DNA of 64,000 nt from Pseudonocardia asaccharolytica DSM 44247 = NBRC 16224 (lineage in GTDB: Bacteria; Actinomycetota; Actinomycetes; Mycobacteriales; Pseudonocardiaceae): assembly GCF_000423625.1 (NCBI RefSeq), contig NZ_AUII01000018.1, positions 1 through 64,000 on the forward strand, written 5' to 3'. Below the pieces are notes generated by a model. The model was not told the origin of the DNA, did not search any database, and saw only the letters and a program-made list of their open reading frames with translations. The position numbers were made by a program, and so were the translations under genes. This document shows, piece after piece, positions 1-64,000 of this stretch; position 1 is the first letter of the stretch; the number at the start of each line of letters is the position of its first letter.

Positions 1-307
1 CGACCGCTTCGACCTGCTCGTCGGTGACCGTGCGCGGAGCACCGGGCCGCGGCTCGTCGGACAGGCCGTCCAGGCGCGCCTCCACGAAGCGGCGCCGCCA
101 CTTGCCCACCGTCTGCGGCCACACCCCGAGATCGGCGGCCACGTCCTGATTGGACCCACCGTCCGCGCAGGCCAACACGATGCGCGATCGCAGCGCCAGC
201 GCCTGCGACGACTTCGCCCGCCGCGACCAGCGCACCAGAGTCGCCCGTTCGTCGTCGGTCAAGGTCACCGCGGCCACCGGCCGTCCCGTGCGTGCCACGA
301 CGCCCAT
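1..307 (-). CDS. IS630-family transposase, N-terminal part (cut by the window edge)
   Basis: Only the first 102 codons are visible, starting at the ATG at 307 (reverse strand, opening MGVVARTGRP). The visible part is a helix-turn-helix DNA-binding region: residues about 32-65 contain SRIVLACADG, SNQDVAADLGV and TVGKWRRRFVE, followed by LDGLSDEPRPGAPR, the usual linker before the DDE catalytic domain in IS630 transposases. The catalytic domain would lie outside the window, so whether the gene is intact is unknown. It would catalyse cut-and-paste transposition at TA sites. Confidence 0.8.
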   Translation of the reverse strand, partial: MGVVARTGRPVAAVTLTDDERATLVRWSRRAKSSQALALRSRIVLACADGGSNQDVAADLGVWPQTVGKWRRRFVEARLDGLSDEPRPGAPRTVTDEQVEAV

Positions 308-345
308 ACTAGACATCATCAACGAATTTCAGGCGCAAGACACTA
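1..345. mobile_element. Terminal part of an IS630-family insertion sequence
   Basis: The stretch holds the 5' part of an IS630-type transposase gene on the minus strand plus about 38 bp of upstream end sequence. The likely element boundary is the CTAG at 343-346, because IS630 elements insert at and duplicate TA. The rest of the element lies beyond the left window edge, so the second inverted repeat and the TA duplication cannot be checked. Boundary placement is inference. Confidence 0.6.
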
Positions 346-477
346 GGGGTCCCGGAGTCCCGAACCCGGGGGAATTCCGGATGACACCCGCGCCTTGTAG
401 CAGACAAGGTGGTTCCGGGCCGGGCTCGGAACGCCGACCCAGATCGTGGCCCGTCCGCCGATCCCGGGGAGATCGAA

Positions 478-1530
478 GTGATCGTGATCGCGCTGGCCCT
501 GGCGTCGGCGGCGCTGGCCGCACTCAGCGCCGCCGGTGAGCAGCGCGCCGCGTCGCGGCTGGCCGGCGAGGTGCGGCGGCGCGTGCCACGTCCGGCACCG
601 GGTGCCGCGGAGGACCCGCGTCAGCGCTCGGTGCGACGCCGGGTGCGCTACGCCACCGGCTTCGCGTTCGCCCTGCTCACCACCCCGCTGTGGCTGGGCA
701 GCTGGATCGTCGACGGCGGCAGCTTCTTTCTGCAGGCGGCAGCGCTGCACCTGGGGTCGCTCTCGGTGGTGCAGCCGCTGATGGTGACGACGCTGCTGTT
801 CAGCATTCCGCTGGCCGCCCTGGGTACCGGCCGACGGCCGAGCCTGCGGGACTGGACGGGTGCTGTCGGGGTGTGCGCCGGGCTGGTCCTGGTGCTGTCC
901 ACCCGCGGCTCGTCGACCACCGATACCGCGAACTACCCGACGCTGATCCCGGCGATGGCGGCCGTGCTCCTGCTCGCGGTGATGCTGGTGGTTCTGGCTC
1001 GGGGCCGCTCGGCACCGGTCCGCGCGGCGATGCTCTCGGTCGGCGCCGGCGTCCTGTTCAGCGTGGGCGCCGCCATGACCAAGCTCACCGCGGGGACCGC
1101 AGTCACCGACGGCCTGGTCGGGCTGCTGACCAGCTGGCCCGGTTACACGCTGGCCGCCGTCTCGCTGGCCTCGTTCAGCCTGCAGCAGGCCGCATACGCC
1201 AGCGGTCCCCTGGCCCCGGCAATGACCGCGGTCGTCATCGCCGATCCGCTGGCCAGCTACCTGCTCGGCGTCGTCGGCTTCGGTGAGCCGCTGCCGGAGC
1301 TGGGTGCTCCGCTGGTCCTGGCGGCGCTGGGGATGGGGATCCTCATCGCCGGGGTCGCGATGCTGGCCCAGTCCCCGCTGCTGCACCCGCCCCGGGTCTC
1401 CGGCCAGGTCCCGGCGTCCGCGCCGGCGGACACGGCGACCGTCGACCCCCCGGAGTCCGACCGGGTCGTTCTCCCGGCCGCCGTCGCGGGACGGCCCTGC
1501 GCCGCCACGGGATGCACCAAGGGAACCTGA
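478..1530 (+). CDS. DMT-type multi-pass membrane transporter
   Basis: A protein of about 350 residues made largely of hydrophobic helices, with the general look of the drug/metabolite (EamA-like) superfamily. It opens with a membrane segment (IVIALALASAALAAL). A basic loop follows at roughly 25-55, then repeated helices such as GFAFALLTTPLWLGSWIV and PAMAAVLLLAVMLVVL, and an acidic, proline-rich cytoplasmic tail. The GTG at 478 is chosen because GGGGAG lies just upstream and translation from there begins with a membrane helix; an in-frame extension to 409 adds only low-complexity residues. The substrate cannot be told from sequence. The gene converges on the MarR-like gene that ends at 1538, leaving 7 bp between them. 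Confidence 0.7.
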   Translation: MIVIALALASAALAALSAAGEQRAASRLAGEVRRRVPRPAPGAAEDPRQRSVRRRVRYATGFAFALLTTPLWLGSWIVDGGSFFLQAAALHLGSLSVVQPLMVTTLLFSIPLAALGTGRRPSLRDWTGAVGVCAGLVLVLSTRGSSTTDTANYPTLIPAMAAVLLLAVMLVVLARGRSAPVRAAMLSVGAGVLFSVGAAMTKLTAGTAVTDGLVGLLTSWPGYTLAAVSLASFSLQQAAYASGPLAPAMTAVVIADPLASYLLGVVGFGEPLPELGAPLVLAALGMGILIAGVAMLAQSPLLHPPRVSGQVPASAPADTATVDPPESDRVVLPAAVAGRPCAATGCTKGT

Positions 1531-1537
1531 GCCACCC

Positions 1538-2113
1538 TCACGCGCTCGTGCGCGGCTCGTGCTCCGGACAGTCCACCCGCAGGTCGGCCGGAGCCAGCGC
1601 CGTCTCCAGCAGGGCACACCAGGCCTCGGGGTCGGCGCGGAAGAAGCGGCAGGTCAGACACGTCCGTGCGGTGCTGATGTGCCCGCCGACGTTGAGCTCG
1701 GCGATCGTGTGCAGCAGCGTTTCCAGCGCCGTGGCCTTCGCCGCGTCCGGCTGCCCGCCCAGCGCGGCGCGCAGCGGATCCTGCCAACGACGCAGCCGCC
1801 GCGCCACGGCCCGTCCGATGGCGGTCGCGGTCCAGGCCCGACCGGACCGCAACCCGCGCTCAACCATCCCCTTGCGGACAAGGGTCTGGATCGCGTCGCT
1901 GACCGTCGGCGCCGAGACCTCCAGCCAGCCCGCCAGGGAACCGGTTCCCTGCGGCGGGGCGGTGTCGGCGGTGATCCGCAGCAGCAGCTGGGCCTGGGTC
2001 AACGACAGTCCCTCGGCGAGGGCGCTGCGGCGCAGCATGGCACGTGCCGCGGCGCCCAGCCGTTCGACGGCGTCCATCAACCGCTGGTCGAGGTCCGCCG
2101 GCTCATGGGCCAT
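1538..2113 (-). CDS. MarR-like winged-helix regulator with a cysteine-rich C-terminal tail
   Basis: A 191-residue protein. The central part is a MarR-type winged helix: LTQAQLLLRI, LEVSAPTVSDAIQTLVRKGMV as recognition helix, then RSGRAWTATAIG as wing. After residue 145 the tail carries CLTCRF, a further Cys at WCALLE and CPEH near the end. This set of four Cys and one His could bind a metal or sense redox state. The ATG at 2113 is preceded by GGGAGG at good spacing; a longer reading frame to 2224 adds residues unlike the family. Target genes are unknown, but the neighbouring DMT transporter is a plausible one. Confidence 0.7.
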   Translation of the reverse strand: MAHEPADLDQRLMDAVERLGAAARAMLRRSALAEGLSLTQAQLLLRITADTAPPQGTGSLAGWLEVSAPTVSDAIQTLVRKGMVERGLRSGRAWTATAIGRAVARRLRRWQDPLRAALGGQPDAAKATALETLLHTIAELNVGGHISTARTCLTCRFFRADPEAWCALLETALAPADLRVDCPEHEPRTSA

Positions 2114-2286
2114 GTGACCTCCCTGTCTGTTATCGGTCCGGGGCCAGCCTACGGCCACGGCGGCGCATCCCCGCGGCGGTTCGGCCGGAAGAGGTTCCCA
2201 CGCGCGGCAACCTGAACGGGTCATCTGCCCGACACGCCGCCGACCTCACCCGATTCCGGAACCCGCCCCCCTAGCGTCGGGCGGAG

Positions 2287-3465
2287 TTGACGTTGCCTGC
2301 GTCGAGGGGGACTCCGGTCATACAGGGACGAGAACGAGCTTTCCGGCCGGGCCTCCCGCTCGTCGTCGCCGTGCTGCTCGCGCTGGCGATGCTCATCGGG
2401 CAGTGGTGGCCGAGCGAGCCCGACGCCGGGCCGGACGCCCGCCCGCCCGAGCGCGTCGAGACACCAGCGGAGCCCGCGCAGGACCGCGTCGCGAACTGGA
2501 TGCGGCCGCTGGCCCCCGGGGAGCGTCCACCGCAGTTCGTGCTGTTCTCCTTCGACGGCGTCGGTTCGCACCAGCACTGGCAGCAGGTTCTCGATGTGGC
2601 CGCCCGGTCTGGCGCCCATATCACCGGCTTCCTGTCCGGCACCTACCTGCTCGAGAACGACCAGCGCAACCGGTACCGCGGCCCGGGCCACGCGGCGGGG
2701 AAATCGTCGATCGGGTTCGGCGGATCGGCGGCCGAAGTGGCCACGCTGATCGACGACGTGAACACCGCGCTCGCCCGCGGCCACGAGATCGGCACCCACT
2801 ACAACGGCCACTTCTGCCGCGGAGCCGAACCGAGCGCCGACCGGTGGTCGACCGCGATGTGGAACGACGAGCTGGACCAGTTCTTCGAGTTCATCGACTC
2901 CGCCCGGAACCAGGGCCTCACGCTCGATCCGGCGACCGTGCGAGGCGGGCGGACACCGTGCCTGGAGGGGAACTGGGACGAGGCGTTCCCGGCGATGACC
3001 GCGCACGGGCTCACCTACGACTCCAGCCGGACGTCGAACGGCATCGCATGGCCGACCGACCATGGCGGGATCCGGGAGTTCTGGATGCCGCTCGTCCGGG
3101 TTCCCGCGCTGGGCAAGAAAGTGATCCTGATGGACTACAACCTGTGGTTCGCCCTCAACGGGGCCCGCAACGAGCCGACGCGGGCCGCCGAGTTCACCGC
3201 GGCGGTGCTCGATGCCTACCGGGCGGCCCATGCCGCCGCGTACAACCAGAACCGGGCCCCGCTGGTAATCGGCAACCATTTCAACGACTGGTCGGGCGGG
3301 GCGTTCACCCCCGCGGTCATGCAGTTCATGGGTGAGGTCTGCACGCGGCCCGAGACCGTTTGCGCCACCTACTCGGAGGTGAGCGCGTGGATGGACCTGC
3401 AGGACCCGGCCGTGCTCGCCGAGCTGCGCAGGCGACCGAACGCGCAGGTCGGCGCCGACGCGTGA
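2287..3465 (+). CDS. Exported polysaccharide-deacetylase-like protein
   Basis: A 392-residue protein with one N-terminal membrane anchor (PLVVAVLLALAMLIG, residues about 19-33), a proline- and acid-rich linker and a long extracytoplasmic domain. VLFSFDGVGSHQHWQQVLD matches the start of a NodB-like carbohydrate esterase fold. HEIGTHYNGHFC resembles the second motif that provides zinc-binding histidines. NHFNDWSGGAF, later in the chain, has been seen in similar actinobacterial proteins. It probably acts on cell-wall glycans, but activity is not certain because the canonical metal motif is altered. The TTG start at 2287 has GGGCGGA upstream; a later start is possible. Confidence 0.65.
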   Translation: MTLPASRGTPVIQGRERAFRPGLPLVVAVLLALAMLIGQWWPSEPDAGPDARPPERVETPAEPAQDRVANWMRPLAPGERPPQFVLFSFDGVGSHQHWQQVLDVAARSGAHITGFLSGTYLLENDQRNRYRGPGHAAGKSSIGFGGSAAEVATLIDDVNTALARGHEIGTHYNGHFCRGAEPSADRWSTAMWNDELDQFFEFIDSARNQGLTLDPATVRGGRTPCLEGNWDEAFPAMTAHGLTYDSSRTSNGIAWPTDHGGIREFWMPLVRVPALGKKVILMDYNLWFALNGARNEPTRAAEFTAAVLDAYRAAHAAAYNQNRAPLVIGNHFNDWSGGAFTPAVMQFMGEVCTRPETVCATYSEVSAWMDLQDPAVLAELRRRPNAQVGADA

Positions 3466-3564
3466 GCCGCGCGGTGCTCGACGAGGTCGTGGCCGCCGCC
3501 GCGGTGAGCGGTTCCGCCGCCGTCGGCCAGCGGGGTGAACCGGCGCCGGTAGAGTGCATCTGCG

Positions 3565-4329
3565 ATGACCGACAGTGATGATGATCAAGTGGGTTGTCTA
3601 CCGCTCACGGGCGAACGAACGGTTCCCGGTATCGCGCAGGAGAATTACTGGTACCGCCGCCACGAAGCCGTCTACTGCGCGCTGGCGGCCCGGTGCGCCG
3701 GGGCGGTGGTGCTGGAGGCGGGCTGCGGTGAGGGCTACGGCGCCGACCTGCTGGCCGCCGGTGCGCGCCGGGTCCTCGCGCTCGACTGCGACCCGCTGGT
3801 CACGGCGCACGTGGCCCGCCGCTACCCGCGGGTGGCGGTGGCGCGGGCCAACCTGGTCGCGCTGCCCGCCGCCACCGGCGCCGTCGACGTCGTGGTGTCA
3901 CTGCAGGTCATCGAGCATCTCTGGGAACAGAAGCGATTCCTGGCCGAATGCGCGCGGGTGCTGCGGCCCGGTGGCGCGCTGCTGCTGTCCACCCCCAACC
4001 GGATCACCTTCTCCCCCGGCCGCGACACCCCGCTCAACCCGTTCCACGTCCGCGAGCTCGACCCCAGGGAGCTCGCCGCGCTCGTCGCCGCGGCCGGGTT
4101 CCTCGACGTCGAGCTGCGCGGGCTGCATCATGGGTCGCGGCTGCGCGAGCTCGACGCCCGCCACGGCGGGTGCCTCGTCGATGCCCAGGTGGCGGTCGCC
4201 GTCAGCGGGCGGGAGTGGCCCACGGCGCTGCGCGACGACGTCGCGGCGGTGCGCGTCGAGGACTTCGAGCTGCGCCCCGACCGGTTGGAAGCCAGCCTGG
4301 ACCTCGTGGCCACCGCGGTTCGCCGATGA
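3565..4329 (+). CDS. SAM-dependent methyltransferase of the MGLP cluster (Rv3030-like)
   Basis: A 254-residue class I methyltransferase. VVLEAGCGEGYGADLLAAGA (about 48-67) is motif I, which binds S-adenosylmethionine. VVSLQVIEHLWE and VLRPGGALLLSTPN are the usual post-I and motif III segments. It is followed directly by a GH57 enzyme and a GT4 glycosyltransferase with stop-start overlaps, the order known for Rv3030-Rv3031-Rv3032 of Mycobacterium tuberculosis, where the locus makes methylglucose lipopolysaccharide. A role in methylating the glucan is therefore inferred. The stop at 4327-4329 overlaps the next ATG. Confidence 0.85.
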   Translation: MTDSDDDQVGCLPLTGERTVPGIAQENYWYRRHEAVYCALAARCAGAVVLEAGCGEGYGADLLAAGARRVLALDCDPLVTAHVARRYPRVAVARANLVALPAATGAVDVVVSLQVIEHLWEQKRFLAECARVLRPGGALLLSTPNRITFSPGRDTPLNPFHVRELDPRELAALVAAAGFLDVELRGLHHGSRLRELDARHGGCLVDAQVAVAVSGREWPTALRDDVAAVRVEDFELRPDRLEASLDLVATAVRR

Positions 4330-5825
4330 TCGGGACATTCTGCCTGGTGCTGCACAGTCACCTGCCCTGGCTGGCCCATCACGGACGGTGGCCGGTCGGC
4401 GAGGAATGGCTCTACCAGTCCTGGGCGCACTCCTACCTCCCGGTGATCGACGTGGTGCGCAGGCTCGCCGACGAGGGCCGGCGTGATCTGCTGACCCTGG
4501 GCGTCACCCCGGTGCTGGCCGCCCAGCTCGACGACCCGTACTGCCTGCGCGGGATGCACGACTGGCTCGGCGGCTGGCTGCTGCGCGCCCACGGTGCCGC
4601 GCCGCGACTGCCCGAGCTCGCGGCGCGCGAGCACGGGTTGGCGAGCGCGGCGCTCGGGCAGTTCGAGACACGCTGGAGGCACGGCGCCTCGCCGATCTTC
4701 CGCGAGCTGGCCGATGCCGGCGCCTGCGAGCTGCTCGGCGGCCCGGCCACGCATCCGTTCCTCCCGCTGCTCGACCCGCGGGTGCGCACGTTCGCGCTGG
4801 AGACCGGGCTGACCGACGCGGGCCGGCGGATCGGCGGCCGGCCCGCCGGGATCTGGGCCCCGGAATGCGGCTACGCCCCGGGAATGGAATACGGCTATGC
4901 CGACGCGGGGGTGCGCCGGTTCCTCGTCGACGGCCCCGCGCTGCGCGGCGACACCGCGCTGGGGCGCACCGTCGGCGACTCCGACGTCGTGTGCTTCGGC
5001 CGCGACCTCGACGTCACCTATCGGGTGTGGTCACCGCGCAAGGGCTATCCCGGCGGGCGGGACTACCGCGACTTCCACACCTTCGACCACCCGTCGGGTC
5101 TCAAACCGGCCAGGGTCACCGGCCACACGGTGCCGCCCGAGCACAAGGGCCCCTACGACCCCGAGCGGGCCGCCGTCGCGGTGGCGCGCGACGCCGCGGA
5201 CTTCGTGCGGGTGGTGCGCGAGCGGCTGGCGGCGATCCGCGAGCAACTGGGGCAGCCGGGGCTGACCGTGGCCGCGTTCGACACCGAGCTGTTCGGGCAT
5301 TGGTGGCACGAGGGCCCGGCCTGGCTGGAGGCGGTGCTGCGGGCGCTGCCGGACGCCGGGGTGCGGGTCTCCACGTTGCGCGGCGCGGTCGACGCGGGCC
5401 TGGTCGGCGAACCGGTGCGGCTTCCGGCGGCGTCGTGGGGGTCGGGCAAGGACTGGCGGGTGTGGGCGGGCGAGCAGGTCGCCGACCTGGCGGCGCAGGG
5501 GGCCGGCGTACAGCGCGATCTGCTCGCCGTCGTCGATTCCCCCGGTTGCCGGTCGCTGCCCCGCGACCCGCTGCGTGATGCCCTGGCCGGGCAGGCGATG
5601 TTGGCCCTGTCCAGCGACTGGGCGTTCATGGTCAGCAAGGACTCCGCCGCCGGCTACGCCCGCTCCCGGGCGGAGCTGCACGCGGCGCGGGTCAGCGAGC
5701 TGTCCCGGCTGCTGCTCGACGGCGGGCGGGCGGCCGCAGCCCGGCTCGTCGCCGGCTGGGGCGAGGACATCGTGTTCGGCCACCTCGATGCCCGCGGGCT
5801 GCGCACCGACGCCTTCCACCCATGA
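4326..5825 (+). CDS. GH57 family alpha-glucan branching-type enzyme (Rv3031-like)
   Basis: A 499-residue protein beginning MIGTFCLVLHSHLPWL, the conserved first motif of family GH57 (HSHLPW). The nucleophile motif WAPECGY places the catalytic glutamate at about residue 180. AFDTELFGHWWHEG places the acid/base aspartate at about residue 319. Family members include 1,4-alpha-glucan branching enzymes, and the mycobacterial relative is linked to branching of the methylglucose polymer. The ATG at 4326 overlaps the stop of the methyltransferase (ATGA), and the next gene again overlaps by ATGA, so the three are translationally coupled. Confidence 0.88.
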   Translation: MIGTFCLVLHSHLPWLAHHGRWPVGEEWLYQSWAHSYLPVIDVVRRLADEGRRDLLTLGVTPVLAAQLDDPYCLRGMHDWLGGWLLRAHGAAPRLPELAAREHGLASAALGQFETRWRHGASPIFRELADAGACELLGGPATHPFLPLLDPRVRTFALETGLTDAGRRIGGRPAGIWAPECGYAPGMEYGYADAGVRRFLVDGPALRGDTALGRTVGDSDVVCFGRDLDVTYRVWSPRKGYPGGRDYRDFHTFDHPSGLKPARVTGHTVPPEHKGPYDPERAAVAVARDAADFVRVVRERLAAIREQLGQPGLTVAAFDTELFGHWWHEGPAWLEAVLRALPDAGVRVSTLRGAVDAGLVGEPVRLPAASWGSGKDWRVWAGEQVADLAAQGAGVQRDLLAVVDSPGCRSLPRDPLRDALAGQAMLALSSDWAFMVSKDSAAGYARSRAELHAARVSELSRLLLDGGRAAAARLVAGWGEDIVFGHLDARGLRTDAFHP

Positions 5826-7117
5826 GTAACCGATCGGGCGAGTTTGCCAGGATGCACCGGATGCGGGTACTGATGCTGTCCTGGGAGTACCCCCCGGTCC
5901 TCGTCGGGGGTCTCGGCAGGCACGTGCACGCGCTGGCCGGCGAGCTCGCCGCCGCCGGACACGAGGTCGTCGTGCTCTCCCGGCAGGCCACCGGAACCGA
6001 TGCGAATACCCACCCGACCTGCGACGAACGCGATCCCGACGCCCCCGGGGTCCGGGTACTGCGGGCGGCCGAGGATCCGCTCCATCTCGAGTTCGAGTGC
6101 GACCTGATCGCCTGGACGCTCGCGATGGGCCACGGCATGCTCCGCGCCGCGCTGCTCCACCTCGGGGGCTGGCGTCCCGACGTGATCCACGCCCACGACT
6201 GGCTCGTCGCCCATCCCGCGATCACCCTCGCCGACATGCTGGACGTCCCGTTGGTCGCGACCCTGCACGCCACCGAGGCCGGGCGGCATGCGGGCTGGTT
6301 GTCCGCGCCCCTCAACCGGCAGGTGCATTCCGTGGAGTGGTGGCTCGCCCAGCGGGCCGATTCGGTGATCACCTGCTCGCGCTCGATGCGCGACGAGGTG
6401 GCCTGCCTGTTCGAGCTCGACGCAGACTCGGTCGCCGTGGTGCACAACGGAATCACCGCCCGCGGCTGGCGGGTCCGCAGGGCCGGGGTGACCGCTGCGC
6501 GCGACCGCTACGCCCCCGGAGGCGCCCCGCTGCTGCTCTATGCCGGACGCCTGGAGTACGAGAAGGGCATCCAGGATCTGCTGGCGGCCCTGCCCCGGAT
6601 CCGCCGCCGCCATCCCGGCACCCGGCTCGTCGTCGCCGGTCAGGGCACGCAACGGGAGTTCCTCCTCGACGAGGCACGCCGGCACCGCGTGCGCCGCGCC
6701 GCGACGTTCGCGGGGCACCTTCCCGATGCCGAGCTGGCCGCATTGCTCGCCGCAACCGACGCGGTCGTCCTGCCCAGCCGCTACGAGCCGTTCGGGATCG
6801 TCGCGCTCGAGGCGGCGGCAGCAGGGGCACCGCTGATCGCATCGACCGCGGGCGGCCTGGGCGAGGTGGTGCTCGACGGGATCACCGGGGTGTCGTTCAC
6901 CCCGGGGGATGTAGCCGGGCTGGCCGCCGCGGTCGGGACCGTCCTCGACGACCCGGCCGCCGCGGCGCGGCGCGCCCGTGCGGCGCGCGTCCGGCTCGGT
7001 TCGGAGTTCGATTGGGCCGCTGTGGCGGCCCGCACGGCCGCGATCTATGCCCGCGCTCCGGCGGGCGGCCCCGTCGAGCTCGGCCGACCCAAGATCCCCA
7101 CTGGCAAAACCCTGTGA
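5822..7117 (+). CDS. GT4 alpha-1,4-glucosyltransferase of MGLP/glycogen synthesis (Rv3032-like)
   Basis: A 431-residue GT-B glycosyltransferase. MRVLMLSWEYPPVLVGGLG near the N-terminus is the donor-site loop of glycogen-synthase-like GT4 enzymes. HAHDWLVAHPA and YAGRLEYEKGI follow, then LPSRYEPFGIVALEAAAAG with the EX7E motif. It probably transfers glucose from ADP- or UDP-glucose to a growing alpha-1,4-glucan. The start at 5822 overlaps the preceding stop; an internal ATG at 5861 would also leave a complete domain. The stop codon (7115-7117) lies inside a palindromic repeat shared with five other places in the window. Confidence 0.88.
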   Translation: MSNRSGEFARMHRMRVLMLSWEYPPVLVGGLGRHVHALAGELAAAGHEVVVLSRQATGTDANTHPTCDERDPDAPGVRVLRAAEDPLHLEFECDLIAWTLAMGHGMLRAALLHLGGWRPDVIHAHDWLVAHPAITLADMLDVPLVATLHATEAGRHAGWLSAPLNRQVHSVEWWLAQRADSVITCSRSMRDEVACLFELDADSVAVVHNGITARGWRVRRAGVTAARDRYAPGGAPLLLYAGRLEYEKGIQDLLAALPRIRRRHPGTRLVVAGQGTQREFLLDEARRHRVRRAATFAGHLPDAELAALLAATDAVVLPSRYEPFGIVALEAAAAGAPLIASTAGGLGEVVLDGITGVSFTPGDVAGLAAAVGTVLDDPAAAARRARAARVRLGSEFDWAAVAARTAAIYARAPAGGPVELGRPKIPTGKTL

Positions 7118-7156
7118 GTGCGCAACAGTATTAGAACACTGTTTCACACTCACAGG
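7111..7156. repeat. Palindromic repeat copy 1 (degenerate), between convergent genes
   Basis: This is an imperfect palindrome of the family whose arm is TGAGTGCGTAACAGTGTT, a 2-nt centre and the reverse complement of the arm. Here the left arm reads CGCAACAGTATT and the right arm ends GTTTCACACTCA, so three pairs are lost. The outer CCTG/CAGG still pairs. It contains the TGA stop of the GT4 gene and lies between that gene and the convergent acyltransferase (stop at 7180). It probably acts as a bidirectional terminator hairpin. Confidence 0.85.
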
Positions 7157-7179
7157 CGGGCTTGACCTGCGGAACACCG

Positions 7180-7920
7180 TCAGTCCCGGCTGAGCCGCTC
7201 CCGCACCGCGACCTCGGCCTTGCGCGCGATATCGGCCAGCGCCGCCCGCCGCTCGGCCCCGGCCTCGTAGTCGGCGAGCCGGTCGCGCACCACCCGGGCC
7301 GGGGCGCCGACCGCGATCGAGTACTCCGGGATGTCTCCGCGGGCGACCGCATGCGCGCCCAGCACACTCCCCCGTCCGATCCGGGTGCCACGCAGCACCG
7401 ACGCCTTGACGCCGAGCCAGCAGCCCGGCCCGATCCGCACCGGCATCTTCACGATTCCCTGGTCCTTGATCGGCAGCTGTACGTCGGCGGTGACATGGTC
7501 GAAGTCGGTGACATACACCCAGTCCGCGACGATCGTCGCGGCCCCGATCTCGACGTCGAGATAGCAGTTGACCGTGTTGCTGCGGCCGAAGACGGCCTTG
7601 TCACCGATCCGCAGCGAGCCCTCGTGACAGCGAATCGAGGTCCCGTCGCCGATATGGACCCACCGGCCGATCTCCAGTCGTCCGTAACCGGGCCTCGCGT
7701 ACAGCTCCACGTTCTTGCCCAGAAAGACCAGGCCCCGCAGGATCACGTGCGGATTGGCCAGCCGGAACCGCAACAGCCGCAGGTAGCGGACGAGGTACCA
7801 GGGCGTGATCGCGCGGTGGCGGATCGCCCAGCGCAGCGACGCGAGGGTGAGGAAACACGCCTGCTGCGGATCGCGACGGATGCGCCGCGTCCGGCGACGC
7901 ACGGCCCGAGGCCTCGGCAT
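7180..7920 (-). CDS. Hexapeptide-repeat acyltransferase of the MGLP region (Rv3034c-like)
   Basis: A 246-residue protein. The N-terminal third is basic and helical (RRRTRRIRRDPQQA, WYLVRYLRLLRFR). From about residue 75 it shows left-handed beta-helix turns: LEIGRWVHIGDGTSIRCHEG, GDKAVFG, VEIGAATIVADWVYVTD, and IGPGCWLGVKASVLRGTRIG with VVRDRL afterwards. This is the LbH acetyltransferase fold. Mycobacteria carry a similar transferase beside the MGLP genes, and the polymer is acylated there, so O-acylation of the methylglucan is a reasonable inference. The ATG at 7920 lacks a clear ribosome site; a GTG at 7929 is an alternative. Confidence 0.75.
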   Translation of the reverse strand: MPRPRAVRRRTRRIRRDPQQACFLTLASLRWAIRHRAITPWYLVRYLRLLRFRLANPHVILRGLVFLGKNVELYARPGYGRLEIGRWVHIGDGTSIRCHEGSLRIGDKAVFGRSNTVNCYLDVEIGAATIVADWVYVTDFDHVTADVQLPIKDQGIVKMPVRIGPGCWLGVKASVLRGTRIGRGSVLGAHAVARGDIPEYSIAVGAPARVVRDRLADYEAGAERRAALADIARKAEVAVRERLSRD

Positions 7921-7995
7921 GCCGGTCACACGGAAGACCCTATGCCGCGTACCCGGTGGAGGAGTCGTCGTCCACGGCTGTGTCACGCTGGAGGC

Positions 7996-8955
7996 GTGCC
8001 GATCCCGCTGATCATCGACACCGACCCCGGCGTGGACGACGCCGTCGCGCTGCTGCTCGCGCTGGCCAGCCCGGAGGTCGAGGTGCGTGCGGTCACCACC
8101 GTCTTCGGCAACGTCCCGTTGCCCATGACGACCGCGAACGCGGCGCGGGTCCTCGCGCTGGCCGGCCGCGGCGACGTCCCGCTGGCCGCAGGGGCCGACC
8201 GGCCGCTGGTGCACCCCCAACCCGAACGTGCCGAGGGCTGGCACGGTGCCGACGGCCTTGGCGGGCTAGCGGCCGGCCTGCCCGAGCCCACCGCGGACCC
8301 CGACCCGCGGGGCGCCGTCGGGCTGATGGCCGACGTGCTGAGGGCCGCGCCGGAGCCCGTGACCATCGTCCCGATCGGTCCGCTGACCAATATCGCCCTG
8401 CTGCTGGCCCTGCACCCCGGGCTGACCGGCCGGATAGACCGCATCGTGGCGATGGGCGGTTCGCTGGGCGCGGGCAATACGACCGGCGCCGCGGAGTTCA
8501 ACGTGTTCTCCGATCCCGAGGCGGCGCACCGGGTGTTCACCCAGGCCGAGGTCCCGGTGACGCTGGTGCCGCTCGACCTCACGATGCGCTGTCTCACCGA
8601 CAGCCGCTGGCTCGCCGAACTGGCCGCGGGCGGCCCGCGCTGCGCACAGCTCGCCGCGGTGATCGGCCACTACCACAACGCGTTCCGGACCCGGTACGGC
8701 CTCGACGCGGTGGCGCTGCACGACGCGCTGGCGGTGCTGGAGGCGGTCGTGCCCGGCACCCTGCGCACCACGGGGTTTCCGCTCCGCGTGGCCTGTGATC
8801 TCGGCCCGGCGCGCGGGGTCACCGTCGCCGACCGGCGCCGGGCGGCCCCGGGCCCACAGGTGAACGTCGCGCTGGATGCCGATATCCCGGCCGTGCTCGG
8901 CGAGGTGCTGAAACGCCTGGTCACACCCCCCTGTGAGTGCGTAACAGTGTTCTAA
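7996..8955 (+). CDS. Inosine-uridine-type nucleoside hydrolase
   Basis: A 319-residue protein with the family's calcium/ribose motif IIDTDPGVDDAVALLLA at the N-terminus. PIGPLTNIALLL, IVAMGGSLGAGNTTGAAEFN and ALHDALAVLEAV follow, the last supplying the conserved late His/Asp pair. It would hydrolyse purine or pyrimidine nucleosides to base and ribose for salvage. The GTG at 7996 is chosen because it precedes the conserved VPIPLIIDTDPG; GGAGG is only 1 nt away, so initiation may be unusual. The last seven residues, CECVTVF, are encoded by one arm of a palindromic repeat, whose central TAA ends the gene. Confidence 0.87.
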   Translation: MPIPLIIDTDPGVDDAVALLLALASPEVEVRAVTTVFGNVPLPMTTANAARVLALAGRGDVPLAAGADRPLVHPQPERAEGWHGADGLGGLAAGLPEPTADPDPRGAVGLMADVLRAAPEPVTIVPIGPLTNIALLLALHPGLTGRIDRIVAMGGSLGAGNTTGAAEFNVFSDPEAAHRVFTQAEVPVTLVPLDLTMRCLTDSRWLAELAAGGPRCAQLAAVIGHYHNAFRTRYGLDAVALHDALAVLEAVVPGTLRTTGFPLRVACDLGPARGVTVADRRRAAPGPQVNVALDADIPAVLGEVLKRLVTPPCECVTVF

Positions 8956-8978
8956 CACTGTTACGCACTCACAGGGGG
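8927..8978. repeat. Palindromic repeat copy 2, perfect 25-bp arms
   Basis: The core arm TGAGTGCGTAACAGTGTT is followed by a CT centre and its exact reverse complement. The stem is lengthened outwards by CCCCCTG/CAGGGGG, giving 25 paired bases on each side. The nucleoside hydrolase stop TAA (8953-8955) sits at the centre, and the convergent LuxR gene stops at 8980. It is likely a bidirectional terminator. There is no U-rich tract, which is usual in high-GC actinobacteria. Confidence 0.93.
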
Positions 8979-8979
8979 A

Positions 8980-9663
8980 TCAGGCGAGGCCGTTCTCGAT
9001 CGCGTACCGCACGAGTGCGGCGCGTCCGGAAAGCCCGAGCTTCCGCAGCATGCGCTGGACGTGGTTCTCGACCGTGCGCGGCGACAGGACCAGCCGGCCC
9101 GCGATCTGCCGCGCCGTGAGTCCCTCGACGACCAGGCGCAGCACCTGCGACTCCCGCTCGGTCAGCCGCGGCGCCCCGGCCTGCACGCCGCCGCTGTAGG
9201 CCTCGAGCACCCCCGCGGCCAGCCCCGGACTGAACACCGTCTCCCCCGCCGCGACGCGCCGCACGGCATCGGGGACTGCGATCCAATCGGCGGTGCGCAC
9301 GACGAACCCGGCCGCGCCCGCGCGGACCGCGTCGAGCACCAGATCGTGGTCCGTCTTCGCCGCGACGGCGAGCACCGGCACCGCGGGCAGCGCCACCACC
9401 AGCGACGCGACGTGGTCGACGCCCCCGCCGACATCGACGACGACGACCGTGCCGGGCCCGGTCAGCGGCGGGACCGCCGCCGCGGCGGCAACAGCGCCCG
9501 ACACCGCGAGCCCGGCCGCACGCAGGTCGGCGGCCAGCCCGTCCGCCGCCGCCCCCTCCGCCAGCACGACCACATCGGGCGACGCAGCGCCCATCCACTC
9601 GCGGCGTCCGGTCGGGGCCTTCGGCGAGCACCGGATCGAGGACTCGCTCGCAACCTCGCTCAT
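8980..9663 (-). CDS. LuxR-family regulator with an atypical receiver-like N-terminal domain
   Basis: A 227-residue protein. The C-terminal 65 residues are a clear LuxR/GerE helix-turn-helix: LTERESQVLRLVVEGLTARQ, then LSPRTVENHVQRMLRKLGLS. The N-terminal part looks like a response-regulator receiver (VVVVDVGGGVDH, then AGAAGFVVRTADWIAVPDAV). The acidic pair that normally binds magnesium is replaced (VVVLAEG), so phosphorylation in the usual way is doubtful. The ATG at 9663 has GGAGGT seven bases upstream; a frame extending to 9756 adds non-conserved residues. No histidine kinase is nearby. Confidence 0.8.
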   Translation of the reverse strand: MSEVASESSIRCSPKAPTGRREWMGAASPDVVVLAEGAAADGLAADLRAAGLAVSGAVAAAAAVPPLTGPGTVVVVDVGGGVDHVASLVVALPAVPVLAVAAKTDHDLVLDAVRAGAAGFVVRTADWIAVPDAVRRVAAGETVFSPGLAAGVLEAYSGGVQAGAPRLTERESQVLRLVVEGLTARQIAGRLVLSPRTVENHVQRMLRKLGLSGRAALVRYAIENGLA

Positions 9664-9801
9664 CGCGCACCTCCGCACCGGATGCTGCCATCGCCGGCGG
9701 TGCGGTCCGTCCCGCATCGAACGGTGCCACCCGGACGATCGAGGATGATCACTCATGGCGCGCCGGCTGCCGTGACGCAGCGTCAGCCCACGCCGGCAGC
9801 G

Positions 9802-10752
9802 CTACGCCGTCCCGGTGATCAGCGCGTTGTAGAACCACCCGCGCGGCACCACGCGGGACAGCACATGTCGATCCAACCAGGACAGTCGCTGCCAGCCGTG
9901 GTAGGCGAACATCGCCCAGCGCGCGCCGAGCCGTCCCGTCGGCACCGCGGCCTCGAACGTGCGGACCGGCCAGCCGAGCATCGCGGCGGTGAACTCCTCG
10001 GTCGCCACCCGCACGTCGGCCGCCCCCGCGCGACGGGCGATGGCCGCCAGGTCGTCGGGATCGAACACATGCTGGTCGACGACGGCCTCCAGCGCGGCCG
10101 CCCGCGACGACTCGTCGAGCTCGACCTGCGGGCGCCGCCAGCTCCGCAATCCCGGCAGCCGGGTGACGGTCGTGACGGCCTTCCAGGTCAGCGACCCGAG
10201 CCTGCGGGCATAGCGGTCGCCGATCCGGGTCGGCTCACCGGCGAAGACGAACCGGCCGCCGGGACGCAGCACGCGCAGCACCTCGCGCAACGCCGCCTCC
10301 ACGTCGGGGATGTGGTGCAGGACCGCATGCCCGACGACGACGTCGAACGAGTCGTCGTCGTACGGGATCCGCTCGGCGTCGGCGACCCGGCCGTCGACCC
10401 TGCCGTCGCCGAGGTCGAGGCGCTCGGCGTTGCGCAGCGCGGCCTGCACCATTCCGGGCGAGAGATCGGTCACCGAGCCCCACGCCGCAAGACCGGCCTG
10501 CATGAGGTTGAGCAGGAAGAACCCGGTGCCACAGCCCAGCTCCAGCGCCCGGCCGTAGGGCCAGTCGGCGTCCCCGGCGATGGCGCGGAACCGGTCGGCG
10601 GCGTAGGTGATACAGCGCTCGTCGTAGGAGATCGACCACTTGTCGTCGTACGAGCCGGCCTCCCAGTCGTGGTACAGCACGTTGGCCAGCTTCGGATCGT
10701 GCCGCGCCGCCGCCACCTGCTCGGCGGTCGCGTGCGGGTTCGGCACCGGCAC
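9802..10752 (-). CDS. Class I SAM-dependent methyltransferase (Rv3038c-like)
   Basis: A protein of about 316 residues. After VPNPHATAEQV and YHDWEAGSYDDKWSISYDERC comes motif I, ALELGCGTGFFLLNLMQAGL. VVVGHAVLHHIPDVEAALRE and VLRPGGRFVFAGEPT complete the Rossmann methyltransferase core. The C-terminal 90 residues are specific to this actinobacterial subfamily. Mycobacteria have this gene immediately before echA17 and an ABC ATPase, as here, so synteny supports the call. The substrate is unknown, though the neighbourhood suggests lipid or glycan methylation. The GTG at 10752 follows GAGGGGCGG; a longer frame to 10881 would read through a 60-nt inverted repeat and is less likely. Confidence 0.78.
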   Translation of the reverse strand: MPVPNPHATAEQVAAARHDPKLANVLYHDWEAGSYDDKWSISYDERCITYAADRFRAIAGDADWPYGRALELGCGTGFFLLNLMQAGLAAWGSVTDLSPGMVQAALRNAERLDLGDGRVDGRVADAERIPYDDDSFDVVVGHAVLHHIPDVEAALREVLRVLRPGGRFVFAGEPTRIGDRYARRLGSLTWKAVTTVTRLPGLRSWRRPQVELDESSRAAALEAVVDQHVFDPDDLAAIARRAGAADVRVATEEFTAAMLGWPVRTFEAAVPTGRLGARWAMFAYHGWQRLSWLDRHVLSRVVPRGWFYNALITGTA

Positions 10753-10770
10753 CGGGGTCCGCCCCTCGGA

Positions 10771-10830
10771 GATCGTCGGATGTGGGACACCGGCGTCACC
10801 GGTGACGCCGCCGACCCACATCCGACGATC
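10771..10830. repeat. 60-nt near-perfect inverted repeat in the echA-methyltransferase gap
   Basis: Two 30-nt halves are complementary at 27 of 30 positions with no loop. The outer arm is GATCGTCGGATGTGGG and the centre is the perfect palindrome GGCGTCACCGGTGACGCC; the mismatches fall at ACAC versus TCGG between them. It lies 96 nt after the enoyl-CoA hydratase stop and just before the methyltransferase start, with both genes on the minus strand. It may be a terminator, an attenuator or a palindromic element of a second family. No second copy was seen in the window. Confidence 0.85.
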
Positions 10831-10925
10831 ATGCACGGTCACGGCCTTCGGGAAAGGGTTCGGAACGAGCCCGGGTGTCACTCATCGGTCACCAGCGTAG
10901 CCAGGGATCGGCAGCCGACCGGGGC

Positions 10926-11705
10926 TCAGCGTCCGGTGAAGCTCGCCTTCCCCGGACCGTTCTCGATGAACGACTGCATACCGATGGTCCGGTCCTCGGT
11001 GGCGAACAACCCGGCGAACACGTCGGACTCGATGTCCAGGCCGGTGCGCAGGTCGGTGTCGAGGCCCCCGTCGATCGCCTTCTTCGCCGCGGCGTAGGCC
11101 AGCGCCGGACCGTTGGCGAACTGCCCGGCGTACTCGAGCGCGCGGCTGTAGACCTGATCGGCCGGCACGACCTCGTCGACCAGCCCGATGGCCAGCGCCT
11201 CCTGCGCGTCCACGAACCGCCCGGTGTAGACCATGTCCTTCGCCCGCGCCGGACCGATCAGCCGGGCGAGCCGCTGGGTGCCGCCGCCGCCGGGGATGAT
11301 GCCGAGCAGGATCTCCGGGACGCCGAACTTGGCGTTGTCGCCCACGATCCGCCGATCGGTACTCAGCGCGACCTCGAGACCGCCGCCCAGTGCGTAACCG
11401 GTGACCGCGGCGATCGTCGGCTTCGGAATCGTCGAGATCGCACCGAGCCCGGCGGACAGCCGCCGCGCGACCGGGGCCATGTCCACATAGGACATGGTGG
11501 ACATCTCCTTGACGTCCGCGCCGGCCGCGAAGACCTTCTCCCCGCCGTAGACGACGACCGCGCGGATGTCGTCGCGCCGCGTCGCCTCGGCGGCGAGCTC
11601 GAGCAACTCCTCCTGCATCTGGCGGTTCAGCGCGTTCATCGGCGGCCGGTCGAGACGGATGGTGCCCACGCCGTTGTCGACCTCGAGGCTCACGAACTCA
11701 GTCAC
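10926..11705 (-). CDS. Enoyl-CoA hydratase/isomerase (crotonase family)
   Basis: A 259-residue crotonase. VGTIRLDRPPMNALNRQ is the typical opening. GGEKVFAAGADVKEM forms part of the CoA oxyanion hole, and VTGYALGGGLEVALSTD provides the second oxyanion glycine. ILLGIIPGGGGTQRLARLIG carries an acidic residue region used for hydration. It would hydrate trans-2-enoyl-CoA in fatty-acid oxidation. In mycobacteria echA17 holds the same place between the Rv3038c-like methyltransferase and the ABC ATPase. The GTG at 11705 is taken as start (VTEFVSLEV); a GTG at 11714 is an alternative. Confidence 0.85.
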   Translation of the reverse strand: MTEFVSLEVDNGVGTIRLDRPPMNALNRQMQEELLELAAEATRRDDIRAVVVYGGEKVFAAGADVKEMSTMSYVDMAPVARRLSAGLGAISTIPKPTIAAVTGYALGGGLEVALSTDRRIVGDNAKFGVPEILLGIIPGGGGTQRLARLIGPARAKDMVYTGRFVDAQEALAIGLVDEVVPADQVYSRALEYAGQFANGPALAYAAAKKAIDGGLDTDLRTGLDIESDVFAGLFATEDRTIGMQSFIENGPGKASFTGR

Positions 11706-11762
11706 GCCGCGCACCCTAACCCGCCCCGACCGGCCGGCCGAGCACAGGACGTGAATCTCACC

Positions 11763-12596
11763 TCAGCGCAGCCACGCCGAATACCGGCCGCGGCGACGCT
11801 GCACCGCCAGTGGCAGGTCGAACGTCACCGACAGGTTCTCGTCGGTGAGCACGTCGTCGAGCAGCCCGGCGGCCACGACCCGGCCCGCGCGCACCAGCAG
11901 GCCGTGGGTGTAGCCGGGCGGGATCTCCTCGACGTGGTGGGTGACCAGCACCGACGCCGGCGCGTCCGGATCGGCGGCCAGCGCCGCGAGCCGGCCGACC
12001 AGATCCTCGCGCCCGCCGAGGTCGAGACCGGCCGCGGGCTCGTCGAGCAGCAGCAGCTCGGGATCGGTCATCAGGGCGCGGGCGATCAGCGTCCGCTTGC
12101 GTTCGCCCTCCGACAACGTTCCGAACGCCCGGCCGGCCAGCCGCTCGACCCCCAACGCGGCCAGCAGGTGCCGGGCCCGGTCGGTGTCGGTCGAGTCGTA
12201 ACGCTCCCGCCAGCGGCCGAGCACGCCGTACCCGGCACTCACCACGACGTCGCTGACGATCTCGTCGCCGGGGACCCGCGACCCGAGGTTCGCGGTGGCG
12301 AACCCGATGCGCGGGCGCAGCTCGAACACGTTCACCCGGCCCAGCCGCTCGCCGAGCACATGCACCGTGCCCACCGTCGGATGCAGCTCCGCGGCGGCCA
12401 GCCGCAGCAGCGTCGTCTTGCCCGCACCGTTGGGACCGAGCACGACCCAACGCTCGTCGAGCTCGACCGACCAGGCGACGCCGGCGATCAACGTCGTGAC
12501 GCCGCGGCGCACGTCCACCCCGTCCATATGGATGACGAGATCGGCGAGATCGCGGTCGGTGACGATCGGCTCAGGCAGGGATCCGGGCGAGGCCAC
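11763..12596 (-). CDS. ABC transporter ATP-binding protein (Rv3041c-like)
   Basis: A 277-residue ATPase. The Walker A motif is VVLGPNGAGKTTLLRLAA, the signature is GTLSEGERKRTLIARAL, the Walker B is ELLLLDEPAAGLDL and the switch histidine is in SVLVTHHVEEIP. No membrane component is adjacent, so its partner is not known. The same lone ATPase follows echA17 in mycobacteria. The GTG at 12596 has GAGG upstream at good spacing. It is divergent from glgX (start 12617) with only 20 bp between the starts, so the two promoters must overlap or lie within the coding regions. Confidence 0.85.
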   Translation of the reverse strand: MASPGSLPEPIVTDRDLADLVIHMDGVDVRRGVTTLIAGVAWSVELDERWVVLGPNGAGKTTLLRLAAAELHPTVGTVHVLGERLGRVNVFELRPRIGFATANLGSRVPGDEIVSDVVVSAGYGVLGRWRERYDSTDTDRARHLLAALGVERLAGRAFGTLSEGERKRTLIARALMTDPELLLLDEPAAGLDLGGREDLVGRLAALAADPDAPASVLVTHHVEEIPPGYTHGLLVRAGRVVAAGLLDDVLTDENLSVTFDLPLAVQRRRGRYSAWLR

Positions 12597-12616
12597 GCGC
12601 TCTATCCTCGCCGATC

Positions 12617-14647
12617 GTGCCGGTCTTCCCACTGGGTGCCCATGTCGACGACGGCGGGGCGCGCTTTGCGGTCGCCTCGACCAGCGCGGACGCCGTCGAG
12701 GTATGCCTTGTGGACGACGTGGACGAAGGCCCGAACGGCCCGCTGACCGAGCGACGCATCGAGCTCACCGAACAGACCTTCGGGGTCTGGCACGGGCATG
12801 TCCCCGGTGTGCGCCCCGGGCAGCGCTACGGCTACCGGGTACACGGTCCCTATCACCCGTGGGACGGCGTGCGCGCCAACCCCGCCAAGATCCTCGTCGA
12901 CCCCTACGCGAAGCAGATCACCGGTCGCGTCACCGATCTCGGCGCCGCCCGCGGCTGGTGCGACGACCCGATGACCGGCCCGCCGAGCCCGGTCGACTCG
13001 CTCGGGCACGTCCCGCTCTCGGTGGTGACCGCGCCGCGCACCGGGCCGCCGGGGCCGCGTCCGGGTGTCCCGTGGTCGGAGACCGTCATCGCCGAGGTGC
13101 ACGTTCGCGGCTACACGATGCGCCACCCCGACGTCCCGCCCCAGCAGCGGGGCAGCTACCTCGGCCTCGCGCACCCCGCCGTGATCGCGCACCTGCAACG
13201 GATCGGCGTCACGTCGGTCGAACTGCTGCCGGTCGCCGCGATCGTCGACGAACCGCCGCTGCTCGACCGCGGCGCACCGAACTACTGGGGCTATTCGACA
13301 CTGGGCTTCATGGCCCCGCACGCCGGGTACGCGAGCGTTCCCGGCGCCGAGCTCACCGAGTTCGCGGCGATGGTCGAAGCGCTGCACGCGGCCGGGATCG
13401 AGGTCATCCTCGACATGGTCCCCAACCACACGTGCGAGGGTGGCGTGGCGGGAACGACGCTGTGCTACCGCGGGCTCGACGCGCGGGCGTACTACTCACT
13501 GACCCCGGACGGTCACGACGCCGACATCACCGGCTGCGGCAACACCCTGGACTCCGGCTCGCCCACGGTGATCCGCCTGGTCTGCGACGCGCTGCGGTAC
13601 TGGGTGACGGCGTTCGGCGTCGACGGCTTCCGCATCGACCTCGCGAGCGTGCTCGGCCGCCCCCGCTCCGGCCCGTTCGACCCGCACGCCCCGTTGCTCA
13701 CCGCGATCACCGTCGACCCGGTCCTCTCGACGACGAAGCTGATCGCCGAGCCCTGGGACGCCACCGCGGAGGGCTACCGGGTCGGAGGCTTCGGCGTCGC
13801 CTGGTCGGAGTGGAACGGGCGCTACCGCGACGCCGTGCGCGACTTCTGGCGCGGACACGGCCGGATCGGCGAGCTGGCCTCGCGGATCACCGGCAGCTCG
13901 GACATCTACGCGCTGTCCCGGCGGCGGCCCTGGGCGTCGATCAACTTCGTCACCGCGCACGACGGCTTCACGCTGCGCGACCTCGTTTCCTACGAGCGCA
14001 AGCACAACGAGGCCAACGGCGAGGAGAGCCGGGACGGCTCCGAGGACAACCGCTCGCAGAACTTCGGCGTCGAGGGCGAGAGCGCCTCGCCGGTGATCCG
14101 GGCGCGGCGGCTGGCCACCGCGCGGGCGATGCTCGCGACGCTGCTGCTGTCCACCGGCACCCCGATGCTGCTGGGGGGCGACGAGCGCTGGCGCACCCAG
14201 GGCGGCAACAACAACGCCTACTGCCTCGACGACGAGACGACGTGGATCGACTGGTCGGCCTGTGCGGGAACGCCCGAGCAGCTGACGGATTTCATCGCGC
14301 GCGTCGCCGCGCTGCGCCGCTCGCATCCGGGCCTGCGCCGCGACCGCTTCTTCACCGACACCGATGCGACGTGGTGGCATCCGTCGGGACGGCGGATGAC
14401 CGACCAGGACTGGCACGAACCCCATGCGCACACCGTCGGGCTGCTCACCCGTGACCGGCTCCTGCTGATGCACGGCGCCGCCGCGGCGGTGGCCTGCACG
14501 CTGCCGACGGAGGGCGCGTTCCGTCCGGTGCTGGACACCAGCACGGATGATGGCCGACCGGTCTCGACCCGGCCGTTTCCCGGCGGCGCGACGATCACGC
14601 TGCCCCCGCACTCCCTGGTGCTCCTCCGCCGTCCGGTGAGTGCGTAA
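12617..14647 (+). CDS. glgX: Glycogen debranching enzyme GlgX (GH13 isoamylase type)
   Basis: A 676-residue enzyme. An N-terminal beta-sandwich (VFPLGAHVDDGGARFAVAST, YGYRVHGPYHPWDGVRANP) is followed by a GH13 barrel with VILDMVPNHTCEG, GFRIDLASVLGR (nucleophile Asp at about 341), LIAEPWDA (acid/base Glu at about 378) and FVTAHDGFTLRDLVSYERKH. It removes alpha-1,6 branches left by phosphorylase. It faces glgP convergently, and the two form a breakdown pair. The last codons GTG AGT GCG TAA are part of a palindromic repeat, so the final VSA residues come from the repeat. Confidence 0.93.
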   Translation: MPVFPLGAHVDDGGARFAVASTSADAVEVCLVDDVDEGPNGPLTERRIELTEQTFGVWHGHVPGVRPGQRYGYRVHGPYHPWDGVRANPAKILVDPYAKQITGRVTDLGAARGWCDDPMTGPPSPVDSLGHVPLSVVTAPRTGPPGPRPGVPWSETVIAEVHVRGYTMRHPDVPPQQRGSYLGLAHPAVIAHLQRIGVTSVELLPVAAIVDEPPLLDRGAPNYWGYSTLGFMAPHAGYASVPGAELTEFAAMVEALHAAGIEVILDMVPNHTCEGGVAGTTLCYRGLDARAYYSLTPDGHDADITGCGNTLDSGSPTVIRLVCDALRYWVTAFGVDGFRIDLASVLGRPRSGPFDPHAPLLTAITVDPVLSTTKLIAEPWDATAEGYRVGGFGVAWSEWNGRYRDAVRDFWRGHGRIGELASRITGSSDIYALSRRRPWASINFVTAHDGFTLRDLVSYERKHNEANGEESRDGSEDNRSQNFGVEGESASPVIRARRLATARAMLATLLLSTGTPMLLGGDERWRTQGGNNNAYCLDDETTWIDWSACAGTPEQLTDFIARVAALRRSHPGLRRDRFFTDTDATWWHPSGRRMTDQDWHEPHAHTVGLLTRDRLLLMHGAAAAVACTLPTEGAFRPVLDTSTDDGRPVSTRPFPGGATITLPPHSLVLLRRPVSA

Positions 14648-14682
14648 CAGTGTTGGAACACTGTTACGCACTCACCGGACGG
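14629..14682. repeat. Palindromic repeat copy 3, perfect 26-bp arms, between glgX and glgP
   Basis: The core arm TGAGTGCGTAACAGTGTT has a GG centre and its exact reverse complement. The stem is extended by CCGTCCGG/CCGGACGG, which on the left is glgX coding sequence. The repeat holds the glgX stop (14645-14647) and ends one base before the glgP stop (14683-14685, reverse strand). Its function is probably bidirectional termination of two convergent genes. Confidence 0.95.
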
Positions 14683-17259
14683 TTAGGCCAAGGCGACCTT
14701 GCCCAGCTCCGCCGGTGCGGCCAGTAGCGGATGCGCGGGCAGCACCCGGACCGTGTAGCCGGTGAGCCCGGCGTGCGGCAGCGGAACCACGGCCTCGAAC
14801 CGCGCCATCCCGTCGGTCCGGCCGATGTGCTTCATCGCCACGCTCACCGGGGCGTCGAGCTCGTCGGACTCGTCAACCCGCCCGACGACGGCCTCCACCG
14901 ACACGTCGGCCGGGTCCAGCCCGGCCAGATCGACCGCGGCCCGCACGGTCATCGGAGCCCCGACGACCGGTGTGTCCGGCAGCCCGGACGCGTCGACCCC
15001 GGCCACCGACACCCGCGACCACGCCGCGTTCAGCCGGGCCCGGTAGGCGGCCAGCTCCCTGGCCCCGGCGTAGTCGTCGGCGGCGATCGCCGCGGCCGCG
15101 CGCGCGGCGGGTGCGTACCAGCCCTGGACGTACTCGCGCACCATCCGGGTCGCCTGTACCTGCGGGCGCAGCGTGGCGAGCGTGTGCCGGACCAGCTCCA
15201 CCCAGCGGCTCGGCACCCCGTCGGTCCGCTCGTAGAACGCGGGCGCCACCTGGGTGGCCAGCAGCTCGTAGAGCGCGTTGGCCTCCAGGTCGTCGCGCCG
15301 GACGGGATCGGCGATCCCGTCGGCGGTCGGGATCGCCCAGCCGTTGGCGCCGTCGTAGAGCTCGTCCCACCACCCGTCGCGGATCGACAGGTTCAGCCCG
15401 CCGTTGAGGGCGGACTTCATCCCGGACGTCCCGCATGCCTCCAGCGGGCGCAGCGGGTTGTTCAGCCAGACGTCGCAGCCCCAGTACAGGACCCGGGCCA
15501 TCGACATGTCGTAGTCGGGCAGGAAGACGATGCGGTGCCGGACGGCCGAGTCGTCGGCGAACCGGACGATCTGCTGAATCAGTGCCTTGCCGCCGTCATC
15601 GGCCGGATGGGACTTGCCGGCGACGATCAGCTGGACCGGCCGGTGCGGGTCGAGCAGCAGGTCGCGCAGCCGGTCGGGGTTGCGCAGCATCAGAGTGAGC
15701 CGCTTGTAGGTGGGCACCCGGCGGGCGAACCCGACGGTGAGCACGTCGGGGTCGAAGACGTGGTCGGTCCAGCCCAGCTCGGGGGCCGAGGCCCCGCGCT
15801 CCAGCCACGCGGCCCGCACCCGGCGGCGCACCTCGTCCACCAGCCGCGACCGCAGCGTCGCGCGCAGCGCCCACAGCGTCGCATCGGAGACGACGTCCTC
15901 CGCGAGGGCCGCCGCGCCGCCGTCGCCGAGCAGCTCGGTGATCTCGCGGGCCTCCCAGGTCGGCCCATGCACCCCGTTGGTGACCGAGCCGATCGGCACC
16001 TCGTCGGTATCGAAGCCCTCCCACAGCCCGCCGAACATCTCCCGGGAGACACAGCCGTGCAGCTTGGACACCCCGTTGGCGCGCTGGGCGAGGCGAAGCC
16101 CCATATGCGCCATGTTGAACATGCTCGGGTTCTCCTCGGCGCCCAGCGCGATGACCCGGTCCGTGGGCACCCCGGGCAGCAGCCGGGAGCCGGTCTGCGC
16201 GCCGTCGTCCGGACTCGCGAAGTAGTGCTGGACGAGTTCGACGGGGAACCGGTCGATCCCGGCCGGAACGGGGGTGTGGGTGGTGAACACCGTCCCGGCC
16301 CGGACGGCGGAGACGGCCTCGTCGAAGCTCAGCGCTCCACCCGCGGAGCCCGCCGAGCGGTCCTGCAGCTCCCGGACCCGTTCGAGGCCGAGATGACCCG
16401 CATGACCCTCGTTGGTGTGGAAGACATCGGGTTCGGGATGTCCGGTGGCCGCGCAGAATGCGCGGACCGCGCGCACCCCGCCGATCCCGATGAGCAGTTC
16501 CTGCTTGATCCGGTGGTCCTGGTCGCCGCCGTAGAGCCGGTCGGTGACCCCGCGCAGGTCGGGGTCGTTGTCCTCGATGTCGGTGTCGAGCAGCAGCAGC
16601 GGGACGCGCCCGACCGCGGCCTGCCAGATCCGGGCCTTGAGCGAGCGGCCCGCGGGCATGCTCACCTCGACGAGCACCGGCGCGCCCGACCGGTCGGCCA
16701 GCAGCTGCAGCGGCAGCCCCTGCGGATCGAGAACCGGGTAGTGCTCGAGCTGCCAGCCGTCCAGCGACAGCGACTGCCGGAAGTACCCCGACCGGTAGAG
16801 CAGCCCGACGCCGATCACCGGGACACCGAGGTCGGACGCCGCCTTGAGATGGTCACCGGCGAGCACCCCCAGCCCACCCGAATAGTTGGGCAGCACCTCG
16901 CTGACGCCGAACTCCATGGAGAAGTAGCCGATCGCCGCGGGCAGCGAGGGGTCGTCCTCGCGCTCGTTCTGGTACCAGCGCGGGTCGCGGAGATAGGCCT
17001 CGAGGTCGTCGGCGAGCTCACGGACCGTGACGACGGTCTCGGCGTCCGCGGCCAGCTCGGCCAGCCGCGCGCTGCGGATCTCCCCGAGCAGCCGGACCGG
17101 ATCGTGCCCCACCCGCTCCCATGCCTCCGGGTCGAGCTGCGCGAACAGGTCCTGCGTCGGCGGGTGCCAGCTCCACCGGAGGTTGGTGGCCAATGTCTGC
17201 AGCGACGCGAGCTGCCGGGGTAGCTGGGCACGGACGGTGAAGCGACGCAAGGCTCTCAC
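14683..17259 (-). CDS. glgP: Alpha-glucan (glycogen) phosphorylase, GT35
   Basis: An 858-residue phosphorylase of the shorter bacterial/archaeal subtype. NLRWSWHPPTQDLFAQLDPE near the N-terminus and FSMEFGVSEVLPNYSGGLG are subtype motifs. FHTNEGHAGHLGLERV carries a substrate-site histidine. EACGTSGMKSALNGGLNLS is the pyridoxal-phosphate site with its lysine. It releases glucose-1-phosphate from alpha-1,4 chains and works with GlgX. The GTG at 17259 (VRALRRFTV) matches the usual family start; the extra 30 codons upstream are low complexity. It is divergent from glgE, with about 150 bp between starts that must contain both promoters. Confidence 0.93.
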   Translation of the reverse strand: MRALRRFTVRAQLPRQLASLQTLATNLRWSWHPPTQDLFAQLDPEAWERVGHDPVRLLGEIRSARLAELAADAETVVTVRELADDLEAYLRDPRWYQNEREDDPSLPAAIGYFSMEFGVSEVLPNYSGGLGVLAGDHLKAASDLGVPVIGVGLLYRSGYFRQSLSLDGWQLEHYPVLDPQGLPLQLLADRSGAPVLVEVSMPAGRSLKARIWQAAVGRVPLLLLDTDIEDNDPDLRGVTDRLYGGDQDHRIKQELLIGIGGVRAVRAFCAATGHPEPDVFHTNEGHAGHLGLERVRELQDRSAGSAGGALSFDEAVSAVRAGTVFTTHTPVPAGIDRFPVELVQHYFASPDDGAQTGSRLLPGVPTDRVIALGAEENPSMFNMAHMGLRLAQRANGVSKLHGCVSREMFGGLWEGFDTDEVPIGSVTNGVHGPTWEAREITELLGDGGAAALAEDVVSDATLWALRATLRSRLVDEVRRRVRAAWLERGASAPELGWTDHVFDPDVLTVGFARRVPTYKRLTLMLRNPDRLRDLLLDPHRPVQLIVAGKSHPADDGGKALIQQIVRFADDSAVRHRIVFLPDYDMSMARVLYWGCDVWLNNPLRPLEACGTSGMKSALNGGLNLSIRDGWWDELYDGANGWAIPTADGIADPVRRDDLEANALYELLATQVAPAFYERTDGVPSRWVELVRHTLATLRPQVQATRMVREYVQGWYAPAARAAAAIAADDYAGARELAAYRARLNAAWSRVSVAGVDASGLPDTPVVGAPMTVRAAVDLAGLDPADVSVEAVVGRVDESDELDAPVSVAMKHIGRTDGMARFEAVVPLPHAGLTGYTVRVLPAHPLLAAPAELGKVALA

Positions 17260-17410
17260 GCGGAACCAGCGTACGGGCCCCGCGCCGCGGCGCCGCACGC
17301 CACCGGGGCCCGGTGAACCGTCGGTGACATCCTCGGGTCCGCTCGCCACCCGTTACCGGCCGACCGGGCGGGGTAGGTAGCGTTTGTCGTGGACACGACG
17401 GGTAGGGAGC

Positions 17411-19447
17411 GTGGCAGAGCGAGGGCCCGATCTGGGGGTGGCGCCGATGACCGGTCGGCTCGGGATCGATGACGTGACTCCTGCTGTCGGCGCTGCGGAC
17501 GGCGGACGCCGGCCGAGCAAGGCCGTCGTCGGCGAGGTGCTGCCCGTGCGCGCCACCGTATGGCGCGAGGGTCACGACGCGGTCGGGGCGAACGTGGTGT
17601 GGAAGCGGCTGGACGGCACGGCGGCCGCGCAGCATGTCCGGATGGTGCCCGAGGGCGTCGGCACCGACCGGTTCGTCGCCACCGTCGTCCCCGACGAACC
17701 GGGCCTGTGGACCTTCCGGGTCGACGCCTGGTCCGATCCCTGGGCCACCTGGCGGCACACGGTGGAGGCCAAGCTCGCGGCGAACCAGACCGCCGAGGAG
17801 CTCGCCAACGACCTGGAGACGGGTGCCCGGCTGCTGCAGCGGGTCGGCCGCCGCCCGGCCGAGCGCGGACACCGCGATCTGCTCTTCGGCGCCGCCAACG
17901 CGCTGCGCGATCCCGCCATGCCCCTGCACGCCCGGGTCGCTCCGGCTCTGTTCCCCGCCGTCGACGCGATCATGGCCGAGCGACCGGTCCGTGAGCTGAT
18001 CACCCGTGGCCGCGCCCACCAGGTCCATGTCGACCGCCGGCGCGCCCTCTACGGCTCGTGGTACGAGATCTTCCCGCGCTCCACCGGCGGGCGCGACGAG
18101 ACCGGCCGCGCGGTGCACGGGTCGTTCGTGACCGCCGCCAAGGAGCTCGACCGGATCGCCGCGATGGGCTTCGATGTCGTCTACCTGCCGCCGATCCACC
18201 CCATTGGCACCGTTCACCGCAAGGGCCGCAACAACTCGGTACATGCCGAGCCGGGCGACGTCGGATCGCCGTGGGCGATCGGCTCGGCCGAGGGCGGGCA
18301 CGATGCGGTCGACCCGGAGCTGGGCACGATCGAGGACTTCGACGCATTCGTCGCGCGCGCCCAGGACCTGGGCATGGAGGTCGCGCTCGACTTCGCCCTG
18401 CAGTGCGCGCCGGATCACCCGTGGGTCTCCGAGCACCCGGAGTGGTTCACCCGGCGACCGGACGGGACGATCGCCTACGCGGAGAACCCCCCGAAGCGTT
18501 ATCAGGACATCTACCCGCTCAACTTCGACAACGACCCGGACGGCATCTACGCCGAGTGCCTGCGGATCGTGTTGCACTGGGTGCAGCACGGGGTCCGGAT
18601 CTTCCGGGTGGACAACCCGCACACCAAGCCGCCGAACTTCTGGCACTGGCTGATCTGGCAGGTCAAGGCCCGCCATCCCGATGTGCTGTTCCTGTCCGAG
18701 GCGTTCACCCGCCCGGCGCGGTTGTTCGGGCTCGCCCGGCTGGGTTTCACCCAGTCCTATACGTATTTCACCTGGCGGACGAGCAAGGCGGAGCTCACCG
18801 AGTTCGCGCTCATGCACGCCGCGGCCGCCGACGAATGCCGGCCGAACCTCTTCGTCAACACCCCGGACATCCTGCACGAGTCGCTGCAGACCGGCGGGCC
18901 CGCGATGTTCGCGATCCGCGCGGCGCTCGCGGCCACGATGTCGCCGAGCTGGGGGGTCTATTCCGGTTTCGAGCTGTTCGAATCCGTGCCGGTCCGCCCC
19001 GGCAGCGAGGAATACCGGGACTCCGAGAAATACGAGCTGCGCCCGCGCGACTTCCACGCCGCCGCGGCCCGGGGCGACTCGCTGGAGCCCTGGATCACCC
19101 GGCTCAACGAGATCCGCAGGGCGCATCCGGCGTTGCAGCAGCTGCGCGAGATCCACTTCCACCACGTGGACCACGACGAGCTGATGGCCTACTCGCGCAC
19201 CGATCCGGCCACCGGCGACACGGTGCTGGTGGTGATCACGCTCAACTCCCACGCCGCGCGGGAGGGCACCGTCCATCTGGACATGCCGGCGCTCGGCCTC
19301 GGCTGGGGTGACCGGATGGCCGTGTACGACGAGGTCAGCGGTGCGACGTTCCACTGGGGCGAGCGCAACTACGTCCGTCTTGAGCCGTGGAGCGCGGTCG
19401 CCCACATCCTGCGCGTGGAACGCCCCGCGGTCGCGGCGCGCGGCTGA
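17411..19447 (+). CDS. glgE: GlgE alpha-1,4-glucan:maltose-1-phosphate maltosyltransferase
   Basis: A 678-residue GH13_3 enzyme that transfers maltosyl units from maltose-1-phosphate to alpha-glucans. An N-terminal Ig-like domain ([20 protein letters not shown]) is followed by the barrel with [39 protein letters not shown] places nucleophile Asp at about 401 and [11 protein letters not shown] places Glu at about 430; the 29-residue separation equals that in characterised Glg[11 protein letters not shown] near the end is also conserved. The GTG at 17411 follows GGGAG closely; an ATG at 17447 is possible. It is the first gene of the glgE-treS-mak-glgB series. Confidence 0.95.
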
Positions 19448-19555
19448 ACCCGGGTTCGGCCGCGCCGGCGTCGGGGTTACCCTGGGGACCGCCGCAGCGC
19501 ACCACATCGTGCATCCCCGCCACCAAACCGGTATGACTGATCCGGTGGCTTCCGC

Positions 19556-21330
<1,775 letters not shown>

Positions 21331-21334
<4 letters not shown>

Positions 21335-22713
21335 CGCCGGTCGAGGGGCTCACGTCCCGCCTTGCGGACTGGCTGCCGCGCCAACGGTGGTTCGGCGCGA
21401 AGGGCCGCACCGTCCGCAGGGTCACGATCGCGGCCAGCACGCCGCTGATGACCGCCGGCGAACCGCTCGTCGATCACACCCTGCTGGCCGTCGAGTTCGA
21501 CGAGGGCGGGCCGGCCCAGCACTACCAGCTGCTCATCGGCTGGCGCCGGGATCTTCCCGAGACGCTCGGACACGTGGCGATCGGCGAGTTCGGCGGCCGG
21601 ATCGCCTACGACGGGCTGTGGGACCACGATGTCACCGCCTGGCTGCTCGAGGCGCTGCGCGCGGGCCGCCGGATCGGCGATATCCGCTTCGTCCCGGAGC
21701 CCGACGGTCAGCTCGCCGATCCGATGCCCGGCCGGGTGTTGGGCATCGAGCAGTCGAACACGTCGGTCGCCTACGGGGAGCAGTCGATCCTCAAGCTGTT
21801 CCGCCACATCCTGCCCGGCGTCAACCCGGATCTGGAGCTGCACCGGGCGCTGCGCTCGGTGAGCAGTCGCGAGGTCGCCAGACTGCAGGGCGCCGTGGAG
21901 GGGGTCCTCGACGACACCCCGACCACGCTGGCGATGATGCAGGACTTCGCCGCCAACTCGGCGGAGGGCTGGGCGATGGCGCTGGCCAGCGTCCGTGACC
22001 TGTTCGCCGAGGGTGATCTGCGCGCCGACGAGGTGGGCGGCGATTTCGCCGCCGAGGCCCACCGGCTCGGCGGCACCGTCGCCGCCGTCCACGCCGAGCT
22101 GGTCGAGGCGCTGGGCGAGTCCGAACGCGACCCCGCCGAGCTGGCGTCGGCGATGACCGCCCGGCTGACCGCGACGGCGGCTGAGGTCGGCGAGCTCGGG
22201 CCGCACGCCGATGCGGTTCGCGCCGTGTTCGACGAGCTCGCGGCGCTGGGGACGCCGCTGCCGGTGCAGCGGGTGCACGGCGACCTGCATCTGGGTCAGA
22301 CCCTGCGCACGCCCCACGGCTGGCTGCTCATCGATTTCGAGGGCGAGCCCGCCACGCCGCTTCGGGATCGGGTTCGCCCCGACTCCGCGCTGCGCGACGT
22401 GGCCGGAATGCTGCGGTCGTTCGACTACGCGGCCTACCGCCAACTGCTGCACGCCGACGGCGAGGCCGACCAGCAGCTGCTGTGGCGCGCCAACGAGTGG
22501 GCGACCCGCAACCGCGGCGCGTTCTGCGACGGCTACGCCGAGGCCGCCGGTGCCGACCCGCGCACCCAGTCGGTCGCGCTGCGAGCCTTCGAGCTGGACA
22601 AGGCGGTCTACGAGGCGCGCTACGAGACGCACAACCGTCCGGCCTGGGCGCCGATCCCGCTGGCGTCGATCACGCGGATCACGACCCAGGCCGGGTCGGA
22701 CGCCGGCGTATAG
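21331..22713 (+). CDS. mak: Maltokinase (Mak/Pep2)
   Basis: A 460-residue kinase that phosphorylates maltose to maltose-1-phosphate for Glg[17 protein letters not shown] is the typical N-terminal cap motif. [19 protein letters not shown] is the catalytic loop with its Asp, and [14 protein letters not shown] is the metal-binding Asp segment of the aminoglycoside-phosphotransferase-like fold. [14 protein letters not shown] is a conserved C-terminal motif. The GTG start overlaps the treS stop by GTGA, with GGGGAGGA upstream, so it is translationally coupled to treS. Confidence 0.93.
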
Positions 22714-22740
22714 CAGTACCGGCACGTTCCCGAGACGGAA

Positions 22741-22909
22741 GGCGGTCCCGCGTACGCTTCGCGCCGTTGATCATCAGCGCCATCGTGCGCGGATCGAACG
22801 CGCGGAAGCGCGTAGCCCTCGCAGGCGATCAGCTCGGGGTGCATTCCACGATCTGCCGTCGCCGCGCCGCCTCGACGAACGTGCGGGGGCGCGGCTTCTC
22901 GGTCGGCAC
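22741..22909 (-). pseudogene. TetR-family regulator remnant with internal deletion
   Basis: The 302-bp gap between mak and glgB holds the two ends of a TetR-type gene on the minus strand. From the GTG at 22909 the frame gives 23 residues containing [16 protein letters not shown], the first helix of a TetR DNA-binding domain. A stop then follows at 22829-22831. Just beyond, another frame (about 22741-22815) reads [15 protein letters not shown], which looks like the C-terminal helix of TetR proteins. The middle of the gene, about 150 residues, is missing. Recognition is by eye and should be treated as likely rather than certain. Confidence 0.5.
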
Positions 22910-23015
22910 CCCGACAGTTTCACACGTCGCGCCGATCGGTCAGGGGTCAGTCATTCCCGGCCGATCGGCGCTCCGCGGGAGGCGCTACCGAACGGGGCGC
23001 AATAGGGTTTCAGGG

Positions 23016-25307
23016 GTGGCGCTCGAAAACACCCGCACGATCGACCCCTGCCCACCGGACCCGGAGACCGTCGACCGGCTGCTCGGTGGCGCCCACCACA
23101 ACCCGCACGGGGTGCTCGGTGCCCATCCGCACCCCAACGGATCGGTGGTCCGGGCGCTGCGTCCGCATGCCGACGAGGTCTGCGTGCTGCTCGGCGGCGA
23201 CCCCGAACAGCGCTATCCGCTGACCGCGGTACACGCGGCCGGGCTGTTCTCCGGCGTCGTCCCCGGCCCACCCGGCGACTACCGGCTGCAGGTGCGCTAC
23301 GGCGAGGACGCCCACATCACCGACGACCCGTACCGCTGGCTGCCCACCGTCGGCGAGGTCGACCTGCACCTGATCGGGGAGGGCCGGCACGAGCGGCTGT
23401 GGGGGGCGCTCGGCGCGCACCCGCGCCGCTACGACACCTCGTCCGGGGCGGTCACCGGCACCAGCTTCGCGGTCTGGGCGCCCACCGCGCAGGGGGTGCG
23501 GGTCACCGGCGACTTCGACGGCTGGGCCGGGTGGACCCATCCGATGCGCTCGCTCGGCGCCTCCGGCGTCTGGGAGATCTTCGTTCCCGAGGTGGCGCCG
23601 GGCACCCGCTACAAGTTCCGCGTCCTCGGCAAGGACGGGGTCTGGCGCGACAAGGCCGACCCGCTGGCGTTCGCCGCCGAGACGCCGCCGTCCACCGCCT
23701 CCGTCGTGTACACCCCGCGGCACGAGTGGGGCGATCAGGAGTGGATGACGGCGCGCGCCGGTCGCCGGCCGCACGCCGAGCCGATGAGCGTCTACGAGAT
23801 CCACCTCGGATCATGGCGACACGGGCTGGGCTATCGCGAGTTGGCCCACGAGCTCGTCGCCTACCTGGGGGAGACCGGCTTCACCCACGTCGAGCTGCTG
23901 CCCGTCGCGGAGCATCCGTTCGGCGGGTCCTGGGGGTACCAGGTCACGTCCTACTATGCCCCGACCGCGCGGTTCGGCACCCCCGACGACTTCCGCTACT
24001 TCGTCGACACGCTGCATCAGGCCGGCTACGGCGTCATCGTCGACTGGGTGCCGGCGCATTTCCCGCGCGACGAGTGGGCGCTGGCCCGCTTCGACGGCAC
24101 CCCGCTCTACGAGCACGCGGATCCCCGCCGCGGCGAACAGCCCGACTGGGGCACACTGGTGTTCGATTTCGGTCGCCACGAGGTGCGCAACTTCCTCGTC
24201 GCCAACGCGCTGTTCTGGCTCGAGGAGTTCCACATCGACGGGCTGCGGGTCGACGCGGTGGCCTCGATGCTCTACCTCGACTACTCCCGCCCCGAGGGCC
24301 AGTGGGTGCCCAACGTCCACGGCGGCCGGGAGAACCTGGACGCCATCGCGTTCCTGCAGGAGATGAACGCCACCGTCTACCGCAACCACCCGGGTGTCGT
24401 CACGATCGCCGAGGAGTCCACCGCGTGGCCGGGGGTGACCCGCCCGACCCATCTCGGCGGCCTCGGGTTCGGGTTCAAGTGGAACATGGGCTGGATGCAC
24501 GACACGCTCGGCTATCTCGGGCGCGATCCGATCCACCGCAGCTACCACCACAACCAGATGACCTTCTCGCTGATGTACGCCTTCAGCGAGAACTACGTGC
24601 TGCCGCTCAGCCACGACGAGGTCGTGCACGGCAAGGGCTCGCTGTGGACCCGGATGCCGGGCGACGACTGGCGCAAGGCGGCGGGCATCCGCGCGCTGCT
24701 GGCGTTCATGTGGGCTCATCCCGGCAAGCAGCTGCTGTTCATGGGCGGGGAGTTCGGGCAGGTCAGGGAGTGGTCCGAGCAGCGCTCGCTGGACTGGGAG
24801 CTGCTCACCGAGCCGCTGCACGGCGGGCTGCGACGGCTGGTCGGCGATCTGAACCGGACCTACCGCGGCAGCCCGGCGCTGTGGACCCGCGACAGCACTC
24901 CCGCGGGGTTCTCCTGGATCGACGCCAACGACGCCTCGGGCAACGTGCTCAGCTTCCTGCGCCACGGCGATACCGACGACGCCGTCACCAGCACCGGAGG
25001 CGGGCCGACCGTGCTCGCCTGCCTCGCGAACTTCTCCGCGATCCCGAACGAGGACTACCGGGTCGGGCTGCCGTTCGCGGGACGCTGGCGCGAGGTGCTC
25101 AACACCGACGCCGAGAGCTACGGCGGATCGGGCGTGGGCAACCTCGGGGCGGTCGAGGCCGACCAGAAGGCGTGGCACGGCCGTCCGGCGTCGGCCGTGC
25201 TACGGCTGCCGCCGCTGGGGGTGCTGTGGCTGGTGCCGGACGACACCGGTGGTCCGGTGCGCCCCAAGGCCTCGGTCAGGACCGGGCGCCGGGGCTCGGC
25301 TGTCTGA
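23016..25307 (+). CDS. glgB: 1,4-alpha-glucan branching enzyme GlgB (GH13)
   Basis: A 763-residue branching enzyme. Two N-terminal carbohydrate-binding sandwich domains ([40 protein letters not shown]) precede a GH13 barrel. Its motifs are [46 protein letters not shown] (nucleophile Asp about 413), [13 protein letters not shown] (Glu about 466) and [16 protein letters not shown]. It introduces alpha-1,6 branches into the chain made by GlgE. The GTG at 23016 begins VALENTRTI; upstream sequence is the TetR remnant. Its 3' end overlaps the convergent GT87 gene by 32 bp. Confidence 0.94.
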
Positions 25308-26520
25308 GCGTCGGCTCCGGCGCCGCGCGCAGCAGCACCGCCCAGTAGCCGAGCAGGATCGCGCAGTACAGCGACCGCCCGATCGGCGACCAGGGATGCT
25401 CAGGGGGCCACAGCGTCCCCCACGACACCGGGATCAGCGGCACCGCGAGCAGCACCGCGGCCACCGGGCGCCACCGGACGCCGTGCGCGATCAGCACCAG
25501 CACCCCGGGCAGGAGCAGCAGCAGGTAGTTGTGCCAGGCGATCGGCGCGGTGAGCAGGCCCGCCGCGACGACCGCCCACGGCGCGGTACCCGCCGGATCG
25601 ACCCCCGCCCCGCGCCGGGTGCGCACGCCCAGCCAGGCCAGCGTGCCCGCCAGAAGCAGGACACCCGCCGCCGAGCCGACGACCGACGGCAGCCCGAGCC
25701 GGACCGCCAACCCGGGCAGCGCCGCGTTGTCGACTGTGTCGGGCACGGGTTCGGTCACCGCGATCCGCAGCCACTCCAGCCCGCTCGACGGGCCCGCGAC
25801 GAGTACGCCCAGCAGCGTCGCGGTCGCTGCCGCGGCGACCGCCGCCCGCAGCGCGGCCCAGCGCCGCTGCACCAGTGGGAGCAGCAGCAGCGGCGCGAGC
25901 GAGGGTTTGAGCGCGACCGCGAGCCCGTAGAGCACGGCCGCGAGCACCGGCCGTCCGCGCCGCTCGGCGATCCAGCCCGCGGACAGCGCCACGAGCAGCA
26001 GCCCGTAGATCTGGCCGAGGACCAGCGTTCCGTGCAGTGGTGACGAGGCCACCAGCACGACCAGCGCGACCGCCGTCCACCCCTTCGGCAGGCGCAGTTC
26101 GCGGGCCACCGCCAGCACCGCGGCCACCACCATCAGCACCGTGAGCAGCGCGAACAGTCGAAACGCCGGTAGCGGACCGAGGAGGGCGAACGGTGTCAGC
26201 AGTGCCGTGAGCAGCGGCGGGTTGAGGTTCGTCAGCTTCGCCGGGGTGTGGTAGATGTCCGCGCCCTGGGTGAGCGCGACCGCGGAGTGCCAGAACGTAT
26301 CGAAGTCGACGTGCAGCTCCCGCATGTCGGTCGAGGGCAGCAGCGTGACCAGCGCGTCGGGGTGCGTCCAGTGCAGCGCAACCGTCGTCACGACGGCGGC
26401 GAGCACCAGCACGGTGGCGATCAGCCGGGACGGTGACGTCCGGCGCGCCGCGGCCCGCGGGCCCGCCGATTCGGGCACGACGAGGTTGGGCGCCGTGCTG
26501 CTGGGCGACGGGTCCGACAC
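25276..26520 (-). CDS. GT87-type (DUF2029) polytopic glycosyltransferase
   Basis: A 414-residue integral membrane protein with about ten hydrophobic helices. After a first helix ([19 protein letters not shown]) the extracytoplasmic loop contains [20 protein letters not shown], the acidic-loop motif of the polyprenol-phosphate-mannose-dependent GT87 family, then [15 protein letters not shown] and [14 protein letters not shown]. Relatives in actinobacteria are alpha-mannosyltransferases of lipoglycans. The donor and acceptor here are inferred only. The GTG at 26520 is one of several possible starts. It converges on glgB with a 32-bp overlap. Confidence 0.75.
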
Positions 26521-26659
26521 GATTCCCGACGGTAGCCCGCGGCGGACGCCGGTCGTGCAGCGCTCCCCCACGGCGCGATCACCAACCACGTGAGCGGCGC
26601 AGCCGTCACTCAAGCAGCGCATGAACCGCTCGAGTGCCGTCCGTCCTCGGCGGGCCGGG

Positions 26660-27640
26660 TCAGAAGAGCACGCGCGCGAGCGCCCGGCGCGCCGAGGTGA
26701 CCCGCGGGTCATCGGCCGGGAACAGTTCGAAAAGGCCGACCAGATGCTCACGCACCCGGTCGCGGTCCTCGCCGAACGTGCGGCCGGCGGCGGCGACCAG
26801 CCTGGCGAACGCCGCCTCGACCAGATCGGCCGCCAGTTCGGCGTCGGCCGCGGCCACCTGGGCGGCCACATCCTCGGGCGCGGCGTCGGCCCGGGCGATC
26901 GCGGACGGGTCGGCGGCCTCGGCGCGGGCGAGGAAACGCACCTGCGCAAGCGCCGCCGCGGCCTGCTCATTGGCCGGCTCGGCGTTGAGGATCTCCTGGT
27001 AGGTGGCCTCGGCGGCGGCATAGTCGCCGCGCTCCAGCGCGTCCTCGGCCGCGGTGAAGCGAGGGTCGTCCGGCTCCTCGGCCTGCGCTTCGTCCTCCGT
27101 GCCCGCGCGCGCCTCGGCCTCGCGGATGGCCGGCATGCGGTCGCGCAGCGCGTCGAGCAGCGAGCCGATCCACTGCCGGACCTGCGGCTCGGGCTGAGCG
27201 CCGCTGAAGGCGTCGACCGGCTGACCCCCGACGACCGCGACGACCATCGGGATCGACTGCACGCCGAAGGCCTGGGCGATGCGGGGGTTGGCGTCGATAT
27301 CCACCTTGGCCAGGATCCACGCGCCCTTACCCGCGGCCGCCAGCCGCTCGAGGACCGGGGAGAGCTTCTTGCACGGTTCGCACCAGGAGGCCCAGAGATC
27401 GACGACCACGGGGATCTGGAGCGAGCGCTCCAAGACCTCGGCCTGGAAGGACTGCTCGGTGACGTCGATGACCCACTCGCCACCGTGACCGCCTGCCGGG
27501 GTGCCGCCGGAGGACTGCGAGCGGGCGGCCGCTTCCGACCGCGCCTTGAGCGCGGAGAGGTCGACGGCCCTGGCCATCGCGGAGGACAATGCGGCCGTCT
27601 GAGCTGCCTGTCGGGGATCGGGACGAGACACGCTGTTCAT
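26660..27640 (-). CDS. Thioredoxin-domain co-chaperone with TPR-like tail (CnoX/YbbN-like)
   Basis: A 326-residue cytoplasmic protein. Residues about 55-150 are a thioredoxin fold: [21 protein letters not shown] with the CxxC pair, [20 protein letters not shown] containing the cis-proline loop region, and a following sheet. The C-terminal half is alanine/glutamate-rich helical repeats ([18 protein letters not shown]), the arrangement of CnoX chaperedoxins. A similar gene (Rv1324) accompanies the glgB/glgE locus in mycobacteria. The ATG at 27640 begins [18 protein letters not shown]. Confidence 0.85.
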
Positions 27641-27914
27641 CCTGGCACGCTCGCCATCCCGATGGTGGACTCCCCCTGGCTGCATCGACGTTCCGTACCG
27701 GCGGCGGGTCTCGTCCGGGCCGGGGATCCGGCACTCGCGGCAGCTCCACCCGCCCGGTCGAGCCGCCGGTATGTCGATCACCGGACTGGCGGAGCACCAG
27801 ACGGCGTACCCACTCGTTGAACAGGTGTGAGCGGCGACGCCCCCGAAGCGTCGTCACTCTGAGTAGCTATTTGTCGCGCCGCATCCCGCGGCTGCCCCAA
27901 CCGGAGGATCCTGC

Positions 27915-28208
27915 ATGAGCACGGAGAACACCGTCGCCGATCGACTGCTCACCGACGCCCGCAAGAAGACCGCGCGCCAGGAGAGCCCCGGCATCGGCAA
28001 AGCCGCCCTCATCGTGGGCGCCGTCGGGCTGATCGTCAGCCCGATCTCGATCCTGGGCTGGATCGTCGGCCTGGTCACGCTGGGCCTCGGTGCGGCGGGT
28101 GTCAGCCGTCCGGCTGCGGCCAAGCAGGCGAAGATCGCGCTGATCCTCGGCGGGGCCGCACTGGTCGTGGCGACCTTCTTCTACACCCTGAACATCTCGC
28201 TGCGCTGA
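27915..28208 (+). CDS. Small two-helix membrane protein, unknown function
   Basis: A 97-residue protein with two predicted membrane segments (KAALIVGAVGLIVSPISILG extending into WIVGLVTLGLG, and IALILGGAALVVATFFYTL) and a charged N-terminus (TDARKKTARQES). It resembles DUF4190-like actinobacterial proteins but is not assigned to a family with confidence. The ATG at 27915 is preceded by GGAGGATCC at ideal spacing, so expression is likely. It is divergent from the thioredoxin-like gene across a 274-bp gap in which I see no other gene. Confidence 0.75.
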   Translation: MSTENTVADRLLTDARKKTARQESPGIGKAALIVGAVGLIVSPISILGWIVGLVTLGLGAAGVSRPAAAKQAKIALILGGAALVVATFFYTLNISLR

Positions 28209-28300
28209 TCTCACGAGCTATAGCGTCGGCGCCGGCCGCCGCGGTCCGGACACATCCGGACCCCCCCCGCCGTTGTCGTTGCGAGGTGCGGTCGACCCGG

Positions 28301-29041
28301 TCAGCTCGCGGCCGGGGAGCCGGCCCGGATGAGCGCCTCCGCCAGTTCCGCGGGCCGGGTGAGCATGGGGAAATGCCCGCCCGGAAGGTCGATCACCTCG
28401 GCGCCGACCTCCCGCGCCGTCCGGCGCGACCAGGCCGGATCGACGACCCGGTCCTGCGCGCAGATCACCGAGACGGTCCGGACCGCGGGCCAGGCCGTCA
28501 ACGGGGTGGGCTCACGTCCGACGGTCCAGCCCTGCCGCCGCATTCCCGACACCGCACGCTCGACCTGCGCCGCAGGCACCTCGTCCGTGACGCCCCGGTA
28601 GAGCCCGGACAGCGCGGCCGGCCGCGGCCAGTACGTCGTGCCGTCGTCGTGCCGCTGCTGCCCGGCACCGAACCCGGGTGCCATCATCGACGGCTCGGCG
28701 CGCAGCTGATCGGTATAGGACAGGCCGGGCCGCGGGACCAGCGCCCCCACCAGCACCAGGGCCCGGACCCGCTCGGGCCCCAATCGCTGCGCCACCACCG
28801 GCACGGTCAGCCCGCCGAGGGAATGCCCGACCAGGACGGGCGGGCCGGCCACCTCGGACCCCAGCGCGGCGACAACCGCATCGGCGTAGTCCGCGGCGCC
28901 CAGCCCCGGGTCCTCCGCCGGGAGGTCCACGGCGAGGGACCGCTGCCCTCGCGTGGCGAGTTCCGACTCCACTGCCGCCCAGCACGACGCGTCGTGCCAG
29001 GCCCCGTGCACCAAGACGATCACACGGCCATCCTCGCTCAT
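28301..29041 (-). CDS. Alpha/beta hydrolase
   Basis: A 246-residue alpha/beta-hydrolase. VIVLVHGAWHDASCWAAVE holds the HG oxyanion motif, PVLVGHSLGGLTVPVVAQ is the nucleophile elbow with its Ser, and LPGGHFPMLTRPAELAEAL supplies the catalytic His. The acid is probably in VICAQDRVVDPAW. The size and motifs match esterases of the salicylate-esterase/hydroxynitrile-lyase-like group. The natural substrate is unknown. The ATG at 29041 has GGAGAA eight bases upstream; an earlier in-frame ATG at 29068 is possible. Confidence 0.85.
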   Translation of the reverse strand: MSEDGRVIVLVHGAWHDASCWAAVESELATRGQRSLAVDLPAEDPGLGAADYADAVVAALGSEVAGPPVLVGHSLGGLTVPVVAQRLGPERVRALVLVGALVPRPGLSYTDQLRAEPSMMAPGFGAGQQRHDDGTTYWPRPAALSGLYRGVTDEVPAAQVERAVSGMRRQGWTVGREPTPLTAWPAVRTVSVICAQDRVVDPAWSRRTAREVGAEVIDLPGGHFPMLTRPAELAEALIRAGSPAAS

Positions 29042-29100
29042 CGGCCGGTTCTCCAGCAGCCGAACCATCGCATGTCACGCCGGGTACCTGGCGAAGCCGG

Positions 29101-29403
29101 TCAGCGCTCCTCGAGGGCGCGCTCGACACGATCGACCTTGGCCGTGAGCTGCCCCGTGCGCCCGGGACGGATATCGGCCTTGAGCACCAGGCTGACCCGC
29201 GGCGACCGGGCCTGCACGGCTTCCACCGCGCGCTTCACCACGTCCATCGCCTCGTCCCAGGTCTCGGCCTCGATCGTGGTGAACATCGACGTCGTCTCGT
29301 TGGGCAGCCCCGATTCGCGCACCACGCGAACCGCGTCCGCCACCACGTCGCCGACGCTGTCCGACCCGCCCCCGGAGGGCGCCACACTGAATGCCACCAG
29401 CAT
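29101..29403 (-). CDS. MTH1187/DUF77 family small protein (thiamine-binding type)
   Basis: A 100-residue protein: [11 protein letters not shown] at the start, then [20 protein letters not shown] and [18 protein letters not shown]. This matches the ferredoxin-like fold of the MTH1187 family, some members of which bind hydroxymethylpyrimidine or thiamine as tetramers. A thiamine-related role is only a family-level suggestion, and no thiamine genes are adjacent. The ATG at 29403 gives the family's usual length; the frame extends upstream to 29469 without conserved residues. Confidence 0.75.
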
Positions 29404-29558
29404 GGCGGCCAGCCTGCCGCACCCGGCCGGACCCGGGCGACCCCCCGGCGGGAGATCGGCGGGGGCCAATGGGACGGGCGGGCTCGGCGTGACTGCTGGG
29501 GGGCGCGACGCCGCAGCTCACGGGGGCGCCGACCGCCGCACTGCTAGCGTCCCATGGC

Positions 29559-30062
29559 ATGGCACCCCGCGCCCCTCTCCCGTTCGACCCGATCAACAGG
29601 GCCGCGGAGCTATGGGCCGAGCGGATCGGACCGTCCGGCACGATGGCCGCGGTCACGAGCGTGATGCGGGTACAGCAGATCCTGCTCTCCGCCGTGGACG
29701 GCGCGCTGCGCCCGCATGGGCTCACCTTCGCCCGGTACGAGGCCCTGGTGCTGCTCAGCTTCTCGCGCCGCGGCTATCTGCCGATGCGCGTCATGGGCGA
29801 GCGGCTGCAACTGCATCCCACCAGCGTCACCAACATCGTCGACCGGCTGCAGGCCGACGGGTTGGTCCGGCGCACGCCGCACCCCACCGACCGGCGGGCC
29901 ACTCTCGTGGAGATCACCGAGGCGGGCACGAGCCTGGTGGAGGTCGCCACCAAGTCGGTGACGGACATCGACTTCGGGCTCCGCGGCCTCACGTCCGCGC
30001 AGGCGGCCCAGCTCACCGATCTACTCGGTCGCGTCCGCCGCGCCGCGGGTGACTTCCACTGA
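29559..30062 (+). CDS. MarR-family transcriptional regulator
   Basis: A 167-residue MarR protein. LRPHGLTFARYEALVLLSFS precedes the winged helix MRVMGERLQLHPTSVTNIVD with RLQADGLVRRTPHPTDRRAT as the wing, the DxR motif being intact, and C-terminal dimerisation helices. It would act as a dimeric repressor. The gene is divergent from the MTH1187-family gene, so the 155-bp space between them is the probable operator region. No characteristic palindrome stood out there. Confidence 0.87.
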   Translation: MAPRAPLPFDPINRAAELWAERIGPSGTMAAVTSVMRVQQILLSAVDGALRPHGLTFARYEALVLLSFSRRGYLPMRVMGERLQLHPTSVTNIVDRLQADGLVRRTPHPTDRRATLVEITEAGTSLVEVATKSVTDIDFGLRGLTSAQAAQLTDLLGRVRRAAGDFH

Positions 30063-30111
30063 TCTCACCGGCGACGCCGGGCGGGCGGCCCGGCCGCCGA
30101 GGGTTCCGCGA

Positions 30112-30348
30112 TCATCGCCCACTCCGCCGCGACCTGCGCGCACGCGGCGGGCCGTTGCTGCCGTCCGGGTTGGCACCGAGCCTCCGGCGATGCCCCGGAC
30201 CGGCATCGGGCGGCCAGGCCCGCATCGTCTGCCCCCGCCGGGTCGACCGCCGACGGCGTCTGGCCCTGCCCCGTCCGACGTAGTAGCCCGCAACCCCGGC
30301 GCCTGCCGAACCCGCCACGACGCAGACCGAGCACGTCACCAGATCCAC
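30112..30348 (-). CDS. Possible small membrane protein with basic tail
   Basis: A 78-codon frame starting GTG at 30348 with GGAGG seven bases upstream. The first 25 residues form one hydrophobic segment (LVTCSVCVVAGSAGAGVAGY) followed by an arginine-rich tail. The frame is short and arginine-heavy, which GC-rich DNA gives by chance, so the call rests mainly on the ribosome site and the hydrophobic start. It is divergent from the XRE-type regulator and occupies most of the 390-bp gap between the MarR and XRE genes. Confidence 0.35.
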   Translation of the reverse strand: MDLVTCSVCVVAGSAGAGVAGYYVGRGRARRRRRSTRRGQTMRAWPPDAGPGHRRRLGANPDGSNGPPRARRSRRSGR

Positions 30349-30393
30349 CGAACACCTCCACGAGACCGTCCGGGGCCAGGCCGCCCCAGGCTG

Positions 30394-30424
30394 TTGACGC
30401 TTCATTGCGTCAATGCCGTTGACA
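30394..30424. promoter_or_regulatory. Inverted repeat and -35-like hexamer upstream of the XRE-type gene
   Basis: TTGACGC (30394-30400) and GCGTCAA (30407-30413) form a perfect 7-bp inverted repeat with a 6-nt spacer. TTGACA at 30419-30424 is a consensus -35 element pointing at the regulator that starts at 30454. The -10 match is weak. The repeat could be an operator shared by the two divergent genes, perhaps bound by the regulator itself. Confidence 0.5.
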
Positions 30425-30453
30425 GTACGAGGCGGCACCGACAACATGGATGT

Positions 30454-31575
30454 ATGGGAACCGAGATGCTCGGCAGCGCCTTGCGGGCGGCACGCCGGGA
30501 ACGGGGCTGGTCACAGTCCGGCGCGGCGCGCGAGCTGGCGGCCCTGGGCCGGGCCCGGGGAGCGCCCACCGCCTCGCTCGCCAGCCTGAAGACACAGCTC
30601 TCGCGGTGGGAGAACGGTCACGCCACGCCGGAACCGCTCTACCGGGAACTGCTCGCGGAGCTGTACGGGAACGCCGCGCTGGCCGTGGCCCCCGTTCCCG
30701 AGCCGCCGGCGGACGCCGCGGAGCGGCTGCGCGGGCTGCTCGCCGAGGCCGACGCCGTCGGCGAGGACGCACTGGCGCTGCTGCGCGCGCAGCTCGAGGC
30801 CAGTCGCAGGCTCGATGATCGACTCGGTGCGGCGGGGGCGGGGGCGGCGGTGCGCGCCCAGGTCGAGCAGCTCGCCCGGCTCCTCACGCATACACCGGCG
30901 CCGGCTCGTCGGCGCGCGGTTGCCGCTGTACTGGCCGAGGCCGCGCTGCTCGCCGGCTGGCAGGCGCTCGACCAGGGTCTTCTCGACGAGTCGTACGCAC
31001 GCCACGAGCAGGCCCGCAACGCTGCTCATGAGGCGCCGGCGCCCGCCCTGCTGGGTCAGGCGCTGGCCGGCCAGTCGGCGGTGCTGAGCGAGCTCGGCTT
31101 TCCCGGCCCGGCGCTGGCGGTGCTGGAGGCGGCACCGGCGGATGGTCCCGGGGCGGCATGGGCGGCGACGGCCCGCGGCGCCGCGCGAGCGGCAGCCGGG
31201 GACGCGGCCGAGTCCCAGGACGCGTTCGCCGCCGCTGAGCGGGCGATCCGGGCGGCCCCGAGCGTTCCGGATCTCGTGCAGCGCGGCTGGGCCCTCGACT
31301 ACGACGGCCTGCACCGGCGGCGCAGTGCCGCACTGGCCCCGCACGGCGACGCCGACGCATTGGCCGGCCTTCAGGCGGTGGCCACCACCGACCGGGTGCC
31401 GGTTCGGGAGCGGGCCGCGCTACGCGCCGACCTCGCGCTCGCGCTGGCCCATCGCGGCGCGGTCGAGGACGCCGCCGCACACGCGCGGCAGGCCCGGAAC
31501 CTGGCGGCGCGGATCGGGTCGGACCGGGTGCGCCGTCGTCTCGACCGGCTGCCGATCACCCGGGCCGAAGGATGA
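30454..31575 (+). CDS. XRE-type helix-turn-helix regulator with helical-repeat C-terminal domain
   Basis: A 373-residue protein. The N-terminal 70 residues are a helix-turn-helix: LGSALRAARRERGWSQSGAA, then SLKTQLSRWENGHATPEP. The remainder is alanine-rich helical repeats (AALLAGWQALDQGLLDESYA, ALLGQALAGQSAVLSELGF, ADLALALAHRGAVEDAAAHA), like the TPR-like tails of Streptomyces developmental regulators. The target is unknown. The ATG at 30454 agrees with the domain start; the frame extends upstream through non-coding sequence. Confidence 0.75.
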   Translation: MGTEMLGSALRAARRERGWSQSGAARELAALGRARGAPTASLASLKTQLSRWENGHATPEPLYRELLAELYGNAALAVAPVPEPPADAAERLRGLLAEADAVGEDALALLRAQLEASRRLDDRLGAAGAGAAVRAQVEQLARLLTHTPAPARRRAVAAVLAEAALLAGWQALDQGLLDESYARHEQARNAAHEAPAPALLGQALAGQSAVLSELGFPGPALAVLEAAPADGPGAAWAATARGAARAAAGDAAESQDAFAAAERAIRAAPSVPDLVQRGWALDYDGLHRRRSAALAPHGDADALAGLQAVATTDRVPVRERAALRADLALALAHRGAVEDAAAHARQARNLAARIGSDRVRRRLDRLPITRAEG

Positions 31576-31594
31576 ACGGGGGCGGCCGGCCGGA

Positions 31595-32566
31595 TCAGCC
31601 TTCGGCGATCCTGTCCAGCAGCTCGTCGGAGGCGCGGTACGGGTCGAGCTCGCCCGCCGCCACCCGCTTGGCGAGCTCGGGCAGTGCGGTGGCGTCCCCG
31701 ACCTCGCCGAGCCGTGCACGAACCTGCTCGAGGGCGATCGCCTGGATCTCGGACTCGGCGCGCTGCAGGCGGCGACGGTCCCGCTCGCCGCTGCGGTCGA
31801 GCCATTCCCGGTGCGCGTCGACGGCCGCGACCACGTCGTCGACACCCTCACCGCGGGACGCGACAGTCCGCACGATCGGCGGCTTCCAGAGATCGCCGTC
31901 GCCGTTCGGGCGATCGCCCAGGGAAATCATGTGTCTGAGCTCGCGAGCAGTCTGGGCGGCGCCGTCCCGGTCGGCCTTGTTGACCACGAAGACGTCCGCG
32001 ATCTCGAGAATCCCGGCCTTCGCGGCCTGCACTTCGTCACCCATCCCGGGTGCGAGCAGCACGATCGTCGTGTCGGCGAGCGAGACCACGTCGACCTCGG
32101 ACTGGCCGACGCCGACCGTCTCGACGAGCACCACATCGCAGCCTGCGGCGTCGAGCACCCGCAACGCCTGCGGCGTCGACCAGGCGAGGCCGCCGAGATG
32201 GCCGCGGGTCGCCATGGATCGGATGAACACGCCGTCATCGGTGGCGTGCTCACTCATCCGGACCCGGTCCCCGAGCAGCGCCCCGCCGGAGAACGGCGAG
32301 GAGGGGTCGACGGCCAGCACCCCGACCCGGTTTCCCCGCCTGCGCAGCGCGGCGACCAAGGCGGACGTCGAGGTCGACTTGCCGACGCCCGGCGCCCCGG
32401 TCAGACCCACCACCTGCGCACGGCCGGTGTATGGCGCAAGCGCCGCCGCGATCTCGCGCAGGTACGGACTGGCGTTCTCCACCAGCGAGATCAGCCGAGC
32501 GACCGCGCGAGCCTCACCGCGCCGGGCCCGGACAACGAGATCGACCGCATCGAGCCGCGGTGCCAT
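31595..32566 (-). CDS. meaB: MeaB-type GTPase chaperone of B12-dependent acyl-CoA mutases
   Basis: A 323-residue P-loop GTPase. VVGLTGAPGVGKSTSTSALV is the Walker A, VLAVDPSSPFSGGALLGDRV the switch region, VVLVETVGVGQSEVDVVSLA the Walker B region and VFVVNKADRDGA the NKxD base-recognition motif. MeaB protects and reloads adenosylcobalamin in methylmalonyl- and ethylmalonyl-CoA mutases. It lies 14 bp after the thiolase gene on the same strand and close to ccr and the epimerase, so it most likely serves the ethylmalonyl-CoA mutase at 44.6-46.6 kb. Confidence 0.92.
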   Translation of the reverse strand: MAPRLDAVDLVVRARRGEARAVARLISLVENASPYLREIAAALAPYTGRAQVVGLTGAPGVGKSTSTSALVAALRRRGNRVGVLAVDPSSPFSGGALLGDRVRMSEHATDDGVFIRSMATRGHLGGLAWSTPQALRVLDAAGCDVVLVETVGVGQSEVDVVSLADTTIVLLAPGMGDEVQAAKAGILEIADVFVVNKADRDGAAQTARELRHMISLGDRPNGDGDLWKPPIVRTVASRGEGVDDVVAAVDAHREWLDRSGERDRRRLQRAESEIQAIALEQVRARLGEVGDATALPELAKRVAAGELDPYRASDELLDRIAEG

Positions 32567-32580
32567 CTGGAGCCGTCCGG

Positions 32581-33780
32581 TCAGCGGATCAGTCGCTCGC
32601 GGGGCACCCGGACGATCAGAGCGTCGCCCTGACCGCCGCCGCCGCACAGTGCGGCAGCGCCGATCCCGCCACCTCGACGCTGCAACTCGAGCGCGAGGTG
32701 CAGGACGATGCGGGCGCCCGACATCCCGAGCGGATGGCCCAGCGCGATGGCGCCGCCGTTGACATTGACCTTGTCCTCGCTGAGGCCGAGCTTGCGGGAG
32801 GACACGAGCGAGACCGCGGCGAACGCCTCGTTGATCTCGGCCAGGTCGAGGTCGCCAGACGAGATGCCCTCCTTCGCGCACGCCTTTGCGATCGCGTTCG
32901 CCGGCTGCTCGTGCAGACTGGCGTCCGGGCCGGCGACCACGCCGTGCGCGCCGATCTCGGCGAGCCAGGTCAGTCCCAGCTCCTCGGCCTTGGCCTTGCT
33001 CATCACGACGACGGCGGCGGCACCGTCGGAGATCTGCGACGACGAGCCCGCGGTGATGGTGCCGTCGGACGCGAACGCCGGACGGAGCTTGCTGAGGCCC
33101 TCGGCGGTCGTCTCACCGCGAATACCCTCGTCGGTGCCGATGACCACCGGCTCACTCCTGCGCTGGGGGATCTCGACCGGAACGATCTCCTCGGCGAAGA
33201 TCCCGTTCTCGGTGGCCGCCGCTGCCCGCTGGTGCGAACGAGCCGCGAACCCGTCCTGATCGGCCCGGGTGATCTCGTAGCGACTGTTGTGCTTCTCGGT
33301 GGAGGCGCCCATCGCAACCTGGTCGAACGCGCAGAACAGCCCGTCGAAGGACATATGGTCCTGCAGGTTCACATCGCCGAACTTGACGCCCTCGCGCGAC
33401 TTGGTGAGCAGATGAGGCGCCTGTGTCATCGACTCCTGGCCACCGGCAACGACGATCTCGAACTCACCGGCGCGAATGAGCTGGTCGGCGAGGGCGATGG
33501 CGTCGATACCCGACAGGCATACCTTGTTGATCGTCAATGCGGGGACGTCCATCGGGATGCCGGCCGCCGCGGCTGCCTGGCGGGCCGGGATCTGTCCGGC
33601 GCCTGCGGTGAGGACCTGTCCCATGATCACGTACTCGACCTGCTCAGGCGCAACATCCGCCCGCTCGAGCGCCGCCTTGATGGCGACCCCGCCGAGCTGT
33701 ACCCCGGAGAAGTTCTTGAGCGAGCCGAGCAGCCGCCCCATGGGGGTTCGGGCACCGGCCACGATTACGGATCCGGACAC
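32581..33780 (-). CDS. Acetyl-CoA acetyltransferase (thiolase)
   Basis: A 399-residue thiolase. [20 protein letters not shown] contains the nucleophilic Cys. [14 protein letters not shown] and [20 protein letters not shown] carry the Asn and His of the active site, and [15 protein letters not shown] the second Cys. It condenses two acetyl-CoA to acetoacetyl-CoA, the first step of the ethylmalonyl-CoA route. The GTG at 33780 has GGAGG seven bases upstream and gives the normal family length; a longer frame to 33885 is unlikely. It is divergent from the epimerase gene, the same arrangement as known in Streptomyces. Confidence 0.92.
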
Positions 33781-33912
33781 TACGGGCCTCCAGCAATATG
33801 CGACGGTGGTCGACGGATTGACGATACCTGCGGGCTCCCCACGTCGACCCCCAGAAGAGGGGAGGTGGAGTGAGAGTCCGGACACGATCCGCCGCCATTA
33901 CATTTCTCGTTC

Positions 33913-34368
33913 ATGACAGCTGATCCGAACGCGCTGGACGCACTCATCACCTCAGTGGACCATGTCGGCATCGCGGTCGCCGACCTCGACCAGGCCATCG
34001 CCTGGTACGCCGAGACCCTCGGGTTGGTGGCCACCCACACGGAGACGAACGAGGAACAGGGTGTGCGCGAGGCCATGCTCTCCGCCCCGGGCGACTCCGG
34101 GGCCCAAATCCAACTGCTGGCCCCGCTGCGGCCCGATTCGGCGATCGGGAAGTTCCTCGACCGCAACGGTCCTGGGATCCAGCAGTTGGCCTACCGGGTC
34201 ACCGACATCGACGCGGCGAGCGCGGCGCTGCGGAACAAGGGGTTGCGGCTGCTGTACGACGAGCCACGCCGCGGCACGGCAGGTTCACGGATCAACTTCG
34301 TGCATCCCAAGGATGCCGGGGGTGTCCTGGTCGAATTGGTCGAACCCGCGGCCGACCAGGCGCACTAG
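33913..34368 (+). CDS. mce: Methylmalonyl/ethylmalonyl-CoA epimerase
   Basis: A 151-residue glyoxalase-fold protein. SVDHVGIAVADLDQAIAWYA contains the first metal-binding His and GVLVELVEPA the last Glu. The third position reads IQQLAYRV where many epimerases have HH; I recall the QQ form in other actinobacterial epimerases but could not check. The enzyme interconverts epimers of methylmalonyl- and ethylmalonyl-CoA, between Ccr and the mutase. The 132-bp space to the divergent thiolase should hold both promoters. Confidence 0.88.
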   Translation: MTADPNALDALITSVDHVGIAVADLDQAIAWYAETLGLVATHTETNEEQGVREAMLSAPGDSGAQIQLLAPLRPDSAIGKFLDRNGPGIQQLAYRVTDIDAASAALRNKGLRLLYDEPRRGTAGSRINFVHPKDAGGVLVELVEPAADQAH

Positions 34369-34450
34369 CGCACCCCGACGGACGGTCGCATGGCGCGACG
34401 TGGCGTCCATCACCATGCTGGGCGATGACCCTGCAGGGGAGCGAGCAGCG

Positions 34451-34471
34451 GTTACTATACTGATCGGTAAC
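34451..34471. promoter_or_regulatory. Putative promoter/operator of ccr
   Basis: GTTAC (34451-34455) and GTAAC (34467-34471) form an inverted repeat with an 11-nt spacer that includes TATACT (34456-34461), a good -10 hexamer. A repressor dimer bound here would cover the -10. TGATCGGT inside the site recurs in related form before the ethylmalonyl-CoA mutase gene. The ccr start lies about 60 nt downstream. The function is inferred. Confidence 0.5.
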
Positions 34472-34521
34472 TTCTAGTATCCCAAGCAGGCGGGACACGA
34501 CTCAGCCATCGGAGGCAGGCC

Positions 34522-35853
34522 GTGCAGGAGATCCTCGACGCGATTCTCACCGAACAGTACGACGCAGTTGGCGCGCTGCCCGTCCCGGAGCACTACCGAG
34601 GCGTCACCGTCCATGCCGAGGACGCGCGCATGTTCGAGGGGATCCCGTCGCGGGACAAAGATCCGCGCAAGAGTCTCCACCTGGATCAGGTGGCGACGCC
34701 CGCACTCGGTCCCGGTGAAGCGCTCATCGCCGTGATGGCCAGCGCCATCAACTACAACACCGTGTGGACCTCGATCTTCGAGCCGCTGCCGACGTTCGGC
34801 TTCCTCAAGCGCTACGGCCGCATCTCGCCACTCACAGCACGCCACGACCTGCCGTACCACGTCGTGGGCTCCGACCTGGCAGGTGTGGTCGTGCGCACCG
34901 GACCCGGCGTCAACGCCTGGAAGCCCGGCGACCGGGTCGTCGCGCACTGTCTCTCGGTCGAGCTGGAAAGCCCCGACGGGCACTCCGACACGATGATGGA
35001 TCCGGAGCAGCGCATCTGGGGCTTCGAGACCAACTTCGGCGGGCTGGCCGAACTGGCGCTGGTGAAGTCCAACCAGCTCATGCCCATGCCCGAGCATCTG
35101 GCCTGGGAGGAGGCCGCCAGCCCCGGCCTGGTGAACTCCACCGCCTATCGGCAGCTCGTGTCCCGCAACGGCGCGAACATGAAGCAGGGTGACACCGTCC
35201 TCATCTGGGGCGCCTCGGGTGGCCTCGGCTCGTATGCCACGCAGTTCGCGCTCAACGGCGGCGCCACCCCGGTCTGCGTGGTCTCCTCACCGGAGAAGGC
35301 GGAGATCTGCCACAAGATGGGTGCTGAGCTCGTCATCGACCGCAACGCCGAGGGCTACAAGTTCTGGAAGGACGAGCAGACCCAGGATCCCTCGGAGTGG
35401 AAACGGTTCGGCTCGAAGATCCGCGAACTGACCGGTGGCGACGATCCCGACATCGTCTTCGAACACCCGGGCCGGGAGACCTTCGGCGCCAGCGTCTACG
35501 TCGCCCGCCGGGGCGGAACGATCGTCACCTGTGCCTCGACCTCCGGTTACGAACATCAGTACGACAACCGCTACCTGTGGATGAACCTCAAGCGCATCGT
35601 CGGCTCGCATTTCGCGAACTACCGCGAGGCGTGGGAGGCCAATCGGCTCGTCAGCAAGGGCCTCATCCATCCGACGTTGTCCCGGGTCTACCCGCTGACC
35701 GAGACCGGCCAGGCGGCGCACGACGTGCACCACAACGCCCACCAGGGGAAGGTCGGCGTCCTCTGCCTCGCGCCGCGGGAAGGACTGGGCGTCGTGGACA
35801 CCGAGAAGCGCGCGCGGCACCTCGAGGCCATCAAGCGGTTCCGCGGCATCTGA
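34522..35853 (+). CDS. ccr: Crotonyl-CoA carboxylase/reductase
   Basis: A 443-residue MDR-superfamily enzyme, the key carboxylase of the ethylmalonyl-CoA pathway. It reductively carboxylates crotonyl-CoA to ethylmalonyl-CoA using NADPH and CO2. Carbon-dioxide-pocket residues known from Kitasatospora are present: Asn79 in NYNTVW, Phe168/Glu169 in WGFETNFGG and His363 in GSHFANYREA. VLIWGASGGLGSYATQFAL is the NADPH Rossmann loop. Length and motifs are typical. The GTG at 34522 is preceded by GGAGGCAGGCC. Confidence 0.95.
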   Translation: MQEILDAILTEQYDAVGALPVPEHYRGVTVHAEDARMFEGIPSRDKDPRKSLHLDQVATPALGPGEALIAVMASAINYNTVWTSIFEPLPTFGFLKRYGRISPLTARHDLPYHVVGSDLAGVVVRTGPGVNAWKPGDRVVAHCLSVELESPDGHSDTMMDPEQRIWGFETNFGGLAELALVKSNQLMPMPEHLAWEEAASPGLVNSTAYRQLVSRNGANMKQGDTVLIWGASGGLGSYATQFALNGGATPVCVVSSPEKAEICHKMGAELVIDRNAEGYKFWKDEQTQDPSEWKRFGSKIRELTGGDDPDIVFEHPGRETFGASVYVARRGGTIVTCASTSGYEHQYDNRYLWMNLKRIVGSHFANYREAWEANRLVSKGLIHPTLSRVYPLTETGQAAHDVHHNAHQGKVGVLCLAPREGLGVVDTEKRARHLEAIKRFRGI

Positions 35854-35935
35854 TCGCCGGACCGGGCGGACCGAACAGGGAGGTGAGAGTCGCCACCAGC
35901 GACGCTCGCCTCGCGACGGCCCGCGGACCAGCAGG

Positions 35936-35941
35936 TACGGT
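35936..35941 (+). promoter_or_regulatory. Possible -10 element of a leaderless transcript for the coiled-coil gene
   Basis: TACGGT ends 7 nt before the ATG at 35949, the spacing expected if transcription starts on the A of the start codon. GAGG lies only 3 nt from the ATG, too close for a normal ribosome site. Leaderless initiation is common in actinobacteria. This is inference only. Confidence 0.35.
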
Positions 35942-35948
35942 GAGGTTC

Positions 35949-36845
35949 ATGGCCGGGAATCTGGACACGTTCGCGTCCGACGCCGGTTTCGCCATCGCGC
36001 GGCGGGGCTACGACCAGGCCCACGTCGACGCTCACCTGCGCCGGCTCGACACCGAGATCCGTCTGCTGGCGGCCGATCGCGATGCGGCGGTCGACCAGGC
36101 CACCCAGCTCGGCCGGGAGCTCGACGAGGAGCGTGGCCGCGCGGAGGCCCTCCGCCTGCAGATCCGCAGGCTGTCCTCGCCGCCGCAGAGCGTCCAGGGC
36201 ATGAGTGAGCGGCTGCGGTCCATGCTCCGGCTGGCCGAGGACGAGGTCGCGGAGATGCGCAGCCAGGCCGACAGCGAGGTGTCCGCGCGGCTGCGTGAGG
36301 CCGAGCAGCGGGCCAACGCGATCATCGCGGATGCCGAGGCGACGGCGAAGGAAATCGACGCGCGGACCCGTTCCCAGAGCGCCGAGCTGGAGATCCGGCG
36401 CAAGGCCGCCGAGCAGGCGATCAACCGCCGCCGGACCGAGGTCGAGAACGAGCTGGCCCGCGCCACCGCCGAGGCGGAGGCCGAACGATCTCGGCTGTGG
36501 GAGGAGTCCGCGAACGAGCGGGCGACGATCGAGGAGGACTTCGCCATCGCGATGGACGCCCGGCGCGCCGAGGCTCTCGCCGAGATCGAGGCCGGGCGGG
36601 CCGAGGCCCGTGGCGAGGTGGCTCGGATCGAGCGGGAGGCCGACGCCCAGGCCCGGCGCCGGATCGCCGACGCCCAGGCCGAGGCGGACCGCATCGTGAC
36701 CGAGGCGCAGCGCCGCGTGACCGAGCTGACGGCGTTGCGCCGGCGGATCGTCGAGCAGCTGGGCACCGCCCGCGCGGTGATCGATCGCAGCATCGGGCAC
36801 GAGCTCGCCGAGCTATCCGAGGAAAACCCCACCGTGAGTGCGTAA
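35949..36845 (+). CDS. DivIVA-domain coiled-coil protein, FilP/Scy-like
   Basis: A 298-residue protein. The first 50 residues (FAIARRGYDQAHVDAHLRRL) are a DivIVA-type membrane-curvature motif. Nearly all the rest is charged heptad repeat (RLREAEQRANAIIADAEATA; ERATIEEDFAIAMDARRAEA) forming a long coiled coil. Such proteins act as cytoskeletal or polar-growth scaffolds. In Streptomyces the scaffold genes filP and scy sit beside the epimerase, thiolase and mutase genes of the same pathway, so this looks like conserved synteny. The last codons and the TAA stop lie in palindromic repeat copy 4. Confidence 0.8.
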   Translation: MAGNLDTFASDAGFAIARRGYDQAHVDAHLRRLDTEIRLLAADRDAAVDQATQLGRELDEERGRAEALRLQIRRLSSPPQSVQGMSERLRSMLRLAEDEVAEMRSQADSEVSARLREAEQRANAIIADAEATAKEIDARTRSQSAELEIRRKAAEQAINRRRTEVENELARATAEAEAERSRLWEESANERATIEEDFAIAMDARRAEALAEIEAGRAEARGEVARIEREADAQARRRIADAQAEADRIVTEAQRRVTELTALRRRIVEQLGTARAVIDRSIGHELAELSEENPTVSA

Positions 36846-36873
36846 CAGTGTTCTAACACTGTTACGCACTCAC
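36834..36873. repeat. Palindromic repeat copy 4, between convergent genes
   Basis: The core arm TGAGTGCGTAACAGTGTT, a CT centre and an exact reverse complement, plus one extra G/C pair. Unlike copies 2, 3 and 6, the stem does not extend far. It contains the stop of the coiled-coil gene (36843-36845) and lies 12 bp from the stop of the convergent zinc-motif gene. Confidence 0.93.
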
Positions 36874-36885
36874 AGGCCACGCCTA

Positions 36886-37176
36886 TCAGCGGCGACGGCC
36901 ACCCGGCCGGCGCCGCTCCCGCGCATCCCAGCACGGCATATGCCAATGCCTGCGGTCCTCGACGGAGCCGTACTCCCCCGCGGGCCAGGTCACGAGATGC
37001 CCCGTTCCGGCCCGGATGAGCTGGTCGCAGCCCGGGCACCGGTAGTCCTTGGCCGACGACGAGCCCGGCACACTCCGCACCACCCACTCCCCGTCCGGCC
37101 CGCTCTCGGCGCGGGTGAACGCCGCCGATCGCAGCGGTACGTGGACGGGGCGCTCCGCCCGGTTGCGTCGCGGCAC
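36886..37176 (-). CDS. Small actinobacterial protein with CxxC zinc motif
   Basis: A 96-residue basic protein. SSAKDYRCPGCDQLIRAGTG and RRHWHMPCWDARERRRP give a CPGC pair and a later HWHxPCW cluster, consistent with one zinc site. Proteins of this pattern are widespread in actinobacteria, sometimes labelled ATP/GTP-binding without proof. The GTG at 37176 is 4 bp after the stop of the dehydrogenase gene, so it is probably co-translated with it. Function unknown. Confidence 0.7.
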   Translation of the reverse strand: MPRRNRAERPVHVPLRSAAFTRAESGPDGEWVVRSVPGSSSAKDYRCPGCDQLIRAGTGHLVTWPAGEYGSVEDRRHWHMPCWDARERRRPGGRRR

Positions 37177-37180
37177 GGCG

Positions 37181-38971
37181 TCAGCGGCCGTTGTAGTCCC
37201 GGAAACCGTGGCCGACCTTGCGGCCGAGACGGCCCGCCGTGACCAGGTGCTCGAGCAGCGGAGCGGGTGCGAACCCGGACTGGCGGAACTCCTGGTACAG
37301 CGACCGCTCGATGGCCAGCGAGACGTCGAGGCCGACGACGTCGAGCAGTTCGAACGGCCCCATCGGCAGCGCACACCCCGTCTTCATCGCGGCGTCGATG
37401 TCATCGGCGGTCGCATAGTGCGCCTCGAGCATCTTCACCGCGTCGTTGAGGTACGGGAACAGCAGGGCGTTGACGATGAACCCGGCGCGGTCGCGGCAGG
37501 ACACCGGCACCTTCCCCAACCGCTCGCACAGCGCGAGGGCGGTGGCGGCGACATCGGGCGCGGTCGTGATCGTCGAGACGATCTCGACCAGCTTCATCAC
37601 CGGCGCCGGGTTGAAGAAGTGCAGGCCGATGACGTCGGACGGGCGGGAGGTCGCCGCAGCGCACTCCACCACGGGCAGCGAGGACGTGGTCGTCGCCAGG
37701 ATCGCGCCCGGCTTGCAGATCTCGTCGAGCGCGGCGAACACCGCGCGCTTGACGTCGAGCTCCTCGGCGACCGCCTCGATGACCAGGTCGACGTCGGCGA
37801 AGTCCTCCAGCCGCGTCGTGCCGGTGATCCGGCCGAGCGCGGCGTCCCGGTCCTCCTCGGAGATCCGCCCGCGCACGACGGCCTTGTCCAGCGACTTGCG
37901 GATTCCGGCGATCGAGGCCTCGACCTTGGAGCCGCTGCGCCCACGCACGATCACGTCGAGCCCGGCCTTGGCCAGAACCTCGACGATCCCGCTGGCCATC
38001 GTCCCGGTGCCGACGACGCCGACCCGCGCGACCTCGCGCACCGCCACGTTCTCGGGCACGGTGCCCGTGGGGGTCTCGGCGTCCGGCACGATCTTCGAGG
38101 AATGCGGACTCTCGTAGGTGTAGAAGCCGCGCCCGCTCTTGCGGCCCAGCAACCCGGCGGTGATCATCTGCTTGAGCATCGGGGTGGGCGCGTGCATCTG
38201 GTTGCGCGACTGGCGGTACATCGTGTCGAGGATCTCGTAGGCGGTATCGAGCCCGATCAGGTCGAGCAGCGCCAGCGGCCCCATCGGGTAGCCGCAGCCG
38301 TAGCGCATCGCGGCGTCGAGGTCCTCCCGGCTGGCGTACCGCGACTCGTACATCCGGGCGGCGTGGTTGAGATAGCCGAACAGCAACGCGTTGGCGATGA
38401 ACCCGGCCCGGTCGCCGATCACGACCGGCACCTTGCCCACGCTCTCGGCGAACCGGTGAAGGTCGTCGACGACGTCCGGCTCGGTGACGACGGTGCGGAC
38501 CACCTCGACGAGCTTCAGCACCGGAGCCGGGTTGAAGAAGTGCATCCCGATGACCTTGCCGGGCCGCCCGGTGCGCACCGACAGTTCGGTGACCGACAAC
38601 GACGAGGTGTTCGACGCGAGGATCACGTCGGGTCGCACGACCTTGTCGAGTTCGGCGAAGACCGACGCCTTGAGCTCCAGGTTCTCCGGCACCGCCTCGA
38701 CGACGAGGTCGACATCGGTGAAGTCCGCCAGGGAGGTCGTCGTGGTGATCCGGTCGAACAGCTCGGCGGCGGCCTCGTCCGTCAGCTTGCCGCGCTCGAT
38801 GGCACGCCTGGTGGAGGTCTCCACGTGCGCCCGCCCGCGTGCGATCGCGTCCTCATCCACCTCGGCCACGATGACGCGCAGGCCGTTGCGCGCGAACACC
38901 TCGGCGATCCCGGCACCCATCGTGCCCATACCGACGACGCCGACCGTCCGGAATTCCCGTGTCACGCTCAT
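37181..38971 (-). CDS. Tandem-fused 3-hydroxybutyryl-CoA dehydrogenase
   Basis: A 596-residue protein with two complete dehydrogenase modules. Module 1 (about 1-290) has VGVVGMGTMGAGIAEVFA, NTSSLSVTELS and IGMHFFNPAPVLKLVEVV. Module 2 (about 310-596) has VGVVGTGTMASGIVEVLA, TTSSLPVVECA and IGLHFFNPAPVMKLVEIV. After the second beta strand module 1 has an acidic residue (VIVAEVD), as in NAD enzymes. Module 2 has VIVRGRS, as in NADP enzymes. The protein would reduce acetoacetyl-CoA or oxidise 3-hydroxybutyryl-CoA in the ethylmalonyl-CoA route. The ATG at 38971 follows GGGAGGTC. Confidence 0.9.
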   Translation of the reverse strand: MSVTREFRTVGVVGMGTMGAGIAEVFARNGLRVIVAEVDEDAIARGRAHVETSTRRAIERGKLTDEAAAELFDRITTTTSLADFTDVDLVVEAVPENLELKASVFAELDKVVRPDVILASNTSSLSVTELSVRTGRPGKVIGMHFFNPAPVLKLVEVVRTVVTEPDVVDDLHRFAESVGKVPVVIGDRAGFIANALLFGYLNHAARMYESRYASREDLDAAMRYGCGYPMGPLALLDLIGLDTAYEILDTMYRQSRNQMHAPTPMLKQMITAGLLGRKSGRGFYTYESPHSSKIVPDAETPTGTVPENVAVREVARVGVVGTGTMASGIVEVLAKAGLDVIVRGRSGSKVEASIAGIRKSLDKAVVRGRISEEDRDAALGRITGTTRLEDFADVDLVIEAVAEELDVKRAVFAALDEICKPGAILATTTSSLPVVECAAATSRPSDVIGLHFFNPAPVMKLVEIVSTITTAPDVAATALALCERLGKVPVSCRDRAGFIVNALLFPYLNDAVKMLEAHYATADDIDAAMKTGCALPMGPFELLDVVGLDVSLAIERSLYQEFRQSGFAPAPLLEHLVTAGRLGRKVGHGFRDYNGR

Positions 38972-39059
38972 GACCTCCCGCTGCCCGTCGACACGTACTG
39001 GCCGCGATCCTCCCATCCAAAGCGCTCGGTATACCACGCATGTCACCTGGAACACCCCT

Positions 39060-39097
39060 TGAGTGCGTAACAGTGTTAGAACACTGTTACGCACTCA
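39060..39097. repeat. Palindromic repeat copy 5, downstream of nucS
   Basis: The minimal 38-nt core: arm TGAGTGCGTAACAGTGTT, AG centre, reverse complement. The flanks do not pair (T versus C at the first outer position). It begins 9 bp beyond the nucS stop (39106) and lies upstream of the dehydrogenase gene, both on the minus strand. It would therefore terminate nucS before the next gene. Confidence 0.93.
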
Positions 39098-39105
39098 CCG
39101 GGATG

Positions 39106-39765
39106 TCAGAACAGCCGGAGATCGTCGGACTCCGCTCCGCGCAACTCGTCGTAGTCGAGAACGACGCAGCGGATCCCCCGGTCCTCGGCCAGGGTCCGCG
39201 CCTGCGGCTTGATCTGCTGTGCGGCGAACACCCCGGCGACCGGGGACAGCAGCGGGTCGCGGTTCATCAGCTCGAGGTATCGGGTGAGCTGCTCGACACC
39301 GTCGATCTCACCGCGCCGCTTGACCTCGACGGCGACGCTGCGGCCGTCCCCGTCCCGGCACAACAGGTCGACCGGACCGATGGCGGTCATGTACTCGCGG
39401 CGGACGAGCGTATAGCCCTCGCCGAGGGCACCCGGATGCGCCGCCAGCAGCTCCTGCAGACGCGCCTCGACGCCGTCCTTCACCAGGCCCGGGTCCACAC
39501 CGAGGGTGTGGCTCGAGTCGTGCAGCACCTCGTCGATCGTGATGATCAGCGACTCGTCGGCCTTGTTTCGCACCGTCCAGACCCCGGGCCGTTCCTCCAG
39601 CCAGCACGGCGGGCTCATCCAGTTGAGCGGCTTGTAGGCCCGGTCGTCGGCGTGCACGGAGACCGAGCCGTCGGCCTTCACCAGCAGCAGCCGGGGCGCC
39701 ATCGGCAGGTGGGCGGTGAGGCGTCCCACGTAGTCGACCTGGCAGCGAGCGATGACGAGGCGCAC
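39106..39765 (-). CDS. nucS: Endonuclease NucS/EndoMS
   Basis: A 219-residue protein. [20 protein letters not shown] opens the N-terminal dimerisation/DNA-binding domain with [20 protein letters not shown]. The C-terminal RecB-like nuclease domain has [20 protein letters not shown] (Asp and the ExK catalytic pair) and [14 protein letters not shown]. NucS cuts both strands at mismatches and takes the place of MutS/MutL in actinobacteria. In mycobacteria it lies close to the ATP synthase region, as here. The GTG at 39765 is followed by the conserved first strand. Confidence 0.93.
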
Positions 39766-39875
39766 CGCACGGAGCCTACTTGGGCTCTCCGAACCACCCG
39801 GCCGCCGTCGCGTCGCGGGCGCCGCCGGACCGCCCCGCGACACCGCGAGGCCGGCGGGCAGGGCACGGTAGGCGC

Positions 39876-40409
39876 GTGCAGACGATCCGCAGCCGCACGG
39901 TCTACGCGAACCCATGGATGACCGTCCGCGAGGACGGGATCCGCAGGCCCGACGGTACTGAGGGGATCTTCGGCGTGATCGACAAACCGACCGCGGCGAT
40001 CATCATTCCGCGCCGGGACGACCAGCTGCTCCTCGTCGAGCAGCTCCGGTATCCGGTCGGGGCGCGACGCTGGGAGTTCCCGATGGGCACCGCACCGGAC
40101 CGCGCCGAGGTCGACCCGGCTGTTCTCGCGGCCAGGGAGCTGCGCGAGGAGACCGGTCTGTCGGCCGGGCGTATCGAGCTGCTCGGGGACCTCGACGTCG
40201 CGCCGGGCATGTCGAGTCAGCGCGAGCACGTCTTCCTGGCCACCGAGCTGACGCAGGGGTGGCCGGTGCGCGAGCACACCGAGCAGGACATGCAGACCCG
40301 CTGGTTCTCCATCGCCGAGTTCGAGGCGATGGTGCGGCGGTCGGAGATCGTCGATGCGCAGAGCCTCGCGGCGTATCTGCTGCTTCTGCTCCACGACCGG
40401 CGGCCCTGA
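39876..40409 (+). CDS. Nudix hydrolase, ADP-ribose-pyrophosphatase type
   Basis: A 177-residue Nudix protein. [20 protein letters not shown] is typical of ADP-ribose pyrophosphatases. The Nudix box is [14 protein letters not shown], preceded by a G at the start of the box in MGTAPDR, and holds the metal-binding [22 protein letters not shown] lies before it. It would hydrolyse ADP-ribose or a related nucleotide sugar; the exact substrate is uncertain. The GTG at 39876 is chosen from domain boundaries. It is divergent from nucS, starts 110 bp apart. Confidence 0.87.
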
Positions 40410-40429
40410 CCGATATCACCAGGTCCCGC

Positions 40430-40481
40430 CTCCCTGTGAGTGCGTAACAGTGTTAGAACACTGTTACGCACTCACAGGGAG
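40430..40481. repeat. Palindromic repeat copy 6, between Nudix and crotonase genes
   Basis: The core arm TGAGTGCGTAACAGTGTT, AG centre and exact reverse complement, extended by CTCCCTG/CAGGGAG. It starts 20 bp after the Nudix stop and ends 45 bp before the crotonase start, both on the plus strand. It is probably a terminator separating two co-directional genes. Here it does not supply a stop codon. Confidence 0.93.
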
Positions 40482-40526
40482 AGGTCGCGGGAGCGGGCTG
40501 GAGGCGGCCCGGGGCAAGGTCGTACC

Positions 40527-41309
40527 GTGAGCGGTATGGGCGACTACGAGTACCTTCTGGTCAAGCACGACGCCGACACCGTGCGGATCACCATGAATCG
40601 GCCCGAGCGGCGTAACGCGCTGTCCGGGGCGCATCTGCTCGAGTTGCTCGACGCGTTCGAGAAGGCGGGCCGCGGCGACGCGACCGGGATCGTGCTCGCC
40701 GCCGAGGGCAAGGCGTTCTCCTCGGGGCACGACTTCGCCGACGTCGCCGCCCGCGACCTCGCCGGCGTGCGCGACCTGCTCACCCTGTGCACCAAGGTGA
40801 TGCGCACGATCGAGTCGGTGCCCCAGGTCGTCATCGCCCGGGTGCACGCGCTGGCCACCGCCGCGGGGTGCCAGCTCGTCGCCAGCTGCGACCTGGCCGT
40901 CGCGGCGGAGTCGGCCGCGTTCGCGCTTCCGGGCGGAAAGGGCGGCTGGTTCTGCCACACCCCCGCGGTCCCGGTGGCGCGCAACATCGGGCGCAAGCGG
41001 CTGATGGAGCTCGCGATGACCGGCGACCCCATCGATGCGCGCACCGCGGCCGAGTGGGGGTTGATCAACTACGCGGTCCCGGACGCGGAGCTCGACGCGC
41101 GCGTCGACGAGCTGCTCGCCAGGGCCACCCGGGGCAGCAGGTTCAGCAAGGGCGTGGGCAAGCAGACCCTCTACGCGCAGCTCGACCGGCCCGAGGCCGA
41201 CGCCTACGACATCGCCGTGGAGGTCATGGCCTCGATGTCGCAGGCGGCGGGGGCCAAGGAGGGCATGGCGGCGTTCCTGGAGAAGCGCCGCGCCGTGTGG
41301 CCCGACTAG
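40527..41309 (+). CDS. Enoyl-CoA hydratase/isomerase family protein
   Basis: A protein of about 260 residues of the crotonase family. VRITMNRPERRNALSGAHLL is the opening, then EGKAFSSGHDFADVA and VHALATAAGCQLVASCDLAV, which form the oxyanion hole. PGGKGGWFCHTPAVPVARNI replaces the common Glu-containing loop, as in ECHDC3-type proteins, so hydratase activity is uncertain. It could act in crotonyl-CoA metabolism given the pathway nearby. AAGG lies seven bases before the GTG at 40527; ATG 40536 is an alternative. Confidence 0.8.
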   Translation: MSGMGDYEYLLVKHDADTVRITMNRPERRNALSGAHLLELLDAFEKAGRGDATGIVLAAEGKAFSSGHDFADVAARDLAGVRDLLTLCTKVMRTIESVPQVVIARVHALATAAGCQLVASCDLAVAAESAAFALPGGKGGWFCHTPAVPVARNIGRKRLMELAMTGDPIDARTAAEWGLINYAVPDAELDARVDELLARATRGSRFSKGVGKQTLYAQLDRPEADAYDIAVEVMASMSQAAGAKEGMAAFLEKRRAVWPD

Positions 41310-41331
41310 ATCTCGACGAGGCCGGCTCCCG

Positions 41332-42150
41332 TCAGTGCCGCTCCAGCACCGCCCGCAGGAAGTCACGGGTGCGCTGCTGCCTCGGCTCGGTGAACAGCTC
41401 CTCGGGAGCCGCGTCCTCGATCACCCGGCCGCCGTCGAACATCATCACCCGGTGCGAGAAGTCCCGGGCGAACCCCATCTCGTGGGTCACGCACAGGATG
41501 GTGATGTCGGTGGTCTCCCCGATGTCGTGCAGCAGCTTGAGCACGCCGGCGACGAGCTCGGGGTCCAGCGCCGAGGTCACCTCGTCGAGCAGCAGCACGT
41601 CGGGCCGCATGGCCAGGGCGCGGGCGATCGCCACCCGCTGCTGCTGACCGCCGGACAGCTGGGTCGGGTGCGCGTCGATCTTCTCGCCGAGCCCGACCAT
41701 CTCCAGCAGCTCCTCGGCGCGGGCGTTGGCCTCGGCCTTGCTCAGCCCGAGCACCCGGGTGGGGGCCTCGATGAGGTTGCCCCGCACCGTCATGTTCGGG
41801 AACAGGTTGAACTGCTGGAACACCATCCCGATCTTCTTGCGCACCCGGCGGCAGTGCTTCTCGTCGGCCGGCACGAGCTGGTCGTTCCTACGCACGTGCG
41901 AAAGGCACTCGCCGCCCACATGGATCGTCCCGGCGTTCACCTTCTCCAGCGTCATGAGCAGCCGCAGGATCGTGGTCTTGCCCGAACCCGAGGGCCCGAT
42001 CAGCGTCACGTGCTCGCCGGGCCGGACGGCGAAGTCCAGCTCGGAGAGCACGACGTGGTCGCCGAAGCGCTTCTCCACGCCCTCAAAGACGATCATCCAG
42101 TCGCGTGTCGCCTCCCCGGTGGGCTGCGACAGTTCAGAGGACACCGACAC
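41332..42150 (-). CDS. ehuA: Ectoine/amino-acid-type ABC importer ATP-binding protein (EhuA-like)
   Basis: A 272-residue polar-amino-acid-type ATPase. VTLIGPSGSGKTTILRLLMT is Walker A, TQLSGGQQQRVAIARALAMR the signature, VLLLDEVTSALDPELV Walker B and ILCVTHEMGFARDFS the switch. It is last in a binding protein-permease-permease-ATPase set, the gene order of ehuBCDA. The GTG at 42150 overlaps the permease gene by 17 bp and has GGAG upstream; an ATG at 42096 is possible. It powers uptake, probably of the compatible solutes ectoine and hydroxyectoine. Confidence 0.82.
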   Translation of the reverse strand: MSVSSELSQPTGEATRDWMIVFEGVEKRFGDHVVLSELDFAVRPGEHVTLIGPSGSGKTTILRLLMTLEKVNAGTIHVGGECLSHVRRNDQLVPADEKHCRRVRKKIGMVFQQFNLFPNMTVRGNLIEAPTRVLGLSKAEANARAEELLEMVGLGEKIDAHPTQLSGGQQQRVAIARALAMRPDVLLLDEVTSALDPELVAGVLKLLHDIGETTDITILCVTHEMGFARDFSHRVMMFDGGRVIEDAAPEELFTEPRQQRTRDFLRAVLERH

Positions 42151-42790
42151 GACGCTCCAATCGTCGAAGCAGCAGTGCGGAGGGGTAACTGAGCAGCAGG
42201 AAGAACAGCCCGGCCAGGGTATAGGCCTCGACGTAGCGGAACTCGATTCCACCGACCTCCCGGGCCTGACCGACCAGGTCAAACACCCCGATGCCGATCA
42301 GCAGCGGGGTCTCCTTGAACATCGAGATCACGTAGTTGCCGAGTGCGGGCAGCACCCGGGGGACGGCCTGCGGCAGCACCACCCCGGTCCACACCCGGTA
42401 CCGGGGCAGGCTGAGCGCGGTGGCGGCCTCCCACTGCCCGCGGGGGACGGCGTCGATGCCGGCCCGATACACCTCGGCCGTGTAGGTCGCATAGTGCAGC
42501 CCCAGCCCGAGGACACCGACCGTGATCGCGTTGAGCACCACCCCGTAGTCGGGAAGCACATAGAACAGGAAGAAGATCTGCACCAGCAGCGGGGTACTGC
42601 GAACGAATTCGACGAACCCGCGCACCAGCACCCGCACCGGGCCCAACGGCGCCCGCAGCAGGAGCGCGAACACCAGCCCGAGGGTGAACGCCAGCAGCGA
42701 GCCGAGCACCGTGGCCAGCAGCGTGATGAGCAGGCCGTCGAGCAGAGCCGGCAGGATACTCAGCGCGAAGTCCCAGTTCCAGACGTCCAT
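42134..42790 (-). CDS. ehuD: ABC importer permease (EhuD-like)
   Basis: A 218-residue integral membrane permease of the His/Glu/Gln transporter type with about five helices (ALLDGLLITLLATVLGSLLA; PLLVQIFFLFYVLPDYGVVL). The coupling EAA loop is GQWEAATALSLPRYRVWTGV. The ATG at 42790 overlaps the ehuC stop by one base (TGATG), so the two are coupled. It forms a heterodimer with the EhuC-like permease. Confidence 0.83.
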   Translation of the reverse strand: MDVWNWDFALSILPALLDGLLITLLATVLGSLLAFTLGLVFALLLRAPLGPVRVLVRGFVEFVRSTPLLVQIFFLFYVLPDYGVVLNAITVGVLGLGLHYATYTAEVYRAGIDAVPRGQWEAATALSLPRYRVWTGVVLPQAVPRVLPALGNYVISMFKETPLLIGIGVFDLVGQAREVGGIEFRYVEAYTLAGLFFLLLSYPSALLLRRLERRVGVL

Positions 42791-43500
42791 CACACCGCAC
42801 CCGTCACGCGTTTCCGGCGGGCCTGCTCCGACGGCCGCCGACCCAGCCGGGTCGAGGCCATCCGTTCGAGCAGGCGCATCACGGCGGTGATGATCAGCGC
42901 CAGAACGAGATAGATCAGGAGGACCAGCAGCAGGATCGTGAACGACTGCGCGGTGAACAGCGGCACCAGTACGGCCTGGCCCTGGCGCGTGACCTCGTTG
43001 ACGAACACGAACGACAGCAGCGAGCTGCTCTTGAGCAGCTGGATGAACAGGTTGTTGAACGGCGGGATCATCTCGACGATGGCCTGGGGCAGGATCACCC
43101 GTCGCATCCGTGCCGCCGGTGACAGGCTCAGCGCGATCGCACCCTCGTACTGCGCCCGCGGCACCGACTGCACGGACCCGCGCACGATCTCCGCGCCGTA
43201 TGCCCCGTGGTTGAGCCCGAGCACAATGATCCCGCCCCACAGCGGGACGATCTGGAAGCCGACCAGGATCGGCAACGCGAAGAACAGCCAGAACAGCTGC
43301 ACCACTTCGGAGGTCCCGCGCAGGCCCTCGACGTAGATCCGGCTGATGACGCGCACTGTCCGGGACGGCGAGAGCAGCGCGAGGCCCGCGACGAAGGACG
43401 CCACGATGGTCAGCGCGATCCCGCCGACGGTCGCGATGACGGTTTCGGGCACCCCTTCCCAGAGCACCGACAGGAAGGTCCCGAGGTTGTCCGGCAGCAT
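42790..43500 (-). CDS. ehuC: ABC importer permease (EhuC-like)
   Basis: A 236-residue permease with several helices (VIATVGGIALTIVASFVAGL; EVVQLFWLFFALPILVGF; TILLLVLLIYLVLALIITAV). The EAA coupling loop is AQYEGAIALSLSPAARMRRV. The basic C-terminal tail RRPSEQARRKR lies in the cytoplasm. It is preceded by the binding-protein gene with 12 bp between, and followed by ehuD with a one-base overlap. It is assigned to the ectoine system from the whole operon and not from its own sequence alone. Confidence 0.83.
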   Translation of the reverse strand: MLPDNLGTFLSVLWEGVPETVIATVGGIALTIVASFVAGLALLSPSRTVRVISRIYVEGLRGTSEVVQLFWLFFALPILVGFQIVPLWGGIIVLGLNHGAYGAEIVRGSVQSVPRAQYEGAIALSLSPAARMRRVILPQAIVEMIPPFNNLFIQLLKSSSLLSFVFVNEVTRQGQAVLVPLFTAQSFTILLLVLLIYLVLALIITAVMRLLERMASTRLGRRPSEQARRKRVTGAV

Positions 43501-43512
43501 CGGACTACCGAT

Positions 43513-44409
43513 TCAGGCGGCGCAGAGCTGCTCGGTGGTGAGCTCCGCCGCGGGCAGGTTCTGTTCCGAGAAGCCGAACGGCGAGGCGATCCGCACCCAC
43601 TCCCCGTTGGTGTGCAGTGTGCGCAGAGCGCCGTTGAACGCCTCGCGCAGCTGGTTGTCGGCCTGCCGGAACACGAATCCGCCCGCGGACACGACCTCCT
43701 TGCCGTCGATCACCGGCGCGAAGCCGTCGGTCACCTCGACCGGCGCGTTCGGGTTCTGCTTGACCAGCCACTTGAGCGAGATGTCGGTCAGCGCCGCCGC
43801 GTAGACCCGGTTGTCCGTGACCGCCTGCAGCAGCGCGTTCTGGTCCGGGAACACCTGGATGCTCCCGGACGGGACACCGCTCTTCTCGGCGTAGCCCTGC
43901 TCGACCGCCGCACCGAGCACGGCGAGCTGGAGATTCTTCGCCGCGATGTCCTCGAACGTCTTGACGCCCTGCGGGTTGCCGGTGGGGACCAGGAACGCGG
44001 TGAGCGCGGAGTAGTCCGGTATCGAGAAGGCCGCCTGCTGGCACCGGGCCGGGGTGATGTTCATGCCCGCGCAGACCATGTCGTAGCGGTTGGCGTTGAG
44101 TGCCGGGATGAGCGAGCCGAACTCGACCTGCTCGGCGCCGACCTCGCCGATGCCGATCTGCTGCAGTGCCGCGCGGGCGACCTCCGGCGCCTCACCGGTG
44201 ACCCTGCCGCTGGCGTCGGTGAACCCGTAGGGCGCCTCTCCGGCGATCCCGATCTTGATCGTCCCGGCGTTCCTCGCGTTCTCCAGCGCATTACCGCCGC
44301 CGCCCGTGCTGGTGCAGGCGGAGAGCAGCACCGGCCCGCCGAGAGCGACCGCCCCCGCCACAGCCGTGCGTCGGAAGAACTCCCGTCTGCTCCACATCCG
44401 TTCGGTCAT
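43513..44409 (-). CDS. ehuB: Solute-binding lipoprotein of the ectoine-type importer (EhuB-like)
   Basis: A 298-residue extracellular binding protein. The N-terminus WSRREFFRRTAVAGAVALGG has a twin-arginine-like motif and the lipobox LSAC, so it is probably a lipid-anchored protein exported by Tat. IKIGIAGEAPYGFTDASGRV is the family start, with Glu and Tyr/Phe positions used to bind ectoine in EhuB. VCAGMNITPARCQQAAFSIP and VLGAAVEQGYAEKSGVPSGS are conserved lobes. Ligand specificity cannot be proved from sequence. The upstream 230 bp hold TGATAAC (reverse strand, 44543-44549), a possible -10. Confidence 0.83.
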   Translation of the reverse strand: MTERMWSRREFFRRTAVAGAVALGGPVLLSACTSTGGGGNALENARNAGTIKIGIAGEAPYGFTDASGRVTGEAPEVARAALQQIGIGEVGAEQVEFGSLIPALNANRYDMVCAGMNITPARCQQAAFSIPDYSALTAFLVPTGNPQGVKTFEDIAAKNLQLAVLGAAVEQGYAEKSGVPSGSIQVFPDQNALLQAVTDNRVYAAALTDISLKWLVKQNPNAPVEVTDGFAPVIDGKEVVSAGGFVFRQADNQLREAFNGALRTLHTNGEWVRIASPFGFSEQNLPAAELTTEQLCAA

Positions 44410-44639
44410 GATCGTCCCCCAGACGTCGTGACTGTCCGCATCGCTGGCCGCCGGCGCGGCGACGTGGAGGCCACACCGACCGCCGGCGCCGTTGACCGAA
44501 CGTATGTGATCAGCCCATCCCGGAGCCTGTCAGATCCGGGTCGTTATCAGAACGCAACAGCCGCACCCACCTCGTTCGATAGAGGCCGCCCGATCGGAGG
44601 TACGGAAGGGGTGGTCCGCACATTCCATCGGTCAGTGGC

Positions 44640-46634
44640 TCAGAGGAGGCCGTGGGCCACTCGCACCAGCGTGACGATCCGGTCCATCATCTCGGTGAGC
44701 TGGTAGTCCTTCGGCGTGAACACCGCGGCGACACCCCTGGTACCCAACGCCGCCGCGTCCTCCTGCGGGATGATCCCGCCGACGATCACCGGGACGTCGT
44801 CGGCGCCCGCGGCGCGCAGGCCCTCGACCACCGCGGGGACCACCTCGAGATGCGAACCCGAGAGCACCGACAACCCGACGACGTGCACGCCCTCCTGCAC
44901 CGCGGCCGCCACGATCTGGGCGGGGGTCAACCGGATGCCCTGGTAGATGACCTCGAAGCCGACGTCGCGGGCGCGCACGGCGACCTGTTCGGCGCCGTTG
45001 GAATGCCCGTCGAGCCCGGGCTTGCCCACCAGCATCCGCAGCCGGGCGCCGATGTCGTCTCCGGTGGCGCGGACCCGCTCCCGCACGACGGCGATCTCGG
45101 TGGCGGCCTCGCCGGACGCGACGGCGGCCGAGACCCCCGTCGGCGCCCGGAACTCCCCGAACACCTCACGCATCGCCCCGGCCCACTCCCCCGTCGTCAC
45201 GCCGGCCTTCGCGCACGCGATCGAGGCCGCCATGAGGTTCGCGTCGGTCTTGGCCGCGTTGCGCAGCTCGGCCAGCGTCGCCTCGACCGCGGCGTTGTCC
45301 CGCTCCGCCCGCCACCGCCGGACCGCCTCGATCGCGGCGGCCTCCACCGCCGCGTCGACGGTCTCGATCGCCTGCGTGCCCTCGGCCTGCAGCGGGCTGG
45401 TCTCGGTGGTCTCGAACCTGTTGACCCCGACGACGACGTCCTCGCCGGACTCGATCCGTCGCCGCCGCTCGGCCAGCGACGACACCAGCTCGCCCTTCAT
45501 GTAGCCCGACTCGACGGCCCTGACCGCGCCGCCCATCTCCTGGACCCTGTCGATCTCGGCGCGGGCGGCGTCGACGAGCTCCGCCACCTTCGCCTCGACG
45601 ATGCGGGAGCCCTCGAAGAGGTCCTCGTACTCGAGCAGGTCGGTCTCGTAGGCCAGCACCTGTTGCATCCGCAGCGCCCACTGCTGGTCCCATGGCCGCG
45701 GCAGGCCCAGCGCCTCGTTCCAGGCCGGCAGCTGGATGGCGCGGGCGCGGGCGTCGCGGGACAGCGTCACCGCCAGCATCTCCAGCACGATCCGCTGGAC
45801 GTTGTTCTCCGGCTGGGCCTCGGTGAGCCCCAGCGAATTGACCTGCACGCCGTAGCGCAGCCTGCGCTGCTTGGGGTCGGTCACGCCGTAGCGCTCCGCG
45901 GTGATCTCGTCCCAGAGCCTGCCGAGGGCGCGCATCTTGCACATCTCCTCGACGAAGCGCAGCCCGGCGTTGACGAAGAAGGAGATCCGGCCGACGACGT
46001 CGCCGAACTTCTCCGCCGGGACCTGCCCCGAGTCGCGGACGGAGTCGAGCACCGCGATCGCGGTGGCCAGCGAGTAGGCCAGCTCCTGCGCGGGCGTGGC
46101 GCCGGCCTCCTGCAGGTGGTAGCTGCAGATGTTGATCGGGTTCCAGCGGGGCATGTTCGTCACCGACCACGCGATCATGTCGGTGATCAGCCGCATGCTC
46201 GGCGCGGGCGGGAAGACGTAGGTCCCGCGGGACAGGTACTCCTTGACGATGTCGTTCTGTGTGGTGCCGGCCAGCTTGGCGCGGTCGGCGCCGTGCTCGT
46301 CGGCGACGGCCACGTAGAGCGCGAGCAGCCACATCGCCGGCGCGTTGATCGTCATCGAGGTGTTCGCGTCGGCCATCGGGATGCCGTCGAACAGCGTGCG
46401 CATGTCGCCGAGATGCGAGACGGGGACGCCGACCTTGCCGACCTCGCCCTTCGCGAGCTCGTCGTCGGGGTCGTAGCCGGTCTGGGTGGGCAGGTCGAAC
46501 GCAACCGACAGCCCGGTCTGGCCCTTGGCGAGGTTCCTGCGGTAGAGCGCGTTCGACCGCTCCGCCGAGGAGTGCCCGGCATAGGTCCGGATCACCCAGG
46601 GTCGGTCACGTTCACGGTCGGTCGGGTACGGCAC
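44640..46634 (-). CDS. ecm: Ethylmalonyl-CoA mutase (B12-dependent, MeaA/Ecm type)
   Basis: A 664-residue adenosylcobalamin-dependent mutase. RPWVIRTYAGHSSAERSNAL and TGLSVAFDLPTQTGYDPDDE belong to the barrel, which closely follows the ethylmalonyl-CoA mutase subtype (WNPINICSYHLQEAGATPAQ; ALGLPRPWDQQWALRMQQVL). The C-terminal domain has MLVGKPGLDGHSNGAEQVAV, the cobalamin-binding motif DGH-type, then VVGLSVLSGSHLEVVP. It converts ethylmalonyl-CoA to methylsuccinyl-CoA and needs MeaB and PduO. The GTG at 46634 has GGAGG six bases upstream. Confidence 0.93.
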   Translation of the reverse strand: MPYPTDRERDRPWVIRTYAGHSSAERSNALYRRNLAKGQTGLSVAFDLPTQTGYDPDDELAKGEVGKVGVPVSHLGDMRTLFDGIPMADANTSMTINAPAMWLLALYVAVADEHGADRAKLAGTTQNDIVKEYLSRGTYVFPPAPSMRLITDMIAWSVTNMPRWNPINICSYHLQEAGATPAQELAYSLATAIAVLDSVRDSGQVPAEKFGDVVGRISFFVNAGLRFVEEMCKMRALGRLWDEITAERYGVTDPKQRRLRYGVQVNSLGLTEAQPENNVQRIVLEMLAVTLSRDARARAIQLPAWNEALGLPRPWDQQWALRMQQVLAYETDLLEYEDLFEGSRIVEAKVAELVDAARAEIDRVQEMGGAVRAVESGYMKGELVSSLAERRRRIESGEDVVVGVNRFETTETSPLQAEGTQAIETVDAAVEAAAIEAVRRWRAERDNAAVEATLAELRNAAKTDANLMAASIACAKAGVTTGEWAGAMREVFGEFRAPTGVSAAVASGEAATEIAVVRERVRATGDDIGARLRMLVGKPGLDGHSNGAEQVAVRARDVGFEVIYQGIRLTPAQIVAAAVQEGVHVVGLSVLSGSHLEVVPAVVEGLRAAGADDVPVIVGGIIPQEDAAALGTRGVAAVFTPKDYQLTEMMDRIVTLVRVAHGLL

Positions 46635-46959
46635 CGGACACCTCCGCCATCAGGAAATCAACCGATCGTACTGGCTGGTAGCCGGGGCTGCCGGGACGAT
46701 CGAGCCCGTCGCACCCCTCTGGGTGAGAAAGTACGCACGCCACTCGGGAAACTATGCGACGGACCGATCCAGAAGGAAGGCCATGTTCGCACCGACTGGC
46801 TCACAGTTGCCCCTACCATCGGGTCGGGCGGCCCCGCAGGGACTTCCGAACCGCTTGGGGTTCAAGGGGTCGACGCCACGGTCGCGCTCGGCCGCGGCGC
46901 GCGGGAGTAGCCGGCGCCGAACATCGGGGACGCACCTGGGACAGCCCCCGGGCAATCCC
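46635..46959. other. Intergenic region between ecm and murA, no gene seen
   Basis: This 325-bp gap lies between the ecm start and the murA stop, both on the minus strand. It holds a promoter candidate for ecm near 46665. No tRNA, rRNA, palindromic repeat or B12 riboswitch was recognised. An ATG at 46783 with a good AAGGAAGG site opens a frame running antisense into murA, which I do not accept as a gene. Confidence 0.55.
46659..46675 (-). promoter_or_regulatory. Possible promoter/operator of ecm
   Basis: On the minus strand the region reads TACGATCGGTTGATT just before the ribosome site. TACGAT (rc of 46665-46670) could be a -10 hexamer. The half-site GATCGGT is also present in the ccr promoter, suggesting one regulator for both genes. 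The match is short and could be chance. Confidence 0.35.
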
Positions 46960-48228
46960 CTACCGGTCCGGGTCGGCGCTCGCCCGTTCGATACCGGCGC
47001 CCAGGCCGCGCAGGTTCTCCACGAACCGCGGGTAGCCGCGGTCGATGTGCTCGATGTCCCAGATCTCGGTCTCGCCGTCCGCGCAGAGCCCGGCGAGGAC
47101 CAGCCCGGCCCCGGCCCGGATATCGCTCGCCCATACCGGGGCGCTGGAGAGCCGCTCGACGCCGCGGACGACCGCGTGGTGCCCGTCGGTCCGGGCGTCC
47201 GCGCCGAGCCGCACCATCTCGTCGACGAACCGGAAGCGCGCCTCGAACACGTTCTCGGTGATCATCGACGTGCCGTCGGCGACCGCCGAGAGCGCGATCG
47301 CCATCGGCTGCAGGTCGGTGGCGAATCCGGGATAGGGCAGGGTGACGAAGTCGACGGCCCGCGGCCTGCCGTCCATCGCCACGGTGAACCCGTCGGGCCG
47401 GATCTCGGTGTGCGCGCCGGCGCTGCGCAGCTTGTCCAGGACCAGGTCGAGGTGGTGCGGGTCGACACCGCGAACATCGACCTCGCCGCGGGTCATGGCC
47501 GCAGCGAACGCCCAGGTGGCACCCACGATGCGGTCGCCGATGACACGATGCTCGGTCGGCTGCAACCCCGAGACGCCGTACACGGTCAGCGTCGAGGAAC
47601 CCGAGCCCTCGATCTTCGCGCCCATCCGCTGCAGCATCGTGCAGAGATCGACGATCTCGGGCTCCCGCGCCGCGTTGTCGATGACGGTCATGCCATCGGC
47701 GAGAACCGCGGCCATCAGGATGTTCTCGGTCGCCCCGACGCTGGGGAAGTCGAGCCAGATCTGCGCCCCGCGCAGGTGGTTGGCCTGCGCGACCACGCGG
47801 CCGTGCTCGATCTCGGTGGTCGCGCCGAGCTTGCGCAGCCCCGAGGCGTGCATATCCAGCGGGCGCGAGCCGATGGCGTCCCCGCCGGGGAGCGGCACCA
47901 CCGCCCGCCGGCAGCGGGCCACGAGCGGGCCGAGTACGCAGACCGAGGCCCGCAGCTTGGACACCGGGCGGTAGTCCGCCTGCGCGCTGAGCGTGGCAGG
48001 CACATCGATGGTGACGGTGCCGCCCTCGACGCTGACGCTGCAGCCGAGACTGCGCAACACGTCCGCCATCAGCGGAACGTCGAGAATCTCCGGGCAGTTG
48101 GTGATCGTCGTCGTGCCCTCGGCGAGCAGCGCGGCCGCCATCAGCTTCAGCACGCTGTTCTTCGCCCCGACGACGTCAACCGAACCCACCAGCCGTGCGC
48201 CACCGCGAACCGCGAAATGCTCCACCAC
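46960..48228 (-). CDS. murA: UDP-N-acetylglucosamine 1-carboxyvinyltransferase MurA
   Basis: A 422-residue enzyme of the first committed step of peptidoglycan synthesis, transferring enolpyruvate to UDP-GlcNAc. [20 protein letters not shown] has the substrate Lys and Asn. Position 117 in [17 protein letters not shown] is Asp where Escherichia coli MurA has the fosfomycin-target Cys. Mycobacterium tuberculosis has the same Asp117 and is intrinsically fosfomycin resistant. [20 protein letters not shown] and [15 protein letters not shown] follow. The murA-pduO-DUF2550-atp order also occurs in mycobacteria. The ATG at 48228 gives standard length. Confidence 0.95.
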
Positions 48229-48259
48229 GGAAGCCGACGGTATCCGGTCCCACCCGCCG

Positions 48260-48406
48260 CTACGTGGGCGGCCGAACGAGCCGGTCCCATCCGGCCATCA
48301 CGCAGTCAACCACCGTGAACAGCTCCTCGCGGGTGGCCCCATCCCTGGCCTGCACGGACACGCCGTACCGCACCGAGCTGAGGTATGCGCTCAGCGTGTC
48401 GATATC
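48260..48406 (-). pseudogene. TetR-family regulator, C-terminal remnant
   Basis: The last 48 codons read LSAYLSSVRYGVSVQARDGA followed by [15 protein letters not shown], the typical end of a TetR C-terminal domain. The upstream part, including the DNA-binding domain, is missing: sequence to the right changes at about 48407 into a plus-strand SDR fragment. The remnant ends with a normal stop at 48260. See the adjacent SDR remnant for the joint explanation. Confidence 0.6.
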
Positions 48407-48421
48407 GGCGCAGAGCGGCAC

Positions 48422-48601
48422 ATCACCCTCGGCGTGTCCGCGCGGGCCGACGCGCCGGGAGCCCAGGCCCAGCGCGTCCGCGCGGCACTCGGCCGGTCCC
48501 AGACCGCCGAGGACGTCGCCGCCACCGTCGCGCACCTGGCGGGCGACGGCGGGCGCGCCATCACCGGCACGGCGCTGCTGGTCGACGCCGGGCGAACGCG
48601 T
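48422..48601 (+). pseudogene. Short-chain dehydrogenase/reductase, C-terminal remnant
   Basis: About 60 codons read ITLGVSARADAPGAQAQRVR, then TAEDVAATVAHLAGDGGRAI and TGTALLVDAG, the standard C-terminus of an SDR enzyme. The Rossmann motif and YxxxK site are absent. It lies back to back with the TetR remnant, so both genes appear to have lost their 5' halves together. Confidence 0.6.
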
Positions 48602-48698
48602 GACCGCGACCCTGCGCACGCTCACGATCGGGACGGCGTGCGCCGTGGGGTGGGCCGCCCGTCGTGGAGAGCCTGATCGATGCGCATACGCTGGGCCC

Positions 48699-49271
48699 AT
48701 GGCCGTGCACCTGACCAGGATCTACACCAAGACCGGCGACGACGGGACGACCGCGCTCGGCGACTTCAGCCGGGTGCGCAAGACCGACCCCCGGCTCGCC
48801 GCATATGCCGATACCGATGAGGCCAACGCCGCGGTCGGCGTCGCGGTCACGGTGGGGCAGCTGTCCGAGGCCGTCCTCGTGCCGCTGCGGCAGGTCCAGA
48901 ACGATCTCTTCGACGTGGGTGCCGACCTGTGCGCGCCGATCGTCGAGAACCCGCAGTACCCACCGCTGCGCGTCACCGAGGAGTATGTGACGCGCCTGGA
49001 GGCCTGGTGCGACGAGTTCAACGCCGACCTGCCGAAGCTGTCGTCGTTCATCCTGCCCGGCGGGACGCCGGGCGCGGCCTATCTGCACGTCGCGCGCACG
49101 GTCACCCGCCGGGCGGAGCGGTCGGTATGGGCGCTGCTCGACGCCGACCCGGAGCGCACCAACCCGCTGACCGCGAAGTACCTCAACCGGCTCTCGGACC
49201 TGCTGTTCATCCTCGGCCGGTTCGCCAACCCCGACGGCGACGTCCTGTGGCAGCCGGGCGGCACCACGTGA
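48699..49271 (+). CDS. Cob(I)alamin adenosyltransferase, PduO type
   Basis: A 190-residue protein. TRIYTKTGDDGTTALGDFSR is the ATP-binding N-terminal motif. SSFILPGGTPGAAYLHVART, TRRAERSVWALL and KYLNRLSDLLFILGRFAN contain the conserved Arg/Glu and Asn/Arg residues. It makes adenosylcobalamin, the cofactor of the ethylmalonyl-CoA mutase, although no B12 riboswitch was seen. The ATG at 48699 matches the family start. It converges on the DUF2550 gene across 67 bp. Confidence 0.93.
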   Translation: MAVHLTRIYTKTGDDGTTALGDFSRVRKTDPRLAAYADTDEANAAVGVAVTVGQLSEAVLVPLRQVQNDLFDVGADLCAPIVENPQYPPLRVTEEYVTRLEAWCDEFNADLPKLSSFILPGGTPGAAYLHVARTVTRRAERSVWALLDADPERTNPLTAKYLNRLSDLLFILGRFANPDGDVLWQPGGTT

Positions 49272-49338
49272 CGAGGCGGTCTGCCCGCGCGGACACCCCG
49301 ACCCGCACGCAGAAATATCGCGACTCGCGGGGATGGGG

Positions 49339-49788
49339 TCAGGAGGCTTGGCGGTAGCCGGTGGTGCGGCCCGGGGGGCTGGCCTCCAGCCAGGAGAGGA
49401 ACCCGGTCAGCACCCCGGGCGTCATCGCGAGCTCCAGGTCCTCGTTCTCGGCGCGGCAGTGCAGCACCGTCGACGGCTGGGGGATCGCGTAGTTCTCCTC
49501 GCTCGTCGGGGCCCGACGGTCGACGATCTCCAGCCCGGTGCGGTCGATCCGCACCGTCGGGCCGAACCGGAAGCTGGTGAGGCGATACCAGGCGAACTCG
49601 TCGCCGCGGTAGCGGCCCACCCCGAAATGCCAGCCCGCGACGCTGTCGCGGGCAACAGCAGAACGGCGGCGCAGACACACGTCCACGCCGCCGCCCCGCA
49701 TGAGCCGGACTCGCCGGATGGCCAGCCAACAGAGCAGCAGACAGGCGAGCAGCAGCAGGATCTCGACGATGACCGCCACGGATCCCAC
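49339..49788 (-). CDS. DUF2550 family protein (Rv1312-like)
   Basis: A 149-residue protein with one N-terminal membrane helix (VAVIVEILLLLACLLLCWLA) and a C-terminal soluble domain containing RDSVAGWHFGVGRYRGDEFA and WYRLTSFRFGPTVRIDRTGL. The DUF2550 gene regularly follows atpC in actinobacteria. Its role is not known, though placement suggests membrane or ATP synthase-related duty. The GTG at 49788 is 13 bp from the atpC stop. Confidence 0.87.
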   Translation of the reverse strand: MGSVAVIVEILLLLACLLLCWLAIRRVRLMRGGGVDVCLRRRSAVARDSVAGWHFGVGRYRGDEFAWYRLTSFRFGPTVRIDRTGLEIVDRRAPTSEENYAIPQPSTVLHCRAENEDLELAMTPGVLTGFLSWLEASPPGRTTGYRQAS

Positions 49789-49801
49789 TGCACGCGCTCC
49801 G

Positions 49802-50188
49802 CTAGGCCGACGCCGCTTCGGCGGCCCTCAGCCGCACCTCGGCCCGGGCCCGGGCCGCCGTACCCTCGCCCTCGGACGCGCCGGCCTTGTCCAGGGCCGC
49901 CCGCGCCCGCGCCACGTCGATCTCGTGGGCGAACTCGGCGTACTCGGCCAGGATCGTCACCCGGTCAGGGGTGATCGAGACGAATCCGCCGTGTACGGCC
50001 ACGGTGACCGATGTTCCGTCGATCGAGTCGATGCGCACCACACCGGCCTGTTCGAGCTGCGCGAGCAGCGGTTCGTGGCCGGGCAGCACACCCACCTCGC
50101 CCTCGGTGGTGCGGGCGAAGACGAAGTTCGCCTCGCCCGACCAGAGCCGTCGCTCGACCGCGACCAGCTCGACCGTCATCTCCGCCAT
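49802..50188 (-). CDS. atpC: ATP synthase epsilon subunit
   Basis: A 128-residue subunit of the central stalk. [20 protein letters not shown], then [17 protein letters not shown] and [20 protein letters not shown] are the standard beta-sandwich motifs. The C-terminal helices are shortish, as in mycobacteria, where epsilon contributes to inhibition of ATP hydrolysis. It is last in atpBEFHAGDC, with 21 bp after the atpD stop. ATG 50188 or 50179 could start it. Confidence 0.95.
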
Positions 50189-50209
50189 GATGCCCAGAAT
50201 CCCGTCAAC

Positions 50210-51646
<1,437 letters not shown>

Positions 51647-52651
51647 CTAGTTCTCACTTCCTGCGCTCACGAGAGCGTCGGCGCCACCGACGATCTCACT
51701 GATCTCCTGGGTGATCTGGGCCTGGCGAGCCTGGTTGGCTTCGAGAGTCAGGGTACGGATCAGCTCGTTCGCATTATCCGTCGCGGCCTTCATGGCCCGC
51801 TGCCGGTTCGCCGACTCCGACGCCGCCGACTCGAGCAGTGCCGCGAACAGCCGCGCTCCGATGTACTTGGGCAGCAGCGCGTCGAACAACACGTCGGCGC
51901 TGGGCTCGAAATCGTACAGCGGCCGCGGTCCGATCTGCCCGGCCTGCTGCGCGGCGTCGGTGACCCCGGACGCGCCGCCGGTGGCGGTCTCGGAGGCGAT
52001 CCCACCCTCCTCGGTCTCGGTGTACTCGACCTCCATGGGCGCCATCCGCCGCGCCTGCGGCGTCTGCGTGACCATGTTCTTGAACTGCGTGTACACCAGG
52101 TGCAGCTCGTCGACGCCCTCGATGCCGTCGGGGCCTGCCGAGCCGTTCTCGTCGTCCTGCCCCGCCATGAACGCCGCGACGAGCGTGCGCGCGGCCTCCG
52201 CGGCGTCGGCGTAGGTGGGCTGCTCGGAGAACCCGGTCCAGGACGCCGCCACCGGGCGCCGCCGGAACCGGTAGTAACCGACGCCCTTGCGCCCGATCAC
52301 GTAGAGCACCGGCTGTTTGCCCTGCTCACGCAGCAGCTGCTGGAGCTGCTCAGCCTCCTTGAGCACGTTGGCGTTGTAGCCGCCGCACTGACCGCGGTCG
52401 CTGGTGACGACCAGCACCGCGGCCCGCTTGGGGCTCTCCCGCTCGACCAGCAGCGGGTGGTCGAGCGCGGCATGCGTCGCCAACTCCGTGAGGACGCGGG
52501 TCATCTCCTCGGAGTACGGCTTGGCCTCCTGTACCCGCGCCCGCGCCTTCGCGATCCGCGAGGTGGCGATGAGCTCCATCGCCCTCGTGATCTTCTTGAT
52601 GGACTGCGTCGACCGGATCCGCCGCCGCAGCACCCGGATCTGTGCCGCCAT
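51647..52651 (-). CDS. atpG: ATP synthase gamma subunit, with extended insert
   Basis: A 334-residue rotor subunit. [20 protein letters not shown] is the N-terminal helix and [10 protein letters not shown]-type C-terminal sequence ([20 protein letters not shown]) closes it. Between [20 protein letters not shown] and [18 protein letters not shown] is a Gly/Ala/Thr/Gln-rich insert of about 28 residues. A second acidic loop ([20 protein letters not shown]) lies before it. The usual length in mycobacteria is about 305. The inserts probably lie on the surface and do not disturb the coiled coil. Confidence 0.96.
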
Positions 52652-52665
52652 CGGTGTCTATCCGT

Positions 52666-54315
52666 TCAGCTCGCGGTCGGGGCAGGCTTGTGGACCTTGA
52701 CGGTCTCCTGCTCGACCTCGTCGGTGTCCAGCGCCTCGGCCTGGGCCTCCTTCGGCACCACGGAGGAGCCGTCGGACGCCGTGAACTGACGCTGGAAGTC
52801 GCGTACCACGCTCTTCAGCCGCTCGACGAGCTCGTCGGAGAGCTTCCCGGTGTCCCGGATCTCGCCGAGGATGCCGTCGTGGTTGCGGCGCACGTGGTCG
52901 AGGAACTCCTGCTCGAACCGGCGGATGTCGGCCACCGGCACCGAGTCGAGCTGGCCGGAGGTGCCCAGCCAGATCGACACGACCTGCTCGTCGACCGGCA
53001 CCGGCGAGTACTGCGGCTGCTTGAGCAGCTCGACCAGCCGCTCACCGCGGGACAGCGCGGCGGCCGACGCGGCGTCGAGGTCGGAACCGAACGCGGCGAA
53101 CGCCTCCAGCTCGCGGTACTGCGACAGGTCCAGCCGCAGCGAGCCGGAGACCGTCCGCATCGCCCTGACCTGCGCGGAGCCACCGACTCGGGAGACCGAG
53201 ATACCCACGTTGATCGCCGGCCGGACGCCCTGGTTGAACAGGTCGGACTCGAGGAAGACCTGGCCGTCGGTGATCGAGATGACGTTGGTCGGGATGTAGG
53301 CCGACACGTCGTTGGCCTTGGTCTCGATGATCGGCAGGCCGGTCATCGAGCCCGCGCCCAGCTCGTCGGACAGCTTGGCGCAGCGCTCCAGCAGCCGGGA
53401 GTGCAGGTAGAAGACGTCACCGGGGTAGGCCTCGCGGCCCGGCGGGCGGCGCAGCAGCAGCGAGATCGCGCGGTAGGCCTCGGCCTGCTTGGACAGGTCG
53501 TCGAAGACGATCAGGACGTGGTTGCCCTGGTACATCCAGTGCTGGCCGATGGCCGAGCCGGTGTAGGGGGCGAGCCACTTGAAGCCGGCCGGGTCGGAGG
53601 CCGGCGCGGCGACGATGGTGGTGTACTCCAGCGCGCCCGCGTCCTCCAGCGACTGCCGGACACCGGCGATCGTGGAGCCCTTCTGGCCGATCGCGACGTA
53701 GATGCAGCGGACCTGCTGCTTCGGGTCGCCGGTCGCCCAGTTCTGCTTCTGGTTGATGATCGTGTCGACGCAGACCGCGGTCTTACCGGTCTTGCGGTCG
53801 CCGATGATCAGCTGGCGCTGGCCGCGACCGATCGGCGTCATCGCGTCGATGGCCTTGATACCGGTCTGCAGCGGCTCCTTCACGCTCTGGCGCTGCATGA
53901 CCGACGCGGCCTGCAGCTCCAGCACGCGCCGGGTCTCGGCCTTGATCTCCCCGAGGCCGTCGATCGGGGCACCCAGCGGGTCGATGACCCGGCCGAGGAA
54001 GGCGTCCCCGACGGGCACCGAGAGGATCTCGCCGGTCCGGCGGACCTGCTGGCCCTCCTCGATGCCGCTGTACGGGCCGAGGATGACCGCGCCGATCTCG
54101 CGCTGGTCCAGGTTCAGCGCGACGCCCTGGATGCCGCCCTCGAACTCCAGCAGCTCGTTGGTCATCGTCGAGGGCAGGCCCTCGACGTGGGCGATGCCGT
54201 CACCGGTGTCGGAGACGGCGCCCACCTCCTCGCGGGAGGTCTCGGTCTCCAGCGACGAGACGTAGCTGGAGATCGCGCTCCGGATCTCCTCCGGGGAGAT
54301 CGTCAGCTCTGTCAT
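52666..54315 (-). CDS. atpA: ATP synthase alpha subunit
   Basis: A 549-residue non-catalytic subunit. [20 protein letters not shown] is Walker [21 protein letters not shown] Walker B and [20 protein letters not shown] holds the arginine finger region. A C-terminal extension ([17 protein letters not shown]) of about 30 residues is typical of actinobacteria; in mycobacteria this tail suppresses ATP hydrolysis. It is 14 bp before atpG and 55 bp after atpH. Confidence 0.97.
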
Positions 54316-54370
54316 GGCGATCGTCGTTCCTTTTCTCGATCAGTCAGTTACGTCTCGTCGCGGCGCCGGG

Positions 54371-55201
54371 TCAGCTCGGCAGCGTACGGCGGGCGGCGGC
54401 CACCCGCCCGGCCACGCTCCCGTCGATGACCTCGCCGCCCACGGTGACCACAAGGCCGCCGAGCAGGCTCTCGTCGAGCTCGATCTGCAGCGAGATCGGC
54501 CGCCCGTAGAGCCGGGTGAGCGAGTCGGCCAGGCGCTGTTCCTGGTCCGGCGTCAGCCGGGCCGCCGAACGCACCCGCGCGACCGAGCGTTCCCGGCGGG
54601 CCGCCGCGAGCTCGGCGAGCTCCTCGGCCGCCAGGTCGAGGTGCCTGCCGCGCGGGGCCAGCACCGTCTGACGCAGCAGGGTTGCGGTGACCGGGGAGGT
54701 CTTCCCGCGGAGCAGGCGGTCGAGCAGCGCCGCCCGGCCCTCGGCGGGGGACGACTCGTCGGCCAGTAGGGCCGTCAGTTCCGGCTCCCGGTTGAGGATG
54801 CGCCCGAACCGGAACAGCTCGTCCTCGACGTCGTCGAGGCCGCCGGTCTTCTCGGCCACCGCGAGGACGGCCTGCCGAGCCTGCAGCTCGAGCGCCTCCA
54901 CCAGGTCGATCGACCGGGACCAGCGGGCCGCGGCGGCGGCCGAGACCAGCTCGAGCGCCTGCGCGGAGATCCGCTCGCCCAGCAGGCCGCGCACCAGGCC
55001 CGTGCGGGCCTGCTCCGGCGCCCCGGGGTCGGCGAGGCTGCGACGCAGCGGCCGCTGGGCGACGATCAACCGGGTCACGGCGAACAGGTCCTCGCCGAGG
55101 CGGTCGAGGTCCGCCGCGCCCGCCCCGTCGGCGTAGGCGTCCAGCCGGGCGCGAAGACCGGCGAGCGACTCCCGGCTGGTCGCCTGGAGCACGACAGCCA
55201 T
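54371..55201 (-). CDS. atpH: ATP synthase delta subunit
   Basis: A 276-residue peripheral stalk subunit. The six-helix N-terminal part has LARLRARLD-type helices (LAGLRARLDAYADGAGAADL) and the C-terminal part ends SLQIELDESLLGGLVVTVGG then EVIDGSVAGRVAAARRTL, the conserved delta signature. It is longer than the E. coli protein (177), as usual in actinobacteria, without the b-delta fusion seen in mycobacteria. The start overlaps the atpF stop by one base. Confidence 0.93.
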   Translation of the reverse strand: MAVVLQATSRESLAGLRARLDAYADGAGAADLDRLGEDLFAVTRLIVAQRPLRRSLADPGAPEQARTGLVRGLLGERISAQALELVSAAAAARWSRSIDLVEALELQARQAVLAVAEKTGGLDDVEDELFRFGRILNREPELTALLADESSPAEGRAALLDRLLRGKTSPVTATLLRQTVLAPRGRHLDLAAEELAELAAARRERSVARVRSAARLTPDQEQRLADSLTRLYGRPISLQIELDESLLGGLVVTVGGEVIDGSVAGRVAAARRTLPS

Positions 55202-55767
55202 CAGCTCGCCCCGCCCGCGGCCGGGGCGGTCTCCCGGCGCTCGGCGAGCTCATCGAGCTCGGCGAGGAAGGCGTCGATCGTCTCGGTGCGGCGGGTTTCC
55301 GCGGACAACTCGCGACCGACGAGGCGCTCGGCGAGCTGGACGGAGATGCCGCCGATCTCGGCACGGAGCTGGCGGGCGACCTGCTCGCGGGCGGCGGCGA
55401 TCTGCTCGTGGCCGCGCTGCCGGATGCGCTCGGCCTCCTCCTCGGCCTGGGCCCGCAGCTCGGCCTTGATCTGCTGGCCCTCGGCGCGGGCGTCGTCGCG
55501 GATCCGGGCCGCCTCGGCCCGCAGGCCGGCCAGCTGGTCCTCGTACTGCTGACGCAGCACGTAGGCCTCTTCCTGCGCCTCCTCGGCCCGCTTGATGCCG
55601 CCCTCGATCTTGTCGACGCGCTCGGCGTAGACCTTCTCGAACTGCGGGAAGACCGTGCGCTTGAGCAACCAGAACAGCAGCAGGAACGCGATCAGCCCAA
55701 CGATGATCTCGATGGGGTGCGGCGCGAGCGGGTTCAGTTCCTCCGCGGCCAGAAGTGTGGTCGTCAT
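55201..55767 (-). CDS. atpF: ATP synthase b subunit
   Basis: A 188-residue stalk subunit. The membrane segment is PIEIIVGLIAFLLLFWLLKR, followed by VFPQFEKVYAERVDKIEGGI and a long charged coiled coil (AEEAQEEAYVLRQQYEDQLA). It links the membrane part to delta. The 40-bp gap to atpE and one-base overlap with atpH fit one operon. Confidence 0.95.
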   Translation of the reverse strand: MTTTLLAAEELNPLAPHPIEIIVGLIAFLLLFWLLKRTVFPQFEKVYAERVDKIEGGIKRAEEAQEEAYVLRQQYEDQLAGLRAEAARIRDDARAEGQQIKAELRAQAEEEAERIRQRGHEQIAAAREQVARQLRAEIGGISVQLAERLVGRELSAETRRTETIDAFLAELDELAERRETAPAAGGAS

Positions 55768-55807
55768 ATGTCAGTGCTCCTCCGCCTCGGACCGGCGTCC
55801 GGCGTCA

Positions 55808-56086
<279 letters not shown>

Positions 56087-56089
56087 CTA

Positions 56090-56869
56090 CTAATGGTGGT
56101 CAACGAGCGAGGTACCGATGTACGACGCCGTGAGCATGACGAAGATGTAGGCCTGCACCACCTGGACGAAGGCCTCGAAGAAGGTGAACACGATGCCCAT
56201 CGCAAAGGCGAACGGGGCCATCACCTTCAGGGTGATCGAGTCGGCGGTGAACAGCATGTACTGGCCGCCGAGGATGAACAGCAGCAGCAGCAGGTGACCG
56301 GCGAACATATTGCCGAAGAGCCGCAGCGAAAGCGTCACCGGGCGCAGCAGGATGTTCGAGATGAACTCGATCGGCGTCAGGATGATCCGCACCCACCACG
56401 GAACGTCTGGCGGCCACGTCGAGATCCGCATGTATCCGGCGAACCCGTGACGTTTGATCCCGAGGTAGTTGTAGAGCAGCCACACCAGACCGGCGAGCGC
56501 GTAGGGGACGCCGGGGTGGGAGAACGTCGGGAACTGGATCAGCGGAATGATCCCGAACAGGTTGTTCACCAGGAGAAAGGCGAACAGCGCGGTCAGGAAC
56601 GGGACGAACTTGAGGTACTCCGCACCGATCATGTCCCTGGCGATCGAGTTCCGGACGATTCCGTGGAAGGACTCGCCGAGGAACTGTGACTTGCTCGGCA
56701 CCAGCGCCGGTTTGCGGACCGTGAACCGGAACGCCGCGAAGATGATGATCGCGGAGAACACAAGCAGCAGGACCGGCTTCGTGATCTCGCCGAAGACCGG
56801 CGGCAGGTTGAAGTCCGCGACACCCGGAGGTTCGAAGCCCGGGGCGGGGGCGGTGGCCATCGTGGTCAC
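56090..56869 (-). CDS. atpB: ATP synthase a subunit
   Basis: A 259-residue membrane stator. ILLRPVTLSLRLFGNMFAGH carries the essential Arg in the conserved SLRLFGNM motif, and FAFAMGIVFTFFEAFVQVVQ with AYIFVMLTASYIG the last helices. It forms the proton half-channels against the c ring. It is the first canonical gene in the operon and lies 58 bp after the small AtpZ-type gene. Confidence 0.96.
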   Translation of the reverse strand: MTTMATAPAPGFEPPGVADFNLPPVFGEITKPVLLLVFSAIIIFAAFRFTVRKPALVPSKSQFLGESFHGIVRNSIARDMIGAEYLKFVPFLTALFAFLLVNNLFGIIPLIQFPTFSHPGVPYALAGLVWLLYNYLGIKRHGFAGYMRISTWPPDVPWWVRIILTPIEFISNILLRPVTLSLRLFGNMFAGHLLLLLFILGGQYMLFTADSITLKVMAPFAFAMGIVFTFFEAFVQVVQAYIFVMLTASYIGTSLVDHH

Positions 56870-56927
56870 CTAGTGCTCCTTCCGGTTCCGCCGACCGGCG
56901 GAAACCGGACCGACAGAATCGCGATGA

Positions 56928-57149
56928 TCAAGACTTAACGTACCTGAGGTAGATCAGGTACAGCGAGGCAACCCCTCCGGCCAGTAGTCCGACCACGGTG
57001 AAGACCCGCATGTCCAGCAGCTTGTCCAGCCCCCAGCCGATTCCCCCGAAAAGCAGGAACCCGGATAGGAGATGGGACAGAGCGGTCCAAGCCTCACTAG
57101 GCGGAGGTGGCGGTTGCCCCCCACCGCCACGCGGCTGGTCCGGCTCCAT
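56928..57149 (-). CDS. AtpZ/AtpI-family small membrane protein
   Basis: A 73-residue protein. A proline-rich N-terminus (QPPPPPSEAW) is followed by two helices, LSHLLSGFLLFGGIGWGLDK and VFTVVGLLAGGVASLYLIYL. This is the pattern of AtpZ-type proteins encoded ahead of F1Fo operons, which help ring assembly or magnesium transport. No Shine-Dalgarno sequence precedes the ATG at 57149, and a -10 candidate lies 8 bp upstream. Confidence 0.8.
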   Translation of the reverse strand: MEPDQPRGGGGQPPPPPSEAWTALSHLLSGFLLFGGIGWGLDKLLDMRVFTVVGLLAGGVASLYLIYLRYVKS

Positions 57150-57157
57150 CAGGGGGG

Positions 57158-57163
57158 ACGATA
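57158..57163 (-). promoter_or_regulatory. Possible -10 element of the ATP synthase operon (leaderless)
   Basis: On the minus strand TATCGT ends 8 nt before the ATG of the AtpZ-type gene, with only C residues between, so no ribosome site is present. This spacing would allow a leaderless transcript beginning at or next to the ATG. The 250-bp region up to 57398 holds no gene and could contain further upstream elements. Confidence 0.4.
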
Positions 57164-57398
57164 GCAGGCACGTTAATCGGCACTTACCTGGGAGGACCTC
57201 GTAAGACGGCCGTACGACGTGCTTCGGGGACCCGCTGGGGCCACCGGGGGCGTCGTCGTTGCTCTATCGCACGTAGAAGACGTGTCGGCTTGTGAGGCAC
57301 GTCGCAGCGAGACGGTCGTCACGAGCCCCGATCGGAGCAGTGGCATCGGCCCGGGGGCCACCCACACGTGAGCGGCGCAAGCGTCGGGGAAGACGGCC

Positions 57399-57851
57399 CT
57401 ACAGGTCGACCGCGGGGACCTTCGCGCGGACGAATCCGATGACTTCACCGGCAATCCACCCCGCCGTCACCGCGAGCAACGTGTACGCGAACGTCCGATT
57501 GTCGAACAACGTCGTCCCCCGAAAGACCAGCAGGAACACAAGCAGCAGGACGAACTTCCCGGCGAACGACGTCAGCGCGCCGATCATCACACCCGCCGGC
57601 GTGGCCGCGGCCGTCCGGCGCATGACCACGATGCCGACCGCGCCGATGGCCAGCGCGATCACCACCCCGATGACGGATCCGACCGCGCCGCTCGATCCGC
57701 GCAGTACCGCAGACACCACGATCGCCACCACACTGACCGCACCCCCGAGCAGCACGGCGTAGCGCTGCATGAAGCCAGCCAGCCGTAGCACGGTCTTGAC
57801 GTGCGGCGCCCGGTCGGGCGGGGTCTGCACAGGACTTCCGTCGGTGCTCAT
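57399..57851 (-). CDS. AtpI-like ATP synthase operon membrane protein (Rv1303-like)
   Basis: A 150-residue protein with four predicted helices: YAVLLGGAVSVVAIVVSAVL, VGSVIGVVIALAIGAVGIVV, FAGKFVLLLVFLLVFRG and YTLLAVTAGWIAGEVIGFV. It resembles the ATP synthase I subunit family that assists assembly of the c ring. It starts 7 bp from the wecA stop, on the same strand, and is 250 bp ahead of the AtpZ-type gene. Confidence 0.8.
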   Translation of the reverse strand: MSTDGSPVQTPPDRAPHVKTVLRLAGFMQRYAVLLGGAVSVVAIVVSAVLRGSSGAVGSVIGVVIALAIGAVGIVVMRRTAAATPAGVMIGALTSFAGKFVLLLVFLLVFRGTTLFDNRTFAYTLLAVTAGWIAGEVIGFVRAKVPAVDL

Positions 57852-57858
57852 CTCGGCC

Positions 57859-59025
57859 TCATTTCTGGGGCATCCTCGCCCTCGGGACGGCGGACGCGAG
57901 CACGGCCACGACGAGCCCCGCTCCGACCGCCCACAACACGATGAACGGATCGTCGATCAGCGCCAGCGCCACCGCACCGAAGGCCAGCACGCCCGCCCAC
58001 AGATAGATCAGCAGCACCGCGCGCCGGTGGCTGTGCCCGATCACGAGCAGCCGGTGGTGCAGGTGCATCTTGTCAGGCGAGAACGGGCTCGTCCCCGCCC
58101 TGGTTCTCCGGACGACGGCCATCAGCAGATCCAGCAGCGGCACGAACACCACCGCCGCCAGCACGATCAACGGCGCGAACAGCGCCAGGATATCGGTTCC
58201 GTCGGTGGTGACGCTGATGGAGATCCGGCCCGACGCGCTCGTCGTCGCCGCCGCGAGCAGCAACCCGATCAGCATCGAGCCCGAATCGCCCATGAAGATC
58301 CGCGCCGGGTTGAAGTTGTGCGGCAGGAAGCCCAGGCAGGCGCCGGCCAGCACGGCTGCGATCAGGGCGGGCGAATACGCCGACGGATCGTTCCCGTTCT
58401 GGATCACCAGCCCGATCGCGAACAGGCCGGTGGCCGTGGCGGCGATCAGCCCGATTCCGGCGGCGAGCCCGTCGAGACCGTCGACGAAGTTCATCGCGTT
58501 GATCAGTGCCACGGTGAGCACGACGGTCAGCAGCACGCCCTGGAGCTGGCCGAGGATGAGCAGCGAGCCGGAGATCCCGGTGCCGCCGCCGCCCCACGGC
58601 ACCCAGAAGACCGCCCACTGCACCCCGAAGAGCACCAGCACCCCGGCCGCCGTGATCTGCCCGGCCAGCTTGGTGAGCGCATCGAGCTCCAAGCGGTCGT
58701 CCAGGGCACCGACCGCCGCCACCAGCACGGCGGCCAGCAGCACGCCGAGCACGTCGTCGGAGTAGTCGAACGCCAGCCGCAGGGCGGGCAGCTGCAACGC
58801 CAGCCCGATTCCCGCGAGCACTCCGCCGAGCATGGCGAGCCCACCCCAGCGCGGGGTGGGCGTGATGTGCACGTCGCGCCCGCGGGGCCAGGCGACCGCG
58901 CCCAGCCTGACCGCGAGCACCCGGACGAGACCGGTCAGCAGAAACGTCACCACCGCGGCCGTCAACCCGGTGAGCAGGTACTCCCGGATCGGCAGCCCCA
59001 GTCCGACGGAAGCCTGGATCGGCAC
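57859..59025 (-). CDS. wecA: Polyprenyl-phosphate N-acetylglucosaminyl-1-phosphate transferase (WecA/Rfe)
   Basis: A 388-residue integral membrane enzyme of the MraY/WecA family with about 11 helices. Key motifs are DVHITPTPRWGGLAMLGGV, AAVGALDDRLELDALTKLAG (the DD pair), ALINAMNFVDGLDGLAAGIG, RIFMGDSGSMLIGLL and SPDKMHLHHRLLVIGHSHRR (the HxHH motif). It attaches GlcNAc-1-phosphate to decaprenyl phosphate to start the arabinogalactan linker in related organisms. In mycobacteria rfe lies before atpB in the same way. The start is a GTG at 59025. Confidence 0.9.
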   Translation of the reverse strand: MPIQASVGLGLPIREYLLTGLTAAVVTFLLTGLVRVLAVRLGAVAWPRGRDVHITPTPRWGGLAMLGGVLAGIGLALQLPALRLAFDYSDDVLGVLLAAVLVAAVGALDDRLELDALTKLAGQITAAGVLVLFGVQWAVFWVPWGGGGTGISGSLLILGQLQGVLLTVVLTVALINAMNFVDGLDGLAAGIGLIAATATGLFAIGLVIQNGNDPSAYSPALIAAVLAGACLGFLPHNFNPARIFMGDSGSMLIGLLLAAATTSASGRISISVTTDGTDILALFAPLIVLAAVVFVPLLDLLMAVVRRTRAGTSPFSPDKMHLHHRLLVIGHSHRRAVLLIYLWAGVLAFGAVALALIDDPFIVLWAVGAGLVVAVLASAVPRARMPQK

Positions 59026-59047
59026 CGCGGCGGCACTTCCCTGCCGG

Positions 59048-60340
59048 TCAGCCGCGAGGGTAGGCCGGTGCGCGGGCGACGAGCGCCGACACCGCCGAAG
59101 CGACCTCGCGCAGCTCGGCGTCCCCGGCCGGGGTGCCCTGCGCGGCCTTGACGGCGCGGGACAGCAGGCAACCGATCTCCGCCATGTCCGACTCGACCAT
59201 GCCCTGGGTGGTGACGCTCGGCGAGCCGATGCGGATCCCCGAAGGCTTCATCGGCGGGGCCGGATCGTAGGGGATCGAGTTCTTGTTCAACGTGATCCGC
59301 GCGGCGTCGCACCGGGCCTCGGCCTCGCCGCCGGTGACCCCGACGGGACGCAGGTCGAGCAGCGTGAGATGGGTGTCGGTGCCACCGGACACCGCACGCA
59401 TGCCCTCGGTCTCGAGGCTCTTGGCCAGCGCCTGCGCGTTGGCAATGACCTGATCGGCGTAGGCCTGGTACTCCGCGGACGCCGCCTCCCGCAACGCAAC
59501 GGCCTTGGCCGCGACGGCGTGCATGAGCGGTCCGCCCTGGGAGAACGGGAAGACCGCCTTGTCGATGGCCTTGGCGTGCTCCGCCCGGCACAGCACCATG
59601 CCGCCGCGCGGGCCGCGCAGCACCTTGTGGGTGGTCGCGGTGACCACGTCGGCGTACGGCACCGGCGACGGGATGGCCTTGCCCGCGACCAGGCCGATGA
59701 AATGCGCGGCGTCGACCATCAGCTTTGCGCCGACCTCGTCGGCGATCTCGCGGAACGCGGCGAAGTCGATCAGCCGCGGGTACGCCGTCGCACCCGCGAT
59801 GATGATCTTCGGACGGTGCTGCCGGGCCAGGTCACGGACCTGGTCGTAGTCGATGAGCTCGGAGTCCTTACGGACCGTGTAGGAGACCGGGTTGAACCAC
59901 AGACCGGAGAAGTTCACCTTGCTGCCGTGGGTGAGATGCCCGCCCTGCTTGAGGTCCATCGCCAGCACCGTGTCGCCGGGCTTGGCGAACGCCGCGTACG
60001 CGGCGAGATTGGCCGAGGCACCGGAGTGCGGCTGGAGGTTGGCGTGCTCGGCGCCGAAGAGCTCCTTGGCGCGCGCGATCCCGATCTCCTCGGCGCGGTC
60101 GACCACATGGCAGCCGCCGTAGTAGCGCCGGGCCGGATAGCCCTCGGCGTACTTGTTCGACAGCGTCGAGCCGAGTGCGGCGAGCACCGCCGGGCTGGTC
60201 AGGTTCTCGCTGGCGATGAGCTGCAGTCCTCCGCGAAGGCGGTCGAGCTCGTCGAGCACCACGCCGGCGATCTCGGGATCCTGCTGCTCGAGTGCGTCGA
60301 AATCCGGGCCCCAGAAGGTCTGCTCGCTCACGACGTTCAC
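59048..60340 (-). CDS. glyA: Serine hydroxymethyltransferase
   Basis: A 430-residue pyridoxal-phosphate enzyme that converts serine and tetrahydrofolate to glycine and methylene-THF. [20 protein letters not shown] and [20 protein letters not shown] are N-terminal motifs. [20 protein letters not shown] contains the PLP lysine. [20 protein letters not shown] is near the end. The GTG at 60340 has GGGG upstream; GTG 60331 is an alternative and the frame extends upstream to 60403 into the next gene, which is unlikely to be translated. Confidence 0.94.
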
Positions 60341-60362
60341 GGTACCCCGCTGGTCAGGATGT

Positions 60363-60815
60363 TCAGGCTGCGGCCCGCTGCCGCCGCTGCCAGAACTCGA
60401 CATGCGCGGCGAGCCCCTCGTCGAACGGCGTCGGGGCGAGTCCGAACGTCTGTTGGGCGGCGCTCGAGTCGAGCAGGAACGGCCGGGTGAACTGGTGGCG
60501 GACCTCCTCGAGCTCCCGGATGAAGGGCACCGCGAGACCCATCGCGCGCAGCGCCCAGTGCGGCATGACGAGGATCTCCCTGGCCGGCACCCCGGCCAGC
60601 CGAGCGGCGTGGGCCGCGACCGCCCGCAGCGGCGCCGGCCGGTCGGTCGGAACGTGCCACGCCCGGCCCCAGGCCCGCTCGGCGGTCGCCTTCTCGACGC
60701 CCTCGGGTCCGGATCCGCTGCGCGTGATCACCCGGACGTCGTGGCCCTCGTCATGCAGCAGGCGAGCGGTGGTGCCGCCGATCGCGCCGGCACCGACGAT
60801 GACGTGAAGCGACAT
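60363..60815 (-). pseudogene. NAD-dependent epimerase/dehydratase with in-frame internal deletion
   Basis: A 150-codon open frame that begins like a full epimerase (MSLHVIVGAGAIGGTTARLL) with a glycine-rich nucleotide motif. It jumps from [12 protein letters not shown] directly to [20 protein letters not shown], a segment that belongs near residue 200 in intact relatives. It then continues with [20 protein letters not shown] to the normal end. About 150 residues, including the YxxxK catalytic site, are absent, so the product is unlikely to be active. The reading frame is kept across the joint. Confidence 0.7.
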
Positions 60816-60885
60816 GAGCAGCCATCCAATCTGCGAGCAGCGCTCTCGGTCGCCCCACTGTCCACCCACCGGACCGCACAAGTCA

Positions 60886-60922
60886 AGAGCACTGATCTCG
60901 ATTTTGCTCACTGCTCTACACT
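60886..60922. promoter_or_regulatory. Inverted repeat and -10 element between the epimerase remnant and tetR
   Basis: AGAGCACTG (60886-60894) and CACTGCTCT (60909-60917) form an imperfect inverted repeat with 14 nt between. TACACT (60917-60922) is a good -10 ending 6 nt before the tetR ATG at 60929, which suggests a leaderless transcript. The repeat is a probable operator for the TetR protein, which would control itself and the divergent gene. Confidence 0.5.
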
Positions 60923-60928
60923 CGCCGC

Positions 60929-61603
60929 ATGTCCGCCACCGGAGCCCGCGCCCGCGTCCGGGCCGAACTGACCCGCGAGATCACCGAGGCCGCCCGCCGC
61001 CAGCTCGCCACCGAGGGCGCCGCGGCGCTCTCACTGCGCGCGGTGGCCCGGGAGCTGGGAATGGCGTCCTCGGCCGTCTACCGCTACTTCCCCAGCCGGG
61101 ACGAGCTGATCACCAGGCTGATCGTCGAGGCCTACGACACGCTGGGCGCCGCGGTCGAGGAGGCCGAGGCCGCCGCCCCGCGCGCCGACCTGCGGGCCAG
61201 GTTCCGGACGGCCTGCCGCGCCGTCCGCACCTGGGCGTTGGCGCACCCGCACGAGTACGCGCTGGTCTACGGCTCGCCGGTGCCCGGCTATGCCGCCCCG
61301 CAGGTCACGATCGGGCCGGCGTCACGGGTCGGCGAGGTGCTGTGCCGGATCGTCGTGGACGGCCTCGCGCACGGCGTCCTCGAGCCGGGCGGACCGGAAC
61401 AGACCCTGGAGCCGGGGATCGCCGAGCGGATGGGGCTGCCGGAGGGCGCCGCCCTGAACGCCCGCGCGATCCTGGTATGGACCTCGCTGTTCGGGCTGGT
61501 GAGCTTCGAGCTGTTCGGGCACACCCACAACGTCGTCGCGCGGCACGAGGCGTTCTTCGACACGGCCGTCGAGCAGTGGGCCGACCTGGTCGGCGTCCCC
61601 TGA
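60929..61603 (+). CDS. TetR-family regulator with WHG-type C-terminal domain
   Basis: A 224-residue protein. The helix-turn-helix is LSLRAVARELGMASSAVYRY with FPSRDELITRLIVEAYDTLG after it. The C-terminal domain (VRTWALAHPHEYALVYGSPV; VWTSLFGLVSFELFGHTHNV) is the TetR_C_13/WHG type. It is divergent from the truncated epimerase gene, so its regulatory target may have decayed. The ATG at 60929 is supported by the leaderless promoter spacing. Confidence 0.88.
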   Translation: MSATGARARVRAELTREITEAARRQLATEGAAALSLRAVARELGMASSAVYRYFPSRDELITRLIVEAYDTLGAAVEEAEAAAPRADLRARFRTACRAVRTWALAHPHEYALVYGSPVPGYAAPQVTIGPASRVGEVLCRIVVDGLAHGVLEPGGPEQTLEPGIAERMGLPEGAALNARAILVWTSLFGLVSFELFGHTHNVVARHEAFFDTAVEQWADLVGVP

Positions 61604-61610
61604 TCCCGGA

Positions 61611-62258
61611 CTACCCCGAGACGATCTCACGGCCGAGCACCTCGGAGATCTCCGCGGACGGCACCGCCCCCTCGCGCAGGATCCGCGGCTCGTCCGCGGT
61701 GAGGTCGACGATCGTGGACGCGACGGGCGTGCCCGAGGGGCCGCCGTCGAGGTACACCGTGACCTGATCGCCGAGCTGGGCAGCCGCCTCGGCCGCGTCG
61801 GCGGCGGGCGGGGCGCCGGACGTGTTCGCGCTCGACACGGCCATCGGCCCCACGTCGCGCAGCAGCTCCAGTGCCACCGGATGCAACGGCATCCGCAGCA
61901 TCACGGTGCCCTTGGTCATGCCGAGATCCCAGCTCAGCGACGGCGCGTGCGACAGGACCAACGACAACCCGCCGGGCCAGAACGCCTCGATCAGGCTGCG
62001 AGCCGCGTCGGGGACGCCGACGACGAGCCCGTCGATCGTCGACCACGACCCGACGAGCACCGGGACCGGCATGTCCGGGCCGCGATTCTTGGCGGCGAGC
62101 AGCGAACGCACCGCGGGGGCCGAGAACGCGTCACAGCCCAACCCGTAGACCGTGTCGGTCGGCAGCACGACGAGCTGCCCGGCACGCACGGCACGCGCGG
62201 CCGCCGCGAGGCCGTCGGCCCTGGCGTCCGGGTCCGCGCAGTCGAAGGTGGAACTCAC
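61611..62258 (-). CDS. L-threonylcarbamoyladenylate synthase (Sua5/YwlC/TsaC family)
   Basis: A 215-residue protein. LVVLPTDTVYGLGCDAFSAP is the defining motif. RGPDMPVPVLVG, EAFWPGGLSLVLSHAPSLSW and VGPMAVSSANTSGAPP follow. It makes threonylcarbamoyl-AMP for t6A modification of tRNAs that read ANN codons. It follows prmC with 28 bp between, as in mycobacteria (Rv1301). The GTG at 62258 begins VSSTFDCADP. A plus-strand tetR gene converges on it with 7 bp between. Confidence 0.93.
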   Translation of the reverse strand: MSSTFDCADPDARADGLAAAARAVRAGQLVVLPTDTVYGLGCDAFSAPAVRSLLAAKNRGPDMPVPVLVGSWSTIDGLVVGVPDAARSLIEAFWPGGLSLVLSHAPSLSWDLGMTKGTVMLRMPLHPVALELLRDVGPMAVSSANTSGAPPAADAAEAAAQLGDQVTVYLDGGPSGTPVASTIVDLTADEPRILREGAVPSAEISEVLGREIVSG

Positions 62259-62286
62259 GATCCCCGAGCCTACGACCGGCACGGAC

Positions 62287-63162
62287 CTATCCCCCCAGCG
62301 GGCGCCGCCGCGCCGTGGCGAACCGCGGGCGGCCGGCGAGATCGGGATGCTCCTCGACGTCGGTGAGCACCTTGCGCCTGCCGAGAAGCTCCGGGACGGC
62401 CGCGCCATGGCTGTCGTCGTGCTCGATCCCGAGCCAGCCGCCGTAGCGCAGCAGCCCGGCGGCCGTCCCGATGACCGCGCGGATGATCTCCAGGCCGTCG
62501 GGTCCGCCGAACACCGCTCCCGGCGGGTCCCATTCGGCGACCTCCGGCGGCAGCGGGGTGCCGTCGGGCACGTACGGCGGGTTGCAGACCACGAGGTCGA
62601 CGCGCGCCTCCAACTCGACGAGCAGATCGGGCCAGCGGACATCGGCCGCATGTAGCGTGACGCGCGTCCCGCCCACGGCGACGTGCCCGGTGATATTGGC
62701 CTGCGCCCAGCTCAGCGCCAGCGGATCGGCCTCCACGGCGTGCACCTGGGCCGCGGGACGGCTCGCCGCGATGGCCAGCGCGAGCGCCCCGGAACCCGTG
62801 CACAGGTCCACGACCAGCGGCTGCTCGATGTCGGCGATCCGGGCCAGCCCCCACTCCAGCAGCAGCTCGGTCTCCGGGCGCGGGGTGAACACGCCGGGCC
62901 CGACCGCCACCGTCACCGGGCCGAGCACCGCGCTGCCCAGCAGATGCTGCAGTGGCTCGCGGGCGGCCCGGCGCTTCACCAGCTTGCGGTAGTCCTCGAC
63001 GACGGACCGGTCGACCAGCGGCACCATCATCAGCCGCCCGCGCTCCACCCCGACGACGTGCGCGGCGAGGATCTCGGCGTCGGCCCGCGGGCTCTCGACC
63101 CCCGCCTCGGTCAGCATCCGCTCGGCCTCCAGCACGGCCAGCCGCAGCGGTTGCCGGGTCAT
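62287..63162 (-). CDS. prmC: Release factor glutamine methyltransferase PrmC (HemK)
   Basis: A 291-residue SAM methyltransferase. The N-terminal helical domain has [20 protein letters not shown]. The catalytic domain has [20 protein letters not shown] and [20 protein letters not shown], with the NPPY motif that binds the glutamine side chain. It methylates the GGQ glutamine of release factors. It overlaps the prfA stop (ATGA), so the enzyme and its substrate are coupled. Confidence 0.95.
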
Positions 63163-64000
63163 CGGCCGGTCCCGCCCGCCACCGCCTCCGCGCGATCCGC
63201 GGCGGCCAGCGCGGCGAGCACGTCGTCGAGATCGCCGTCCAGCACCGCCGACAGGTTATGGGCCTTGTAACCGACGCGATGGTCGGAGATCCGGTTCTCC
63301 GGGAAGTTGTAGGTGCGAACCCGCTCCGACCGGTCGACCGTGCGGACCTGCGAGCGGCGCTGATCCGACGCCTTCGCCGCGGCCTCCTCCTCGGCCAGCG
63401 CCTGCAGCCGCGACCGCAACACCTCCATCGCCCGCGCCCGGTTCTGCAGCTGCGAGCGCTCGTTCTGGCAGCTCACGACGATGCCGGTGGGTAGGTGGGT
63501 GATCCGGACCGCGGAGTCGGTGGTGTTGACGCTCTGCCCGCCGTGCCCGGAGGAGCGGAACACGTCGACGCGCAGGTCGTTCTCGTCGATCTCGATATCG
63601 GCGTGCTCGCCGGTGTCCGGATAGACCAGCACGCCGGCCGCCGAGGTGTGGATGCGACCCTGCGACTCGGTGACCGGGACCCGCTGCACCCGGTGCACCC
63701 CGCCCTCGTACTTCAGCGCAGACCAGACGCCGTCCGCGACCGGGGCCCGGGACCGGACCAGCAGCGTCACGTTCTTGTACCCGCCCAGATCGGACTCGAC
63801 GGCGTCGAGCACCTCGGTCACCCAGCCGCGGCGCTCGGCGTAGCGCAGATACATGCGCACCAGATCGCCCGCGAACAGGGCCGACTCCTCGCCGCCCTCC
63901 CCCGACTTGACCTCCATGACGACATCGTCGCCGTCGTGCGGGTCGCGCGGCACGAGCAGCTCGGCCAGCCTGCGCTCGAGCACCTCGACCTGTTCGGCCA
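63159..64000 (-). CDS. prfA: Peptide chain release factor 1, C-terminal part (cut by the window edge)
   Basis: About 280 residues are visible; the start lies beyond the right edge. [40 protein letters not shown] and [20 protein letters not shown] are visible, the last carrying the GGQ peptide-release motif. [20 protein letters not shown] completes the C-terminal domain. It ends translation at UAA and UAG codons. The stop overlaps the prmC start. Confidence 0.96.

Follow-up and report, generated by a model that had tools for sequence, protein, structure and literature searches.

A dispersed 42-nucleotide palindrome at gene 3' ends in Pseudonocardia asaccharolytica and its relatives

The genome of Pseudonocardia asaccharolytica DSM 44247 = NBRC 16224 (the source genome) holds a near-identical palindrome scattered over gene 3' ends, and its distribution shows that it was multiplied by copying. 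This repeat, family A, has one of the interiors found in a wider palindrome of 42 letters, CGTGAGTG-N26-CACTCACG (the octamer pattern), and its ~139 copies look like a single burst of that palindrome. Many relatives carry tens to hundreds of copies of the wider palindrome, which has apparently spread by copying there as well. On balance, we favor with moderate confidence a REP-like palindrome of ~42 to 46 nt, multiplied by copying and kept almost only where a 3' hairpin is tolerated or useful. A role as a hairpin at transcript 3' ends is predicted and is probable.

RESULTS

Occurrence at gene ends

Six copies lie in the window, the whole 64-kb stretch of DNA that was analysed:

Copy 1, 7111..7156: core 7115-7152, decayed, centre AG, 4 flanking pairs; + strand glycosyltransferase gene 5861-7117, whose stop is the element's TGA at 7115-7117; - strand gene 7180-7902, ending 27 nt beyond the element.
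Copy 2, 8927..8978: core 8934-8971, perfect, centre CT, 7 flanking pairs; + strand gene 7996-8955 (nucleoside hydrolase), whose stop is the TAA of the centre at 8953-8955; - strand gene 8980-9663 (LuxR-type HTH), ending 8 nt away.
Copy 3, 14629..14682: core 14637-14674, perfect, centre GG, 8 flanking pairs (ccgtccgg/ccggacgg); + strand gene 12617-14647 (CBM48/amylase), whose stop is the TAA of the arm at 14645-14647; - strand gene 14683-17193 (carbohydrate phosphorylase), ending 8 nt away.
Copy 4, 36834..36873: core 36835-36872, perfect, centre CT, 1 flanking pair; + strand gene 35949-36845 (DivIVA domain), whose stop is the TAA of the arm at 36843-36845.
Copy 5, 39060..39097: perfect core, centre AG; - strand nucS 39106-39765, the element lying 8 nt past the nucS stop.
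Copy 6, 40430..40481: core 40437-40474, perfect, centre AG, 7 flanking pairs; + strand NUDIX gene 39876-40409, the element lying 27 nt after the gene.

An arm search at up to 3 mismatches returned 12 arms forming these 6 pairs, and 0 in 100 dinucleotide shuffles, in agreement with the original prediction of six palindromes, five with identical cores and one decayed (copy 1, with 2 + 2 substitutions). Gene calls from a codon-usage script of our own, for which this DNA also served as training set, place the cores at 7115, 8934, 14637, and 36835 between convergent genes and those at 39060 and 40437 between tandem genes, the same four convergent and two tandem 3' ends as had been claimed. The region from 40.5 to 64 kb, which holds the ATP synthase alpha and beta genes and had been described as free of copies, contains no arm in this search. 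No Rfam family matches the window at the gathering score.

The source genome contains 133 copies when searched with the 38-mer and 139 when searched with 20 fixed bases (both at up to 3 mismatches; reversed control, 0), so the genome-wide count of the core, which the original prediction had left to be made, is not few. In 83 copies the inner 28 nt match exactly, the centre being CT or AG. Among 101 copies read in their gene context, 45 are convergent, 50 tandem, 5 divergent, and 1 intragenic; the random intragenic positions once considered are therefore not what is seen. The divergent and intragenic cases may reflect gene-call errors; no tRNA was found in these six loci, whose further inspection covered the flanks. 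Copies beyond the window, C1, and five C2 loci were taken from listed positions, which favors exact cores, and a few were favored by having one mutated arm; the 81 perfect cores among 101 copies, and likewise the centre counts, carry this bias, and 15 of 21 cores are perfect in the window and C1 only. The stretches not chosen for elements (the window and 400 kb of C1; n = 21) give 12 convergent, 9 tandem, and 0 other placements. Counted per gap in C1, elements occupy 8/62 convergent, 7/237 tandem, and 0/61 divergent gaps (convergent versus divergent, P = 0.006). The stop codon lies inside the element at 67 of 140 gene ends of the source genome copies; this supply of stop codons, seen at copies 1 to 4 of the window, had gone unremarked in the original prediction.

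Probable multiplication by copying

It had been argued that such identity implies copying or recent spread, not local selection for a hairpin alone, and the comparison with relatives bears this out: the 133 to 139 copies have no repeated counterpart in 61 congeners, 5 of which carry one weak match each (search with the 20 fixed bases, allowing 3 mismatches), and the exact inner part of 83 copies corresponds to a stem that is variable in other species. Element-free orthologous gaps, whose existence was to be checked, do occur. The element is absent after nucS in G013 and G045, though the downstream sequence aligns, and G013 has the highest NucS identity among congeners (93%) and neither family A nor the octamer pattern.

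Could the copies be ordinary host terminators, formed separately at their present sites under selection for a hairpin and then made alike by gene conversion? Unrelated palindromes do occupy some of the same gaps in congeners (the glgP end in G017, G067, and G075; two gaps in G013), and the stem shows compensatory changes. Conversion, however, cannot fill empty gaps, G013 lacks both family A and the octamer pattern, and the U-tract is missing, so we consider this origin quite unlikely. At the nucS gap, a strong inverted-repeat score (≥12) is reached in no more than 2 of the 28 congeners scored (another, whose locus meets a contig end, was excluded), and a stricter scan of the 29 loci yielded one inverted repeat; a hairpin is thus not required there, which counts against the favored 3'-hairpin role, and the idea that every slot in relatives holds some hairpin is unsupported at nucS. 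Two gaps of relatives that lack the element contain the sequence CCCGTACGGG, which was tried as a target or remnant and set aside, its count being 0 to 2 per set over seven sequence sets.

A wider family of paired stems

The octamer pattern is present in 171 of 346 genomes of the family, with up to 451 matches per genome. For the family A repeat, the carriers with names are Saccharopolyspora, Amycolatopsis, and Pseudonocardiales MAGs. Placement recurs outside the source genome: family A copies in other genera are convergent or tandem in 40 of 47 cases (6 at locus edges, 1 divergent), and superfamily loci in 28 of 30. Plasmid and phage records gave 0 matches to a 46-nt composite of the element. 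The exact core strings matched no paper in the literature searches; the papers listed for octamer-type strings have unrelated titles, the match in the first of them being primers, and no published description of the palindrome was found among the titles and abstract beginnings listed.

Across species, 67 distinct 42-mers give a covariation score of 0.379, compared to at most 0.089 when slid, a safer control than shuffles, which are inflated by related sequences. Between species, the inner stem varies in sequence yet stays mostly paired, so that copies identical inside a single genome are a sign of copying. In the source genome, flank position -2/+2 is paired in 85 of 101 copies versus 41 expected, and the core shows 5 compensated double changes. 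Against maintained pairing count the 20 one-sided changes in the same core, which outnumber the compensated ones but include one-arm mutants that were partly sought out, and the inner arms of G133, which differ at ≥4 of 12 positions in 17 of 27 copies, so that full pairing is not always kept.

The same data bear on the reading of the palindrome as the site of a sequence-specific DNA-binding protein (acting in chromosome organisation, as a roadblock, or in termination), whose copies selection keeps alike, with the outer octamer and apex as contacts. The apex GTT..AAC is conserved and the total length is 42 in most of the matches listed, and an unbiased inverted-repeat search over 400 kb of G133 found the octamer pair in 10 of 24 hits. 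In alignment A1, however, octamer invariance follows from the choice of pattern, and apex conservation comes partly from family A members. The middle stem is low in sequence information but pairs far above chance, which a duplex site does not need, and C1 has 31 GTGAGTGCG sites versus 15 elements, meaning that half-sites are not used alone. A protein site is thus unlikely.

Exchange of half-sites at the dyad centre by a recombinase (att-like sites) would explain arm shuffling: in G133, 9 of 27 copies combine two unlike arms, both of which closely resemble an arm of some other copy, and many centres are one of the asymmetric dinucleotides CT and AG. Such chimeras could also come from homologous recombination or conversion, though, and the two remaining sets, of 52 and 22 copies, contain none. 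This reading lacks a candidate recombinase, leaves the rise in copy number unexplained, and is improbable.

Flanking sequence and mobility

The source genome copies carry a weak flank motif at a fixed distance on both sides, alike on each, mostly paired, reading C-R-G-G outward. A matrix built from convergent sides scores 3.36 downstream and 0.93 upstream of tandem copies and -2.97 on random sequence (paired P = 0.008); the directional effect is not significant after matching for coding constraint (P = 0.10). As a general gene-end signal the motif was rejected (11.5% of 338 element-free ends versus 11.3% of 4000 random 80-mers), and in other genera its scores are near random. No target-site duplication was noticed among the few clean empty sites, the flanks being inverted-complementary, not direct repeats. 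The longest T-run within 20 nt downstream is 0 to 3 in all 50 tandem copies, so the element is no canonical intrinsic terminator.

Which enzyme might move such an element? Mobilisation as REP elements by RAYT/IS200-type Y1 transposases would fit the REP-like size, copy number, and placement; the source genome carries two Y1 genes, one of them full and the other fragmentary, and Y1 genes are also found in some carriers, such as G340 (12 matches, 78 copies), G317 (153 copies), and G167 (120 copies). However, Y1_Tnp (PF01797) occurs in 62 of 346 genomes and in none of genus g31, which has up to 392 copies, and the highest-copy genomes, G133 (451), G245 (395), and G140 (335), lack it, a comparison made by eye without a correlation. 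The one-sided unpaired GTAG/CGTC tag is absent, and the Y1 locus of the source genome (L243) has no hairpin at the threshold used. Y1 mobilisation is very improbable.

DISCUSSION

Under the favored reading of a copied, REP-like palindrome, copies would enter as a unit, and the fixed-distance flank motif would reflect the sites that a symmetric insertion machinery prefers. Copies landing in a promoter or a gene would be purged, and those at stop codons may survive because the element with a CT centre closes all three frames. Once transcribed, a copy would form a hairpin of 20 to 22 bp, with no U-tract, that would mark or protect one or both of the facing transcripts at the 3' end. A ribosome at an overlapping stop codon should hinder folding of the hairpin, which counts against this role at the 67 of 140 ends concerned. 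Tentatively, this may be a miniature mobile element of a new class: a palindrome of 42 nt, symmetric and built of two exchangeable 20-nt arms, that is copied by a putative non-Y1 enzyme into sites with a symmetric, position-locked motif at gene ends, doubles as stop codon and transcript 3' hairpin, and has multiplied more than once across Pseudonocardiaceae, with inner stems that differ.

To our knowledge, textbook U-tract terminators are seldom found in Actinobacteria, where little is known of how transcripts end. The present palindrome, repeated at tens to hundreds of gene ends in each genome across a family that produces antibiotics, offers both a concrete 3' signal candidate and a chance to follow the spread of such signals. 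Should it move without a Y1 transposase, these bacteria would have an unknown copying activity.

Several known systems resemble the element in part. MITEs are small and noncoding with many near-identical copies, and the present element shares these traits; no target-site duplication was noticed beside it. Integron attC sites are folding palindromes with a variable middle at gene 3' ends and R boxes at their ends; the likeness extends to fold, middle, and position, but the present element is dispersed through the genome and has no R boxes at its ends by the R-box consensus, and on that consensus alone the attC reading was set aside. With Rho-independent terminators it shares a predicted stable hairpin just past or overlapping the stop codon; unlike them, it lacks a U-tract and is near-identical at unrelated genes.

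In Neisseria and Pasteurellaceae, single uptake signals are abundant and paired ones form hairpins with T-tails (PMC1852404). There, too, one arm paired in inverted orientation gives gene-end hairpins, and the flank signal is stronger along transcription (here only P = 0.10 after the coding match), whereas the present arms are paired and the T-tail is absent. Since paired signals form gene-end terminator hairpins in Neisseria, a similar origin could be imagined here, but uptake signals also abound singly, compared to 112 + 106 exact 13-mer hits for 139 palindromes here, and six seemingly lone arms, fetched from among the 100 of 218 hits listed, all have a partner arm with 1 to 2 changes. With arms coming in pairs, this reading was rejected as extremely improbable.

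REPs of the GTAG and CGTC superfamilies, in the main text of PMC3733652, where the words actinobacteri-, Streptomyces, and Mycobacteri- are absent, carry a one-sided unpaired GTAG or CGTC tag, and the GTAG kind has stems mostly of 6 to 9 bp and is tied to RAYTs. Unlike these, the present element is symmetric and tagless, with a stem of ~20 bp and with an outer octamer and an apex common to its members; its link to Y1 is inconsistent, although some carriers do have Y1. It shares with REPs, as that text describes them, short high-copy palindromes in species-specific families, alternative complementary stem residues, and placement mostly in convergent or tandem gaps (PMC3733652).

Six palindromes of the window

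The window, which spans C17:1-64000 of the source genome G000, contains six occurrences of the core TGAGTGCGTAACAGTGTT-NN-reverse complement, of which five are perfect and one (copy 1) is decayed, in line with the original prediction, and no comparable match appeared in 100 shuffles of the window. Our own gene calls likewise place four copies in convergent gaps and two in tandem gaps. The adjoining genes, coding for a glycosyltransferase, nucleoside hydrolase, LuxR-type regulator, amylase, carbohydrate phosphorylase, DivIVA-domain protein, NucS, and NUDIX protein, are unrelated to each other. At gathering score, the window has no Rfam match. The CBM48/amylase protein (window 12617-14647) takes its final residues, VSA, from the element, and the orthologues of four congeners have different short tails.

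Copy number and placement in the source genome

A genome-wide search for the core, proposed with the original prediction, found not a few copies but 133 in the source genome, G000 (5,054,974 bases, 71 contigs), for the 38-mer at ≤3 mismatches (control, 0) and 139 for a pattern of 20 fixed bases at ≤3 mismatches. The exact 28-nt inner part with a CT or AG center accounts for 83 copies. An exact 13-mer of the arm has 112 + 106 matches, and six lone-looking ones fetched among the matches listed all have a partner arm with one or two changes; the arm hardly exists outside pairs in this genome. Contig C1 contains 31 GTGAGTGCG sites versus 15 elements. Both arms are perfect in 81 of the 101 distinct copies read after removal of two duplicates, a proportion biased by the fetching of most copies at positions listed for exact cores, and in 15 of the 21 copies of the unbiased set (window plus C1). 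Contig C1 also carries, at 156434, a palindrome with the same outer octamers but another interior and, at 292678 and 327457, other long inverted repeats in convergent gaps, unrelated to this family (family A).

The expected bias toward gene ends is evident, with 95 of the 101 copies in convergent (45) or tandem (50) gaps, five in divergent gaps, and one inside a gene; in the window plus C1, the 21 copies are 12 convergent and 9 tandem, with no others. Occupied gaps in C1 amount to 8 of 62 convergent, 7 of 237 tandem, and 0 of 61 divergent. Most gene ends (130/140) lie ≤28 nt from the element or overlap it, and at 67/140 the stop codon is within the element, supplied by TGA of the arm (39), TAA of the arm (24), or TAA of the CT center (4). 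Read along transcription, the center of tandem copies is CT in 34 and AG in 16 (P = 0.015); the CT center closes the third reading frame, which may account for this bias.

Distribution across the genus, family, and order

Among 61 congeners, the 20-fixed-base pattern found no repeat, with one weak match each in five, and the 38-mer is absent from the 24 of them searched. At 2 mismatches, matches occur in 27 of the 346 genomes of the family sample (counting G000), several being single matches of a variant or chance-like kind. Carriers among the matches listed include Saccharopolyspora hirsuta, S. oryzae, and S. indica; Amycolatopsis vastitatis, A. bullii, A. vancoresmycina, and A. sp. 2-2; and Pseudonocardiales MAGs. 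Matching coordinates show that G274 is S. hirsuta, G365 is A. vancoresmycina, and G079 is MAG nzgw100, which makes the family Pseudonocardiaceae. In other genera the palindrome extends as TCGTGAGTG...CACTCACGA, and the octamer pattern CGTGAGTG-N(20-32)-CACTCACG, which defines a superfamily of ~42-nt palindromes with differing interiors, occurs in 171/346 genomes and 25/46 genera of the family, with a maximum of 451 matches (G133); 83/346 genomes, counted from the listing, have at least 10. The reversed-pattern control gave one match in each of 4 genomes. G000 has only 33 exact matches, because the first base of the octamer deviates in the majority of copies.

Beyond the family, the pattern occurs in 10 of 266 genomes of the order: seven have a single match, roughly as often as the reversed control gives one (4/328 genomes, once each), one has two, and G497 and G607 have 17 and 9. 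The latter two belong to one genus outside Pseudonocardiaceae (family f8, genus g80), and 11 of their 12 listed matches measure 42 nt and have interiors of their own. A pattern-free inverted-repeat search of 400 kb of G133 returned 24 repeats. Ten of these carry the octamer pair, each in a convergent or tandem gap, and the octamer itself is found 69 times in that stretch versus ~14 expected. Gene-end placement holds outside G000: 40 of 47 family A copies in other named genomes are convergent or tandem (six at locus edges, one divergent), as are 28 of 30 superfamily loci.

Stem variation and probable recent copying

Flank position -2/+2 is paired in 85 of 101 G000 copies versus 41 expected (T:A 48, C:G 25, G:C 12), positions 5 and 6 pair modestly over expectation (55 versus 42 and 53 versus 44), and flank pairs run on contiguously for a mean of 4.5 bp versus 2.3 with partners shuffled. 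In the core, 20 changes affect one side only, 5 pairs are compensated, and 1 double change is uncompensated. Either hairpin selection or template-switch correction of the palindrome could give this pairing pattern. Across 67 distinct superfamily 42-mers, the middle positions are low in sequence information while 89.8% of cells are paired, cells changed on both sides number 225 versus a shuffled mean of 89.0, and the covariation score is 0.379 versus ≤0.089 when slid. The apex GTT..AAC, left unspecified by the patterns, is largely conserved, partly by virtue of family A itself. Of 27 copies in G133, 17 have inner arms that disagree at ≥4 of 12 positions, and in 9 of these each arm is ≤1 mismatch from another copy's arm, the G000-type arm being among them; half-element exchange therefore occurs, at least in G133, which limits any claim that full pairing is required. 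Two further sets, of 52 and 22 copies, contain no such chimera.

Stem sequence can vary freely, both from genome to genome and inside one genome, so its near-identity in G000 points to recent descent. The >100 near-identical places, absent from relatives, are best read as having descended recently from one copy, which backs the copying or recent spread first proposed from the window. Comparison of orthologous gaps, suggested at the same time, agrees: after nucS, the element is absent from G013 and G045 (NucS identity, 93% and 92%), where the downstream sequence aligns. Family A is also missing from 4/4 G013 gaps with both neighbors adjacent, two of which have unrelated palindromes, and other palindromes stand at the glgP end in G017, G067, and G075. 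Only 2 of 28 congeners score strongly for an inverted repeat at nucS, so this slot is not always filled. The other palindromes met are as follows.

L151:1417-1497 (G051): second palindrome family, arm GTCGAGAACGAACTTGTCGTGATC, unrelated to family A
L252:14810 and L258:13603 (G013), L166 (G061), and G075: palindromes of differing interior whose outer arm resembles GTGCGCGG
L225:3665 and L227:16824 (G133 C1:83665 and C1:136824): two near-identical 55-nt palindromes, TGCCATGAACGAC...

The second family stands at nucS in three congeners (G015, G051, and G077); its arm matches 264 times in G051, 70 in G077, 14 in G015, 8 in G000, once in G010, and not at all in the remaining 57 genomes sampled from the genus. 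The GTGCGCGG-like palindromes, at gene ends where context was called (G013), are possibly another superfamily of the same build. One 55-nt palindrome lies in a convergent gap and the other was called inside a gene; both are unrelated to the octamer family.

A loose motif beside the copies

Copies in G000 are flanked on both sides, 10 to 19 nt from the core, by a weak motif, ~TTGA[GC]C[TA]G[CG]G. A matrix built from tandem downstream sides scores convergent sides at 1.74 in register and at -1.7 to -5.0 after a shift of 1 to 4, tandem upstream sides at -0.14, and random sequence at -4.45; one built from convergent sides gives 3.36 downstream and 0.93 upstream of tandem copies (paired P = 0.008) and -2.97 for random sequence. 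The effect of direction is no longer significant when sides are matched for coding constraint (0.77 and -0.52 for 57 and 41 sides, respectively; P = 0.10). The motif is not enriched at gene ends lacking the element and scores near random in other genera. Since the cores hardly differ from one another and the motif is loose, the motif is not decayed homology. We take it to reflect a symmetric preference for targets in the G000 burst, the alternative being a pause-like role after the hairpin. Copies in G133 (L221 to L240) have beside them a weak compositional skew of another kind, toward T, G, A/C, and C at positions +8 to +11 counted outward.

Comparison with known mobile and terminator elements

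The plasmid and phage records searched contain no match to a 46-nt composite of the element. Searches of the open-license literature, in which PMC3733652, PMC1852404, and PMC2267715 were consulted, yielded no description of it, and in PMC7783346 the matching strings are primers. The Y1_Tnp domain (PF01797) occurs in 62/346 genomes, including G000 and the carriers G340, G317, and G167, and is absent, on comparison by eye, from the highest-copy genomes G133, G245, G360, G140, and G355; RAYT-type mobilization of the superfamily is therefore unlikely. In G000, a full Y1 transposase gene lies at C16:16228-16593 (L243) and a fragmentary one at C37:14899-15009, ~0.6 kb from an element copy.

As RNA, a copy with five flanking bases per side is predicted to fold into a single hairpin of 22 bp (-41.6 kcal/mol). 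No T-run of >3 nt follows any of the 50 tandem copies, so the element is not a canonical intrinsic terminator. Its position, orientation bias, and stem covariation favor a putative role at transcript 3' ends.
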